A stretch of DNA of 64,000 bases, taken from Heliocybe sulcata (Eukaryota > Basidiomycota > Agaricomycetes > Gloeophyllales > Gloeophyllaceae). Positions 1 to 64,000 of this stretch are shown piece by piece. Position 1 is the first letter of the stretch; each line of letters begins with the position of its first letter. The notes beneath the pieces are model-generated. The model saw only the letters and a list, made by a program, of their open reading frames with translations, searched no databases and was not told where the DNA came from. Both the position numbers and the translations under genes were made by a program. The stretch covers positions 261,688 to 325,687 of the forward strand of contig ML213523.1 of assembly GCA_004369045.1 (NCBI GenBank). The letters run 5' to 3'.

Positions 1-582
1 TTTGGCAATGAGGTACTAACCTTACTCCTTCCTCATGCTCTTGCGTAACTGATATATTCTCGCCTCGAGGGTCGTATTAATGCGCCGTCGTCATTTTATA
101 ACTGAAAATGCCGGCCCCAGGCGGGATTACCTTGAAGTTAGCACCAGTTGGGGCCGCAAACGTGTTTTTGATATAACAGTGGTGCGTGCGTTCAGGAAGG
201 CATCCCGTGTCACATAACGAATACAGAAGGAGGTAAGCCCATGCCAATATTGGGTTTGTTCCAGAGTATCAGCTTCTCGACCGTCTATCATGAACTCAGC
301 GTCGGGCTTCGCCGTTCCCTTCTTTGCGCGTTCTACTGATGATGGGGGACGGAACAGCCCGATCCCGTTCTCATAACAGACGAGATCTCAAGATATCGCC
401 CGTCCGAACCTACGGGCCTTGAGTAATTTCCATAATGCATGGGCGCGTGCAGGATCTCTGATTGATAGACAGATGCCCGGGTTCGAGGAGAAGGGTCACG
501 GGCTTTATTAAAGGGATCTGCCGCTATATACCCCCCTCCCCCGCGCCCAGGTCTCTCTCCTGCTTTGCCTCTGACCTCCATC
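1..582. other. 5' edge, no gene recognised
   Basis: I see no convincing coding exon on either strand. The only long frames here lack recognisable motifs. The last ~60 bases form the promoter and leader of the delta-12 desaturase. Confidence 0.5.
525..530 (+). promoter_or_regulatory. Probable TATA box of the delta-12 desaturase
   Basis: A TATATA stretch lies about 55 bases before the chosen ATG at 583 and is followed by a pyrimidine-rich leader, as is common in fungal promoters. The role is inferred from position and sequence only. Confidence 0.4.
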
Positions 583-2421
583 ATGTCCTTCCTGAACCCA
601 TTCAAGAATGGACGGGAGTACGAAGCGCGGTACGTCTGCTCCTTATTTGCGCTGACTTGCCGGCTAGCGCTGAACGCTGTGGCAGGCTGCGCAAGCCCTT
701 CTCCCCTCCCGCAGTCACCCTCAAGCAGATACATGATGCTGTCCCGAAAGAGCTGCTCAAGCCTACCGAGTGGATCAGCATGTACTATGTTCTTAGGGAC
801 ATTGCGATGTGCTCTGGATTCTTCTACTTGGCAAGCCTGATTGACCTATGGGCGAAGTCGAGCTACGGCGGGTATGTCGAGCCCGGCTGGCAGACTACCG
901 TTGCCCGCTGGACGCTGTGGGCGACATATTGGTGGTTTCAGGGACTGGTCTGGGGTGGAATGTTCTGCTTAGGTATGTCGCTCGGCCTCTCTATGCGAGG
1001 AGCATTACTGATGCTGTTAACGCTTAAGGTCACGATGTATGTCTGCGTCACTTTGTATATCTGACAATCCTCTAACTGCGAATGCAGGCTGGTCATGGAA
1101 CACTGTTTAACTCGAGAATGTTGAACCAAACCGTTGGGTACATCCTGCACGTTGTACGTAGTCTCTCTCGACCGTCGCAGTTTAGTCTATTCTGAGAGGT
1201 CCCTAGTTCCTTCTCATTCCTTACTCTTCCTGGCGCTCGACGCACCATGCTCATCACAAAGCCACCGCATCCATGGAGCGCGATGAGAACTATCTTCCTC
1301 ACCTCAGGAGCGACTATAAACTGCCGGGAGAGAAGAGCGCTCAGCCAGCTGATTACGCTGAGGTCTTTGAGGAGACGCCGATCTGGACTCTTACCCGCAT
1401 GCTCATTATGCAGGGAATGGGCTGGTGGCTGTACCTGACGAGGAACACGCTCGGGGCCAAAATGTATCCGCCTGGTACGAACCACTTTGACCCTTGGTCT
1501 CCGCTCTTCAAGCCTGCTCAGCGTCAGTGAAGAACCCATCATTTCGGGCTTTACTGTTTTACTGACGTTGGCGTTATGCAGGCCCAGCCATCATTATCTC
1601 CGACCTCGGCTTGGTAGCCATGGGCACGGTGCTCTACATTCTTACTCGTCAATACGGCCTGAACGCTTTCCTGAAATATTACTTTGTCCCATACCTGATG
1701 GTCAACCACTGGTGCGTTCTCCTCATAGCACTTATGATCACAGCATCTGACTGTCTCTGTCTGCAGGATTGTCATGTTCACATACTTGCATCACTCCGAC
1801 CCTACCATTCCGCATTATAGGGGATCGCAGTGGTCATTCATGAGAGGCGCCGCTGCCACGGTCGACAGGCCTTTGCTCGGCTGGATGGGCCGATTCTTCC
1901 TACACAACGTAAATTACTCAGGATTGATCGTGCTATTTGAGTGCTAATATTCGCTGCTGCAGATTTCCCATGACCATGTCGCCCATCATTTCTTCATCAA
2001 GGCGCCATTCTGTAGGTTTAATGGACTCTTAAGGGTCTGCGTTTCTGATTAGACGCTCGCAGATAATGGACCAAAGATAACGAAGCTCGTCCGCCGTGTC
2101 CTGCAAGACCAGTACAACTACGACTCTACTGTAAGCGAAACCATCGACTACTCATGTTTATCGTGTCGCGCTCACACAATATCATAGAACACCTTCTATG
2201 CTCTCTATCGGTCCTTTACGCAGTGCCTGTTTGTTGAAGAGGAAGGCGACATCATCTTCTATAAGAACAAATATGGACAAGCCGCTCGTGAGGTGGATGA
2301 GAAGGTCTTGGAGGCAATCAACGAGAAGTGGAACCCCAAGGCTCAGGATGCGTTGGACGAGAAGGACGGACCAGTTACGGATGAGGTTACGGGCGAGCCG
2401 CTGGATGTGGAGACTCAGTGA
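583..2421 (+). CDS. FAD2: Delta-12 fatty acid desaturase (oleate to linoleate), membrane-bound
   Basis: This di-iron endoplasmic reticulum enzyme would introduce the delta-12 double bond into oleoyl lipids. My model has ten exons: 583-629, 686-972, 1029-1036, 1088-1153, 1207-1522, 1582-1711, 1767-1908, 1963-2011, 2063-2130 and 2188-2421. They sum to 1347 nt, exactly 448 codons plus stop, close to the family length. All three histidine boxes are visible: GHDAGHG, THHAHH and HVAHH. Hydrophobic segments lie around boxes one and two. Exon three is only 8 nt long and carries the first residues of box one; without it the box is lost and the frame breaks. The start begins MSFLNPFKNG and is preceded by a TATA-like site. 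A delta-12/delta-15 bifunctional enzyme cannot be excluded from sequence alone. Confidence 0.93.
1029..1036 (+). other. 8-nt microexon in the delta-12 desaturase
   Basis: GTCACGAT is flanked by AAG and GTATGT, with introns of 56 and 51 bp. It completes GHDAGHG, the first histidine box. With it the ten exons sum to an exact number of codons. Confidence 0.9.
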
Positions 2422-3051
2422 TTGGATCCCTTGGTTGCTGTGGCTTCTCGCCGGTCGACGTGTCCTCGATGTTGGTGCTGTCGGATAAGATCCTTTAGTC
2501 GAAAACTGCCTGCCCTCAACTGGATTGTAATTTTCTTCATATGTTGCTCCATAATCGATCGGTGCCAACTCCATACCAAAGTGTACGTGAATTTACTCCT
2601 CAGGCTGTCAGATCTCCGGACAAGCATTGGCGTTCTGACACACAGCAATGGGTCCTGTTCAAGCCATCAATAGAGAGAGCGATATACACTGTGCTTGCGC
2701 AGCATTTGCTCCGGTCTCTATTTATACGGTGGTCAACGAAGGAGGGCGGAGGAAGTCGAAGGTTAACCTTTCATATCGAAGGGTGAGGAGCCGGGGTTGG
2801 TCTTTAGATGGGGTAGTTGTGCTGCTACTGAGTGAATAGCCCACGTATACGAAGGACTATATGGAAGGCGGTGAAGATGCAGACCGCGCAGCACTCTGAG
2901 CCTCTGAGACAACGCCACAGCACTGTGGCATTTGGCGTTCACACAGAGCGTGTGACTGTCACAACACGTGCTACGCCGTTACGGTTACAGAAAGAGATAT
3001 GTCAGAGTTCTCTCTTCCACCGTATTACTCGTTCTCTACATTCATAGCGCA
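2422..3051. other. Intergenic, nothing recognised
   Basis: This interval separates two co-oriented genes, the delta-12 desaturase and DCP1. Short open frames exist but show no family motif. It should hold the terminator of the first gene and the promoter of the second. Confidence 0.5.
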
Positions 3052-5632
3052 ATGGCGCCTAGACGACCACGTTCGATATCGCACGCATCACAAACGAATC
3101 AGCCGAGACGCAACCAGGACCCGCTGCCGCGACCGCCCACGCAGCCGCCGCAACCAAGTTCGAGCGCGAGTTTGGGCATGAGCACGGCTGCACGATATCA
3201 GCATAATCTGAAGGTGTTGCGGAGAAGGGACCCCACTATATTGTCTATATTTGATCAGTTCAGCCATGTATGTCTGTATCATCACAACGGGAAGGCCTGG
3301 GAGAAGAAGGGGTTCGAGGGGAGTATGTTCCTGTTCGAAAGGTGAGTGTCCTGTGCATCGCGGTGCGGTAGCCAAAGATCCAGCGCATATGGTCCCCACG
3401 ACGTCCCAGACGCTTCTCTGGCTATATGCGCTCGATTTTTGTAACTGCATAGGTGCCAAATCTATGAGGTTTGATCCTGAGCATTAATTACCGTTAGAGA
3501 AGCGTATCCGCCCTATGGGTTTTATATCCTCAATCGGATGGGCATGGAGGACTACATTCAAGCCATGTACCCGGAAGATGACCTGGAGAAGCAGGGCAAC
3601 TTCCTTTTGTATCGGTCCTACCCCGAGTATACCGCCAAGCGCCTGGGAGTGCCTGCGTCTTCGCTAAGGACCACGTCTGAAGACTTCTCAATACCGGAGG
3701 AAGAGAGGGAAGATCGTGATGCCCCTTCCAAGGACGGTGCGGATAAGAAGAGGGGCAGCTGTCTGACGGTTGGATTTTGGATGCACGCGACCGATGCGAG
3801 GGAGCATCTTACTGATGTCATGTTACGGTAAGCCACAGTCTCCAATCCGCACGAGTGAACTAGAATATGGCCTAGGTTACATCCTTACGTTGAGAAAGGA
3901 CTTGCGTACCCTCCCGAATATCGCTATGGCCCAGATAGACCTCCAGGAGCGGGCCAGACGGCGCAAGCGTCCGGAAACGTAGCTACCCAGAGCAGTCCCC
4001 AGCAATCACAACAGACTGCAACTCCTCAAGAACCGCAACCATCCTCGCAGCCTCCGTCATCCGGCATGTCTGTGCTAGATCAGCTGTTTGCTAAGGCGAC
4101 CCCAACTGTGACACCTTCCACCTCGAGTACTAACATTAGCATCAATTCATTGCTGTCCTCTGCACAACAACCGACCACTCAACCTGTCACTGGTCACGCT
4201 CTGTTGAATAGTATATTCGCATCTGCCAGCGGTTCCGTTACATCGGCTTCCTATGCCCCCACATCGTCATCCTCGCAGCCTAGCCTTGACGCGCTCTTTG
4301 CTGCGGCTGCGTCTAACGGACAATACTCGCAACCGAACCCCCCTCCTCCCGAGATCCTCTCTCCGAAGCCTACGTCCAGTGCACTGCCGCAGATCCTCAA
4401 CCAAGACGTCATGTCATCCCTACTCGGCCTGTCGTCACGGGCGAGCTCTGCCCGCCCTAGCCACGGCTCTCGCTCGTCTTCGGCTATGAGTGCGAGCAGC
4501 AGTGCAGGGCGATCAAGGCGGAGCGGCAGGTACGAAGGCGACAATGAGTCCAGCGCCAGCAGCGCTGACGGGCGATCGGACGTCGTCATTGAAGATATAG
4601 AAGCGGAGCTCACGCTCTCGGAGAGCAGCACCGTGCTGGACGGTGAGGAGGGTGAGGTTGTCACGTCCCTTACAGCTCACGGGGAGTACCATACGACAGA
4701 CGGCTACAGCGGTGTCCCCCAGTTATCGCTGTATCCCAGTGGTAGCTCAGACGAGGACGCCAATACTCCAATTACAGGGGACGCAACGCCAAGGCCACCG
4801 TTGAGGGGAATCCCTACGTCTCCCAGGAGCAGTAGCCAGTCTCGGACGCTATCACAGGCAAACGGGAATACGAGTGTCAGACCTTCCGTCATGTCAGCGA
4901 CATCGTCTACGTCCACTGTCCGCCCCGTCCCTGGTTCACAGGCGAGTGAGCCCGCTTCAGGCGTACCCGTCTTTGATACGTCAAACGGTGCATGGGATGA
5001 CGGTGCATTCGACGTGTCGAACGGCATTGGCGACGATGTCGTAGAATTGGATTTCGCCGATACCAGGGTCCTGAGTGACCCAGAAGCCTTCTCGCGGCGG
5101 CTGGCATTTAGCCCAAAGAGTGCAGAGAAGGGCAAGGGAAAAGATAAGGGCAAGGCTAGCGAAGGTGCCACTTTGGTTGGAGAAGACGTCAACGGCGTCG
5201 ATGGAGACAGAAACAGCAAGAATAGTAGCAAGAGGAAGAAGTCCGACCGACGAGAACACGAAGCTCCGAAGCTGTTGAACCAACTAAGTGGTCCGGAATC
5301 CTCGGCATCGGAAACCAGACCTACGTCCGCACTCAATGGAAGCCAGAGGTCGCCTTCGCATGTCAATGGGGCGCCACCAACGACCCAGATCGATAAAGTA
5401 GCCGCTGGCTCGTCGCTGCTTGACGTTCTTTTGGGCCGTCCCTCCGCGTCCAGCATAAGCTATGGAGCACCGATGATTGGCAGGAAGGAATTTGTGCAAG
5501 AGATACTAACCCTAATCTATGTAAGTATTGACCCGACTTAAGCGGAGCGACTACTGAAGCCTGGTACCATTACAGTCGGACAAGGAGTTTGTTGATAAGT
5601 TGTGGCAAGACTACAATGCGCGGCGTGCTTGA
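3052..5632 (+). CDS. DCP1: mRNA-decapping activator DCP1 (EVH1 domain)
   Basis: DCP1 is the cytoplasmic partner that stimulates the decapping enzyme DCP2 in 5'-3' mRNA decay. The first exon encodes a basic, proline-rich leader and then the start of the EVH1-like domain, with LKVLRRRDPTI and FDQFSHVCLYHHNG. After a ~157-bp intron (3342-3498) the domain continues with YPPYGFYILNRMGMEDYI and RSYPEYTAKRLG. A short intron follows the VMLR segment near 3830. Then comes a long serine/proline-rich region of roughly 500 residues with little structure, and a last exon (about 5577-5632) ending DYNARRA that resembles the C-terminal trimerisation helix. The very long disordered linker is normal for basidiomycete DCP1. 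Several long frames on the opposite strand between 4250 and 5456 only mirror this low-complexity coding sequence. Confidence 0.9.
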
Positions 5633-6397
5633 TTTAAATCCGTATGCCTTCTATGTGTCTCCGGTTCCTTTCAAACCTTGTATCCTCCCGCCAGCTCCGT
5701 CGTTGTATTCAAAGGTTCTGCGTCACCCAATCGCGTCGCTCTCGAGTCCTTCTCGTCATGTCTATCTATATCCGCAGCATCGCACACTGTATTTATATAA
5801 CCCTTGACACTATCCCTCATATGCCGCGGGAACAGGAAAATATCTATCTATGCGGCTGTACATGAGGTGAGGAGATCGGAGCTGTTACACTGCCGGCCAC
5901 CGACAGAGCGTAGCCCCAGTTTCATTGTAGGAGACTACGCCTTTCGATGTCATGCCGTTGAGATTTCCCCTGGATGTACCTTGCCTAGACGGCACATGTA
6001 CTAGGTTGACAGTGTCGCATCCCGTTTACCAAGGGCCCGTTGCAAAGCTTAGCGCGCGCTCGCTGCTGTGTCAATCGCTCAGGCCTGCTTCCATTCAGCT
6101 CCTTGACCAGCAGGCGTTCCGAGCTCGAGACGGCTGTCGCTTGACATAAGACCATGGCTAAAGCGTCCGTTGTCCGATGTCGTCGATACAAATAGCTCGC
6201 GGAGAGTAAAGTGTTGCGACCATTATTGGTACCGTATTTCTGACAATGATCTGCGAAAATCCATCCATCAGGCCTGGAGACACGGAGCCACTGGGGGAAC
6301 CATAGCCTCCCTTCCGAGCGCTGCCACGCGTGGTATAAAATGCTCTGCAATATACGAGTAATTGCAGAAACCTTCCCTCTTCTTCCCCTAGACGAAC
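5633..6397. other. Intergenic, promoter side of terpene synthase 1
   Basis: No exon was recognised. The 3' part carries a TATA-like site close to the terpene synthase start. Confidence 0.5.
6334..6340 (+). promoter_or_regulatory. TATA box of terpene synthase 1
   Basis: TATAAAA lies about 60 bases before the ATG at 6398. The tandem paralog has a TATAAG at 8627, a similar distance from its own ATG. Confidence 0.5.
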
Positions 6398-7650
6398 ATG
6401 CCAGGACTCGCCCGCCCGACCTTTCAACTTCCTGATGGCCTCGTCAACTGGCCTTGGAGCCGCCAACTAAACGTGCACTATCGTGTTGTGAAGGCAGAGT
6501 CAGATGCTTGGATCCAGTCCTTCGATGCCTTGGATGACCGGGCTCAGAGGGCCTTCGACAAGTGCAATTTCAGTAAGTTGACAGCATTGTTTGTCATTTC
6601 GGAAGACCCCTAACGCTGTATATGTAGGTCTCCTTGCATGTCTAGCGTACCCGGCTGCAGATAAAGGTTCGCAGAAACCTTGCGCTCCCAGACTTCTCGT
6701 GCTGATTCACCTTTCGCATCATGTCTAGATCGTGCGCGTGCAGCATGCGACCTCATGAACTTGTTCTTCCTTTTTGACGAGCTATCGGATGTGGCGAACG
6801 AGAGAGAAGTGCAGGAGCAGGCAGATGCCATCCTGGACGCTCTGCGACACCCCTTCAAGCATCCAGATGTAAACAACAGGTCTACTCTAGGAGACGCAGC
6901 TCGCCAGTAAGATTACATCCATAATTAAACGAGATAAGATCGCTCACTTCTGCACAAACAAGATTTGCAAGGCGGACGATCGCAATACTGTCACCATCTT
7001 GCTATACTCGCTTCGTGGACGCTTTCATCCCACACGTAGAAGCAATGGCGCAGCAAGCCCATGATCGCAGCTGCGGGTACAGCAACCGACAGACCGTTGA
7101 AGGCTATATGTCCGTGAGGAGAGGGACTATAGGCGCAAAACCGGCCTTCCTGTTCCTTGAAGGTGACGAAGATATCCCAGAATGGGTTCTGGGTCATCCT
7201 TTGCTCGAGAAGCTCGAGGCATGTGTCATGGACATGCTTATTATGAGTAATGTCAGTCTCTAGATATTTCACCGTAGTTGCCGGTCATGCTTACCAGAGC
7301 ATCATCAGGATATTTACTCCTATAATGTCGAGCAAGCACGGGGCGATGATGGGCATAACATCGTCAGCGTGGTCATGGTGGAGCAGGGCTTCAACTTGCA
7401 CGAGGCAATGCGTTGGGTGGAGTCGCAATATCTGGATGTAGTAAAGCAATTCCTCAAGGCTAAGGAGAGGCTACCATCATGGGGAGCAAGCGTCGATGCT
7501 CAGGTCTCGGCCTACATTTATGGGCTTGCCAACTGGGCGCGCGCAGGTGACCAGTGGTGCTTCGAGAGTGAACGCTACTTCGGGCGCAGAGGGCTTGAGA
7601 TCCAAAAGTCTCGTCAGGTCGAACTGTTACCAAGGCAGGATCAGAGTTGA
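6398..7650 (+). CDS. Sesquiterpene synthase 1 (class I, probable protoilludene-synthase-like clade)
   Basis: The protein would ionise farnesyl diphosphate and cyclise it in the cytosol. The aspartate-rich Mg-binding motif is DELSD, preceded by CDLMNLFFLF. The NSE triad reads NDIYSYNVEQARGDDGHN and is assembled across the intron from 7252 to 7308. The C-terminus has the RY pair in SERYFG. The N-terminus, LPDGLVNWPWSRQLNVHY, matches the WPWPR-type start of basidiomycete clade III enzymes. Introns follow the phrases KCNFS, AADK, DAARQ and LIMSN, and three of them coincide with introns in the next gene. The length of about 340 residues is normal. The exact product cannot be told from sequence; protoilludene is a guess from clade features. 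It looks intact and forms a tandem pair with the gene at 8685. Confidence 0.88.
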
Positions 7651-8684
7651 CGATGACACATGCTATAGATTATTGTGCCTTTTAGATATTTTACTTCTGT
7701 GATAGATAATAACGCCTCACCAAGAATGATCTTCTATGGCTATACGTACAATATCAATTCTTATATCCCGTCGCAATGACGCCACAATGCATGGAAAGGT
7801 TCTGCACGGGAGGATCCCCAAGTAAAGCTTTCACCTTCACGACATGTTTTGGAGCAGAGCTGATGATGTGTGTTTGGCGCGCAGGTTGTTCTTCAGCCGA
7901 TAATATCGGATGCTCGGATAACCGCATAGGAAGCATGATTATCAGGCAAGAGAAAATTGCTTGTGAAAGCAGGAACGCAATTCAATGAAACGCACCGGAT
8001 TAGTTGAGACATCAATCGGCGCGGGATTCAGCTCACCACCACATGCAACAAGAGCAACGTGGAGACTTCATTTCATCGCCAACGTGCACCATGCTTTCTC
8101 GCTATTCGGTCCCAATGTTCGCGGACCGCCCGGCAGCTCCTGGATATTGGCAATATGTCAAGGAACACTTCTCATGTACTTCAATGATAGGAAAGAACGA
8201 ACTCACTTTCATCCTGAAGATAAGATAGATACCATGTACAGCTTCGGTGACAGTCAGAGACCGCATGTGCAGTGTGCTCACTCCGTTACAGATGCCGATC
8301 AACGCAGCTAGAATACCGACAGCGAAGCCAAGGCTGAGCGCAGTATGGCGGCGCGGCGCAATGGATCCTCCGCGGCTTCAGACATGCTAAACGCTTTGAC
8401 CAGTCAACGCCGAGGAGATTGCATGCGAATTGTCACCCACGTACCGGAGTGGTACATGCCCGATGAAAACTGCCGTAATCACTCGCAGACCCTGAAGACT
8501 TTTTGCAGTTACGAGATCAAGGGTGCTCATGCCGGACATACCGCGCATTGAAGTTGCCAGTGTTTTGTCTTGACGAAAAGCACACAGGGAAGGTGATGGA
8601 ATAGCACACCCCTTCGTCGCCAAAGATATAAGATGTGCGAGACTGAAGACATTCCACTCACATCCGCTCACTAATTCGCAGAAG
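7651..8684. other. Spacer between the terpene synthases with a possible membrane-protein remnant
   Basis: On the minus strand around 8100-8370 a frame without a clear start reads ALSLGFAVGILAALIGICNG, which is hydrophobic and could be a relic of a membrane-protein exon. I could not extend it into a gene with splice sites or name a family. The rest shows nothing recognisable. Confidence 0.3.
8627..8632 (+). promoter_or_regulatory. TATA-like site of terpene synthase 2
   Basis: TATAAG lies about 55 bases before the ATG at 8685, the same arrangement as in terpene synthase 1. Confidence 0.4.
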
Positions 8685-9945
8685 ATGGGCCCAGCCAAAA
8701 CTGGCTTTTACCTACCCGACGGACTCGCAAACTGGCCTTGGACTAGGAAGTTAAACCCGCATTACCAGAAGGTGAAGGCTGAATCGGAGGCTTGGATTAC
8801 ATCCTTCGGCGCTTTCGACGAGCACGCGCAAAGGTCTTTCAACAAATGCGACTTCAGTGAGTCACCAATGTGTTATATATCGTACCCGTATCAAATGCTC
8901 ACCCTGACTCAAGGTCTGCTCGCATGCCTTGGGTACTGCGAGGCGGATAAGGGTAAGTCGATATACACCTTCCTCGTATTCAGGATGATCCCAAAAGCTG
9001 AAAACGGAGTAATAGACCACGTCCGCACCGGATGCGATTTGATGAACTTCCTCTTTCTTTTCGACGAGCTATCAGATGTAGAGGACGAAAAGGGCGTGCG
9101 CGCGCAGGCGGACTCGATAATGGATGCGCTGAGAAACCCACACATCTCGCGACCGACTGGCGAGTCCATTCTCGGAGAAGTGACCAGGCAGTGAGTGGCT
9201 CCGTCACATGTGCACAACTGCACAAGGAGATAATGACAGCCGATTTTCAGGTTCTGGGCAAGAGCCGTCCAGATGATGAGTGCAAGCAGCCAGAAACGGT
9301 TCATCAGTGCCACTGGCACGCATGTAGAGGCAATGGTGCAGCAAGCGAAGGACCGCAGTGACGGTTATCAAGATAGACGGAGCATCGAGAGCTATATCTC
9401 CATCCGGCGAGGAACCATTGCAGCCAAGCTCGCGTTTGCAGTCCTTGAATGGGATATGGAGCTACCAGAGTCGGTGAAAAAACATCCTCTCATCGTCAAC
9501 ATGGAGACTTGTTGCATGGACATGCTTATTCTGAGCAACGTCAGTGGGATAAAGGTTGTGCCTTTGCAATCAAACACTCACTAGAGAGCCGTGGACACAG
9601 GACATGTATTCGTACAACATCGAGCAGGCCAAGGGCGACGACGGGCACAATATCGTCACAGTAGTGATGCAGGAGAAGGACACAGACGTCCAGTGGGCTT
9701 TACATTGGGTCCGGCAGTATTATCGTCGCATTACCAGCCAATTCCTGCGGGACAAGGAGATGCTGCCTTCCTGGGGAAATGATGTTGACAAGCAGATAGC
9801 TAGATACGTTGAAGGCCTCGGGAATTGGGCAAGAGGTCATGACCAGTGGTGTTTCGAAACGGAGCGGTATTTTGGGACAGGAGCCCTGGAGATACAGGAG
9901 GAACGGTGGATTGAGATGTTGCCGAAGCGTAGCAAAGAAGCTTGA
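8685..9945 (+). CDS. Sesquiterpene synthase 2, tandem paralog of synthase 1
   Basis: This is a class I terpene cyclase acting on farnesyl diphosphate. It starts MGPAKTGFYLPDGLANWPW and carries DELSD after CDLMNFLFLF, then NDMYSYNIEQAKGDDGHN across the intron before 9598, and ERYFG near the C-terminus. Exons are joined after KCDFS, CEADK, EVTRQ and LILSN, the same four places as in the neighbour, so the pair arose by tandem gene duplication. Sequence between the motifs has diverged clearly, for example the loop after DELSD and the region after the NSE motif, so the products may differ. No cytochrome P450 or other typical cluster enzyme is adjacent; the nearest oxidative enzymes are the dioxygenase at 14764 and the GMC oxidoreductases. 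The gene appears intact. Confidence 0.88.
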
Positions 9946-10532
9946 TCAAGACCTGGAGGTCACATGGGTTGCGCTCGGAAGATCGATATCTAGACTCGGA
10001 TGATAGACAAACGGTTGTAGCCATTGCGCATCTAGTCTTGTGTACCATCGTCGTTTCAAGATTCCCTACACTGTCATAGAGAGCCAGGGCAACCGACGGC
10101 TATGTTTCTGAGCTTGGCGGAATCGCAACACGCTACACCGAGGACGTAATCCCACAGAAGATAGGAAAACTCTTGCCGTGTATGCGGACTGGTGCTGCAC
10201 ACGATTATTCATGGCGAGTTGGGGCCTGGCAGCTTAAATGCAGGACAAGCCTGTTAACAGTCTAGGAGCAGCGGATAGTGTGGCAGAAGGGCGGCCCGGT
10301 CAAGTATACGCGAGCGGAATCAAAGACCGAGTACTCAGCGAATGATGACAGTCACAGTCCAGCACCTCCCACTGTCGCCTAGGGGCACAACAGAAAATCT
10401 TGCATAAATTGGACATCTCGGAGAACGAGCAACGATGAACTGAAATGTCTACCTAGAGCGACACCTACTTGTGAATAGCCACCATCGGGCATCGGCGACC
10501 ATCTGCACCCAAGCGTCCATCACCAACGTAAC
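9946..10532. other. Convergent intergenic region
   Basis: It lies between the 3' ends of terpene synthase 2 and PRP3. I see no exon or RNA gene in it. Confidence 0.5.
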
Positions 10533-12493
10533 TTACAAACCACTCAGAATATCATCCTCCGGCGGCCTATAATTCTTCGTCTGGTCCCAATAACTCGCAA
10601 GCTTGCTCCCGAGCACCTCCTTCGCCGCCCCATCCGTCGGACAGCTCTTCGGCTTGAAATTGCTGAATACGCGATCCCGAATCTGGCCCTCCCATACCAG
10701 ATCGCACTTATTATCTTCGAGTGACACCTGCTCTTGATCCTCCCCCTCTCGCACAGGCTTCACCTTCTCTTCTCCCTCCTCATCCGACACGTCCTCGCGC
10801 GAGCGGGCGGGCACAGTCCACTGAACGCGGTGCAGCAGCAGGCGCTTGTAGTTGCGGACCAACTTGGTTGCGCCTTCGACATAGATCATGGAGAACGAAG
10901 GGTGGAAGATGCACACGCCCGTGAGGTTCATCTGCTCCGCGTTCTTGCGCACCTTGAAGCGGTGTGAAGGGTCCGAGAGCGTCTTGACCCTGTCAGCGTA
11001 TCTAAGTTCAGTAGCCGCGGATATGCAGAGCGTAAATAGAGAACGTACTTGAACACAGCAGCACACAGCCCCTTTTTCTCCTCCTCCAGCTTCTTGCTCT
11101 CGATCTTCTCCCGACGCTGCTCGTCGGTCAATTTGCGCTCCGTGTTCATCTTCTCGTGCTGATGCTTTCGCATTGCGACCTCCCGGCGCACTCGAGCCTC
11201 GACCTTGGTCGGATCCTGCACAGCATCCGAAGTGAGAACCTTCATCAGATTTGCAAGGCGGACTAGACAACTCTGATTAGTCAAATGTCCTGGGGATAGG
11301 AGTGAATGGACAGACCTTTGGGAGGATCCGGTGGAATAAGACCCATACGGATCCGGTCTCTCTTGTCTTGGAGTTCAGCCTGCCGCCGCTGCTTCCTCAT
11401 CTTCTTTTGCTCCTATGGTCTTATCAGCATAAATATTCTCCCCTCAAAAACGAACTAGCACACCTTCTTAGTCAACTTCAATGGCTTAAGTACGCCTTGA
11501 TTTTTATCCCCAGGCGCAGGAATGGGTATGGGGTGCTGCACATAAATTGTAATCGGCGAGCCCTCATTCCTAATGTTCATGTTCTCAACGCCCCTTGCTA
11601 AGTCATCGTAGGTCTTGTTAGGCAACAGCGCCGCATCCCACCACTCCACGTCGGGCGGAGGCTCCCGGCGGATATTCTTCTCCAGGGTCTCGAACTCGGA
11701 ATCCAATCCTGCCTTGCGCGCGCTCTCGGCAATGCGCTGCTTGAGCTCCTCGAGCTGCGCATCCTGTCGCATTTGGTTCGCGAGCGCGATGTACTTGCCT
11801 TTCTGGTTGAAGCGGAAGTTGCGGCCCATACGCTCCTTTGGCGCGCCCTCGAACATGGGATCCTTTGCGACGGACGCGGCGGCATATGGGTTCGAGCTAA
11901 CCTCGACTGGGGCAGAGACCGGTGTCGGCGCGGGTGGTGGAGTCGGTGCGTTCCGGATATTGGCCTGTATAGCAGTGAGTTGAGGTATCAGACAGGTACA
12001 ATGAGCTCACCTTGATAGTAGCGAATTTGGGCTGCATGGGCTTGTAGCGGTCCTTCTTTGACTGTGGTGCACTCGGCGCGGTATCAAGCAGGAGAGGATG
12101 CGCAGCCATCTTGAGTCCAGCACCTTGCTGGGCAGGCTCTGGGGCCGGCCGACCCTTCTTCGCTGGGAGAGACTGCAAGGTATTAGACCGTTGCTTTGTG
12201 CTAAGAGACTATAGGCTCACCATGTATGGGTTGTCCTTGACCGCCAACTTGCTCTGCGCCTCAGCCACCCGCCGCTTGGCTTCCGCCACTCTCCGCGCGA
12301 GATCAGGATCCAGACCAGGAGATGGAGAGTGTTCGGTACGCCCCGCTGTCGGTGTCGATGGTGCAGGCGACGATACACGCGGGGTGGCAGCAGCAGCGGC
12401 GCTACCTCCCTGCTTCATCGCGGCCAGCTTCGCAGCAATCTCGGCACGCTTCTTGGCGACGATGTCCGCCGTGTTGAGCTGGAAGGGCGCCAT
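10533..12493 (-). CDS. PRP3: U4/U6 snRNP-associated splicing factor PRP3
   Basis: PRP3 binds the U4/U6 duplex and is needed for tri-snRNP assembly in the nucleus. From the chosen start, MAPFQLNTADIVAKKRAEI, the protein has a helical basic N-terminus, a proline/alanine-rich middle, and then the PRP3 domain with MGRNFRFNQKGKYIALANQM, VEWWDAALLP and PITIYVQHPIPIPAP. The C-terminal DUF1115-type region shows LTGVCIFHPSFSMIYVEG, KLVRNYKRLLLHRVQW and ends YRPPEDDILSGL. Introns of about 50 bp are visible near 12175-12222, 11965-12010, 11410-11460, 11270-11320 and 11000-11050. Further in-frame sequence upstream of the ATG begins at a TTG and includes FVEDLDQWLRNRNT after a possible splice, so an upstream first exon cannot be ruled out. 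Confidence 0.88.
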
Positions 12494-13749
12494 TGTCAGT
12501 AAGTTTCGAGGCACGACTGAAATGCACTTGCCGGTGTTCCTGTTCCGGAGCCATTGGTCGAGGTCTGAGGGCAAACAGAGTTATAGAAACAAGTCAGAAT
12601 GATTACAGACGCGGTATTCACCTTCCACAAAGAAAGAAATGGACACTCACAGCATCACTAGAGGGGCGTTCATCAGTAATGAGTATGAACAACCGGGATA
12701 GTTCTGACCTTTTAAGTTTCTTCGCCACTGAGACGTCGCCACCGTCTAACGACCTCTTTGAACTCATTTCTGACTACAACGACCTCCTCCAGACCAGACC
12801 AGTGACCAGTGACGACGATGAACGGTAACGTCGGAGAGGGTAAGGGCTAGCAAGTGTGCCCAAAGTTCTCACGGCTTAGTCAGCACGATCTGATGCTCTC
12901 AGGAGATCAGCGCTGGCCGCATATGGAGAGAAGTGATGGACGTCGACCCGGAGACGGGTGACGGCCTGAGGGTTCTATGTATTGGTGCACAGTACCCTCA
13001 GAAAGAACAAATATAAAACATGTACGGAAGGACGGGTTTTAGTAAGATATAGGGCTGTAATCCAAAGCAAAATTCCCCATGTCATTTCAGGGTGATATAG
13101 CCGGATGTTGAACCGGGGAATGCCGGAGGCGAGTTTACACATAGAATTATAATGAACTAGCAACTAGCACGACAAACTAAGGAGGAAGAGTCCTTATATC
13201 ACTTAACAGGAAGATATGATTCATGCAGGTCTTATTTTGAGGAACCCGTGCCTCAGCAGGACTTGAAACATACGAAATTATCCCGAAACGGGAAATACCG
13301 AGGGCGGGGACTTGGTCGCGAGCCCAGCCAAAAATGCAAAGAAAAATGGATACACCATGAATCGAACCTGTGAGCTCTAGAATACGTGGGATACGCATGG
13401 AAATGGACACATCCATTACACCATGGTGTGATTGGGAGCCAAGATTTTTTAATATCTATATTCAAGTGCAGACCCGCTGCCGAAAGAGGAGTCCGAGTCG
13501 GTCGCCGATCGGCTTCGGGAAGTTGCCATTTCAGGAGAATTGCCGATTGCGGTAACGCGAAGCGCTAGCGATGGCGTGTGAACTTTGGGCAGTCTTGCTA
13601 GCCGAGGGTAAGTCGACAAGTTAGACGTGACCGGTGACCGTTGACGGGCGGTAATCCGACTAGGCTCGTACCCAGTTTGCACTTCGAATGCCGCCAATCT
13701 CCGCATCTGGTTGTTGGCTCTGCCACAATCGTGGCTCAACTACTTCCGT
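12494..13749. other. Divergent spacer between PRP3 and uL16m, with a tRNA-like unit
   Basis: The spacer separates two housekeeping genes transcribed away from each other. It contains no recognisable exon. A minus-strand unit with Pol III-type boxes is listed separately at 13335-13430. Confidence 0.45.
13335..13430 (-). ncRNA. tRNA-like Pol III unit (box A, box B, T-run), probably degenerate
   Basis: On the minus strand a box-A-like TGGTGTAATGG (13413-13423) is followed 55 bases later by GGTTCGATTC (13359-13368), which fits the box B consensus, and then by TTTTT at 13342-13346. I could not fold a proper D stem or a fully paired T stem, so I do not call it a functional tRNA. A tRNA-derived SINE head or decayed tRNA is more likely. 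A second unit with the same architecture occurs at 56170-56265. Confidence 0.3.
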
Positions 13750-14527
13750 ATGCTTTCTCTTCGTCCACAGTCTGTTCTCTCCGCTTGCCGAGCACTTACA
13801 CCCCTCCGGGTGCCCCTGAGCCGAGCCCGACACCAGCTTGCCCCCAGGAAAGTTGAATACATCAAGCGACATAAAGGTGTCATCCCAATACCCACCGGCG
13901 GCTCGACGAAAGGCACAACTCTCGCGTATGGCGACTGGGGAATCAGAATAAAAGGCCCGGGGGTGCGGTTTACTGCTAAGCAGCTGCAGACCGCCGAGGA
14001 CGTGATTCGGAGGAAGATCAAGATCGTTAAAGGAGCCAAGGCGTATCTGCGGGTCTTCCCTGATATTCCTGTTTGCGTGAAGGTACGGGCAAAATATTGC
14101 GTGCTGTGCTCTACATTGGTTTGATTCTTCGTAGGGTAATGAAGCTCGTATGGGTAAAGGCAAGGGCAGCTTCGAGTTCTGGGCAACCCGGTACGCGTTT
14201 ATGCTTAATGAGATTCAGGCCGGAACATAACACTCTTGCAGTGTACCGACAGGTCGGGTAATCTTTGAGATTGGTGGTGCACCTATTCGAGAGGAGCTCG
14301 CCCGCGATGGTAGGCATTCTCAGAATTCAAGCCCTCGATCCAAACCCACATAAACTTCAATAGCACTTCGTCTAGCAGCCGACAAGCTACCCTCGACCAT
14401 GGAGTTCATTACCAAGAATACACCACCGCGACTTGGCAATATGCTCATATATCCAGAGAAGGCTGATGTCCCCACTCCACCTATGATCCAGCGGACTGTC
14501 GAGGTGCCTCCCGCTGTCGGTGCATAG
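13750..14527 (+). CDS. MRPL16: Mitochondrial large ribosomal subunit protein uL16m
   Basis: uL16 sits near the peptidyl transferase centre and the tRNA binding sites; this is the mitochondrial form. The start MLSLRPQSVLSACRALTPLR looks like a basic mitochondrial targeting sequence. The body shows APRKVEYIKRHKGVIPIP, TTLAYGDWGIRIKGPGVRFT and RRKIKIVKGAKAYLRVFPDIPV, then, after a short intron, GNEARMGKGKGSFEFWATRV. The next exon reads PTGRVIFEIGGAPIREELAR, and the last contains STMEFITKNTPPRLGN and ends in VEVPPAVGA. Introns lie near 14083-14135, 14190-14240 and 14309-14366. Length is normal. It is divergent from PRP3 and convergent with the dioxygenase, with only 236 bases to that stop. Confidence 0.92.
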
Positions 14528-14763
14528 AGTGCGCGAGTACACTATCTGGCGTAGTTAATGAGGTTTATCTTCCTCGAACTCTTGAGAGGCGGGCCCATAT
14601 GAGAAACCGCGTTCGACATCAACCCAATACTGGTAGCAAGAAATTCGTTATTGCCTTCAACTCCTACAGGCTGATAGCACATATAGGATGATTCAGAGAG
14701 ACTTACGTGCAGTACAGGGACTATTCATATAACCAGGACGCCGACGTACCGCTTCATCAGACT

Positions 14764-16024
14764 TCAGGCCGCAGAAGTACCAGGGGGCGCCACTGGCACC
14801 TCAATCGCAAACCTACTAGATGGCACCTCATTGGCCTCAAAATCCGGCAACTTCAAGTCCGGGAATACTTTTTGCACCTTCTTCGCCAGGTACTGCCACC
14901 ACTCGCCCTGGACGGCCCTGAACGTCGTCCCGCCCCACCTCTCCTCTGCCTCCTTCTGCGCTTCCTCGCTCAGAGGAGGTAGAGGCAACGGGATCATCTT
15001 CGCCGTCCACGCAAAATCGAAGAAGAACGGGAAGGAGATGCGTTGCGTTCCCGGAGCGGGAGGCAGGACGCGATGCGGACGGCTCTTGAAGCGTCCGCCC
15101 GTGAGCATGTCGAGCATGTCACCCACTGGGTGGAGGTAGGAATGGTCTAAGTAATCGCGATAAGTGATGAGCGGGAGGCTACGCGCACCGTTGACGACAA
15201 ACCCGTCCGTGACCACTGGCACGTCTACCCACCGACCCTCGGGCGATCTCACCTGCAACCCTGGCGAGTCCTGCTTCAAAATCGTGAGCAGACCGAAATC
15301 TTCCGCGTCGTCAACAACGCTACTACAAACGATTGCGTGGCACTCACCGGTATGCTCCCCAATCCCCCACACCTCGGTGCTCCCACTACTGCCAGGCGCA
15401 TGGTAATTGAAGCAGCGGCATAGTGGGATCGGCTCCGGCTCGAGGAACTGCTGCCGGATGTAGTGCGTATCCAAGCCCAAGGACAAGGACATGGCGTCGC
15501 ACAGCGTCTTACCCAGCTCCACGACCTCGTCGATGTACTGCAGCACGAACCCCCGCATCTCCGGGATATCCGCGTCTGGGAACTGGTTCTTCCCATGCAG
15601 GGGCATGCCCGCGTGCGGGTGGTCGTCTGGATGCTCGTAGCCAAAGTACATCCCCTGATAAATGAGTACGAATGCAGGAATATCAGCATCTACTTGCATT
15701 AGGCGCGACGAATGGATGTATACGTACCTCCTTCTGATCTACCCGGCCATGCGTACCTTCACCTCCGTGCGGCATATATCCCCTCCAGGCCACCCCTCCC
15801 TTCTTCACATGTAATGCGAGCTTCTTCTCGTCCGGTAGGGCGTAGAACGTCTGAGCACAGCGGACGACGTCTGCTTGGAGCTGAGATGATACGTTTGTTG
15901 AAGTAATTTGGAAGAAGCCCCAAGTTTCAGAGGCACTGCGGACAGCTTGGGCGACCTGAGCAGCCTCTGGAGAGCACAGAGAGGACAATAAGGGCGCGAT
16001 ATCGATAACGGGCGGCGCGCTCAT
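14764..16024 (-). CDS. 2-oxoglutarate/Fe(II)-dependent dioxygenase, isopenicillin-N-synthase-like
   Basis: This soluble non-heme iron oxygenase has a DIOX_N-like start, PPVIDIAPLLSSL and SETWGFFQIT, followed by the jelly-roll 2OG-FeII domain. The iron ligands are H and D of EHTDFGLLT, joined across a 48-bp intron (about 15302-15349), and the distal H in FKSRPHRVLPP. The 2OG-anchoring arginine fits QRISFPFFFDF. A second in-phase intron is read as GARSLPLITYRDYLDH if it is not removed; splicing gives VVNVGDMLDMLTGG. The ATG at 16024 was chosen because the codons upstream start with TTG. Substrate is unknown. The enzyme sits 5 kb from a terpene synthase pair with housekeeping genes in between, so a cluster role is speculative. 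Confidence 0.87.
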
Positions 16025-16259
16025 GCTGGCTAGGCGCAAAGGTAGTATGGATCATGTGGTCAATTGAAGCTTCGATTTATACGTTAAGCGCGCGTCTATC
16101 TGCTCACAGATGAGAGACTCCCGGATGTGCGTGTCCGAGCTTTCATACACAGTGTTTCCCCTCGTGCAACATGCCTGAGAGGTGGAATGGTATAGGTTAG
16201 AGTCAGGTCAGACGCAATGTATTGCTAAGAGGAGTGTCAATGAGTGCCACAACATACGC

Positions 16260-17122
16260 TCACGAGCGTCTAATCTCAGTCCGCCTCATAGCTGGAGGCC
16301 GCAACTCGTTCCCGCCCCTAGACCCGGCCTTCCTCGGCTGCCCAACCGTAGTCGTAGACTTGACCGCCTTTTTCACCTCCTTCTTCCTGGCGCTCAACTT
16401 AGGCGGCGGCCTCATAGCTGGAGGCTGCAACTCGTTCCCGCCCCCGGACCTCGCATGCTGGACCGCGTTCATGAACTTAACCGCCTTTTTTACCTTCTTC
16501 TCCCTGGCATTCAATCGTCTCCTATTCAGGTGTTTCATATCCCGCCCGGCGCCAACCTCCGACCCAACCACCTTCAACACCTTAGTCTCAACCTTCCTCT
16601 TCGCCTTCTCCTCCACTTCCGAGGGGGGCGTAGTGCGCACGCGCCATAACCAGACATCCTGCAATGTGCCCGTGATGGCGGCCTCCTTCGCTTTCCTCGC
16701 ATTCTTGCTCAATGACGCCAGGCGGCCCTGGATTTCCGATGCACTCAGCGGTGCTTTCGTGTGGAACTTTTCGATTTCATAGCGATGCTCCATCGCGGGT
16801 AAGACCACCGTCTTGAGATATCTGCCCCCGACCGTCAGGCCTCCCTCCACCACTCTTTCGACGCGGAAGGCTCTCACCTATAAGACCGTATGGGATGCTC
16901 GGGGTGTGGTGGATATGGAACTTGTTTTACTGAGCCACTACGCCGTTCTCTGTAGATGATGGGTGGGGGCGGGTCGACCGGGTGCTCCGGCACTTGTGCA
17001 ACAGCGTGCTTGAAGATTTCCTTGGGGCTCATCGGACTCCCGCTAGACTTTAGAACATTTCGGACAATACGGAGAGCCTCAGATGTTGCATGCGGCGCCC
17101 ATGCCCACAAGTGCGAAGCCAT
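16260..17122 (-). CDS. Basic basidiomycete protein of unknown function with C-terminal tandem repeat
   Basis: I do not recognise a named family. The start MASHLWAWAPHATSEALRIV leads into MSPKEIFKHAV, a short helical segment, and the second exon continues VRAFRVERVVEGGLTVGGRYLK. A ~48-bp intron (about 16878-16927) joins the exons in frame. The C-terminal half is very rich in lysine and arginine. The last ~85 residues contain two copies of a 42-residue unit (KKVKKAVK... GGNELQPPAMR and KKEVKKAVK... GGNELRPPAMR), a 126-bp tandem duplication visible in the DNA. The N-terminal part resembles small fungal proteins that may be mitochondrial-ribosome associated, but this is only an impression. Confidence 0.6.
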
Positions 17123-18283
17123 GAAGAGCAGACGCGAACTAGTTCAACAGGAGACAAGGGCGACAACAACCCGAGAAAGTAAAACGCACCATGCCCGATT
17201 AGGGAATCTGTGGCTGATGTATTCATGGCCTAGCAGGCCGTAGGCCGTACGATGTCAAGTATAGAGCAAGATGACTGGATTGTTTAGAGGTCTCTTACGA
17301 GCTGACCCAGATTTTACTTTTTCTCAAGGGGCGGACAGAAAGAAAGTTTAAGATCCTATGTATAAAGTTCCGTTAAGGGTCGTCGGGGCCCCTCCCCCCC
17401 TCCCCCCTCCCCTGGGAATCTATTACCAGAATTGGTAACCTTTCCATCAAAACATGTCCCTGAATGGTCAAACTATATCCCGAAGTATGTCGTAGAGAGC
17501 TGGAGAGTTCACGCACAGAAGGCTTGGTAAAAACAAGATATGACAACAATATTTGTCCCGCCTGACTAGAGGCATGTTGAGATGATGTCACCATTTGAAT
17601 ACATATTCTTGTGAAATTTGGCTTCGTCGAGCACTGGAGCCTAAAACAGAAAGCTTGATTATAAGACAGGAGCTCTAGTTTGACTTGCAAGTATTGCAGC
17701 AGAACCATCTAGCTCAACTAATCCGGCACAGTACTGTAGGATGCCAGTCAGGACCATAGAATTCACCTCTTGCGGGTAAAACACCTGGTTTACCTGAATC
17801 TTCGAGTTTTCGAGGTCAATGAAGTATATATGTTTAGATATGCTACAAGGCCATGCGACATACCCCATTACCGTCTCATTCGAAATCGGCAAAGCCACCC
17901 GCTGTGTCGGTGCCGGCCTAATTGAACGAATACTCACTTCGGTCACTGTCTTACGGTATTTCCTAGCGTGTGACCACTTCAGATCACCCGCGTCTTCACT
18001 GGCAGATGTTACGAAGGCTTCCAAGTAATCAAAAATAAATCTCACTTAAGGACCTCGAAGGCGCTCTCCCCCACATGGGGTCTCGGCATCTTCCGGTGTC
18101 CGCCCCTTGCTTTTTCTTTTCTTTTATTTTTCTAGATCTCAGTCATTACCGTGCCGAATAACTCGATGTCAATACTAATCTACACAAGTCCATACACTGG
18201 ATATCGAAAGCTTTGCTACGATCGTCATCATATCATAATTCCAAGTGGTATACCCAACAATAACAAATATAGAAGAGTCCACC
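17123..18283. other. Intergenic with a possible exon relic
   Basis: A minus-strand frame at 17659-18045 (128 codons, first codon GTG) contains RVALPISNETVMGYVAWPCS, which reminds me of the C-terminal half of basidiomycete F-box proteins. It lacks an ATG and a recognisable N-terminal domain, so it is at best a gene fragment. A C-rich homopolymer-like tract lies at 17390-17412. Nothing else was seen. Confidence 0.3.
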
Positions 18284-21103
18284 TTATGGCGGTGTCTGCG
18301 TAGAGTACCGTCTGCTCGCCGGACGCGGACTCATCAGCTCGAGCAGGCCACTGGCAAACACGGACTTGCGATGGCCCGGGCTCGCCGCCTCGTCATAGCC
18401 TTCTTCGCCTTCCATCACAATCTTCATCGTCCGCGTGTTGATCCGGAACCGCTTGTCGCGCAGCGCCTGCACGATGTCCTCCTTCCGCTGGCGCCCGGCG
18501 AGCAGAACGCCCATGTTGGTCTGCGCGCCGACGACGACGGCTGATGCAATGGTACCTGGGCCATGGTCAGATCAGGAGGGTGCAGACAGGGTTGGTCAGG
18601 GAACGACTAACCTGGCTGGTGAGCGAGTTTGAGGTTCGCCCGGTCACCACGATGAAGGAGCTGTACTATCGTGCCAAAGAACGCCAGCAATATCAGAGCC
18701 GTCGCTAGCAGATGCACCGCAACATCGCTACAGTACTTTCAGCATCCCATCCAGAAGGCAATCTTGACAACATACCTGAGCCACAGCCTTCTCTCGACAG
18801 TCTTCACTTGCACCGTGATGGGCTCGTTGTCGGGTAGGAAATACACCTTCTTCGCCACAAGCGCGAGATACATCCTCTGCGTCCCGTCAGCATCAGTCCA
18901 CCACACGCCAAGTAAAAGCCGGCACTCACGTAGACCGTATTGGTAAGGCCGACAAACCCATTGCTCTGGAACACGCCCTCCAAGCCCGTCTGGTCCGCGC
19001 TCTGGAATACCGCCGCCGGCAGAGTCAACTGCGTCGCGTTCACTCTCGCCACCGTAAACGGATCCGGGCCAGTGAGATTATATGCAATCCCGTTGTACGC
19101 CTTCCCATTCAAAGGCGATCCCGTGATATTCCCCGCAAACGCGGAGAAGTTCCCTTGGTTGACGTGGAACGGCGAGAGCGTCGTGACGGACGTGAGGTTG
19201 CCCGATGCGAGGTCGACATTCACATTCACATTCCACAGGGAGACGGTCGGCTGGCAGAACGTGATCGAGGCATTGGCAGGCTGGTACGTGAAGTACCAAA
19301 ACAGGACACGTCGCAGGTAATCCGGGGTGCCATCGCCGGTGTCTGGACAGGGCGCCACACCTGCCTCCAGGCCATTAGTATTAGGCGAAACCAGCGAGAT
19401 TGTCCAAGCCTGACCGAAAAGATTCTCAGCCACTTTCGCTACGTTCCAGGTATAGGGGCACCCGGGCTCATCCGCTGTGATCGTCCATGTGTCGTTATTG
19501 AGATTATGAACCATGTCCAGCTAAGGGAGGTGGATTAACTCCTTTCGTTGAGAATGCGACAAACGTACATTGTGAGCAGGAGGCTGGCATCCGGGATCGC
19601 TCAGGATAGCTGTCGTGTTTGCGTACACAGTACCGTTAGTGGCAATGTAAGTGGGTAGCTGGAGACACATGGCGAACATGTCTAACTCAGACTATCAAAT
19701 AGACAAGCGTAGGTTCCCACTAACCTCGAATGGAGCGACGGTGTAGCCATCCTGGATGAACATCGGGTCGCCCAAGTTGTACAAAACTGACGCCGAAGCG
19801 TATCCCGCGGCTGTCAGGAATGCTACCCGGCAAGGCAAGTCAGCACTAGCTCGAGCAACACAGATCAGGAACATACAGGTCACGTCCCAAAACTGGTCGT
19901 CAAGGTTCAGCCCAAGTGCTGCAGTATTATTCAGCGTCTGGTCTAATCATCAAATTTGTTCAGCTGCGCTCTACGTGAGCAACTATCGAGGGAACGTACC
20001 TGGAGTAGCGAGCCACGTGTCGCGGACAGTTAAGAGGGCAGCTCCGAGGGGTTGTAGAGCGAGAGACGTGATGGCCATGAGAGATGCAAGAGCAACTATA
20101 TAATGCTTGTTTGCAGCAGCACGCATCCACACAATGAAGTTACTGTAGACTGTCAGGTAAGGGATAGACTATGGTAAGAGATAGACGCACTTTGTTCTGG
20201 TGTAATCCAATAACACGCTCCTGTGGGCGGGGGCATCACCGTGCACCAAATCTACATACGGCTAAGTGCCCCAAGTCAGGCAATGATGCGAGTCACGAAT
20301 CCTGGTAGACTCTTACCTGCATCTTCTTGATTTCAACATCTGTCCACGCCCACATGGCGACAAGGAACATTGCGACAGCGACCGGAGGTAGCGTCTGATG
20401 CGGTTTCAGCGAGTCGCAGTGTCAGAGAGTGCGATGGGAGGAAGCTCACATAGAAATAATGCATGACTCCTGCCTGAGATGAGAACGCGCCATGTACTGG
20501 CCAACCTACAACATGCTATAGATGATGCCCGCGTTCAGGAAGCTCGCCGCTCACCATTGCGGTCATTCGTTACACGCAGCATAACCTCGAGAACGATGGC
20601 CAGTACAAGCATCCCGATGATGAATGTCACCCAGAACCATGGCCGCAGCGGCACGGGTATCCATGTACCGTTTTTCAGTGACTTCTCTTTCTTCGTTAAT
20701 GCCTCTGCAACATGATCAGTACCTATTCCGACGCCGCAGAGTATCAAAACACGGGATGCAAATCATACGTACTTAAAGCCTGCTCGTCCGACCGCGAGTT
20801 CCAAGGCTTGATCTTCTCGTCTGGCGGGTACGTCGCAAACTGTTCGTGGTCCGGGTCAGGGGATGACGATGGCGAGCCGGCCCTCACAGGCGTGTACGAG
20901 ATGGTCGGTACCTGCCCGATACTACTGGACCGGGGCTTCATCGCGCCCTGGGGCAACATGGGTCCTAACGTCTCCCGCTGCGCCTCCCGACCCCAGTCGT
21001 TCTTGAACGGTTCCATGAGCAGGCCAGTCTCCGAGTCGTTCACAATGGTAGCGTCCGAGGCGTGTGAGGTATGGCCAGGTCGGAAGGGGGTTGACTGATC
21101 CAT
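18284..21103 (-). CDS. DUF3433 multi-pass membrane protein
   Basis: The cytosolic N-terminus, MDQSTPFRPGHTSHASDATI, is long and serine-rich, and is followed by LKNGTWIPVPLRPWFWVTF and a hydrophobic segment (FIIGMLVLAIVLEVM). Downstream exons give further membrane segments and an aromatic/asparagine-rich outer region with many N-x-S/T sites, such as NVAKVAENLFGQAWTISLVS and LSPFHVNQGNFSAFAGNITG. A last membrane segment precedes a basic tail ending RPASRRYSTQTPP. This layout, proline-tryptophan motif plus paired membrane segments and a large outer domain, fits the fungal DUF3433 family, whose function is unknown. About ten short introns are present. The ATG at 21103 was chosen because the codon before it is GTG. 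Exon boundaries in the middle (19500-20700) are only approximate. Confidence 0.75.
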
Positions 21104-21754
21104 CACGATATTTGTATAGCAATTGTCCTCCTGAAACGAACATGTTAGTCAAGATGGCTCCTCGGATCAAGCTGTGCGCCAACCGGACTGTGGAAGAGCG
21201 TCTGTTGAAATCCACCGAGATTTACGACGTTGACGTGTGGCCCTCAGCAAGGCGTTAGAAGAGGGATAGTGTGTAATAGAATACCTATAGAGCGCGGACA
21301 TTGTATAGCGTGTTGCATGGTGTCCAAAGATATCTCCGCAGAGGCGCTCAGCCTCGCTGATATCCCCGCCTTGATCACCAAATTTAGAAATGCTCCTTCT
21401 ATTTGGGTCATAATATTCGGAGCTGGTACGCGCTATATAGGCTGTCCTTGTGTACTACCACACTGCAGTACTGGATGTTCACGGTTCCGCACTGAAAGTA
21501 TCTTTGGGATTTCTCCAGTGGAAGCCGAAGACAATTAATTCATATGGGAAACCTCATTTCGGGCGCGTGTAGTACTGTAGGCAGGCTGTGCGCGAAATCT
21601 TCTGAATTATATCCGTCTTTGCGTGCGTAACGTACATCTTGGCATCTAAGCAGAGAAATCCAAATTGGACCAGGTTCCCAGTCTAAAGCAATATTCGTGT
21701 CCACCCAGTCCGTGCTTCTACTGAACAATCCGCGGTCGCCACTGGTGAGTAGAT
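21104..21754. other. Intergenic, nothing recognised
   Basis: It lies between the start of the DUF3433 gene and the 3' end of GMC oxidoreductase A, both on the minus strand. No exon or RNA gene was seen. Confidence 0.5.
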
Positions 21755-24700
21755 CTAGGCGAGTCCCTTCATGATATCCGCCGCTACAGAACAAGATGTT
21801 AACAATGACAGAAGTCCAAACCATCAGATAACCACTCACCCTGCTCGGCGATCGCGTAAGCCGTAGCTAGGATTGTATCCATGAGTCCAGCTGCACCCGT
21901 AGTTTGTCTTAAAGGACATACCTTGCGTATGTGACGCGAAATGGAGAGGCACGACCGATAGATCCGCTATCCGGATGTTGCTCGTGCCATACACCTATAC
22001 AGCATCATCAGCTCCGGGTCGCCTCCATCGCAATCCTGAAAGAACCCGCCTTCAACTTGGGATCGACGACGCCACCCTTCTCCTTCGGCAGCATGGAACA
22101 GGCGCCGGCAGTATCTGATAACATGATTCAGTCTCCCGCGTCGGAACAACAGACGTGCGGTGCTCACGGTACGTTGTTGACATATTTGCCTTGATCCAAT
22201 CTGTCCGGGACGACGTTTCAAAAACGTTCTGTCTCCGCAATAACTGCGAACTTACCACCAATCTGTTTGTCGCTGACGACCTCGGGTCCGGGGTTCACCT
22301 CCTTGACTATATAAAGCGATGTATTAGCAAGCATCCCTGTGTCAGGGTTTGTCTACTTACCGACCATGCTCTTGAATGGTTCCGTCTTGGGCAGGTCACG
22401 GGCGAACCTGACGGCCTCGATGAAGGTCTGCAAGTCTGAACAAGAGATCACTATACTCGTCTCTAGATGTGGAGAGGTGTTACTTACCTATCTCTTGCTC
22501 GAAGTAGTGAGGGTCGAATTCTGGGTCCTTGGAGGGATCCTTGGTTGTCGCGTGCTACGGGAGAATCGGTCAGGGTGAAAGCCCCGTAACTGGAAGTTTA
22601 GAGTTACTCACAATCGTACCCCTCGAGAACCAGTGGTTCATCAATGACAACACCGTAATATACTTCTTCCCTTCCTTTGGGGGGTCTGCAAACATTAATT
22701 GGTCGATCCTATCAATCTTGCACTCCGTAATCAAGACTTACTCGGCCTCGACAAGAATCCAGGGAAATGGATCATCTCGCATCCAGGAGAGAGTCTGTCA
22801 AGTCGCTCCAGCTGAATGTTATACTGCTCTTGCAAGCCAACCGGGTACTTGTCCAAGTTCTTCCTGATCTTCTCCTTGGCTGCCTTGTGGATCTCGTCCG
22901 CACGCTTCGAGAGCATCTGCAGCGGGACGAAGCAGAAGCCCACCATGCCCATGGTGAAGAGGCCCTGCGCCGCTTTGCTGCATGATATTATGAATGACGA
23001 TCTCGTCTGATATAGTGGGAAAATGCGACGCACTGGAGCTCGATGTGCTCGGACGCAACTTTTGGATCCCGCAGAACGTCCAGAGTCTCGAAGGAGACGT
23101 CGTCGCGGAGCTCTGGTGACTATTAAGTAGCGAACGACGTCCAATCCGAGAAACGTACCCCACGTCGTTCCAATAAAGCAGTGCTCTTGGATGTTCTCCC
23201 CGACAGTTGGCATATCCAGAACCAGCGGGATCTCAAGCTTCTTCAGTAGAGCCGGCTGGCCGATACCGGACAGCTCGAGCACCTGCGGGGTCTTGAGACC
23301 TCTGTAGGCAACGCTCAGCAGACGTCCAAACCACGATAAATTCGAATTTACCCTGCGGCGACGACCACCTCCTTCTTGGCGTGCACGTAGTAGTTCTGGC
23401 CGTTCTGGGAGAACTCGACGCCTGTAGCGGTGACGAGGCCATCCTTGCCCTTGGTCGTCTCGAGCTTGTTGACTCGTGCTTGCACAAGAACGTGCAGGTT
23501 CTTTCTGTGCAGGTTAGGGAGGAAGAAGGCCTGGAGAGATATATAAGATTCCGATCGACCTGTATAACCTCGGGGCACTCACAGTCGTAGCGTAAGTACG
23601 GGTGGAGGTCTTGGGATCTACGGTGTTCGTTCCGAAGAAGACTCCACGACACTACGTGCTCATGTTAGCCGCCGGACACCGGAGTGAATTGTAAGATGCC
23701 CGTACATCTCCGTCAAGCTGATAGATTTGGTTTAGTATGGTTTAGTCTCGGTATAATAGGGAATATCTCACAGGTTTCGGAGCAAGAGGAATACCACGGT
23801 TAATAAGCGTCTGATACCATTTCAGCATGAGAGGCATACTTCATATGGCTGCTGACCCACCTGTTGCACCTCGAGCTCGGCCGCGCTGATCTTAGCCGGG
23901 AAAGACGTCAACAAAGGGCCTGAGTCACAATAAATCTGTTACAGGACAGCTCTGATCCAGCTATTCGCGCACCTGAAGTCCCGTTGTTCCAGCCCTTGAT
24001 TTTCAGGCCGTGCTTTGTCACTATCTCTTCCGCGGGATAGATGCAGCTATAGACGGTTGGCGTCAGTGCAGTGTGTGAACCAGGCAGAGCAACGCGGGCT
24101 TACGTTTCAGTCCTGAGAGCATATTTCTGGTAGTTCTTCCAGTTCCATCCCGGGTTCCCAAGTCGTTCCCAATCTGCGGTTTACTAGCGTCAGCACGGGC
24201 GCGGCACCGAGAGCACGTTTCTCACCGTCAATCTCGTCCGCTGGTGGCTTGGTCCAGCACAAGAAGTTAATTCCAGAGCTTCCACCTAGGCCTTTTCCAC
24301 TAGGAACAGGATGAATACGAGCCACAAAGTCGACCGGCGTGAGCCCCCTCACCGAGACCATGCGTACTGCGTCCCATTGGCATATTTTTGAGGGATCTGA
24401 AAACGGTCTGTCAAGCATTACCACGTCTCGCTGACATTAACACTCACGGTCTTGAAGGCCCAGTCGTACTCGGGAATCTCAAATTGTGCTCCGTACGAAG
24501 CGGGACGAACTTGAGCGTAGATTGAGTAAGCCTGTGCCACCAAGGTGACTTAGCTACTCACGTAGTACCGGGTCGTCAATGTTGGCGCCTCCGGCCTCGA
24601 GCACCAGGACGGACACAGCAGGATCGTCTGTGAGTCTAGCAGCGACACATAAACCTCCGGTCTAGCATGTGCATAAGTCCACAGTCCAGATCTTGCGTGA

Positions 24701-24840
24701 TATCGAGATTGACTGCACTTACACCACCGCCTGAGAGACAGGGCTCAGAATACTTTTACTAGTACTGGAGGCGATTTGCACGCACCTATAATAACATAGT
24801 CAAATGACTTTCCAGTCACGTCTTCAATCTTAGTAGTCAT
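21755..24840 (-). CDS. GMC oxidoreductase A (FAD-dependent, intracellular)
   Basis: This is a glucose-methanol-choline family flavoenzyme that would oxidise an alcohol or sugar. There is no signal peptide: it starts MTTKIEDVTGKSFDYVII and the FAD dinucleotide motif is assembled from three exons, the middle one only 8 nt (24723-24730), to give IIGGGTGGL. Further GMC signatures are VLVLEAGGANIDDP, YDWAFKT, KGLGGSSGINFLCWTKPPA, and SQILELSGIGQPALLKKLEI-type sequence. The C-terminal part has YHTAGACSMLPKEKGGVVDP, GTSNIRIADLSVVPLHFASH and TQATAYAIAEQAADIMKG. The H in HTAG and the H of ASHTQ are the likely catalytic pair. About 18 introns of near 50 bp are present and I saw no break. It is transcribed divergently from DUF6534 protein A and has a paralog at 57489. 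Confidence 0.88.
24723..24730 (-). other. 8-nt microexon in GMC oxidoreductase A
   Basis: The minus-strand octamer GCGGTGGT is flanked by CAG and GTAAGT. It completes ATA-G/GC-GGT-GGT/ACC, that is IGGGT, the FAD-binding glycine triplet. The paralog has the same microexon at 57594-57601. Confidence 0.85.
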
Positions 24841-24926
24841 TGTACTTCTTGTGAAAGCGGAAAACTGGAACCGCGTTGAGCAGGGTACTGATCTTAGAAG
24901 AGTTAAAACGTCAAAGAGCGAGAACC

Positions 24927-24932
24927 TTTATA
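24927..24932 (-). promoter_or_regulatory. TATA box of GMC oxidoreductase A
   Basis: Minus-strand CATATAAAGG lies about 87 bases before the ATG. GMC oxidoreductase B has a TATAAAG about 40 bases before its start. Confidence 0.45.
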
Positions 24933-26326
24933 TGAAGGCCTCGGGTTAGCGGTAACCGAGCAACGTTCCTACCCCCCTTTCTGGTAGAACTTCGGTTGAG
25001 CGTCGTTACGTACTACGCTGGAGCTGGGGGTGCATTCTGCGTAGAGATGCGTACGAAGAGAGGTATCGCCATAGGAGTCTATGCGCGCTAGCAACCCTTG
25101 CTGCGAGAAGCAAGTTTGGAGCACCAAAGAACCGTCACGAGAACCTGGCACATATATTCAATCTCGCCCAGGAATCTACTCCAGATCGCCGATCCGAGAG
25201 TAGTCCCCATTTGCAGATTTATTCAGGATCTTGAACCGAGGTAGATCTGCTCCCTGCGCGCTCGACATAAACTGTGGATGCTACTACGAGCCATATTTTG
25301 TCAGCCGCAAGCAAGTACCAAATTACAACAAGTCCCACTTGCCCCACTGTTTGCCACACTCCGAGCGTCTGGATTGGTTCGTTCAGAATGGAAAGGAAAG
25401 GAAAACAAAAGGGGTCGGAAGCATTTTTCTTATGTTTATCCGGAAGCGCCACAGCCATCGCCACAGCCACTCCTCCGTACGAGCGGGTACGAGCGGGGAG
25501 GTACCTTCAAACATTTCCAAGCCGCGAGTCACAGGTCGACGTAGCCCATACAACAGCAAGTCATGATACGCTGCCAATGCTACCAATGCTAAGGCCGCTC
25601 CAGCACTGCAGCAGGAGTTGCTATGATAACCGCAACGTGGTTCCGGCAGTACTAGTTTTCCTACTCCTCTGTCCGTGGCGCTTCACTGCTACAGCCGTAT
25701 CATGCATTGCCTTGCCGCCGGTATTTGGGACAATGGGCCACCTGACCAACTGTAAAGTTCCCCATACTGTGCCGGATGTCCACAAATAAGGTAAAGTTAC
25801 TCGATCGCGTCTGGATTTCAAGCAGTTTTGCAGAAACCAAAACTTGCAGGACTTGGTAACCATCTTGGCGATCGGGTATTCTGGGGTAAGCGAGGGTCAT
25901 TCCAGGGGCAAATCGCGAAGGTCAGCGTATGGAAATGACTTCGCTTGCCCTCGCAAGAACCAGACGGCATTCTACCGCGCAGGGTAGAGGCATCCCTGTA
26001 ACAGATTGCGCCTACAGCCATAAGTGAAAGCGGGCTGCTGGATACTCAGCTGACTTACTTGCAGGCCTTGAGTCTTGACGGAGCTAACGGATTTCGCAAG
26101 TACTTACTACACCAAGCATTGGTCTCCCACACGGCGGTCGCAATCCCTCCAAAGATCTGGTGCGTAGTGTAGTACGGTTACCAAGTCTCGTTCGCTAACG
26201 CTCCATGCTTCTGCTCTTCTAATTTCACTTCGGTCCCGATCGTCCGTCCATCACATTAGCACACATGAATCGTAATGGAGCCACAGCAAGAACCGTACGC
26301 GTTGCGAACGATACTCCGTTGGCTGT

Positions 26327-26333
26327 TATATAG
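26327..26333 (+). promoter_or_regulatory. TATA-like site of DUF6534 protein A
   Basis: TATATAG lies about 100 bases before the proposed start codon at 26431. Confidence 0.35.
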
Positions 26334-26430
26334 GGCACCTAGGGTCGCTGTCGCCCGACCCTTCGCAGCGTGTTCCCTCCGACAGGCCTTTTTGCGCTGG
26401 ACTTAACTTTACGAGTTCGTGGAAACCACC

Positions 26431-28191
26431 ATGGGCAGTCCAGCAGCCGTAGTGTACGTGTTCAATTTGGTCAGCTGTCAAGAACGTCCCTAGATTCTAG
26501 CCTTTGCGTGCAGGCACGGTCCAGCCATCATCGGCCTCTTCTTCAATATTCTCCTGTATGGTATTATGATCACGCAGGTTTTCCTGTACTTCAAGTCATT
26601 CCCCAAGTACGTACCTTCAAGTCTGCCTCACACACGCCACTCATCCTGGCATAGAGACCGAACATGGATGAAGTTCTACGTACGGCAGTCTATCGCGCTG
26701 TCCGGTCATTCGTTGACAGTCGTTGACTTTAGGTGCTACTTCTATTTGTAGCCGACACTCTCAACTCCGTGTTGGACTGCATCTGGATGTATCAATCCAT
26801 AATCATACATTTCGGTGAGCCGCTCCAGGTTCCGTCCGCTATTAAAAGCTGACAACCTTGCTTTAGGGGACAACGACTTCGTCTCCAAGGCTAACTGGGG
26901 TGAGTACTGCCTCATAATGCAGCGATACCGTACTGACTGTGTACATATCAGCCTTCGCCGCGGATCCTGCTATGACTGTACGAGATCCTCGCTGGCCTTT
27001 CCCAGTCTCCACGCCTCACCGAGTTCTCACAGGGCATAATCGCGATGCTTGTTCAGTTTTTCTTCGCATGGAGAATAAAAATCCTGACTGGAAGCTGGAT
27101 CCTTGTCATCGCAGTAGTGATCGCTGCATTAGGCGGAGGCCGTGAGTCTCAAGGCCGCTCACCGTCTGCTATCGCTCACCTTCGTTCTTTCTCAGTGGGA
27201 GGAGTGGGAACCGCGATTGCGGTCACTATCCTTCCCCACTTTGCTGATTTCCAGATGTTCCAGCCTGTGGTAGTCGTCTGGCTCATTTCGAATGCGGTGT
27301 GCGACGTGCTTATTACCTCAGCGCTCACATGGCATTTGGTATGTAGGTCCTCTTCGAGAGGTCCCCTCTTCTGATTTTTTTGTGCCGTCAGAGGAGACAT
27401 AAAACCGGCTTCCCCGCGACCGATGATATCGTGAACAGGATCATTCGTTGTACGTACATATTTGGCACCGTGGAGCATTTTCTCTGATCCTTGCTTTCTT
27501 AGTGACTGTCCAGACGGGCATGTTGACGGCGGTTGTTGCGGTCCTCGATGTCGGATTCTTCGTGGGCAGTGTACGTCTCAATTGTAACACTTTCTCCATC
27601 TACCAACTGACATCAACTTTTGACAGCCGAGCGGCATGTCAGTACCACCCCGCATGAAAGCTCACCTGTTCTCTTACTCATTCTCCTTCTAGACACCTTG
27701 CCTTCAACTTCCCGCTATCGAAGTTATACACCAACTCTTTGATGTCAACCCTCAACTCACGCTCAGGGTGGAAGTACAACCGCACAACAGAGCCAAGCGG
27801 ACACGACCCCGAAGCTGTCTCGGGCGCCCATCTGTCCACGCATCGCGAGGCCTCGCGGCCGCGAAAGGTAGGGTACCTTCCTGTCGGGCATGAGTCCACG
27901 TCCAAGATCTAATGTCGGCGATAGCCGGGACCGGGCGTGTTGAACTTATCGCAAGGGCGAACGCCAGAGGTGAGCTCCGCGCCCCCGCTGCCTTATGAAC
28001 TACCTCTTACATGTGATCTCCAGGTCTTTGTGCACGTCGAGTCGCACCAGATGGTGGACATGGACAACAAAGGGTCGTCGACGCTGTACCAAGACGTCGA
28101 GGACGAACATGTGCGTTCTCATTTCGGTAAATCGCAGGGTACATTGTCCAATACGTCGTCAAGTCAGGACACTATGGCCACCCGTAAATAG
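26431..28191 (+). CDS. DUF6534 integral membrane protein A
   Basis: This is a seven-helix-type membrane protein of unknown function, common and expanded in Agaricomycetes. The first exon gives MGSPAAV and is spliced to VHGPAIIGLFFNILLYGIMI, the first helix. Later exons give DCIWMYQSIIIHFG, AMLVQFFFAWRIKILTGSWI, VGGVGTAIAVTILPHF, then PVVVVWLISNAVCDVLITSA with the typical NAVCDVLIT motif, LTVQTGMLTAVVAVLDVGFF, and the signature LAFNFPLSKLYTNSLMSTLN, after which a polar cytosolic tail follows. The tail continues through a spliced exon with VFVHVESHQMVDMDNKG to the stop at 28191. Introns are about 50 bp. It is divergent from GMC oxidoreductase A and has a close paralog at 53520-55244 in the opposite orientation. 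Confidence 0.85.
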
Positions 28192-29061
28192 AGTTTGAGG
28201 GTCGGGGCGCTGGGACACCTACGGTAGATATCTATGGCATGCGCCGGATGTATATAATCTATGTTCGTTCTAATGTCCATGATTGGCCATATAGTGCAGG
28301 GTGCGGGTTAGCAGGCGACCGCGCTTAGTAGTCTGGAAACTGGACTTTGCTCGGAGCGTAGCATGCTCGACTAGACTTAACCCTGCCAGGCGCTAAACTC
28401 TTCCTTCTACCGAGACTCATCCCGATTGCTTCCGTTCTCCGGTCTTCAATCGCTCACAGCACGCAGATCTCGAGGTTCCAGGAACAGTGCGAAGCTGAGC
28501 GTCAATTACATCAACTTGAGCTCGGAAGTTCGCTCGCCAATCTCGGAATAGTTGAGCGGGGAGGCACGGGTTCCTATACATTCCTATAAAGATATCGATG
28601 CAATGCTCGGCCGCCGCACAATCTGCGTCCTGTAATTCAGCGGTACCGAGATGTGGGAAGGGATCATTTTCCCAGCTTGTACACCGGGAAGCGGTAGCTT
28701 CTGACGCATAATACGGTGCACGCAGTGGCCTCCCGTTTGTTGAATTCAGCGCTGTCCTGGTCGTCGAAATACGTACATATGGAGATACAGATCGGGAGTC
28801 AGAACGAGCGTACAACAGGCAGATGTGTTACAGAAAAACTCCTCATAATTGTGCGCAGCGACTCAGAGAGAGTAAGAGCGACGACGAGCGTCGCTGCCCG
28901 ACCGCCGGCTGTTTGTGGCGTTAGAGGCGCCAATCAACGCCGCATTTTCCCACGTTCATGATCACAGCAATACTCGGATTTCACATGTTACTTGCAATTG
29001 CATTCATCAATGAGACGTCTCCTCTCTTGAGCGGGCCGTCTCTGTCACCGAAAGGGCCATT
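28192..29061. other. Intergenic, nothing recognised
   Basis: It lies between DUF6534 protein A and the ABCD transporter. Open frames are short and without motifs. Confidence 0.45.
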
Positions 29062-31938
29062 ATGGCACCAGAAAGTATGTCTGAACTCGGGAAGCGTCTC
29101 CAGCGTCTCTCTCCCAAGTCGCGAACGCCAATATTGGCCTTGCTGGTTTCGATTCTTATCCTGCGGTCGCGTCTCATAGATGCACCAGGGCTGGTGTACA
29201 CTAGACTGAGGGAGGCAGCGAAGGGGAAGAGGCCAGCTCCTGAGGATATTGAAGAGGCTCTTCAGAAAGTCTACATCGATGAGGCGGACGGCAGCAAGAC
29301 ACTTCTCGTACCGTATGGCAAGAACGTGAACAAGGTAAGCAAGCATATCGAATGGGAAATGTGGAGGGTATGAACTGCTTGCTTCCAGATCAACATCAAG
29401 CCGACGCCACCTTCAGCACTTGCCTCCTCGTCCAAATCCTTCCCTTTGCTCTCCTCGTCACACAAACCTAGCTTGTCCCGGTCCTTCCTTCGACAGCTCT
29501 CCTCAATTCTGCGTATTGCATTCCCCTCACTGACATGCCGGGAATCCTTCATCCTTGTCCTTCATTCATTCTTCCTTATTCTGCGCACTGTTCTCAGTGT
29601 CGGTGTTGCGAAGCTGGATGGCCGAATTGTCAAGGACCTAGTGAGCGCGAATGGGAAAGGATTCCTCAAGGGCCTCGGCCTATGGTTCCTCCTCGCAATC
29701 CCAAGCACGTATACGAACTCGATGGTCTGTAGACTGACGACTCTTGTTTGACGGCTGAAATGACCCCATATACTTAGATCCGCCACCTCCAATCGAGCCT
29801 GTCTCTCCGCATGCGGACTCGCTTGACGCGTTACACGCACGACCTGTACCTCTCATCCTTCCCGCATCTGCGATATTACCGCGTGGGCTTAGAAGGTATT
29901 GCACATCCGCCCCTCTGCGCTTGACATCCTCACACGTCTCCCAGGTGGACTCGAAGGCGTAGACCAATATATCACCGCGGATATCGCCGCCTTCTTGGAC
30001 TCGCTCTCCACGCTCTAGTACGCTCCTTTTTCTGATCCATGTCCTCACATAACCCACCATTCCCAGCGGCAACCTCATCAAGCCATCCACCGACCTTGTC
30101 CTGTTTACGCTCTCCCTCTCGCGCTCGCTGGGCCCCTCAGGTACCGCCCTCCTGTTCCTCAACTACTACGTAACTGCGAGTATCCTGCGCGCGGTGACAC
30201 CTGCGTTTGGTCGACTTGCCGAAGTTGAGAGGAGGCTCGAGGGCGAATTCAGAGCGGGGGTTGGGAGGGTCGGCAGGGAGGCGGAGGAGATCGCGTGAGT
30301 CTTCCTCGAAGTAAAACATATCGCGCAGAACTGCTAACGGGATTCGTAAAGGTTTTACGACGGAGGCAAGAGGGAGCTCGACATTCTTTGGAGAGCGTAT
30401 ACCAGGCTCATCAAGCATGTGAACTCCATCTTCAAGGTATCCCTACTATTCCAAATTCGTAACGCTCCGTCCGGTGATATCTTACCGTCTTCGCAGATTC
30501 GTATTGCATATGAGTGGACTGAGGACTACGTCATCAAATACCTTTGGTCCGCAGCAGGCTACGGCCTCATCTCGATCCCTGTACTCATGGGGAAAACGCG
30601 ATCGCTTGGCGTGCAGGCCAGCCCATCATCCAAGCCGAATACGGACTCCGATGGACCGGACAATGCAGTCGCCAATCGTACCGAGAGTAAGTCCCAATGC
30701 TCCCCCTCACCAGCGCAAGACGCTCAAGATGAGACATAGACTACATCTCCTCACGCCGACTGCTTTTATCGCTCGCTGACGCAGGCGGGCGGTTGATGTA
30801 CGCCTACAAGGACCTCCTTGAGCTTTCCGGGCTCACAACGCGTCTGTACACCCTCCTGTCGACACTGCACAGCCTCCCGCGACTGCCAGATATCACGAAC
30901 GCATCCGACGAGATCACGCTCGAGCATGTCGACGTCGGCGTGCCGCCGCTCAATTTTGTGTTGGCAGACGATGAGTACGAAGTACAGGCGACGATCAACC
31001 CGCCGCTCGTGCGCGACCTGACGCTAAGGCTGCGGAAGGGCGAGCATTTGATGATTACGGGTAGTAACGGGGTGGGTAAGACTGCGATCGCAAGGGTGCT
31101 CGCGGGCCTGTGGGCACCTCAAGGGGGTGTGGTACAGAGGCCGGATGAGGTGCTTGTCGTACCTCAGCGGGCGTATATGGTCGCTGGGAGCTTGTTGGAC
31201 CAGTCGGTGTTCTACTATCTTCCTGAAAGACGCACACTGATGAGGATGGGGTGGTAGAATTATATACCCGCACTCGTACCCGCAGTACGTTAAGTCAGGC
31301 AAGACGGAAAAGGACCTGATGGAGATCCTCGAATCGGTTCATCTGGCGTACCTGCCTGCCCGAGAGGGTGGGTGGCGAACAAGAAAGGAGTGGAGAGACG
31401 TGCTCAGCGGGGGTGAAAAGCAACGGGTGAGTATCCAAGAACACTTCTACCGCAAAGGTTTATTGACGTTATGTGGTCAGATGGGCATGGCCAGAGTTTT
31501 CTATCACAAGCCCAAATTCGCAGTTTTAGATGGTAGGTCGGACCGCGTTAGCAATATTCAATCCTGACCCAGCTTATCGCGCTCTAGAATGCACGAGCGC
31601 TGTATCAAGCGACGTTGAAGGTCGTATGTACGAACATGCCAAGAGCCTCGGGATCACGCTCATCACGATTTCCTTACGGTAAGTCACAGGATTGCATATG
31701 GCCGAAATACGCTCATGTTGTGTTATATAGACCGTCGCTAACGCGGTATCATACTCAACTGTTGAGCCTCTCTGGTGATGGAAGCGGCCGGACGAGCCTG
31801 ACTCGCGTAGGCACCGCGGAAGAGCGTATGGGGATCGACCGAGAGATTATCAACTTGGAGAGCAAACTGGGCGAGGTGGAGAGCTGGCGGCAACGCTTGG
31901 AGGAGTTGAATGGGCAGTTGGGCATCCAGAAACATTGA
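29062..31938 (+). CDS. PXA1: Peroxisomal ABC half-transporter, ALDP/ABCD family
   Basis: ABCD half-transporters import very-long-chain acyl-CoAs into peroxisomes for beta-oxidation. The start [19 protein letters not shown] precedes a hydrophobic stretch, then helices of the ABC membrane domain: [51 protein letters not shown] and [20 protein letters not shown]. The nucleotide-binding domain has Walker [11 protein letters not shown], the Q-loop region [20 protein letters not shown] (joined over an intron), signature [13 protein letters not shown], and Walker [18 protein letters not shown]; the last two are also spliced. The C-terminus, [20 protein letters not shown], is helical. PXA1 or PXA2 assignment is uncertain; fungi need both halves. 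It sits between one copy of the duplicated pair and a mobile-element zone, and its last ~60 coding bases are partly repeated near 34885. Confidence 0.88.
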
Positions 31939-32239
31939 TAAATATCGGTGCTGTTGTCGTATGTAGGGGGGTGTGGATGTCGGCCACCATACCCTTGTAA
32001 CTGATTGTACACATGGCGGCTGAAGGAAACTGAGCGTTTAAGTACTGATGGTTCAGGAATGCCTTGTGCATATCCAAACATGATCCGCAAAGTCACGATA
32101 GAGTGTTGTGGTACGGCCTGACGCCTTTGCCTTGATATCACAGGACACGGAAAGAGACGTCAAAAGCAAAGGACATCATCGGATGAAAACTGTAAGCGCA
32201 TGAGGCCTTCAAGCGGTCGAGCATGTCTTCCCTCCACGT

Positions 32240-32285
32240 ACTTGGGAAGCTCCGACTGCCGTCGGTAACTGACCCCTCCTTTGAA
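32240..32285 (+). repeat. Dispersed repeat family 1, copy A
   Basis: About 42 bases from CTTGGGAAGCTCCGAC onward are nearly identical to the reverse complement of 53053-53099. The core contains a small hairpin, CCGAC-TGCC-GTCGG, followed by CCCCTCCTTT. Confidence 0.75.
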
Positions 32286-32573
32286 GTACAAAGGAAAACT
32301 ATTGTCATAACAGGGAAAGCACTGCTGATATACAGTGACATATGTAGAGATAGACAGCATCATTATGCACAGTTCTAGATCTATAGGCCAAGTATATACT
32401 TAAAGTTACAGTAAGTACTATACGGAATATGGATTATTGGGGACAATACTAGAGAGTGTAAGGCGGACGAGCACCGCGATCACGAAGGATTGATAGCTAC
32501 ATACCATTGAAGAATGCCTGGCCCTCTCCGAAGGTGATTCCATGGGTCTCGCCGGGGGCACTCTTCTTCTTTC

Positions 32574-33677
32574 TAGTGATGCCGACGTTCAGTCTGGAAC
32601 TTCGGTGAACGCGTTCAGGACCGGAACCGAACGGACGTTCACGTTCGACGTTCAAAGGTGTACCTGGACCGAACGCAATGTTACGTTCATGGTTCAGCAC
32701 CCAACGCACTCTGGAGAACGTTGCCGGACGCGTCCGAACGCCTGGACGCAATGGGGAAGATTCCAAATTCCGCGGTCATTTTCACGGCCTTCATTGCTGT
32801 GGTAATCCATTTCTTCTCTCTACGATTGCCATGACCATGGGTATGATTCTCCTGACCTACCAAATATGGCCTTTATTAATGCTTAACAGGTGGTTGTGTT
32901 GTTTCGGACTCACAAGTCCATGCATCATGCTCGATGCTCACCTTCGACCGTAGGTAATGAATAGTCATTGATGAAGCCCACATTCGTCGCGATACCGAGG
33001 TCCAATGTACCCTGCGAGATCAGGCAGGAAGAATACCACGTAGGCAGGAGTCCGCGAGAGGAGCTTGAGACGTACTGAGCAGTCCTCCGAACCTCCTAGC
33101 CTTCACGATGCCGTTCATTGGTGGGCCGTGAGTGTTCCGATTCATTACTCTTGTCTATTCAAACTGAATTGTCCCTAGCATCACCAAGTTCAATATCCCG
33201 TCCTGTCGCGGATGGCCAGAGACTACCTCGCTATCCAAGGCTCCGCTGTTGCATCTGAACGTGCATTTTCAAGTGGATGCATCACGAGTGTGCCGCGACA
33301 TAGGCGAATGCAGGCAAGTGTCTTCGGAGCACTCCAGATCCTGAAGAGTGCATATCGGAATGGCCATATCTCAGCCAGCAAGGAGGCTGCGGACTTCGTA
33401 AAGGATCTGAAGTTCCATTCCGATGTGGGCGACGATGAGTGGACTGATGTTGATGATGATGGGGACATCGTATAGTATGATATAGTTCTGCAAATGATTG
33501 TATTCTTTTCCCGTTCAGATGCATTCGGACGCGCCTGAACGTCTATTGAACGCTGTCGAACGGTTCTCCAACGTCCGGTCCAACGTTCAGTGAGACACTC
33601 GAACGGAACCTTTCGTTCTGTCCTCGGTTCTCTGAAAAGGGATAAGAACCGAACTGAACCAAACTTCGGCATCACTA
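32574..33677 (+). mobile_element. hAT DNA transposon, internally deleted, with intact ends
   Basis: The element begins TAGTGATGCCGA and ends with the inverted match TTCGGCATCACTA. It is flanked by a perfect 8-bp direct duplication, CTTCTTTC, at 32566-32573 and 33678-33685, which is the hAT target-site length. Both subterminal regions (about 32580-32760 and 33515-33660) are crowded with GAACG/CGTTC motifs, as expected for transposase-binding sites. Inside, 33212-33475 encodes the C-terminal dimerisation region of a hAT transposase, ending before the right subterminal region. At 1104 bp the element lacks most of a transposase gene (usually over 2 kb), so it is non-autonomous. Matching ends and duplication suggest fairly recent insertion. 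Confidence 0.88.
33176..33475 (+). pseudogene. hAT transposase C-terminal (hATC dimerisation) fragment
   Basis: The frame reads HHQVQYPVLSRMARDYLAIQ, then GSAVASERAFSSG and ALQILKSAYRNGHIS, which are the conserved hATC motifs (the SERAFSSG block and the downstream leucine-rich helix). The catalytic core and BED zinc finger are absent, so this piece cannot act as a transposase. It lies inside the 32574-33677 element on the same strand. Confidence 0.85.
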
Positions 33678-34028
33678 CTTCTTTCGCGGAATGACAATGG
33701 GTTGGTGCAGGGTGATGAGACACGGAGCAAAAAAATGTCCACCCTGTGAATGTCAGCTGAAGGTTTCTTCAATTTGTTGGAAGGGATTGACCAGTGAGAC
33801 AAGGTAAATAGACCTGCACTAGCACATTTTCCAGGTGAGGCCGATACATCTTGGGCTTGAGGCCGCCCAATTTGGATGGACTGTCACGAGAAATCCATGC
33901 CACTATTCATTGATGCATCTGCATGCAGAGGATACAACCAAAGGTCAACCACTCAATACAAAAGAAAAGAAATATTGCTGTTGCCGTGAGGAAAAACCCT
34001 GGAAAAGAGAAAGAGCAGACATAATGAA

Positions 34029-34637
34029 TTGCCAGAGCTTACTGAATTAGCAGTCAATATGAAGGTCATGGTCACGCAGAATGTCAAGATGGACCTCAAC
34101 ATCACGAACGGAGCACGAGAGGTCATGGAAGAAATTCTGCCACCCGATGAATCAGGGCATGTGGACCAGCCAATTGTTAAGCTCAAGTATCTGCCTGGCC
34201 TTGAAGAGTCTGTAATCCGGCCGGCGGAAATCAGTATGCGCACGTTCCGTGTCAATATCACGAAGCTGGAGCAGGATAAAGTTATGCACACTGTGTGTCC
34301 ACAGCAGTGTCCAATTACACCAGCATCTGCTTTCACAGATTACAGAGTGAAAGGCCCTACTAGTTTGCGCTACATGTGTGATCGTGGATACCGCATCCCG
34401 CCAACTGGCAGGCTGAGCCTCCTCAATATTTATGTGGCACTGTCGAGAACCTCCGGGCAGATAATGATATGGCTTCTGCATGATTTTGACGGCAGTGTCT
34501 TCTTAACCGTTCATGATCCAGAACTTAGTACTTATATTATGGCCAAAGATGATCGATTGAACTTGTTGGGTGTGAAGACCAAAGCTGGTGAAATGGTAAA
34601 GCACAGCATGGGAGGGATAGCCAGTGGCAAGCATTGA
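34029..34637 (+). pseudogene. Helitron-type PIF1-like helicase C-terminal fragment
   Basis: About 200 codons in one open frame without an ATG show VTQNVKMDLNITNGARE, KLKYLPGLEESVI, FTDYRVKGPTSL and LSLLNIYVALSRTSGQI, followed by DPELSTYIMAKDDRLNLL. These match the end of basidiomycete Helitron-encoded PIF1-like helicases, including the motif VI region (YVALSR). The N-terminal Walker motifs, the Rep nuclease domain and recognisable Helitron ends are missing. In several places the fragment departs from the usual sequence, for example the shortened stretch before LEESVI, so it looks decayed. A stand-alone helicase pseudogene is an alternative. Confidence 0.7.
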
Positions 34638-34741
34638 GGAGGCAACAGACACTCAGTATTTTTCGGCAGATACTGAGCATCCTTCTCACTCACAGCCTTT
34701 GCGGATTTGAGAATAACAGGCGGGAAGCTCGGTCGTACAAC

Positions 34742-34846
34742 AGCGCCACAGTGTGCAAATATGAGCAAATTCGGCAAATGCCGTGATGGTGGGTCGAAAA
34801 GTGTGCCGCAATTCGAGGGTGGAGAACCCCTCCAAAAGGAGGGGCA
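34742..34846 (-). repeat. Dispersed repeat family 2, copy A
   Basis: Read on the minus strand it starts with the hairpin CCCCTCC-TTTT-GGAGGGG and matches 51887-52000 over about 105 bases with scattered changes. A shorter third copy lies at 52103-52182. Confidence 0.7.
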
Positions 34847-34884
34847 AACATGCATATCCGCGACTGCCGGGGCGGACGGAACGT

Positions 34885-34990
34885 TCTTGGCAGCGTCTTG
34901 TCCGTTTGACGATGAATGTGCGGTTTGGCATCCAGAAACATTGATTAATATCGCTACTGCTATCATATGTAGATGTCGGCCATGAGTTTG
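34885..34990 (+). repeat. Diverged copy of the ABCD transporter 3' end
   Basis: About 100 bases resemble 31885-31990, the last codons and 3' flank of the ABCD transporter, in direct orientation. The stretch GGCATCCAGAAACATTGAT is identical in both (31919 and 34927 regions), followed by similar AATATCG and ATGTAG blocks. It is non-coding here. Confidence 0.6.
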
Positions 34991-35437
34991 CAGCTTCGAG
35001 AGAGACCAAACGTGACGTATCTGGCTGCATGTCACGGCATGACCAGAGCTCCCATACACTTACTACGGCATCTCTTCTGCGCTCTTCAGATGTACAAGTA
35101 AAATTCAAACAAATAGTGGTGATGTTCCTTGTAAAGTGTCACGCAATGCCTAGGGGAGAGTTGGCCAAAATATCGAACGTAGACGGCAAGGCATGGCGAA
35201 CTTGAAGATTTGATGTAACCGCAACAGCTTCCAGTGTACAATTGATTGTCGGTTGTCGGTGAAAGGCAGTGAAGAGGGCAGACAGAGTGATGCATTGATG
35301 TCTTGAGACTTACGTGCATCCATCCGTCGAGGGTAGGACCAACGCCTCCACATAACACGGAACCGGGCTAGTATCGATTCACACTATTCTAATCTACAAG
35401 TTTTGGCTGCGATAGCATAACATGACAAAAGCACCGA

Positions 35438-37131
35438 CTATACATCCTTATCCTCCTTATCCCCCACGAGCGTCTCCGCATCCGACACGGCCGTCGACGA
35501 TCCCAGTTCACTGTAGCGCGCAATCCGTAGGCGCTGCGCTGGAGGAACCGCCTTGTCGTCGAGGCCCTGGCGATAACCGTGCTGCAGTATACCAACACGG
35601 TGCATCGACAGCAACTAGGAAGAGTTCAGCGGTCAGCGATGAGTGGTATCTAATGATGGAAGAGAAGCAAAACTTACGTTGTGCGCGGCGTTAGAGTGGT
35701 CGTAGACACCGCCAAAAAACGCCGTCGTGGCGTCCTTGCCAATGTACTTGACAATCAGGTGACGGCCGCCGGGGTGCTCGTCGACGAAGGTCGCAACGTC
35801 GTGGATGAAGCCGGCAACGAGAATCAATGGGCGCTTCATCGATTGCTCCTGGACTATGATAAGGAGTAAGCATAACGAAATTGTAATATAAAAATAGGAA
35901 CACGTACAGCTCTCCCAAGTGATAACCGGCAGGTCGTTGCTGTCCGGCGCCCACGTGAGCTTCTCCTGCGTCTGGCGAAGGCGCTTGAGCTGCATCGTGA
36001 GCTGACCCTTGCGAACCTCGTTATCGGGGAAGGTCTTGAGGTGGGACGCAAGACCGAGCTTGTAGCAAGCGACAATGAACCACTTCGTCGGGTCGTACTG
36101 GTACCACTTGATCGCGTTCCGGTAGTCCATAGGGAACTGATGGTGGAAGTTGTGGTATCCCTCACCGATGGTCGCGAACGCGGTAATGACGTGATCACGC
36201 GGTGTGTGCTTGTCGTCAAAGGGCGATTCGCCAAGCCAGTGGGCGAGCGAGTTGACACAGAAAGTCGACTACGGATGGCACGGTCAGACGAGCGCTTGAA
36301 TGACGAAAGGCAGGACTCACGTGGTGAACGAATGTCAGACGCAGCGCGCCCGCGAAAAAGAAGCCGCCTCTCCAGTCGCCCCAGAAGAGACCGGGGACGA
36401 CGGTCGGAAGCCCAAAGCCCATACCCAAGATCAACCACACATACCACCGGTGCTGCCACCGGACGATCTCGTTCTTGCTCAAGTCGCTGACATCGGCGAC
36501 ACCGGGCTTGCGCCTAGGCTTCACCAACATCCAACCGATGTGGGACCACCAGAATCCTTTCTGCGCGGAGTAGGGGTCGAGGTCGGTGTCCGTGTAGCGG
36601 TGGTGTGCGCGATGGCCGCGCGACCACCACTTGATGGAGCCTTCGACGGCGCCTGAACCGGCAAGCGCGAGGAAGTACTGCAGTGGGCGGGACGCGTTAT
36701 ACGAACGATGCGCCCAGAGACGGTGGTACCCAGCGGTGATACCTGTTCGACAGGTTATTTTCGAGCGGTCAAAAAAGCGCCAATGAATGGAACTTACCCA
36801 GTCCAGTCACATAGTAGTAGAAGACACTGAAGAGTGCCGTCTGCCATCGGAACTTGGTCGTGAACATGCCATAAATGGCGAGCGAGGGTGTAATGGTCAG
36901 AATTGCGACCGTCAAGTACTGCAGCTCCCTCCACCAATTGTTCCACGAGATAGGAGGGAGTTCCTTCTGGGTCTTGAGAGTGTGCTGGACATAGTTGTCG
37001 GGGATGTGGAGGTCAATTGGCTCCGGGTCCGCCTTCAAGCTTTTGACGGGATTAGAGGGCGGCGTGAGTGGCGGCGTGTAGGTCGCCATCTCGGGCGGCG
37101 GCGACTTGCGGGTTGGGTAGACGGACGACAT
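35438..37131 (-). CDS. OLE1: Delta-9 acyl-CoA desaturase with C-terminal cytochrome b5 domain
   Basis: This ER di-iron enzyme makes palmitoleoyl- and oleoyl-CoA, the substrate pool for the delta-12 desaturase at the left end of the window. The N-terminal cytosolic part starts MSSVYPTRKSPPPEMATYTP. Histidine boxes are HRLWAH (spliced), HRAHHRYTD and HNFHH in GEGYHNFHHQFPMDYRN. Membrane helices flank the first box and follow WYVWLILGMGFGLPTVVPGL. The C-terminal cytochrome b5 domain contains the heme-ligand motif HPGG in DEHPGGRHLIVKYIGKDAT and the second ligand H in YDHSNAAHN, followed by a spliced tail LLSMHRVGILQHGYRQGLDD to the stop. Introns near 36724-36796, 36264-36320, 35848-35910 and 35607-35680 restore frame. 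Start chosen at ATG; the three codons before it begin with GTG. Confidence 0.94.
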
Positions 37132-37560
37132 TGAAGTCACCGTACGTAGAAAAGAAAAGTGGAAGAAGAGGGAAAGGGCCCGTGGCGAGCAATTCCAAAA
37201 GTCGGGACATTATATAGGAAGCGTCTGGGGCAGGCGCGATCCGTTGGGGAACCGGAAAGTCAGGACCGCGCCACAATGTGTCTCCGCCTTTGCTTGCGCC
37301 TTGATTTTCCCCAAGCCTTGTTATGCCTGTCATTCTAGCCACTTTCTGGAGCGCTCGAGATGGCCTGCGTCGCCTAGCATCCCCGCACACAATATGTTTT
37401 TCTCCTCGAAGTGATCAATCAGCGTCACGGACGTGCATCCCGAAAAGGGAAATTAACTCATACCCAGCCTTTGGGGATTGGTGGCGTGGGCGCTCGGCCA
37501 CCTCGGTGCTGCTTTCCCGGGCACCCGTAATCAACCACCACGATAATTGTCCCGATCACG
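37132..37560. other. Bidirectional promoter between delta-9 desaturase and RRG7-like gene
   Basis: This 429-base spacer separates two genes read in opposite directions. It contains a TATA-like site on the desaturase side and no exon. Confidence 0.5.
37208..37217 (-). promoter_or_regulatory. TATA box of the delta-9 desaturase
   Basis: Minus-strand CTATATAATG lies about 80 bases before the ATG at 37131. Confidence 0.45.
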
Positions 37561-38262
37561 ATGATCATGACGCTGTTCGACGCTTTTATCCTTCCCAAGT
37601 TCAATAAGGTTACTTTACCTCTCCTTAGACGTTATCATGCTCCTCCCACCCCATCCGCGACGCACAAAGGCGTCGCATTCGAGAAGCGATCTCTGCGAAT
37701 TCTCCAGGAGCACCTATCCATGTCTTTACAGCGCATTGGAGGCAAGGACGACGGTGGTGTGGACCTCCGGGGCTGGTGGTGGCTGCCCCCTCCGCACATG
37801 ACCGTAAACAATGCGAACGAAGACCGCCGGCGTGTTCGCGTCATCGCTCAGTGCAAGGCCGAGAAGAAGAAAATGGGCCCGAACTACGTGCGCGAGCTGG
37901 AGGGCGTGATGCACCGGGACCTGACTGAAGAAGCACCATATGCTGCTGTCGCACTCCTGATCTCTGAGTCTGCATTCACCGCTTCCACTCTCCGCCTCGC
38001 ACAGTCATCCAAGATCCCGTTGCTCCTGCTTCACTTACCCTCGGACGACGACGAGAGCGGACTACCGGTTATCAGCACAGCCTTCTGGAACTCGGCGCTC
38101 ATGGGCCAGCATGGAATATTAGGTGGGGGGATCGATATTCGGTGGGAACGGTCACCAGATGGGAGTAGTGGCCGTCCTGGGCTTTGGTATCGCGGGGAGA
38201 GGCTGAAGAGTTGGATCCCTGATCCGGTGGATACGCCAGACGTACCTGAAGGTGTTCTCTGA
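37561..38262 (+). CDS. RRG7: RRG7-like protein (DUF2034), restriction-endonuclease-like fold
   Basis: The intronless gene encodes 233 residues. Near residue 40 it has GVAFEKRSLRILQEHL, then RIGGKDDGGVDLRGWW, and RVRVIAQCKAEKKKMGPNYV. D in GGVDL and Q-x-K in IAQCKAE form a PD-(D/E)XK-type nuclease core as in Mrr-like enzymes. The C-terminal region contains AALLISESAFTAS-type sequence and a WNSALMGQHGIL motif. In yeast the family member Rrg7 is mitochondrial and needed for respiratory growth; its biochemical role is unclear. The N-terminus, MIMTLFDAFILPKF, is not a clear targeting sequence, so an upstream exon is possible. It is divergent from the delta-9 desaturase. Confidence 0.75.
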   Translation: MIMTLFDAFILPKFNKVTLPLLRRYHAPPTPSATHKGVAFEKRSLRILQEHLSMSLQRIGGKDDGGVDLRGWWWLPPPHMTVNNANEDRRRVRVIAQCKAEKKKMGPNYVRELEGVMHRDLTEEAPYAAVALLISESAFTASTLRLAQSSKIPLLLLHLPSDDDESGLPVISTAFWNSALMGQHGILGGGIDIRWERSPDGSSGRPGLWYRGERLKSWIPDPVDTPDVPEGVL

Positions 38263-41200
38263 TACGCGGTCGCTTCGTAGACGCTGGTCACGCTTTCTTG
38301 GAGAACGAAAATCTGCCGCCGCTTCCAGTAGGATGCCCATTCCCTAACCTTGAACCTGTGAACCTCACCTACCTGCGCAGAATCCCAGATGACATGACCG
38401 ACAGGAAATGGCAGCATGTCGATCAGGCCCAAGGGATGCGCAGGCACAGCATCTGGTCACTCCTCGAGCTGCCCCCGTGCCCGTCCTCTATCTACCGAAA
38501 AGCCCCAGCATTATTCCTTTGTCATCCGTGCTGCCCAGCAATCTTGCCAGGATGGACGGAGTTGGGTGCAGCCTACACTAACTATCTACCTATGTACAAA
38601 TCCACGTACCTTCGCATCAATGCATGTTATAGTTTCTTGGTAGCTGGACACGGAAATCTGTGCCACACGGGGGAATCACAGTCCCTCTGCCCTGTTCTCC
38701 CGTTCCTCGTCTTCCAAGGACTACGGAATCATGCTACCCCAGCTTGAGGAACATTGGCCCAAATGAAGATGGTATTATGTCTATGGGGTGCGAGGGACGC
38801 ACGACCCGAGACATCTTTCCACACCCGTCGATGCTTCCTCTCCCCTCCTCTGGAGCCTGATACATCACTAAGGTGATGCCACCTTGTCTTCCTGGACGAT
38901 GATCTCCCGAGCACGGCGCTGCAGGGGCTCACCGTGGTCGGACGCAGTAGCGTAACCATCGGCCGAGCCTTTAGGCTATATCATATCATGTATCTACAAG
39001 GACGAGCGCATCTGATAGCGTGATCCAACGACGATGCGATGTGGATAATGATCGCGGGATATGATGTCTGTTGGATGCGGGACAAGGGGGAGCCGAAGTG
39101 CGGGATGTATTTCGGAGGGACGTGAAATAAATATACGTACCGAACTGAGATGCCGAGTCTATTCGTTGTTGAAGACCGCGGACGTACCTGGCGCACGTTA
39201 GCGTTGGCCACCGCCGGCAGGGACGCAGCTCAGTAGTTTCCAGCGAGCAGCTATCCTAAACCAGTAGAGCCAGGGAATACCGATGAGGACGGACGGAGTT
39301 GGTCTCGACTGGTGACAGAGCAGAAAACACGTCGGAAGAAGCAAGCCACAATTCCGGCCAGTACTGAGCTCCTCGGAAAGATCCCATGATGAGGCCGGTC
39401 GCATTCACTGTCGAAGACCACAACTGACGTACCTGGCGTAGTCACTGCTTGCCAAAGCGGGCAGAAAATGCACCACCCTGGTTTCCAGCATGCGATTGTC
39501 AGAGCAGAACAGGCAGCGCATACTGCCGAGGACGTAGAGGTGGCTTGGTTGATGATGGCGCAGGAAGCACGTCGGAGAGAAACCAGCCACCACATAAGCC
39601 ACGATCTCCGGCCGGTGTATAATGCAGGATACCGTGATGAAGGCCGGTTGCATCCACCGTCGAAGACCACAACTGACATACCTGGCGTGGCCACTCTTGG
39701 CCACGGCAGGCAGAGAACGCACCACCGTCCTTCCCAACGAACAACAGTCACAGGGAGGGAAACAAGTCGTGGAAGTACCGAGCTCATCTGCAATCGAGGA
39801 CCCCAACACGAAGACCAATCGCAGCATCTCGGCAGAGTTCCTTGAAAGCACAGAGATAAGACGCCGATAGGTATAAGCCTACGGAAAGATCAAACAATCA
39901 GCAACCAGTCCAGAAGGATTTTTCGAAGCCCGTCAGCTTTCCGTTCTTGGCCGCCCCTCCAAGCGGTTCCTTCGTATGGAGTGTACCAGGATGGAGAGGG
40001 TCGGCCGGGGCATCATCGAGGCTCGGAAGCCTCTATGGGGTGTGAAAGTCGCATCACACGGGCTACGTAGGACTGGACTTACCATTATGTTATGAGAAAG
40101 AAGGCCGAGCAGATAAGAGCCGCAGAAGAGACAAGGAACACGAGAGCATAGGCCCAGCTCAGTCGAAGAGGTGAGAGCGCATGTATCCAGGAATTCGGAA
40201 AGGAGCACAGGAAACCAGCACAGTGGACGCATACAATGGTATGCGATTGCCATCGCTGGCGCCACCAGGAAAGCGTATTCAGCATATACCCGCTTGGCCG
40301 GGTCCAGCTGGTAGCCGCAGAACCTTAGTGACTATCTGGCCTGTTCAGAGGCGTTGTCTGCATCGGGATAGAGGGCCTGTTGAAGCCGGCCGTAAAGGTC
40401 CACCACTGGCGTCCATTACGACTGCTTTGACCGTGGAAAGGAGCGCATACAGTCACCCAGAAAGCAAGGTTCGACTCAGATGATAAGCCCATGCGCACAT
40501 CGACCTTGTTGCCACAATGCCATCAGGTAAACACGCTCACCGGTACTACAATGGCGCTCACCTTGATGCAGCGAACAGGATTCTGAAGCCGTGGCCACGA
40601 AAATTGAACCCAGTCGAATGTCGAATGTATGCATATATGCGGTCTCCTAACAGCCAGACCGGATCTATGATTCGGTCTCCTTCGGAATTGTGCAGGAATC
40701 TCGCATGTTTCGACATTACCAAACTTCTATTGGCGGGTCTCGTGCGTACGTGCTGGATTGAAGTAGGCCGACCAAGAGCGAGTGTCGGGGAGACTGTAGG
40801 TGGCAGCACAAACAAACGACAGTCAGTTTTCGTCCAGCACAACTAGTCGTACGCAATATCTTGCCGCCGCACCTTCAGAAACGTTGCATTTCTGCCATAA
40901 CCGGTTCCCATCAGCGTTGCCGTAAGGGACATCATCTTGCCTTGCTGCGTCGAAGACGCCGGCTTCGGGAAGCAGTGGCATTCACTGAACCAGACAGTTG
41001 GGTGTTGTCCGGGCGAAGCGTGACCATCGATGAGAGGCTGGTCGCGACTGTCAAGGACGCGTCTGTATTTCCTCATGAGCAGCATGAGGAAAGGGTTTGA
41101 GAGAGAGTGGTGTAACCGGACTTCCAAATACAGGACTCAATATTTAACCTCCGACATCTCCGATAGCCTCACTACTACTCTGCATCGCAGCTATCGAGAA

Positions 41201-41804
41201 TCGCCCAATTCACCCAACATGAACCAACAGTTCCCCGGGCATGATGCAAACTCTTACAGATAGTGCTCTGCATTTCCACAAAGTATACGCATAGATCTCG
41301 CCTTCTGTTCCAGGAGAAGGGAAAGGCGGGCAGCTCAATACCTCATTCACCGTCGAAGGACCAGCAGCTAGAGCATGGCCCATTCTAGCTGCACAGGTAT
41401 ACTCTTCAAGCTTGCAAATATTTGCGGCTCGGTGCTCACCCTCATCAGACCTTACCTCGTAATGGGGCCTGGCCAAACGCGGAGCCGTGCCATCAATGCC
41501 ATAAACAACATAACCATCAGATTGCCACACATCTGTAGTGGGTGTTATCGGGCTCTGATCATGTAATTATAAAGCTCTCATCAACTCATTCCCATGTTAT
41601 GACAAGCTGCGGTCTACATAGCAACTACAACACAAGCTGTCCGTCGTGCGCTGACAGGAGATATCTAGCATGTCCGCTATCGAGGGATGTGGTGAGTTTC
41701 TTTCCTCACCCACCTATTCTTTCTACTGGTTGACCGCGCTTCCTCTCTTTTATTCTTTCACGCAGGCGTGAACATTGTCAAGGCGGCAATTCAAGTCGTG
41801 AATA
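38263..41804. other. Gene-poor region with tandem repeat
   Basis: About 3.5 kb shows no recognisable exon. Frames such as the 180-codon minus frame at 39251-39793 follow the repeat periodicity rather than a protein family. The repeat array is listed separately. Confidence 0.5.
39165..39900. repeat. Diverged ~245-bp tandem repeat, about three units
   Basis: The phrase GAAGACCACAACTGACGTAC followed by CTGGCG recurs with small changes at about 39170, 39411 and 39660, giving a period of 241-249 bp. The rest of each unit also aligns, with blocks such as GGCAGA-AACGCACCACC and GAAGCACGTCGGA. More eroded matches to the GTCGAAGAC block occur at about 40410, 40950 and 41347. Confidence 0.65.
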
Positions 41805-43400
41805 ATGGCAGAGCCGACTTCGTATCAATCCTATGAGCCGGCAGGCGTGACAGTGAGTGCAAGATAGTTTCTAGGCTGTCTTCCCCCTCCTGAAGGCTCA
41901 TACGACAATGGCTAGGCTACTATCATCGCTGGAGCGCTCTCCATCGTAGCAATCTTGATTGCGTTTGCGGTAAGAAGACACTCCGCCTCCGGTGATTTAA
42001 GTGATCTTATCTTCGATCGAACACTAGACCGGGGCGACTCGTACATTGGCAAGGGAAGATACACATGTCCGGCCGTATTTTATTTCGCTTTTGCTGGCCA
42101 ATTTTCTCCAGTCCTTCGGTACCGTCATGAACGCGAAATGGGTGCACCTCGGATATGTCTTGGGTGACAACTTCTGCGTCGTACAAGGTTCGATCCCCAA
42201 GATAAGCCTCCTGCAGTTGCACTGAATAGTCACTGTGGGTACTCAGGCATATTGAAACATGCTGGCAATATAGCCACCGCTATGTGGTAAGCCATGTTTC
42301 CTCTCTCTCAAGATTTGAAGCATACTTAGGCTGCATATCACTGCCTCTAGGGCATTCATGGTCGCCGCACACCTCTTCCATCTGTTATTCCTACGATGGA
42401 AGTCAACGAGAGTTGGGTTGTACCTCACGCTTGCATTGGGATGGTCCATCATTATCTTCATCGTCTCCCTCGGGCCGACAGTCATCGCAGACAGCACGCA
42501 CGGTCCATATTTCGGTGTCTCCGGACTCTGGTACGAATAACGAAGTTCGTTGTACCTTTGAGATTAAATGAGTAGGAATCCGACAGGTGCTGGATTACCC
42601 CCGACTACCCCCGCGAGCAGTTCTTTCTCGAGTACTTTTTCGTGAGTTCCGAATGCCCAATCAACCTTGTGTGTATAGCTGAAGGTGCCATCACTTGATC
42701 AGGAGTTCTTTGCAGCCGGCGTTAGCTTCTTTCTATATACCACCATCCTGCTCCGTGTCCGCGGCAACCTGATGAAGTGTGAAGGCAAGTGGCGCTTACG
42801 ATGGGTACCGCGTGGCGAGAGCTGGCAGTTGGCTATTTCTCGGGATATAATCGATTCCGCCATGGTCCGTGTCGCAACACATATGGTCTGGTATCCTGTA
42901 AGCAGGGAGTTACCTTACTGCCTATGTTGGGGTTTTCACCTTAGTTTATAGATCGCTTACAGCGTGCTCCTCCTACCGATTGCACTGGCCCGCATGACCG
43001 AGTTCGCCATGCGTGTCCCTAGCTGGGCTACCATTCTCTGCGACGTGATCTTCAATCTGAGCGGTACGCCGACTCCATCAACTTTCACCTTTCCTTCGAC
43101 TCACTTGCCACTGCAGGATTTATTAACGTGGTCCTTCTTGTGATGACGAAGAAATTGCTGCCAGACACCAACACCCTACCCACATTCGCAACGCCGCGCA
43201 AATCACTCGATTTGTCGTCTCCGGCAGCGACCGGCATAACCCCTTTTTTGATAACCTCTGCGCAGCAGGAGAAGGAGTCAGCGCCCGAGCGGCGTTCTCT
43301 GGCTTTGGCGCGTAGTGACAGCAATGGGAGTGTTTCCAGCGTTGAGTCGGATACTGCGCCTTTGGTGCGCACCCGGAACCAATACTCCATTCGGGCTTAG
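41805..43400 (+). CDS. Fungal GPCR-like seven-helix receptor
   Basis: The protein resembles the cAMP-receptor/Git3-like receptors expanded in Agaricomycetes, which signal through heterotrimeric G proteins at the plasma membrane. It starts MAEPTSYQSYEPAGV, followed by helix one ATIIAGALSIVAILIAFA. Next come RPYFISLLLANFLQSFGTVM (helix two), GDNFCVVQGILKHAGN (the conserved cysteine before helix three), LYLTLALGWSIIIFIVSLGP (helix four) and THGPYFGVSGLWCW, spliced to ITPDYPREQFFLEYFF. The later part has LRWVPRGESWQLAISRD, MVRVATHMVWYP and IAYSVLLLPIALARMTEFAM, then a helix NLSGFINVVLLVMTKKLLPD and a serine-rich tail to residue A before the stop. Seven short introns fit. Ligand is unknown. A G-alpha gene lies 6 kb downstream. 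Confidence 0.82.
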
Positions 43401-43777
43401 CTTATGATAACTGGACTACAAGTTATGTGGACGGACCATGTTATTTATTGTGGTGGCTTCTCTCGGGTTTCAGCTGGGCTGCTGGGGCGTAGAGTGTATT
43501 TTGCGTTTAATGCGCTGTAATTGACATGGCAGTGCATCTCCCTTAGATCTCCTACCGTAAATCAGTACGGCGAAGTGGGCATTTCGTACTGCTGCACAGG
43601 CACTGAGGCGGTGATGTCTTTATGGCCCAGATTCAACGAACATGCCGGGATGATGATATCAGCGCGTGATGCAAACATGATAACAATATACTACTCGTAC
43701 AATCTAAAAGCATCCATCCCATAATGATACAAATAAAAATAGAACTAGTCCGTGGCTGGGTATAATCCTATGCGTAA
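43401..43777. other. Convergent intergenic region
   Basis: It lies between the 3' ends of the receptor and the F-box-like gene. Nothing was recognised. Confidence 0.5.
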
Positions 43778-45187
43778 TCACCAGTCAAACCCGAGCTTGT
43801 CAGCTGTCGCATCGCCTGCCACTTTGCAGTCGAAATCAGCGTCATCAATGATTCCCTGGTTGAGAAGATCCCGGCAGTACTCCTGCAGGCGCATCGCCGC
43901 ATCAACATCCGGACCACCACACGGGATCGCGCATGCGCCAAGGACGGGAGTGTCCAGGCTTTCAGTGATGGTAACGCAGATCTCGTGGAGTTGGGCGTAG
44001 AAGCCGCTGTCCCCGCGCTGTTGGCGTAAGGCGAGGAAGTCCTGAAGCGCCGTGCACATGTCCGCCACGTCGTACTCGAAACACTGCACGGAGATACGCT
44101 CGATGGGCGAGCCTCCAAGGGTTGTGAGTGTGTCGACGACGTTGTCCACCGGAACGAGTGGTGTGAGGTGCAGCTTGCGGAGCTTCTTGAGCGGAAGCTG
44201 CGCGGGCCCGGTTACAGAGGTCGAGACCTCGGACGAGCCGAATGGGGTGTTGAGCGTGAACTCGTCAACGGTTCCGCCAACGTTGTGGATGATGCGCTCC
44301 GTACAGAGTCGATTGAACTCCTCGGTTTCGTGATACGAACTTCCGAGATCGAGGACTTCGAGGGGACATGCCACGGGCGCAGTCGCCCAGCGAGGATCGC
44401 CAAGGTGAGTGTCGCGAATAACGAGCTTGCGCAGTGTGGGAATGCGTAGCAGAGAAGGCAAAGACAGCTCGGACCCGAGTAGGGGATGGTCCTCGATATC
44501 CTCGTCCCCTCTCACGAGCGGAACGAATGGCACAGCACCTATCAGCTCTGGGGCGTGCATCTGAGAGCGAGAAATGTGCCACAGCGAGAGCTCTTCGAGT
44601 CTTGGCACGGACGCCGCGACTGAGACGACGAAGCGCTCACTTCTGCGGGGGTAAACTCAGGATATGATTCGGTCAACCAAGGCATGAAACGTACATTGGA
44701 GTCGAGGCTTCATCGCCACAGTTCTGTATGGATAAACCTCTGAGAGACCACAGCGACTTGAAGTGGGGTACGACATCCTTGGCCAAGGAGCCTTCAAGCC
44801 GGAGCCATAGGCGCTCGACGTGCGTGCAGTGGCTGAGAAGGGTAATCATCGCCTCGGTCCTCGTGGCAGCAGCACCGACGAATGATCGATCTCCCGCGGA
44901 TCGTGTGCAGACATCCAGACGGCGAACAAAAGGGTAATAGGAGGTTGGGACATCGCGCAGGAAGCTCATTAAATCCTCATGGCTCTTGAGGGTCACATTC
45001 TGTAATACGATTGTTAGCGCACAAACATCAGACTGTTGTGACTGGCGCTCACCTGAAAGATGTTGGTCGCACAGAGCTGGCGCATCTCTCGACTCACGAA
45101 CGCGACCGTCTTCGCCTGCTCGACCTCCAGGAGGTCTATGACGGCCAGCTTCATCTCGGTGGGCAGGGAGAGCCAGAGCGATTGCAT
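43778..45187 (-). CDS. F-box / leucine-rich-like protein
   Basis: The first exon, starting MQSLWLSLPTEMKLAVIDLL, is a classic basidiomycete F-box-like opening (LPTEMKLAVIDLLE, then VAFVSREMRQLCATNIFQ). Two introns (about 45000-45053 and 44641-44696) join it to NVTLKSHEDLMSFLRDVPTS and to a long last exon. The rest contains irregular leucine-rich segments such as LPSLLRIPTLRKLVIRDTHL and LPLKKLRKLHLTPLVPVDNV. Such proteins act as substrate adaptors for SCF ubiquitin ligases and are numerous in mushrooms; the target is unknown. The length of about 430 residues is typical. Confidence 0.72.
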
Positions 45188-48100
45188 GTTGAAGATATGA
45201 AGGGGGGTCAGTGGGGAAGATACGCCCAGAATACTCCCAATTTATAAACAGGCCCATGGTCCATGCTCCTCGGGATTTCACTAACTGATATTTGATCGCA
45301 CTCAAGTGGCAGACCAGTTGGCAGATCCGCGAGGGAGATGGCTGACTAAGCAGCGCGTGTTTGTCGTGTGGCCGGGAAACTGCGGGCTATTCCGAGATGT
45401 GGCAGTTGCCTCCTACTGCGACCATCATGCCCGGCAGAGGCTTCTCTGGCGATGCGCCCACAATCAGAGTACAGGTCTTACCTGGTTGCCTTGCAAGAAC
45501 AATACCCAAGTCATGGATCAAGCCTTCATTTGATTAGAATTGCGGGGAACGGTGCTCCGACCCCGCCGGCACTCTCACTGTCAAGGAACGTTTCGTGGTG
45601 GTCGGAGCACAACTGGACTGGCAGCCTTCTAGAGCACGGGCGTACTAGCTTGTGGTGGCGGTACGGGCGCCTTCCCAACATTCTCTGTGTCTTGTTCATC
45701 CTTCTCTGCATTCCTTCATCGCTGCCTCGGTCGTGAAGAACTACCATCTACGGTACCACCGCTGCCCCGATCTATGCGGATTCCTTCAGGTATCTCTGGC
45801 CTTCCCCAGTGGCTATCTGGGCACATCCACTGCCGCCAGACGCACAGGCCCGCGAAATAGCTTACAGTGGCCGATATCTCAGAGACACTAGTGTCCGCGG
45901 ATGGCGGAAACCTTTAGGAGGCATCACATCTGTGCCCTGGAGGCCGGGCAGACCTTCTGTCTCCATCTTGCGCACGCTTGTCGGGCCACCCTTGTTCCTT
46001 GACAAAACCCAAGCATTTGACGATCAGTAGCTGAAGACCTTATGTCTCCTAGCGCGCTCAGGGAGGTTCCATTTTGAGGACATCCGCCTTTCAAGTTTTC
46101 AAGCTCTCACGCTGTGCTCCCGAACGCTGTGATCCCGGGGCATTACTGTCCTCCATCTTACCATCGGGCAGCATACATTACACCGAAAATCTCTAACCCG
46201 CTGGCCGTGTCAGGATGAGTTCCACGATCTCCATTCACCTCGACTTTGTCTTTGTAGGACTGTAGGCTCCCGGCTTGCACCCACGTGTCACCGGAGCGGG
46301 ATATTCGCCTTATTGGACAAGTCAGGTGGGGAACTCCGTCAGTCCTCGAGCCAGTACTACTCTCAGCTTCCACGTCACACCTAACCCAAGTTTCAATCCC
46401 TGCTGCGTGTCCATCGCTACTTGCGTCAAGTCTGAATCACCTTGCCTGCCCGTTTACCTCCGTCCGTCTATCACTCATACCTGTCCTCGCGATCGAGTGG
46501 GATGACTCTCGGCGGGCCGACGACGTCGCACCTCGGCCCAGCAACCTGCTTTGACGCGCCATGGCCCTGATTTCGTCCGCCAGTCGTGCATTCCGGTGGC
46601 TCTACATACCTCCGGGCGTTTCTCCTTTAGGAACTTATCCCGACTTGCTCCTTTGTCTTCCGGTTATCGAATGTCAGCTTGGCATGAGGCGGAAATTCAT
46701 CGGTGTCTCGCTTTCCTACCTTGCACGTTCAGATCGCAGGGAACAATATGAATCTGTATCTCGGTATAGTGAACGCTGCTACTCGTTCTTACTTTGTGTA
46801 GTTTCACAAGGTCCGCGGGTGGGTTTGCTCCGGTAGCTGGTACCGAAGCGGTCGGGCTCTCTTCGGCAAGGATCTGTACGGAGGGAAGGTCACCGCATCG
46901 GCCAGGTAGCGCGTTAACACTTGGCACCGCTTCTTGCTTCGCCCGCAGGCTGGAGCATAAAACTCTTTACCGCATGCACTGAATGGTTCGTACAGCACGA
47001 GTCGTCCTACCATAGGCTTGAGATTGCCTACGCAGTTACCTGGGAAAGGTGAGTGGTACTGTCATCGCTGGCCTGCCGATGATCGATACCAGCTAGCAAG
47101 GTCGTCTTTTCGCCTCCTTATTCCCTGCCCTGTGTATATGACTCACTTGCAGTTCATTCCTGGCGACCTTGATCGATCGGTGAAACAGGTCAGGGTTCGG
47201 CGACCCTGGCGATGCAGACGCTTTAGGATGGGATGCATCGACCTCACCGTCTGACACGTGCACGTCCGTGAGCTTGTGCAGAGTCCGTCCTCGATGCCTC
47301 GCCCGCGTTGGCTGCGTTTCGCGATGGATAGCCGGCACAGTGAGATCTCCGCGGAGCAGGCTGTATTCAGAGAGTGCTAGTGCGTTGCTCTCCATGCTGC
47401 CACATAAACGTCAGAGTATTACCTGACTCATAATCGCATCCACTTGGGATGTCCCACCAGCTCGAGTCAATATTGGCACTCAAAGAGGAGTCAGATACAG
47501 ATTTCTTACACGGACCGAGCATGATTGATGGTATGCGTCTTCTTCTTCTCTTATGTCCGGGTCAAATTGGACTTCTGGTTGGGATCCGAGCCTTCATCAC
47601 TTTGCTGCATCACTGAATTGCTGCGAGCAGTTCCTCTTCAGATTCACCTGCACTCGAAGAATCTGTGATGTCACTTAAACCCCGGGTATTGGAAAACGGA
47701 TGTGAGCGGCTCGATCTCTCTAATGCTATCTTGCGTAGCTTAACTCTCGTCAATTCATTCCAGCTGGTCCGTAATTTCTGATCACAGACGGCATTTAGAT
47801 GACTTCCGTTGCCCTTGAAGTTCATGAAGCACGCTCTGGTTCGATTGCGCCCGGCACAGCTGCTTTTAGTGTCGGAACGCGTCTCGATGACAGTCGAACG
47901 TGCTGCGTGACCGTCTTCCTTCATGGTCGCCTCGATTTACTTTCCCTATGCTTCTGGCTTGAGCTTGAAACACAGCTGAAGCACAGCGTGGCAGTCGACT
48001 AGGTCTATATCTTGACATGGAAAGTTCATATTCCGTAGGCGGTACGCATACGTCACAGCGCGTGCGCGCCAGCGTAGCTCGTCAAGTGGCTCTGGCTGCC

Positions 48101-49403
48101 AGCGGTTGCTCCTGACATCGATAGGAGCGATGCACAAGGGTATAGCGCTCCTCCGCTGTCGTGGCCAGCACTCTCCCAATGGAGAATTGACGAGCACCTA
48201 GGCACTGTGGGTCCAGTAACAGCCCCGCAACTCAAAGAAAGTTCAGCGTGTCAGTGAACGATGCATCTTTGGGTTACGCGACGAGAACGCGCAAGGGTGT
48301 CCGAAATCCGACACGAGAACGCGGTGGCACTGGCTCCTCCAAGCCGCCACGGTAAATCAAGCGTTAGAGAAACAAGCATGCGTCGGTAAGCACCCATGGT
48401 AAACGGGCACGAAGGCAAAAGGGGCCCCGTCGTAGCAACGACCTGGATCACGTTCGCATGAGCAGTTGGTAGTCAGTCAGATAAAACACCCCGCATCAAC
48501 ACTTGATGCCGTTGGCCAGGACAACCATAGGAAAGCTGACTGACCGACGCTGATCCTCCCAGGATCGATTTGCGATGGGAATTATACACGACTGTTACGC
48601 GTGCAGGACTGCGACGCTGACAGCGGCTCCTGTTAAGGAGGAGCAGGGAGTTTAGGCAGGTACTGTTCAACCAGCCTGCGTGTACGGTATATCAGAACGT
48701 ACGTCGCAACTGACGGAAGGGGTCGTATCATCGCCAAGTATCACTGTGCCGTTGCATCCCTCGGCGGTCGGATGACACTCTTGCCGAAAGTACTTCCGCC
48801 ACTGAGTACTGATGTCCAGACGTACCTGAAGCATTAATCCTTCCTAGCAGCCTCTTAAAACGCAGTCTTGCCCTACAATGTGGCTTGAATGTGCTTGAGA
48901 ATATTCATAGCAATAACCAAAGGCATGGAGTCGAATATTGGGCGATTAATATTGCGTCTCCGCGCCGACCCTGCGAATGATATCCGAAGGTGGATAGGTC
49001 TGGCCAAATGAATAGATGCTTCTTTACTTCCGGTTCTCCGCCAACGTACGGTCTCTCACAAGCGGGCGCGCTGAAAAAATGGAAATCCATATAATCCTAG
49101 AGCACGCGACAGGAGCCATGCAACGACGACGACAACCGAGCTCTGTTCCAGATTGACAGTGCTGTCCTTTAGAAAAGGAGCTGCATAGGGGACCGCCACC
49201 AGCATATTCTTAGCTGCAGGTGTGCCATACTAGGGTATCAGATCTCGAGAGAAGGAAGTGAGTGGACAGGTTCCGGGATTCCTCTTACGGCTCTCCTTTA
49301 TTGAACCTTATGGCAACCTGCCTTCTCCTCGACCGTACTGACGCCACCTTTCTACCCCTGGTTAGTTTTCACTCTCTTCGCGGCAGCAACGACCTTGCCC
49401 ATC
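45188..49403. other. Gene-poor region, about 4.2 kb
   Basis: Many medium frames occur on both strands but none shows a recognisable family, a consistent chain of spliced exons, or strong codon bias. I saw no terminal repeats. It may be decayed mobile DNA or hold a non-coding RNA that I cannot recognise. Confidence 0.4.
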
Positions 49404-51554
49404 ATGCCCGTTAGAATATCCATGTTGGACGACCCGTTCTCGGAATTTGTGTCGCCACCGGCGAACGAGACTGCAGCACAGCGTGAAGTGCGCTTGCGCG
49501 AGGAGGAGGAAGCGAAGCGAGTTTCCGAAGCAATCGACGAGGAGATCGACCGGCAGAGGGCGGAGCAGAGGCGGGAGAAATGTGTCAAGGTCCTCTTACT
49601 AGGTACGTCAACCATTTGAATTTATGGATATGCGTTGACTTCGGCCATGAAGGTCAAAGTGAATCAGGTAGTTTGGTCTTCTCTGCACACACAGGTCACG
49701 TCTGATATCCCTTGACTATGAGGGAAATCGACTACTCTCAAGAGTGAGCAGATCCATGTCATGAACATTCTCCCAACTGACTATTATCTCAGATTTCCAG
49801 CTCATGAACTCCCGAAAGGTATGTATCAGTGTGGCTTCCTACATCGTTCACATACGAAATTTGGACAATAGGCCTTCCGTGCAGAGCGAGCACAATGGCG
49901 GACGGTAATCCAACTGAACATCGTCCGGTCTTTCCGACTTATTTTCGAAGCCATGGCGGAAGCGCAGGCCGCCTCCACCTCTCCCAATGTGTCCCCCCGC
50001 CTCCGACCCGCAGATGCCCCCGACGTCCCTTACAACCCCGATATGCCCCGCCTCTCGCCCGAGCTCTTGCTCCTCAAAATGAAGCTCTCCCCGCTCCTCC
50101 AGATCGAAGACGTTCTCCGGCGAAAACTGGACCCGGAAGTCTCCTCGGTATTCGGCAGCGCCCTCCTCACCTCCGTGACGAACATCCCGTTCCCAGACCG
50201 CCAGAAGAAAGGCATGAAGGAGATTGCTCTGAGCTCAAGAGCATTGGGAACGAAGTTTAGCAGGCTGTGGAACGGCGAGGACAGGAGGAGTAGTGATATG
50301 CGGGACGAAGGCCTGGAACCTGACGAGCCTACGCACGTCTTGCAGGCGTGTAGCGAAGATATGATTCGGCTCTGGAAGGACCCGATCGTACGCGAGATAC
50401 TTGATCGGCAAAAGTTGAGGCTGGAGGAGCTGCCTGGATTGTGAGTTGCAGTCATGTTGATTAGTCCGAACTAATCCACCGTATCTCGCAGCTTCCTCGA
50501 TTCACTGGAGCGAGTAACCGACTTGCGATACATGCCTACGGACGAGGATATTGTCCGCGCAAGAATCAAGACGCTTGGAGTCACGGAGTACCGGTTCACC
50601 GTCAGTGGTGGTGGGTGTATCTCCCTTCCCTGGACACCTGCAAGCTCACACGGCCGTAGTCGGAAACACCGTCGCTCGGGACTGGCGAGTATACGATGTT
50701 GGTGGACAGAGATCCTGCGTGCGTGATTCTGTGAATTCAGTGTTTGCGTGAATCTGAGCGTGAGCTATGCTTTCAGAGAGGTATGCATTTTCAACGGGCA
50801 GGTAAGGATGTAATATTGATTCCGCCGTATAGCGGCCTGGGTTCCGTTCTTCGACGATATGGACGCCATCATCTTCCTGGCCCCCATCAGCTGCTTCGAC
50901 CAAGTCCTCGAGGAGGATCCTACCGTGAACAGGCTGGCAAGTACCTCCCTGCATCTTCCAATTCAATATCTCATCCGTAATTTGGAATATGCAGGAAGAC
51001 TCCGTTCTCCTCTGGAAATCCCTCGTCTCCAACCCTCTACTCGCCAAAACGAACATCATCCTCTTCCTCAACAAATGTGACATCCTGGAGCGCAAGCTCA
51101 CGTCCGGGATCAAGCTCGCCAAGTATATCGTCTCATATGGCGACCGCCCTAACGACTTTGAGAGCACAGCGGCATGTGAGTGTCATCGTCCTCGCAACCC
51201 GCATCCAAGCTTCCCGTGTTCCCTGCATCTCATGCTAATGCACCCGGGTGGGTGATCTGCAGATCTGCGGAGAAAGTTCGCCCAAATACACAAGGACCAC
51301 TCGCCCCAGAAGAGGGGCTTCTATGCGCACTTCACGTCCGTCGTGGTATGTTCCCATCTCTCTCACACCCATTCTATCTTTGTACTTATTTTCCTGATTT
51401 TTCTCCTTGAAAGAATATCGAATCGACGTCGAAGATCCTCGTTGACGGTACCGATGTTCTCTACCGTCCCATGCGTAGTCGCTGACTAACGCTTTGTGCA
51501 GTACAAGAAATGGTGCTCCGGGCGAACCTCAGAGGTACAGGCCTCATATTATGA
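49404..51554 (+). CDS. Heterotrimeric G-protein alpha subunit, long divergent type
   Basis: Twelve exons (49404-49602, 49653-49667, 49723-49743, 49793-49818, 49872-50440, 50492-50610, 50660-50722, 50833-50936, 50995-51175, 51263-51345, 51414-51447, 51502-51554) total 1467 nt, exactly 488 codons plus stop. Motifs: G1 GQSESGKST, G3 DVGGQRS, the switch and following AWVPFFDDMDAIIFLAPIS, G4 NKCD, and G5-like HFTSVV. The P-loop is split over 15- and 21-nt microexons. The protein is about 135 residues longer than classical G-alpha; the extra sequence lies in the helical domain (around SPNVSPRLRPADAPDVPYNP). The C-terminus, LRGTGLIL, lacks the usual CGLF/CGIF-type ending, as in many divergent Agaricomycete G-alphas. 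The N-terminal MGxxxS myristoylation signal is absent. One intron (50937-50994) starts with GC. Confidence 0.92.
49653..49667 (+). other. 15-nt microexon of G-alpha
   Basis: The 15 bases supply QSES of the P-loop GQSESGKST; flanks are AAG and GTAGTT. It is needed for the frame. Confidence 0.88.
49723..49743 (+). other. 21-nt microexon of G-alpha
   Basis: The 21 bases supply GKSTTLK of the P-loop; flanks are GAG and GTGAGC. Frame closes only if both microexons are used. Confidence 0.88.
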
Positions 51555-51886
51555 TCTGGCCTGCGACGCTCTCAAATTCTCTTGTCAAGATTTCGTGTTG
51601 TGACCGAGACAAGCCGCGATATTTGTAGTCGTAACGACAGCGCGTACGAGGGCACGTACCAATGATGTATATCCATCTTTCAGCCCTCGTATTGCGAGAT
51701 AGGGGGTCAGGAAGTGCTATATAGGGCTCAGTGAGCGAGAGATAATATCATAGGTATACTATTATTATCCCGCTAAGGGAGATAGAGGATTAGAGCCGGA
51801 CGGTAGAGACGAGAGTTGGGAAGTTGGGCGGATTATTGTCACTCTTAGGCACGGATACGTCCGAGCCTTGGAGTCCAGTCTCGAAT

Positions 51887-52000
51887 GCCCCTCCTTTTGG
51901 AGGGGTTCTCAAAACCCGCATTATGGCTCACTTTTCGACCAACCGGCTTTTGCCGATTTTGCTCGTATTTGCTCACAGTGGCGCAGTTTCTTCGGCCGGT
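51887..52000 (+). repeat. Dispersed repeat family 2, copy B1
   Basis: It begins with CCCCTCCTTTTGGAGGGG and matches the reverse complement of 34742-34846. Similar sequence upstream (GGAGTCCAGTC) also precedes copy B2. Confidence 0.7.
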
Positions 52001-52102
52001 GAAAGCATTAATGGAAAGCATTAATGTAGATAGTTGCCTGCATGGAGCGAGAGCATACTCTCATACCAAAACCAAGTGTCCAGACTCCAGTCCTCCGTTA
52101 TA

Positions 52103-52182
52103 CTCCTCCTTTTGGAAGGGCTCTCCGCCCTCGACTTCCGGCACACTTTTTGACCCACCATCACGCGTGCATTTGCCAAATT
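52103..52182 (+). repeat. Dispersed repeat family 2, copy B2 (short)
   Basis: CTCCTCCTTTTGGAAGGG starts a shorter and more changed copy about 215 bases after copy B1, in the same orientation. It continues with GCACACTTTTTGACCCACC. Confidence 0.6.
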
Positions 52183-53052
52183 AATTACTTCCGGTTCATA
52201 ATATAATCAGGGAACAATAATCACTGAGATGTGAAAAAAGGAAGGGAAGGAAAGGAAAGGAATGAAAAATTGGAGTCGGCTCGTAAGAGCCCTTTAAACA
52301 ATCCAATTCGAAGTTTAGAGACTGTCGGACTACGCCATCTGCCTATCATGCATCATGTGGTGATGTATCGATTGTTTTTCCCGGACTATGACCAGGCGGT
52401 TCACGTAGTAGCTCAATAAAATCCCGCTCAGTATTACAGAGGGTTTGAACCCTGCTCATTACACCCGAGTGACACCAAATTCGAGTATAACTATACTGGA
52501 GACTAGGGTCCCATTCCCACAGTATATAGTAAAGCTCGAGAACCTTAATCGTCTACCCCAGCTGAATCCCCAGCCGGGTCAGCGACCTTATAGCCTGTAT
52601 AGAGTATTGCCCGGTAACCCGATGATGCATGTCTGATCCAAATTAAGTTACGTGCGGCGCGAACGCCGAGCGGTGCGATTGGCATCTCGTTAACGTCGTC
52701 CGAGTCGTGCACGACGTCGACGAGTGTATGTCCTCCACTGGGCTAAAAGAAGGCAAACAAAATTGCAAAATCATCATATATTGCGTGTATACCTTTCAAA
52801 GATCATTTTTAGGTACATATGAGACGCACAGGGTAGCAAAGATGGTTATAAGACGGGCATTCCTACCTCCCGCCACATGTTCGGGATTTGCCATTGGGCG
52901 TCAGATTCAATCTCCGGCTCACTGAGTGTCACCGAGCAGGGAGTAAGGCTAGACAATCCACTAAGAAGTGCTGTTTGGGAGGCCTTTGGCATTGAACATC
53001 GCTTGTATCAAAGTCTTGTTGAGCTCATGTAGTGTGTTTAAAATTAATTTAA

Positions 53053-53099
53053 CTTAAAGGAGGGGCCAGTTACCGACGGCAGTCGGAGCTTCCCAAGTT
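53053..53099 (-). repeat. Dispersed repeat family 1, copy B
   Basis: The reverse complement matches 32240-32285 over about 42 bases with one or two changes. Confidence 0.75.
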
Positions 53100-53519
53100 G
53101 TGAAGAGTGCCTGTCGCAATGTGAAGACTCTCGGTTAGCATTGTCGCGAAGGAGGACATAAGAGTGCGACTGCCGAGCGCAGACCACAAGGAAAAGTACA
53201 TACAGGCGGTTTTGAGGCCATATCATGGCATGGGCCAAGAGGCTCATCCGAGACTTATCGCAATTTTCCTTATTCTACTTTCCTTTCCTTCTATTTTCTT
53301 CTACGAGTGGATCATCAATGGTGTGATCATATAGCCGCGCACCAATACGAATAACAAGGTTGTAAAAGACTGTGTAAGATACTGACAACTGATCTGGCAA
53401 TTAGTGGGCATGTAATGTCTCAATAACCCGAATCTCATCGGCCTAGACCGACTCTACAGGGAATTGCCTGCAACGTCCGGCATATTAGCATATTTCCTGA
53501 CATTGCTAACGGAAGAAGC

Positions 53520-55244
53520 TCACATCTTCCGCGTTCTCTCGTGGTACGCGACGTCACCCTGGTCGCTGTGGATGGTGGTGTTCCCCTTGTTGTCTATATC
53601 CACCATCTGGTGCGATTCAACGTGCACGAAGACCTAAACAGGGACGCATGTCTACCAGGCGATCTTGATAAGAGCACTGCACGGTTCCTCACCTCGGGGG
53701 AGTGACCTGCTTGCGAAAGATTGAGTACCTTCCGACTGCGAGTATCTCGATGATCTGAGATAGCCTCCGAAGGCCCGTTGCTCGGTTCGGTGGTGCGGTT
53801 GTACTTCCATCCTGTACGTGAATTGAGTGTTGACATGAGCGAGTTGGTGTAGAGCTTCGAGAGCGGGAAGTTGAACCCAAGATGACTGCGGGCACATGTC
53901 ATGAATCAGCTGTCAGTGGCGTTAAAAGGAGGACTGGAAGTCCTGTTCTTACAGTCCAGATGACTAGAAGTCAAACCGACAATGATTAGATGGGACGTGC
54001 TCTGGAAGCCAGTTGAACGATACTTACGTCGGCCGCGAAGAAGGCAATGTCAAACAGCGCAACGATACAGGTCAGCATACCCGTCTGCACGGTCACTGTT
54101 GGGCAATCAGTGACCGTATACAGTAATGTATGTATGCTGCGCACGTCTAATAATCTTGTTCACGATATCATCCGTCGCAGGGAAGCCTGTCCTATGTCTC
54201 CTCTATGAATGCAAGGCACGTAAGTCTCCCCATATCTGCCGGATTAATGTAGGCCTTACCAAATGCCATGTAAGGACGCCTGTAATGATGACGTCGCAGA
54301 CGGCATTGGAGACAAGCCAAACGATTACGATTGGTTCGAACTTTTGGAACTCGACGAACTTCGGCACGAACTTGATGGCAACAGCCGTTCCTACGCCGCC
54401 AACTAAACACGGATAAGTGAGTAAGAAGGCCAGCAAGGAGTTATCAGGGACAACGTGCAGCATCCACCGAAAGCAGCGACTACGACGAGACCCACTAGCC
54501 ATCTGTTCCCAGTAAGGATATGGATCCTCCAGGCAAAGAACATCTGGACGAGAGCCGCGATAATTCCCTGAGGGGCGTGTCACTCTACTTGCCAGACTCA
54601 GCGGTTTTCTGCACATACCGTAAGAGCGGGATCTGCCGGTAGCGGTGCCGATAAGTTAGTGTCTGCAGATGTACACTTCCGAAACGGGACTTGTACCTGC
54701 TGCGAAGACTTGAAGGGCACGGTGGATGTCAGCGGTAGGGATGCGAGCAGGACGGAGACTCACTCCAGTTCGCACTCGACAGAAACTCGGCGTCGCCTGA
54801 ATGTGAATGGATGGGGAATGGTATGACGAATCAGAGGTCAGCTCGACCCACCGAAATGGATGATCACAGATTGGTACATCCAGACGCAGTCGAAGAACGA
54901 GTTGACCGTGTCTGCAAGGAACAATATGGCAACCTACAGCCGCGGCAGGGGTCCACTAAGAGACCTAAGGATGGGCAGAGTGACGGCAGTCTTACATAGC
55001 ATTTCATCCACTTGCGATCGCTTGTTATCCGTCAGATCCTCCTGCAAGTAGTTTCAAAGGATCACTTACTTGGGAAACGAGTTGAAGTATAGGAAGGTCT
55101 GTGTAATCATGATACCATAGAGAAGGACGTTGAAGAAAAGCCCAATCAGAGCGGGTCCATGTCTGCATAGCGACCCAACTCAGCGCGGTCTACTAGCGCA
55201 GGTAACGAATGTTGAACTTACGCTACCGACGCTGGACTGCCCAT
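53520..55244 (-). CDS. DUF6534 integral membrane protein B
   Basis: This is the paralog of protein A at 26431. The first exon reads MGSPASVA and is spliced to HGPALIGLFFNVLLYGIMIT and QTFLYFNSFP. Further exons give FDCVWMYQSVIIHFG, VGGVGTAVAIKFVPKFVEFQ and IVIVWLVSNAVCDVIITGVL. The next exons give LTVQTGMLTCIVALFDIAFF-type sequence and the signature LGFNFPLSKLYTNSLMSTLN. The tail matches that of protein A (WKYNRTTEPS), and is completed by a last exon with VFVHVESHQMVDIDNKG ending at the TGA. Intron positions are the same in A and B wherever I could compare them. I saw no break. Function is unknown; it is divergent from GMC oxidoreductase B, as protein A is from GMC oxidoreductase A, so the two proteins may work in one pathway. 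Confidence 0.83.
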
Positions 55245-56169
55245 ATTGACGCACCGGCGAACACAATACGAGGAGCACGTAAAGTTTATGCAGAGCAGTC
55301 CCTGTTGCCAACCTTATAGGTCGCGATACATAACTCGACCCCATTATTCTCCGCATAGATACATCGGCCTGTGGAGGCCCATTTGCGAATAACGCAGATC
55401 TGCCATTTGAAGAAGATCGATGGCATAAAGAGGAACTTCGCAGGCTGGAGGATACCTGGATACGACCAAGCGACCCTGTCCGCAGGAACAAGAGCCTTCA
55501 TAAACTCATCGTAATGGAAGGAACACTGTGTGAATACGTCCGCGCGGATTCTTCAAGGAGGAATGTCATTGGCCTCGGTTCCACATCTTCATAGTCGCTC
55601 TGCACCGTTTCTGAGATCCGGTCCAATGGATGCATGCGAGTCTAGAGAATATCGACTAACCATATAGACCGACCAAAGGGGCCACCTTCTTGTCTTCTCG
55701 CGCCGCTACTGTATGGCGGCGTTCATACTTGAGAGGTGAGATATATCTCCATATTAACCGATCAGAGAAGAGATCAATCTGGGGATATAGTACCCAAAGC
55801 GCTCCGTCCGGTTTGGAGTCCGCGCCACTGGGACATCGCACCCCAAAGCCAAGCTTGGCAGAGACGAGCAATGCTTCATAGTGCGAAGGAAGAACAAGCG
55901 GTTTTGAATATTGGTAGCTACCCGCCTGATCGTGCGCGCATGCGTAGCGTCACCTTGCATGTGCATCCGCCGGGCATCCCTAACGGACGTCGCGGACAAA
56001 TCTGCCTTCTGCAGGGCCTCTGGAAAGGTTTCTGAGTGCTGCTCAGTGCCCGACAAGTTACGACGCCGTTTCCAGCAATAGGACCCGCACTTTGCACAAT
56101 CACGTGATACGACGGCTACGGTTTGACAATATTTTGACAATATATTACTGCAAGGGAGCCCCAAGAAGA

Positions 56170-56265
56170 TTCACCTATAGCGAAGCGGTTAGCTTCATGG
56201 CGATTCCGGGCGCTTCATGCGGCTGGTCGCGGTTCGATTCTTGCCGGGGTCACGTACTATTTTTC
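56170..56265 (+). ncRNA. tRNA-like Pol III unit (box A, box B, T-run), probably degenerate
   Basis: TAGCGAAGCGG (56178-56188) matches box A exactly, GGTTCGATTC (56231-56240) matches box B, and TTTTT (56260-56264) would terminate Pol III. Box spacing is 53 bases. The T stem appears to lack one base and the acceptor stem does not pair, so a functional tRNA is unlikely. Architecture equals the unit at 13335-13430. Confidence 0.4.
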
Positions 56266-56304
56266 TTCTTTGCGTCCGACGACACAGTGCGCTACATGGC
56301 AGAC

Positions 56305-56375
56305 GGTTAGGTTGTTTGGGTTAGAATGTTTGGGTTAGAATGTTCGGGTTAGGCTGCGGTTAGGATGAGGGTCTT
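56305..56375 (+). repeat. Degenerate telomere-like repeats
   Basis: GGGTTAGAATGTT occurs twice in tandem, preceded by GGTTAGG and followed by GGGTTAGG and CGGTTAGG, resembling decayed TTAGGG repeats with a ~14-base unit. Confidence 0.55.
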
Positions 56376-57444
56376 GGGATAAGTTCAAGGGGGGGTCCGG
56401 GGGGAACACCCCGGTTGCTTAGGGTCAGGCTTGTATATTGATAAAGACTTCAAAACACTTTTTACAAGATACTCTATCTAGTAAAAAGAACACGCTATGC
56501 ATGGCGCATGATGCCTTAATGAATGCAGCATCCTCGTACTAGTACTGGCTTGCGAGCGTGGGACGTGAGAAGTCACGTGATTGTGCAGAGTGCGGGTCCT
56601 CTTGGGGGAGTTTACGACGCCTGCAGTGTCTGCTGCACGTGCTAGCAAAGCATAGTACTGGGAGAAAAGATACTCCGGCTTTGTCTTACGTAACTACCGG
56701 TCGAAGACGGCGAACATTAAGTTCTGATTACTATGGCAAGGAATGACCATGACTGAACTCACCGCACTGGCCGAACCAGTATTCTGGTCACTGGCATGCA
56801 TTCCTAGCGCCAAGGAAGACATCACAGGGCCAAATCTAACCGAAATTCGGCTAAGTGCCGTCCTCGTATAGTAAGTCTGCAACCTCCAACTGCAGTTCGC
56901 GCGCGCCAATCCGATCTATCCTCGTTCTGTCCCTTCCCGAACTAAGTCCTTGGAACTAGCTTACAGTGCTGCCCAAGACGTCTTCAGGTTGCGTTTTCGA
57001 ATGGGATGACCGCGTCACGGTTGATCTTCCGAAGGGCGGAAGTGTCGCGATTAACGGTTAGTAGGAACTCGAAGTCAACTGAACAACTGGGTCTCCGCAG
57101 GCTTCGTTGCCAACCCCTTTTCTGCATGGTTCTTCACGCTTAGAGTCGCTCTTTGGCGAACGCGCGCGGTGGCGAGCTGTGGGTTTGGCCCTATTCCTCG
57201 TGGCAGATATTGACGATGGCCTATTTTTTACATACTTGCTACATAGGCGCCAGATAGCTTCGAAGATCTGCGCGCTTCGGGGAGTAGGGCGAGACTGGCG
57301 TTCTCTCCAGCCGCAGCTCCCCGAATGGATGCTTCTCCGACGTCTGATACCATGTAGTGCCTTGTCACGTAACCAAAAGTAGCCTACACTATCCCCGAAC
57401 TCCAAAAGAGTTTACTCTCCGCCGACATGAGCCCAAGAGATGTG

Positions 57445-57451
57445 TATAAAG
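57445..57451 (+). promoter_or_regulatory. TATA box of GMC oxidoreductase B
   Basis: TATAAAG lies about 40 bases before the ATG at 57489. Confidence 0.5.
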
Positions 57452-57488
57452 ACAACGTGCATTGTAACCGGACAGCGCAAAGTGCAGA

Positions 57489-60400
57489 ATGGCCACCAAG
57501 CTCGAAGACGTTCCTGGCAAGACTTTCGATTTCATTGTCATAGGTGAATGATTGCGCTGCTGCATTGAGAGCAATGAACTAATGCTTGTGTAGGTGGAGG
57601 GGTAAGGCGGTTCCTTCATCGATTCCATGCATGCTGACATGCTTGTAGACTTCAGGTTTGACTCTGGCCGCTCGGTTGTCTGAAGATCCTGCCGTGTCTG
57701 TACTCGTTCTAGAGGCAGGCAAAGCAAATATCGATGATCCTTTCCTACGCAAGTTGTCTCTGAAGCTCTGAGTGATTCCATCCTGATGCGCGTCGTCACA
57801 GTCCGCCCTGCATCATGGGGCAGTCATTTTGGGAATCCAACCTACGACTGGGCCTTCAAGACGGTACGTCCCACTGGATGGTCAAATTGCATCCACAATT
57901 TCTGACCTGTTGTGATAGAACTCTCAAAAGCACTGCAATGGCAACGAGTTCCTGTGGAACAGGTACGTATACATGCTCTTGATCTCGAGAATAACCCTCA
58001 GGCAGGCCTTCAGAGGTAAAGGCCTAGGCGGAAGCTCCGGTATAAACTTTTTGTGCTGGACAAAACCACCTGCAGCCGAGATTGATGGTAGGTGAACGTT
58101 CATTAATACTGGAAGCCCACAAAATACATCCCATTTCCAGATATCGAGAGGCTCGGCAATCCGGGTTGGAACTGGAAGAACTACGAAACATACTCGCATA
58201 GGACAGAAACGTATGAGAATCCCGCTCTAGGACTCTGAGACGACTCTCACGTCTGTCTTGTGTTAGTTGCATCTATCCTACACCGGAGATTGTAACGAAG
58301 CACGGCCTCAAGATTGAGGGATGGAAGAATGGCACTACAGGTTGTCAACTATATTGGAGCTGACATCGGCGGCGCGCTAAATCCCGTTTAGGTCCTCTCT
58401 TAACTTCATTCCCTGCGAAGATCAATGCTGCAGAGCTCAAGATTCAGCAGGTCCGTAATCGTGCCCCACTACGTCCATGAGTACTCACATCCTTCCAGAC
58501 GCTGCTCAATGTTGGGCTGCCTGCTGCCAAGAAGCCGGTGCGCATCCATTCGTGATAACGTCTTAATTGTAGACTGACAAATTTTCCCAGTTGGGTGGTG
58601 ACGTACGAGACCTGTATGACACATTATGGAGTGAATAATCTGACAGAAATTCGTAGCCGTGCGGTGTCTTCTTCAGTACAAACACCGTAGATCCGAAAAC
58701 ATCCACTCGTACCTATGCCACCACGGTAAGTGCATTTGCCATCGGCTCGAGCATGGCTCTGATGAGTAAACAGGCATTCTACCTCCCGAACGTGGATCGC
58801 CCTAACTTTTCGGTGCTTGTGGAAGCGACCGTAAACAGGCTCATCACGACCAATAATGGCGACGGACTTGTCGTTGCTACCGGCGTTGAATTCAAACACA
58901 ATGGTCAACGGTACACCGTCCAGGCGGGGAAAGAGGTCGTCCTATGTGCTGGGTAAGTATTCGGATAAGAAGGATGATTTGGACACTTGACGATTCGGCA
59001 AAATCACAGGGGCCTGAAGTCATCACAGATATTAGAGCTTTCGGGCTTCGGTAATCCCTCTTTGTTGGAGAGTCTTGATATCCCTGTTGTCTTGCCTTTA
59101 CCCGCTCTGGGGGAGAACGTGCAAGAGCACTGCTTCACTGGAGTTACCTGGGGTGCGTCGCCAACAGACATATGGTAACACTTACTCATACCGGCCTCGC
59201 AGAACTTCGCGAAGATGTTACCTATGACACGATTGATATCTTGCGGGACCCTAAAGGGGCAGCAGAGCACCTTGAGCTCCAGTAAGCAACGATCTTGGTG
59301 CATGTGGCTTGCGCTGGGCTCACAGGACATTCGCAGTGCCAAAAATGAGGGTATCTACACCTTGGGCATGGTCGGGTTTTCTTTTGTCCCATTGACCATG
59401 CTGTCAAAGCGAGCGGATGCGATATACAAGGCTGCAAAGGAGAAGATTGAAAAGAATGCGTCTAAGTATCCGCCCGGTTTGCTTGAGCAGTACCGGATCC
59501 AGTTGGAGCGACTGGATAGAGGAGCGCCTGGATGCGAGTTCATTTCCTTCCCGGGCTTCTTGTCCCGGCCCAGTAAGTTCTTTTTTGACTACGCGTGGGT
59601 AGAACGGGGTTTGACGGATTTGTAGACCCGCCGCAGCCTGGAAAGAGGTACCTCACGATATTAGTGTTACAGAACCACTTCTTCTCGAGAGGGACTATTG
59701 TGAGATACGCTTCCCTCCGGTCGCCTACCCGCCCGCTGATATGTTCTCTAGCACGTCAAATCGAAGAATCCTGATGATGATCCCGCGTTCGACCCTCACT
59801 ACTTCGAGGAGGAGATTGGTATGGCGCAGAGTATATCCACCGGTTCCTTCCGTCTGATCATTACCTGCACAGACCGGCTGACGTTCGTCGAATGCGTCAA
59901 GTTCGCCCGGAACCTGTCGAAGACAGCACCGTTCAAAGACCTCGTTGGTATGACACATGGGCTTCTGGTGTTTATCATTGTTTACCGAAACCTCTTCAGT
60001 GCAAGAGGTCAACCCGGGACCAGAGATCACCGCCGATGAGGAAATTGAAGGTAAAAAGTCCCTATTATATTCTAGAATGCTAAATGCCGAGACTGGACAG
60101 ACTGGTTGAAATCTTACATGATGACCACGTATCGTAAGTGTATGAGCGCATCGAGATGAATTATACGTAACCATTCCTTGCACAGACACCATCGGATCAT
60201 GCTCCATGCTTCCCAAGGACAAAGGTGGTGTTGTCGATCCCAAATTGAAGGTTAGTCGTACCTGTTTCCTGTCCGAAGGACGCTCATTCGGAGCTCCGTT
60301 GCCTGCAGGTCTACGGGACAAGTAATATCAGGGTGGCCGATCTCTCCGTCTTGCCCCTTCATTTTGCTTCTCATACTCAATGTAAGTCGCTCTACCTAGT

Positions 60401-60540
60401 TCTACGAGAGACGTTACTGAACCCGATTAGCGACGGCTTACGCCCTCGGCGAACAAGGTAAGGCCAAAATGGCCAACGTGATTGACAGACACTGATTCCT
60501 TGTGATCTCAGCTGCCGACATCATCAAAGGTGTTATATGA
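57489..60540 (+). CDS. GMC oxidoreductase B (FAD-dependent, intracellular)
   Basis: This is the paralog of the gene at 21755. It starts MATKLEDVPGKTFDFIVI with no signal peptide; the FAD motif IGGGTSGLTLAARL is built from exon 57489-57543, an 8-nt microexon (57594-57601) and exon 57649-57748. Later exons give RPASWGSHFGNPTYDWAFKT, RGKGLGGSSGINFLCWTKPP, IEGWKNGTT, SSQILELSGFGNPSLLESLD and GENVQEHCFTGVTW. The last part has MLPKDKGGVVDPKLKVYGTS, followed by ASHTQSTAYALGEQ and AADIIKGVI. The first four exons sum to 225 nt, exactly 75 codons. The intron after the third exon starts with GC (GCAAGT), where paralog A has GTGAGT. About 18 introns are present and no break was seen. Substrate is unknown. 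Confidence 0.87.
57594..57601 (+). other. 8-nt microexon in GMC oxidoreductase B
   Basis: GTGGAGGG is flanked by TAG and GTAAGG and gives the second and third glycines of IGGGTSG. It is the same microexon as in paralog A. Confidence 0.85.
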
Positions 60541-60816
60541 GCCCATGTATTTCTCGGATATAGGAACCGAGTAAGAAGTTTCGCAACCCTCTCTTGGACA
60601 GGTGAGATAGCTCAGTGCTCCAACGAGCAGATGTATTCTTGTACGCCCTTCATATTACAGTACTGTATCCTTGTCCCGCATCTGACGAAGTTTCACCCTA
60701 ATGGTTGCAAGTCCTTGTCATGAAAATCTACCGCGATCCCCTAGACGTTGGCGTATCACAAACTGACACCTGAATTTTCGGCACTGTCTCAGCTAGACAT
60801 CGGCAACTTGGACTTG

Positions 60817-62228
60817 TCAATCAGCAAAGTCTATTAAGGGGCACCACGACTTCACCAGGTCGCCGACCCTGTCTACGAAGCTATCGTACTCCAAATTGGT
60901 GTCTTTAATGAACAGCCCGCAGTGGGCCTGCACCTCGTCTTCTGCACCCGCGATAGGCACCCTCAACCACCTGTGTTTCGCTTTTGCATTGAAGATGCCT
61001 GGGATCACGATGAAATGTCTGGCGGGACGCGGCTCCAATGCTTTGCGCTCTCTTTCTCTTCGTTTCTTCAATTCCTTCTCGGCCTTCTTCAGCCGCTTTT
61101 CGCGCTCCTTCTCTTCCTCCTTGGTCAGTGCTGTCGGTTGGTCTTCTGAACCTAAGGATAGACCGCCAATTTCCGCCGTCGTGAGCTCAAGTGCCTCATC
61201 CTCCTTCTCCTTGGCTGCCTCAGTCGGCGGAGCGATGCCTGGTTTAGGCACCGTCTCAGTCCAGTAGTTGACCCAGAGGCCATCCCAGGTCTCCAATGCA
61301 CGATAGCGGTCACGCAGGCCTGCGGGGTCAAACATGCATTGCCCAAATTGAAAGTGCTCGACGACCCAGCGCTGCATGGCGCTGAAGGGCTCGTCAGAAT
61401 GTTTACGGAGAAACTTGATCATTGGATCATCAGCGTGCTTGCTAATGAAGGCGGAGGCCTTGTCTAGCATGTCCAGCGGATTTCTCGACGAACTTGCAGG
61501 CGAAAGACTGGGTGACTGGGAGGTACGAGCTATATACCTTGGTCTGAGCTGTGGGTCATTGCCGATGCGGAGGACGACTCACAGGTGAGAGATGGCGTGG
61601 CCTCCGCCATTGGTGTGCCGGACGGAGATGGCATGGGAGACAGACGGTCGTCACCTAGTACCTTGGGATCTATTATATTTACGCGATCGTGATCGTTCAA
61701 CTCATGCTCCGTTTTGTGTTCCTTGTCGTCCTTCGGAAAGAGGGATGCTATCCCGCTGATAACGACATGAGGATGCATCGACAGATACGGCACATCGAAA
61801 GCGATGATGGCCTTGATCCGTTTAGACTGCTGTTTGGCAGTAGTAGCTGCGTCGACGGCCAGTAGCCCTCCCATAGAATGCGCAAGGAGTATCACTGGTC
61901 CCGGATCCAGTGTATCAAGCCTAGCGGAGGTCAGGAGAGATGCCAGATGGAGAGCGCGGAATACCGCCACCATTTAAGAAAATTGGCTGCAGCATAGCTG
62001 ATAGGTTTCCTGCTCTTATATGTCGGGTAGAGGCAGCTATCCACGGATACGTATTCCGGCAGCTTGCCCAGTAGATTATTATGCAAATCGGTTGGAAAAG
62101 CCTGGAAGGACGTATGGTCCCCTTCATTCTTTTCATGTCTGTCAGTCTCAGCGACTAAGACATAGTTGCTAACCTTGGAATCCGTGGATATATACTAGAT
62201 GAAGCGTAGCTTTCTTCTCTGAGGACAT
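60817..62228 (-). CDS. Alpha/beta hydrolase, serine-esterase-like
   Basis: The start MSSEKKATLHLVYIHGFQG has the HG oxyanion motif typical of lipase-like hydrolases. A second exon gives DHTSFQAFPTDLHNNLLGKL and DSCLYPTYKSRKPISYAA. A third has LDTLDPGPVILLAHSMGGLL with the nucleophile in AHSMG (a GxSxG variant with alanine first). The fourth continues into MLDKASAFISKHADDPMIKF. A charged coiled-coil-like stretch (KEEEKEREKRLKKAEKELKK) precedes the conserved end RHFIVIPGIFNAKAKHRWLR and VQAHCGLFI, where H may be the catalytic histidine. Conserved fungal proteins of this type are annotated only as AB hydrolases. Introns fall near 62100-62160, 61920-61970 and 61530-61590. It is convergent with GMC oxidoreductase B and divergent from the gene at 62630. 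Confidence 0.75.
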
Positions 62229-62629
62229 CGACGTCCGCCACAAGACGACGAACCGGGTATACCCGGCTGATCTTGTTTGTAAACGTTCATGCACATGTTT
62301 GCGTTAACTTCACAATGCACATTCGACCTATGATGCATTTTATCGTGTTTTCCTTGCAATGGCTGCTTAACAGCACACATCTGACTGGGGGCATATTATG
62401 CGGACATTTCTCTGAAGACCATGTAACGCCGCGCCTTGAAACCGTCGTTACGGGAGTCTCCACTCTTCTCCACTCACAAGCTGATGAGAAGTGTATCTCG
62501 CCGGCATCCACTGCTCGAGAACCACAGACGAGCCAGCTGACGACTATGATGTTATCAATGCGCTAGCTATAAGACCGACCATGTAGTCTGGTCGTGCACC
62601 TCCAATATTTCCGCGTGCATAACTGTACC
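62229..62629. other. Divergent promoter region
   Basis: This 401-base spacer lies between the starts of the hydrolase and the next gene. Nothing else was recognised. Confidence 0.5.
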
Positions 62630-64000
62630 ATGGCTGTAACAAAGGCATCCGAACTCGCGCCTATAGACCCTGAGTCAGTGCCTAAGGGCGAAGAACAGAA
62701 GACATCATCATGGTTAGCGAGGAAGGTTGTCGGGGTATGGTCAAGTTCCTCGCAGTACTCAGAATGACAAGCGGTACTGATGTTATATAGTCTATGACAG
62801 GAAGAATCGTTATGTCGACGTACGAATCTTTACGAGCCGCCGGTACAAGCGTCGTCTGTTTATCTCCTGTGAGTGGCAGCACAAGCCTATTATGGACACT
62901 ACTCGTTTTGCTCATCTTGCTTTCTTGATTCCTGCTTAGTGGGGTGACTCCTCTTGGATCGTACTGCCATGTATCAGGTTCCGAGACCTAGCTGTAGAAA
63001 CAGTAACCGTCGCGACTGTATGTTCGCCAAATGCATTCAAAACTGCGGCGCTGATGTTGCCATACAGGGTGGTACCGCAGCTATCGCGACTCCAGTTATG
63101 GGCCCAATCTCTGACGTGGTCACATCCTCTATTGCTGATAGCATACTCGTCGAAGTCGGCTTGAACGCAGGCTTTGATCTTGCTACCACGGCTGCAGATG
63201 ACTTGGTGTTCGGCGACACGACGGATCTTTTGCTCCCGGTACACTCGAAGCGTCTGGAGACGACTAACGTGAAGGAGCTGCTGATTACCCTGAAATACAA
63301 GCATACTGTCACGGACGCCAGTCTGGGCTTCTTCCGAAGTAGTATGCACAGGTGTGTTCGTTTCTTTATGCTACAGATGGAGCCTCGCCGATGGTCATTT
63401 GCTTAGGGATTCGTCGCTATTCTCAAACGTGAAGGATTATATTGCTGTTGAAAAGGGCTGGTTTTCGCCCTACCTTTTCGCAAGTGGGAGAAGACCAGTG
63501 ATTCCCCGTGTCATGAAACCCGACGTTGTATTCTGCCACGGTCCTTATCTCCCAGGTCTGGTTGTTTGATAATCGAATATGAACACAGATTGACGAGTAG
63601 ACAGGTGACTATCGAGTTGGCCAGACTCTCCTAGCGGAATCTGCCTCTGTCATCTCCTTCTGTCCCGCACCGCCTTCCAATCCCGAGTCCACCTCGCAAG
63701 TGCAAGAGCGCAAAGGCATAGCTAGCAAGCTGCACATGCGCAATCCCATGAAACGGTCCCACACGCCGCCACCATCCGAGCCTAGCCCTGACTCTCCCCA
63801 GGAACAAGTCTCTCCAACACCGCGCCGCCTGGTCATTCTCATTGTTGGGCTCAAGCCGCATCGCAAGCTGTGGACGACGAGTCAGCGTCCGGACGAGGCC
63901 GTCGTTCGGTATCAGCTTCTCAACGGATGCCCGGCCATCGTTGTCCCAGCGAAAGTTGGGGCGCCACTGGTGGCTTGGGACGCGATGACACTGGAGCAGC
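62630..64000 (+). CDS. Conserved basidiomycete protein of unknown function, 3' incomplete
   Basis: I do not recognise a named family. Start MAVTKASELAPIDPESVPKG is followed by SSWLARKVVG, then an intron and SMTGRIVMSTYESLRAAGTS. Middle exons are uncertain; one reads VVTSSIADSILVEVGLNAGF, with DDLVFGDTTDLLLPVHSKRL. Later exons give EKGWFSPYLFASGRRPVIPR and MKPDVVFCHGPYLPG, then DYRVGQTLLAESASVISF. The last part seen reads RRLVILIVGLKPHRKLWTTS and PDEAVVRYQLLNGCPAIVVP, running off the window. The hydrophobic LVILIVG followed by a conserved VPAKVGAPLVAWDAMTLEQ suggests a globular C-terminal domain. The exon chain around 62970-63110 could not be fixed by eye. Confidence 0.6.

Follow-up and report, generated by a model that had tools for sequence, protein, structure and literature searches.

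Introduction

The membrane proteins of the DUF6534 family (PF20152) have been proposed as a class of GPCRs of the Agaricomycotina on the basis of machine learning and G-alpha docking (PMC12842992), a proposal made in a report which itself notes, in the sections available, that its two prediction programs diverge. According to the same sections, 3,893 DUF6534 sequences fall into the largest cluster of 7-helix proteins. A DUF6534 gene has also been placed in a Laetiporus gene cluster together with a gene for an FAD-binding protein, and the accessible text describes three similar clusters elsewhere by other shared genes (PMC9602373). In the available portions of two further papers (PMC8955403 and PMC12387923) the domain is merely listed. 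We found no description, in the open-access literature, of a head-to-head pairing between DUF6534 genes and genes for GMC oxidoreductases. A recurring head-to-head partner would be a concrete clue to what this very large, uncharacterised mushroom family senses or handles.

Two such pairs lie in a 64,000-nucleotide stretch of the Heliocybe sulcata assembly (31.6 Mb in 51 contigs, designated here by C and a number), at C21:261688-325687, which we refer to as the window. Gene models were built with our own gene finder using a stronger intron penalty and were then refined with homology, and pairs were surveyed in this one genome by tblastn, Pfam searches and gene models. Grouping of Pfam match rows (E up to 0.01, some of them below the curated cut-off) gave at least 27 DUF6534 loci, and at least 29 GMC loci were grouped from match rows; both counts are lower bounds because a six-frame search splits genes at introns. 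The window contains 16 models scoring 6 or more and 20 in all, which extrapolates to 7,900-9,900 genes.

Results and discussion

Two divergent gene pairs in the window

In pair A, a FAD-dependent GMC oxidoreductase of 598 aa encoded by 25 exons (GMC-A, 21755-24840, minus strand) is transcribed away from a DUF6534 membrane protein gene (DUF6534-A, 26431-28191, plus strand; the models run on to 28311, with a stop read at 28191). Pair B is its mirror image, with DUF6534-B on the minus strand (53520-55244) and the FAD-dependent, 25-exon GMC-B on the plus strand (57489-60540). The spliced models and the Pfam matches confirm the four genes, their coordinates and the mirrored head-to-head arrangement given in the preliminary description. 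Two tandem terpene-synthase-like genes lie about 12 kb from GMC-A, with unrelated genes between.

Both enzymes matched GMC_oxred_N (PF00732) and GMC_oxred_C (PF05199) above the curated cut-offs in searches with early models, that of GMC-A having a wrong N-terminus. Their proteins are 71.7% identical and all 25 of 25 exon lengths agree, those of 8 and 12 nt included, provided that a 51-nt intron at 57963-58013 of GMC-B is spliced. The 8-nt exon also occurs in the C14 and C11 models of GMC genes (for C16 the 5' end of the model stayed unresolved), and it is therefore a trait of this GMC branch, not a peculiarity of the window. An N-terminal GxGxxG-type FAD motif reads GGGTGG/GGGTSG in the two enzymes, and GMC-B carries the same YHT and SHT as GMC-A, the histidines of which we take to be the two active-site positions. 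Those of GMC-A align with histidines of the FAD-glucose dehydrogenase 4ynt in an alignment that spans both domains. By eye, no signal peptide was evident at the start of GMC-A, MTTKIEDVTGKSFDYVIIGGG.

DUF6534-A and DUF6534-B match PF20152 with E values of 1e-23 and 2e-23 (84.7 and 83.6 bits against a cut-off of 28.2). They are 69.4% identical and have ten exon lengths in common (23, 93, 25, 82, 33, 109, 143, 58, 68 and 11 nt). Hydropathy profiles gave six peaks in all five DUF6534 proteins of the A/B branch and five or six in the other eight, and an amphipathic seventh segment is suspected in DUF6534-A and -B, by eye only. Neither protein has K or R ahead of the first helix, and the K/R counts per loop of DUF6534-A (0, 4, 1, 1, 0, 5 and 5) fit an outside N-terminus and an inside tail. 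A profile built from six DUF6534 members found no match among solved structures (PDB) up to E 10; searched against Pfam, the six members all matched DUF6534, with two further weak matches, neither of them to a receptor family.

The several membrane helices, the lack of a receptor family match and the neighbouring enzymes of small-molecule metabolism would suit a transporter or other membrane partner that moves the substrate or product of the oxidoreductase. We consider this rather unlikely given the K/R distribution, which fits the topology just described, and given that the machine learning and G-alpha docking in the published work favour a GPCR, as far as its available sections go (PMC12842992). 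A G-alpha gene near DUF6534-B (49422-51485) was considered as a signalling link and set aside as coincidence: there are about 15 G-alpha-type loci in the genome (our own grouping of 39 match rows), none of them on the contigs of the four pairs outside the window.

Origin of the mirror arrangement

The preliminary description explained the mirror image by inverted duplication of one block of 9-13 kb together with its repeats, after which copy A would have kept or gained an ABCD gene and a hAT element. The mirrored order of two pairs 27 kb apart, like the identical exon lengths, is what such an event would leave. However, comparison of the window with itself found only coding exons and two repeats common to both arms, and no similarity between A and B outside coding exons and repeat ends was detected in this or in the comparisons of intergenic regions and flanks. 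Proteins encoded outside the pairs had no match in the other arm, the tandem terpene-synthase-like genes being the only other similar proteins in the window, and none in 11.5 kb of flanks around a related pair on C16.

Both repeats are terminal parts of transposable elements dispersed through the genome, and the elements on the A and B sides differ in kind. On the A side, repeat 1 (32240-32287) and repeat 2 (34739-34846) bound a dispersed element of 2.6 kb (32240-34846), in which one of the seven ORFs scanned (33179-33472) encodes a hAT domain (PF05699, dimerisation region). On the B side, repeat 1 (53052-53098) and repeat 2 (51886-51988 and 52105-52182) belong to a dispersed element of about 1.2 kb (51886-53098); the segment 51880-53100 is a whole copy, to which a copy on C15 is 96% identical over the full length, and there are long matches on C24, C20, C14 and C34. 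Genome-wide there were 24 match rows for repeat 2 and 22 for repeat 1 (query included, some loci twice), and at 12 loci besides A and B the two repeats are no more than about 2.5 kb apart and keep the same order and orientation. The repeat-2 end on the A side is 98% identical to a copy on C1 and 81% to the B copy. The 48-bp repeat-1 end on that side shows 96% identity to the one of B and to several others, and 99% identity to C4 and C1 copies. The order of the repeats beyond each DUF6534 gene is thus mirrored, as had been observed, because two separate insertions took place in opposite orientation; their membership of a duplicated block is not confirmed.

Gene trees were made from 13 DUF6534 and 17 GMC models, all from this genome. 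DUF6534-B was sister to the C16 copy with a support of 100/99, and GMC-B was also sister to its C16 counterpart, weakly (80/73). Constraining A and B to one clade was rejected, with p=2e-6 for DUF6534, p=0.026 for GMC and p=0.0055 for an alignment joining the two, in which the outgroups were composite rows; in smaller sets the values were 8e-5 for DUF6534 and 0.040 for GMC, and the small GMC tree drew the branching among A, B and C16 as unresolved. Judged from these sequences, the signal against an A and B clade is modest from GMC alone and strong from DUF6534. Among the paralogues of this genome, the two window pairs are not each other's closest relatives, which is the kind of tree placement that the preliminary description had named as speaking against its reading.

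A, B and C16 differ from one another at 56-71% of their four-fold sites, with a dN of 0.13-0.23, a pattern that indicates old copies under purifying selection with saturated synonymous sites. For GMC and DUF6534 respectively, dN was 0.206 and 0.214 between A and B, 0.214 and 0.228 between A and C16, and 0.132 and 0.168 between B and C16; by this measure, partners copied together diverged alike in protein.

With homology restricted to the two genes, with repeats that stem from two unlike dispersed elements, with saturated synonymous sites, and with pair B grouping with C16 and not with A, a single 9-13 kb inverted duplication appears highly improbable. We tentatively see in the mirror image an old arrangement of family members, a reading that may well be right, in place of one recent inverted block duplication. 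The two genes may also have been duplicated locally in inverted orientation long ago, with all further similarity since lost and the relative of B carried off to C16; some local event is favoured for A and B because of their spacing of 27 kb. The C16 loci, which are the pair and a lone DUF6534 gene at 259k, may be a segmental duplicate of the window, and the best small tree joins A with the lone gene, though at a support of 47/48. These results correct an appealing account in which a mirror-image duplication took its repeats with it.

Head-to-head pairs elsewhere in the genome

Six places in the genome have a head-to-head GMC/DUF6534 pair: A and B in the window, and one each on C16 (57-64k; DUF6534 at 57-59k, GMC at 60.5-63.8k), C7 (753-759k; DUF6534 at 752.8-754.8k, a GMC-type gene at 756.3-759.2k), C15 (334-339k; GMC at 334.6-337.1k, DUF6534 at 337.7-339.3k) and C11 (437-443k; DUF6534 at 437.4-439.3k, GMC from about 440.2k). 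A SMP-30/gluconolactonase model and other enzyme-like models stand beside the C16 pair. Under rough assumptions (27/31, 40/40 or 60/45 DUF6534/GMC loci among an assumed 9,400 genes), 0.045-0.144 divergent pairs are expected by chance; the chance of two or more is 0.001-0.009 and that of four or more 2e-7 to 2e-5. The earlier suggestion that the oxidoreductase and the membrane protein act together is supported and strengthened by this recurrence at six places, with unlike flanks at the three compared.

How many of the six are independent is a matter of descent. Pairs A, B and C16 trace, by their sequences, to one descent. The C7 pair looks like a separate joining because its enzyme is an alcohol oxidase, 28.1% identical to GMC-A: its seven best PDB matches were alcohol-oxidase-type chains (best E 7e-145). 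The DUF6534 protein at C7, which belongs to the same branch as those of A and B, is 60.6% identical to DUF6534-A and 58.8% to DUF6534-B. The C11 and C15 DUF6534 genes group together (100/97, with long branches flagged), whereas of their GMC partners the one on C11 falls in with the A/B branch (100/99) and the one on C15 with a GMC on C40. The two gene trees are in conflict at C11 and C15, and these pairs therefore do not go back to a single pair passed on as a unit. On C11, four GMC loci crowd into about 20 kb, one of which ends about 4.5 kb beyond the 3' side of the DUF6534 gene, tail to tail with it; a GMC neighbour is less surprising there because the region is rich in GMC genes. That case aside, no GMC-DUF6534 neighbours in other orientations were visible in the match lists for the genome. 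Two to four independent joinings of the two genes seem likely.

Members of both families also occur unpaired. A lone DUF6534 gene at C16:259k, 70.0% identical in protein to DUF6534-A, faces a non-GMC gene. The GMC genes on C14 and C23, of the same branch as A and B, have no DUF6534 gene upstream and none in the Pfam list for those contigs; on C14 the upstream side is occupied by a same-strand model without Pfam match. We read the upstream side of seven DUF6534 genes that lack a GMC partner (C16:259k, C5, C11:1093k, two on C12, C26 and C8:1305k). Two of them stand head to head with other enzyme genes, for an O-methyltransferase (C5) and a NRPS-like reductase (C26). One of the C12 genes has a reductase gene on its own strand at a distance of two genes, and the remaining four had nothing of note upstream.

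The intergenic regions

The putative shared promoter of pair A spans 1590 bp (24841-26430), and the corresponding region of pair B spans 2244 bp (55245-57488), or about 1.7 kb minus a 545-bp non-autonomous element at 56068-56612. This element has inverted ends (a 32-bp inverted repeat) and a direct repeat of about 10 bp at its borders; there is a 98% copy on C25, and the same ends are found 3.4 kb apart on C22. The intergenic lengths, which depend on the models, are 1628 bp at C16, 1521 bp at C7, 641 bp at C15 and 891 bp at C11, so that four of the six pairs have 1.5-1.7 kb when B is counted without its inserted element. In the 15 comparisons among the six regions the best match was never above the best of 20 shuffles, with one tie (C16/C11), and no 10-13-mer was common to three or more of them.

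What the pairing may mean

What we observe directly is the linkage of GMC and DUF6534 genes itself, in one genome. It could be that nothing functional lies behind it, the pairs being inherited neighbours that were copied together and kept by chance. Such an account draws on the common ancestor of A, B and C16, which have to be counted once, on the lack of conserved promoter sequence, and on the unpaired relatives and the GMC-rich region of C11. However, A, B and C16 are still paired amid unlike flanks although saturation has been reached at their synonymous sites and in their intergenic DNA, the C7 enzyme comes from another subfamily, and C15 and C11 are two deeper instances. We therefore regard chance retention as unlikely, though not negligibly so.

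The reading that we prefer, cautiously and as something that could easily prove wrong, is that both pairs in the window are instances of a recurrent enzyme-receptor cassette in which the DUF6534 protein senses a small molecule that its flavin partner oxidises. The shared intergenic region would co-express the two genes, the membrane protein would be a chemosensory, GPCR-like receptor, and the GMC enzyme would oxidise the ligand of the receptor or a precursor of it; the cell would thereby make or remove the signal that it senses. Against this stand a survey that covers one genome, six intergenic regions with no promoter sequence in common, the unpaired relatives on C16 (259k), C14 and C23, the richness of the C11 region in GMC genes, the conflict between the gene trees for C11 and C15, and a DUF6534 profile without match to solved structures or to Pfam receptor families.

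Another possibility, somewhat doubtful in our view, is that DUF6534 genes are frequent members of specialised-metabolism clusters, with the GMC as one of many cluster enzymes. The O-methyltransferase and the NRPS-like reductase that face DUF6534 genes, the reductase near one C12 copy, the enzyme-like models beside the C16 pair, the terpene-synthase-like genes in the neighbourhood of GMC-A and the Laetiporus cluster with its DUF6534 gene, as described in the available text (PMC9602373), would all be expected. However, unrelated genes separate the terpene-synthase-like genes from GMC-A, and the unit common to A, B and C16 consists of two genes.

The enzyme-receptor cassette could also be one case of something wider. 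Perhaps, although we would not count on it, DUF6534 is a large class of orphan receptors of mushrooms, many of whose genes stand head to head with a swappable enzyme that makes or destroys the ligand, be it a GMC, an alcohol oxidase, an O-methyltransferase or a NRPS-like reductase. If this were true, the neighbouring gene would tell what kind of chemistry the ligands belong to in a receptor family that is otherwise opaque. The pairing makes guesses about receptor and ligand testable for DUF6534.

Comparison with known systems

The enzymes of the window share their Pfam domains, their FAD motif and both histidine regions with FAD-glucose dehydrogenase (4ynt), glucose oxidase and aryl-alcohol oxidase, and differ from these in that a signal peptide was not evident by eye in GMC-A. 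The partner of DUF6534 on C7 is of the alcohol (methanol) oxidase type (6h3g), another GMC subfamily than that of GMC-A.

With the candidate GPCR class DUF6534, as presented in the available sections of PMC12842992, the membrane proteins described here have in common the PF20152 match, the multi-helix topology and the absence of K or R before the first helix. The paired GMC enzyme is a feature of the present loci that goes unmentioned in those sections, and the receptor role is putative in both. The Pth11-like (class 12) GPCRs in biosynthetic clusters, which the same sections discuss, are alike in that a receptor-type gene lies beside metabolic enzymes and a metabolite is suggested as ligand. 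In contrast to these, the arrangement in H. sulcata is a two-gene, head-to-head unit, and its membrane protein belongs to a different family.

Genes and repeats in the window

Within the intergenic region of pair B, one of the two head-to-head GMC oxidoreductase/DUF6534 gene pairs, lies a 545-bp element (window 56068-56612) that has inverted ends and is flanked by a direct repeat of about 10 bp, and genome sequence comparison placed a copy, 98% identical, on contig C25. By eye, this element contains TTAGGG-like repeats as well as a stretch resembling the A and B boxes of tRNA genes; Rfam and ARAGORN searches of the window, this element and its tRNA-box-like stretch included, returned no matches. 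DUF6534-B itself adjoins a G-alpha subunit gene (49422-51485; PF00503), from which it is separated by the ~1.2-kb dispersed element. A further predicted membrane-like protein (42358-43400) had no match in the Pfam scan.

Self-comparison of the window revealed a 60-bp direct repeat (31907-31966 and 34913-34972, 85% identical), the two copies of which flank the hAT-bearing element, one beyond each end.

Two tandem genes (6398-9945), 52% identical to each other, are presumably terpene-synthase-like, judging from their sequence. The single window also holds three fatty-acid-type genes, namely one that we take to be desaturase-like (583-2421), an ABCD-type transporter gene (29062-31938; PF06472 and PF00005) and a fatty acid desaturase with cytochrome b5 (35438-37131; PF00487 and PF00173).

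Neighbours and partners elsewhere in the genome

We inspected both flanks of the third GMC/DUF6534 pair, on contig C16 (C16:50001-56000 and C16:64501-70000). Adjoining models include what we take to be a hydroxyisobutyrate-dehydrogenase-like protein and a PRISE-type reductase, together with an epoxide-hydrolase-like model, for which the Pfam scan gave no match, and an SMP-30/gluconolactonase gene (PF08450).

DUF6534 genes also stand head to head with an O-methyltransferase gene, in the stretch C5:29701-33700, and with an NRPS-like adenylating reductase gene, in the stretch C26:227601-231600. Genome searches located four GMC loci in about 20 kb at C11:425k-445k, and one of the four is paired with a DUF6534 gene.
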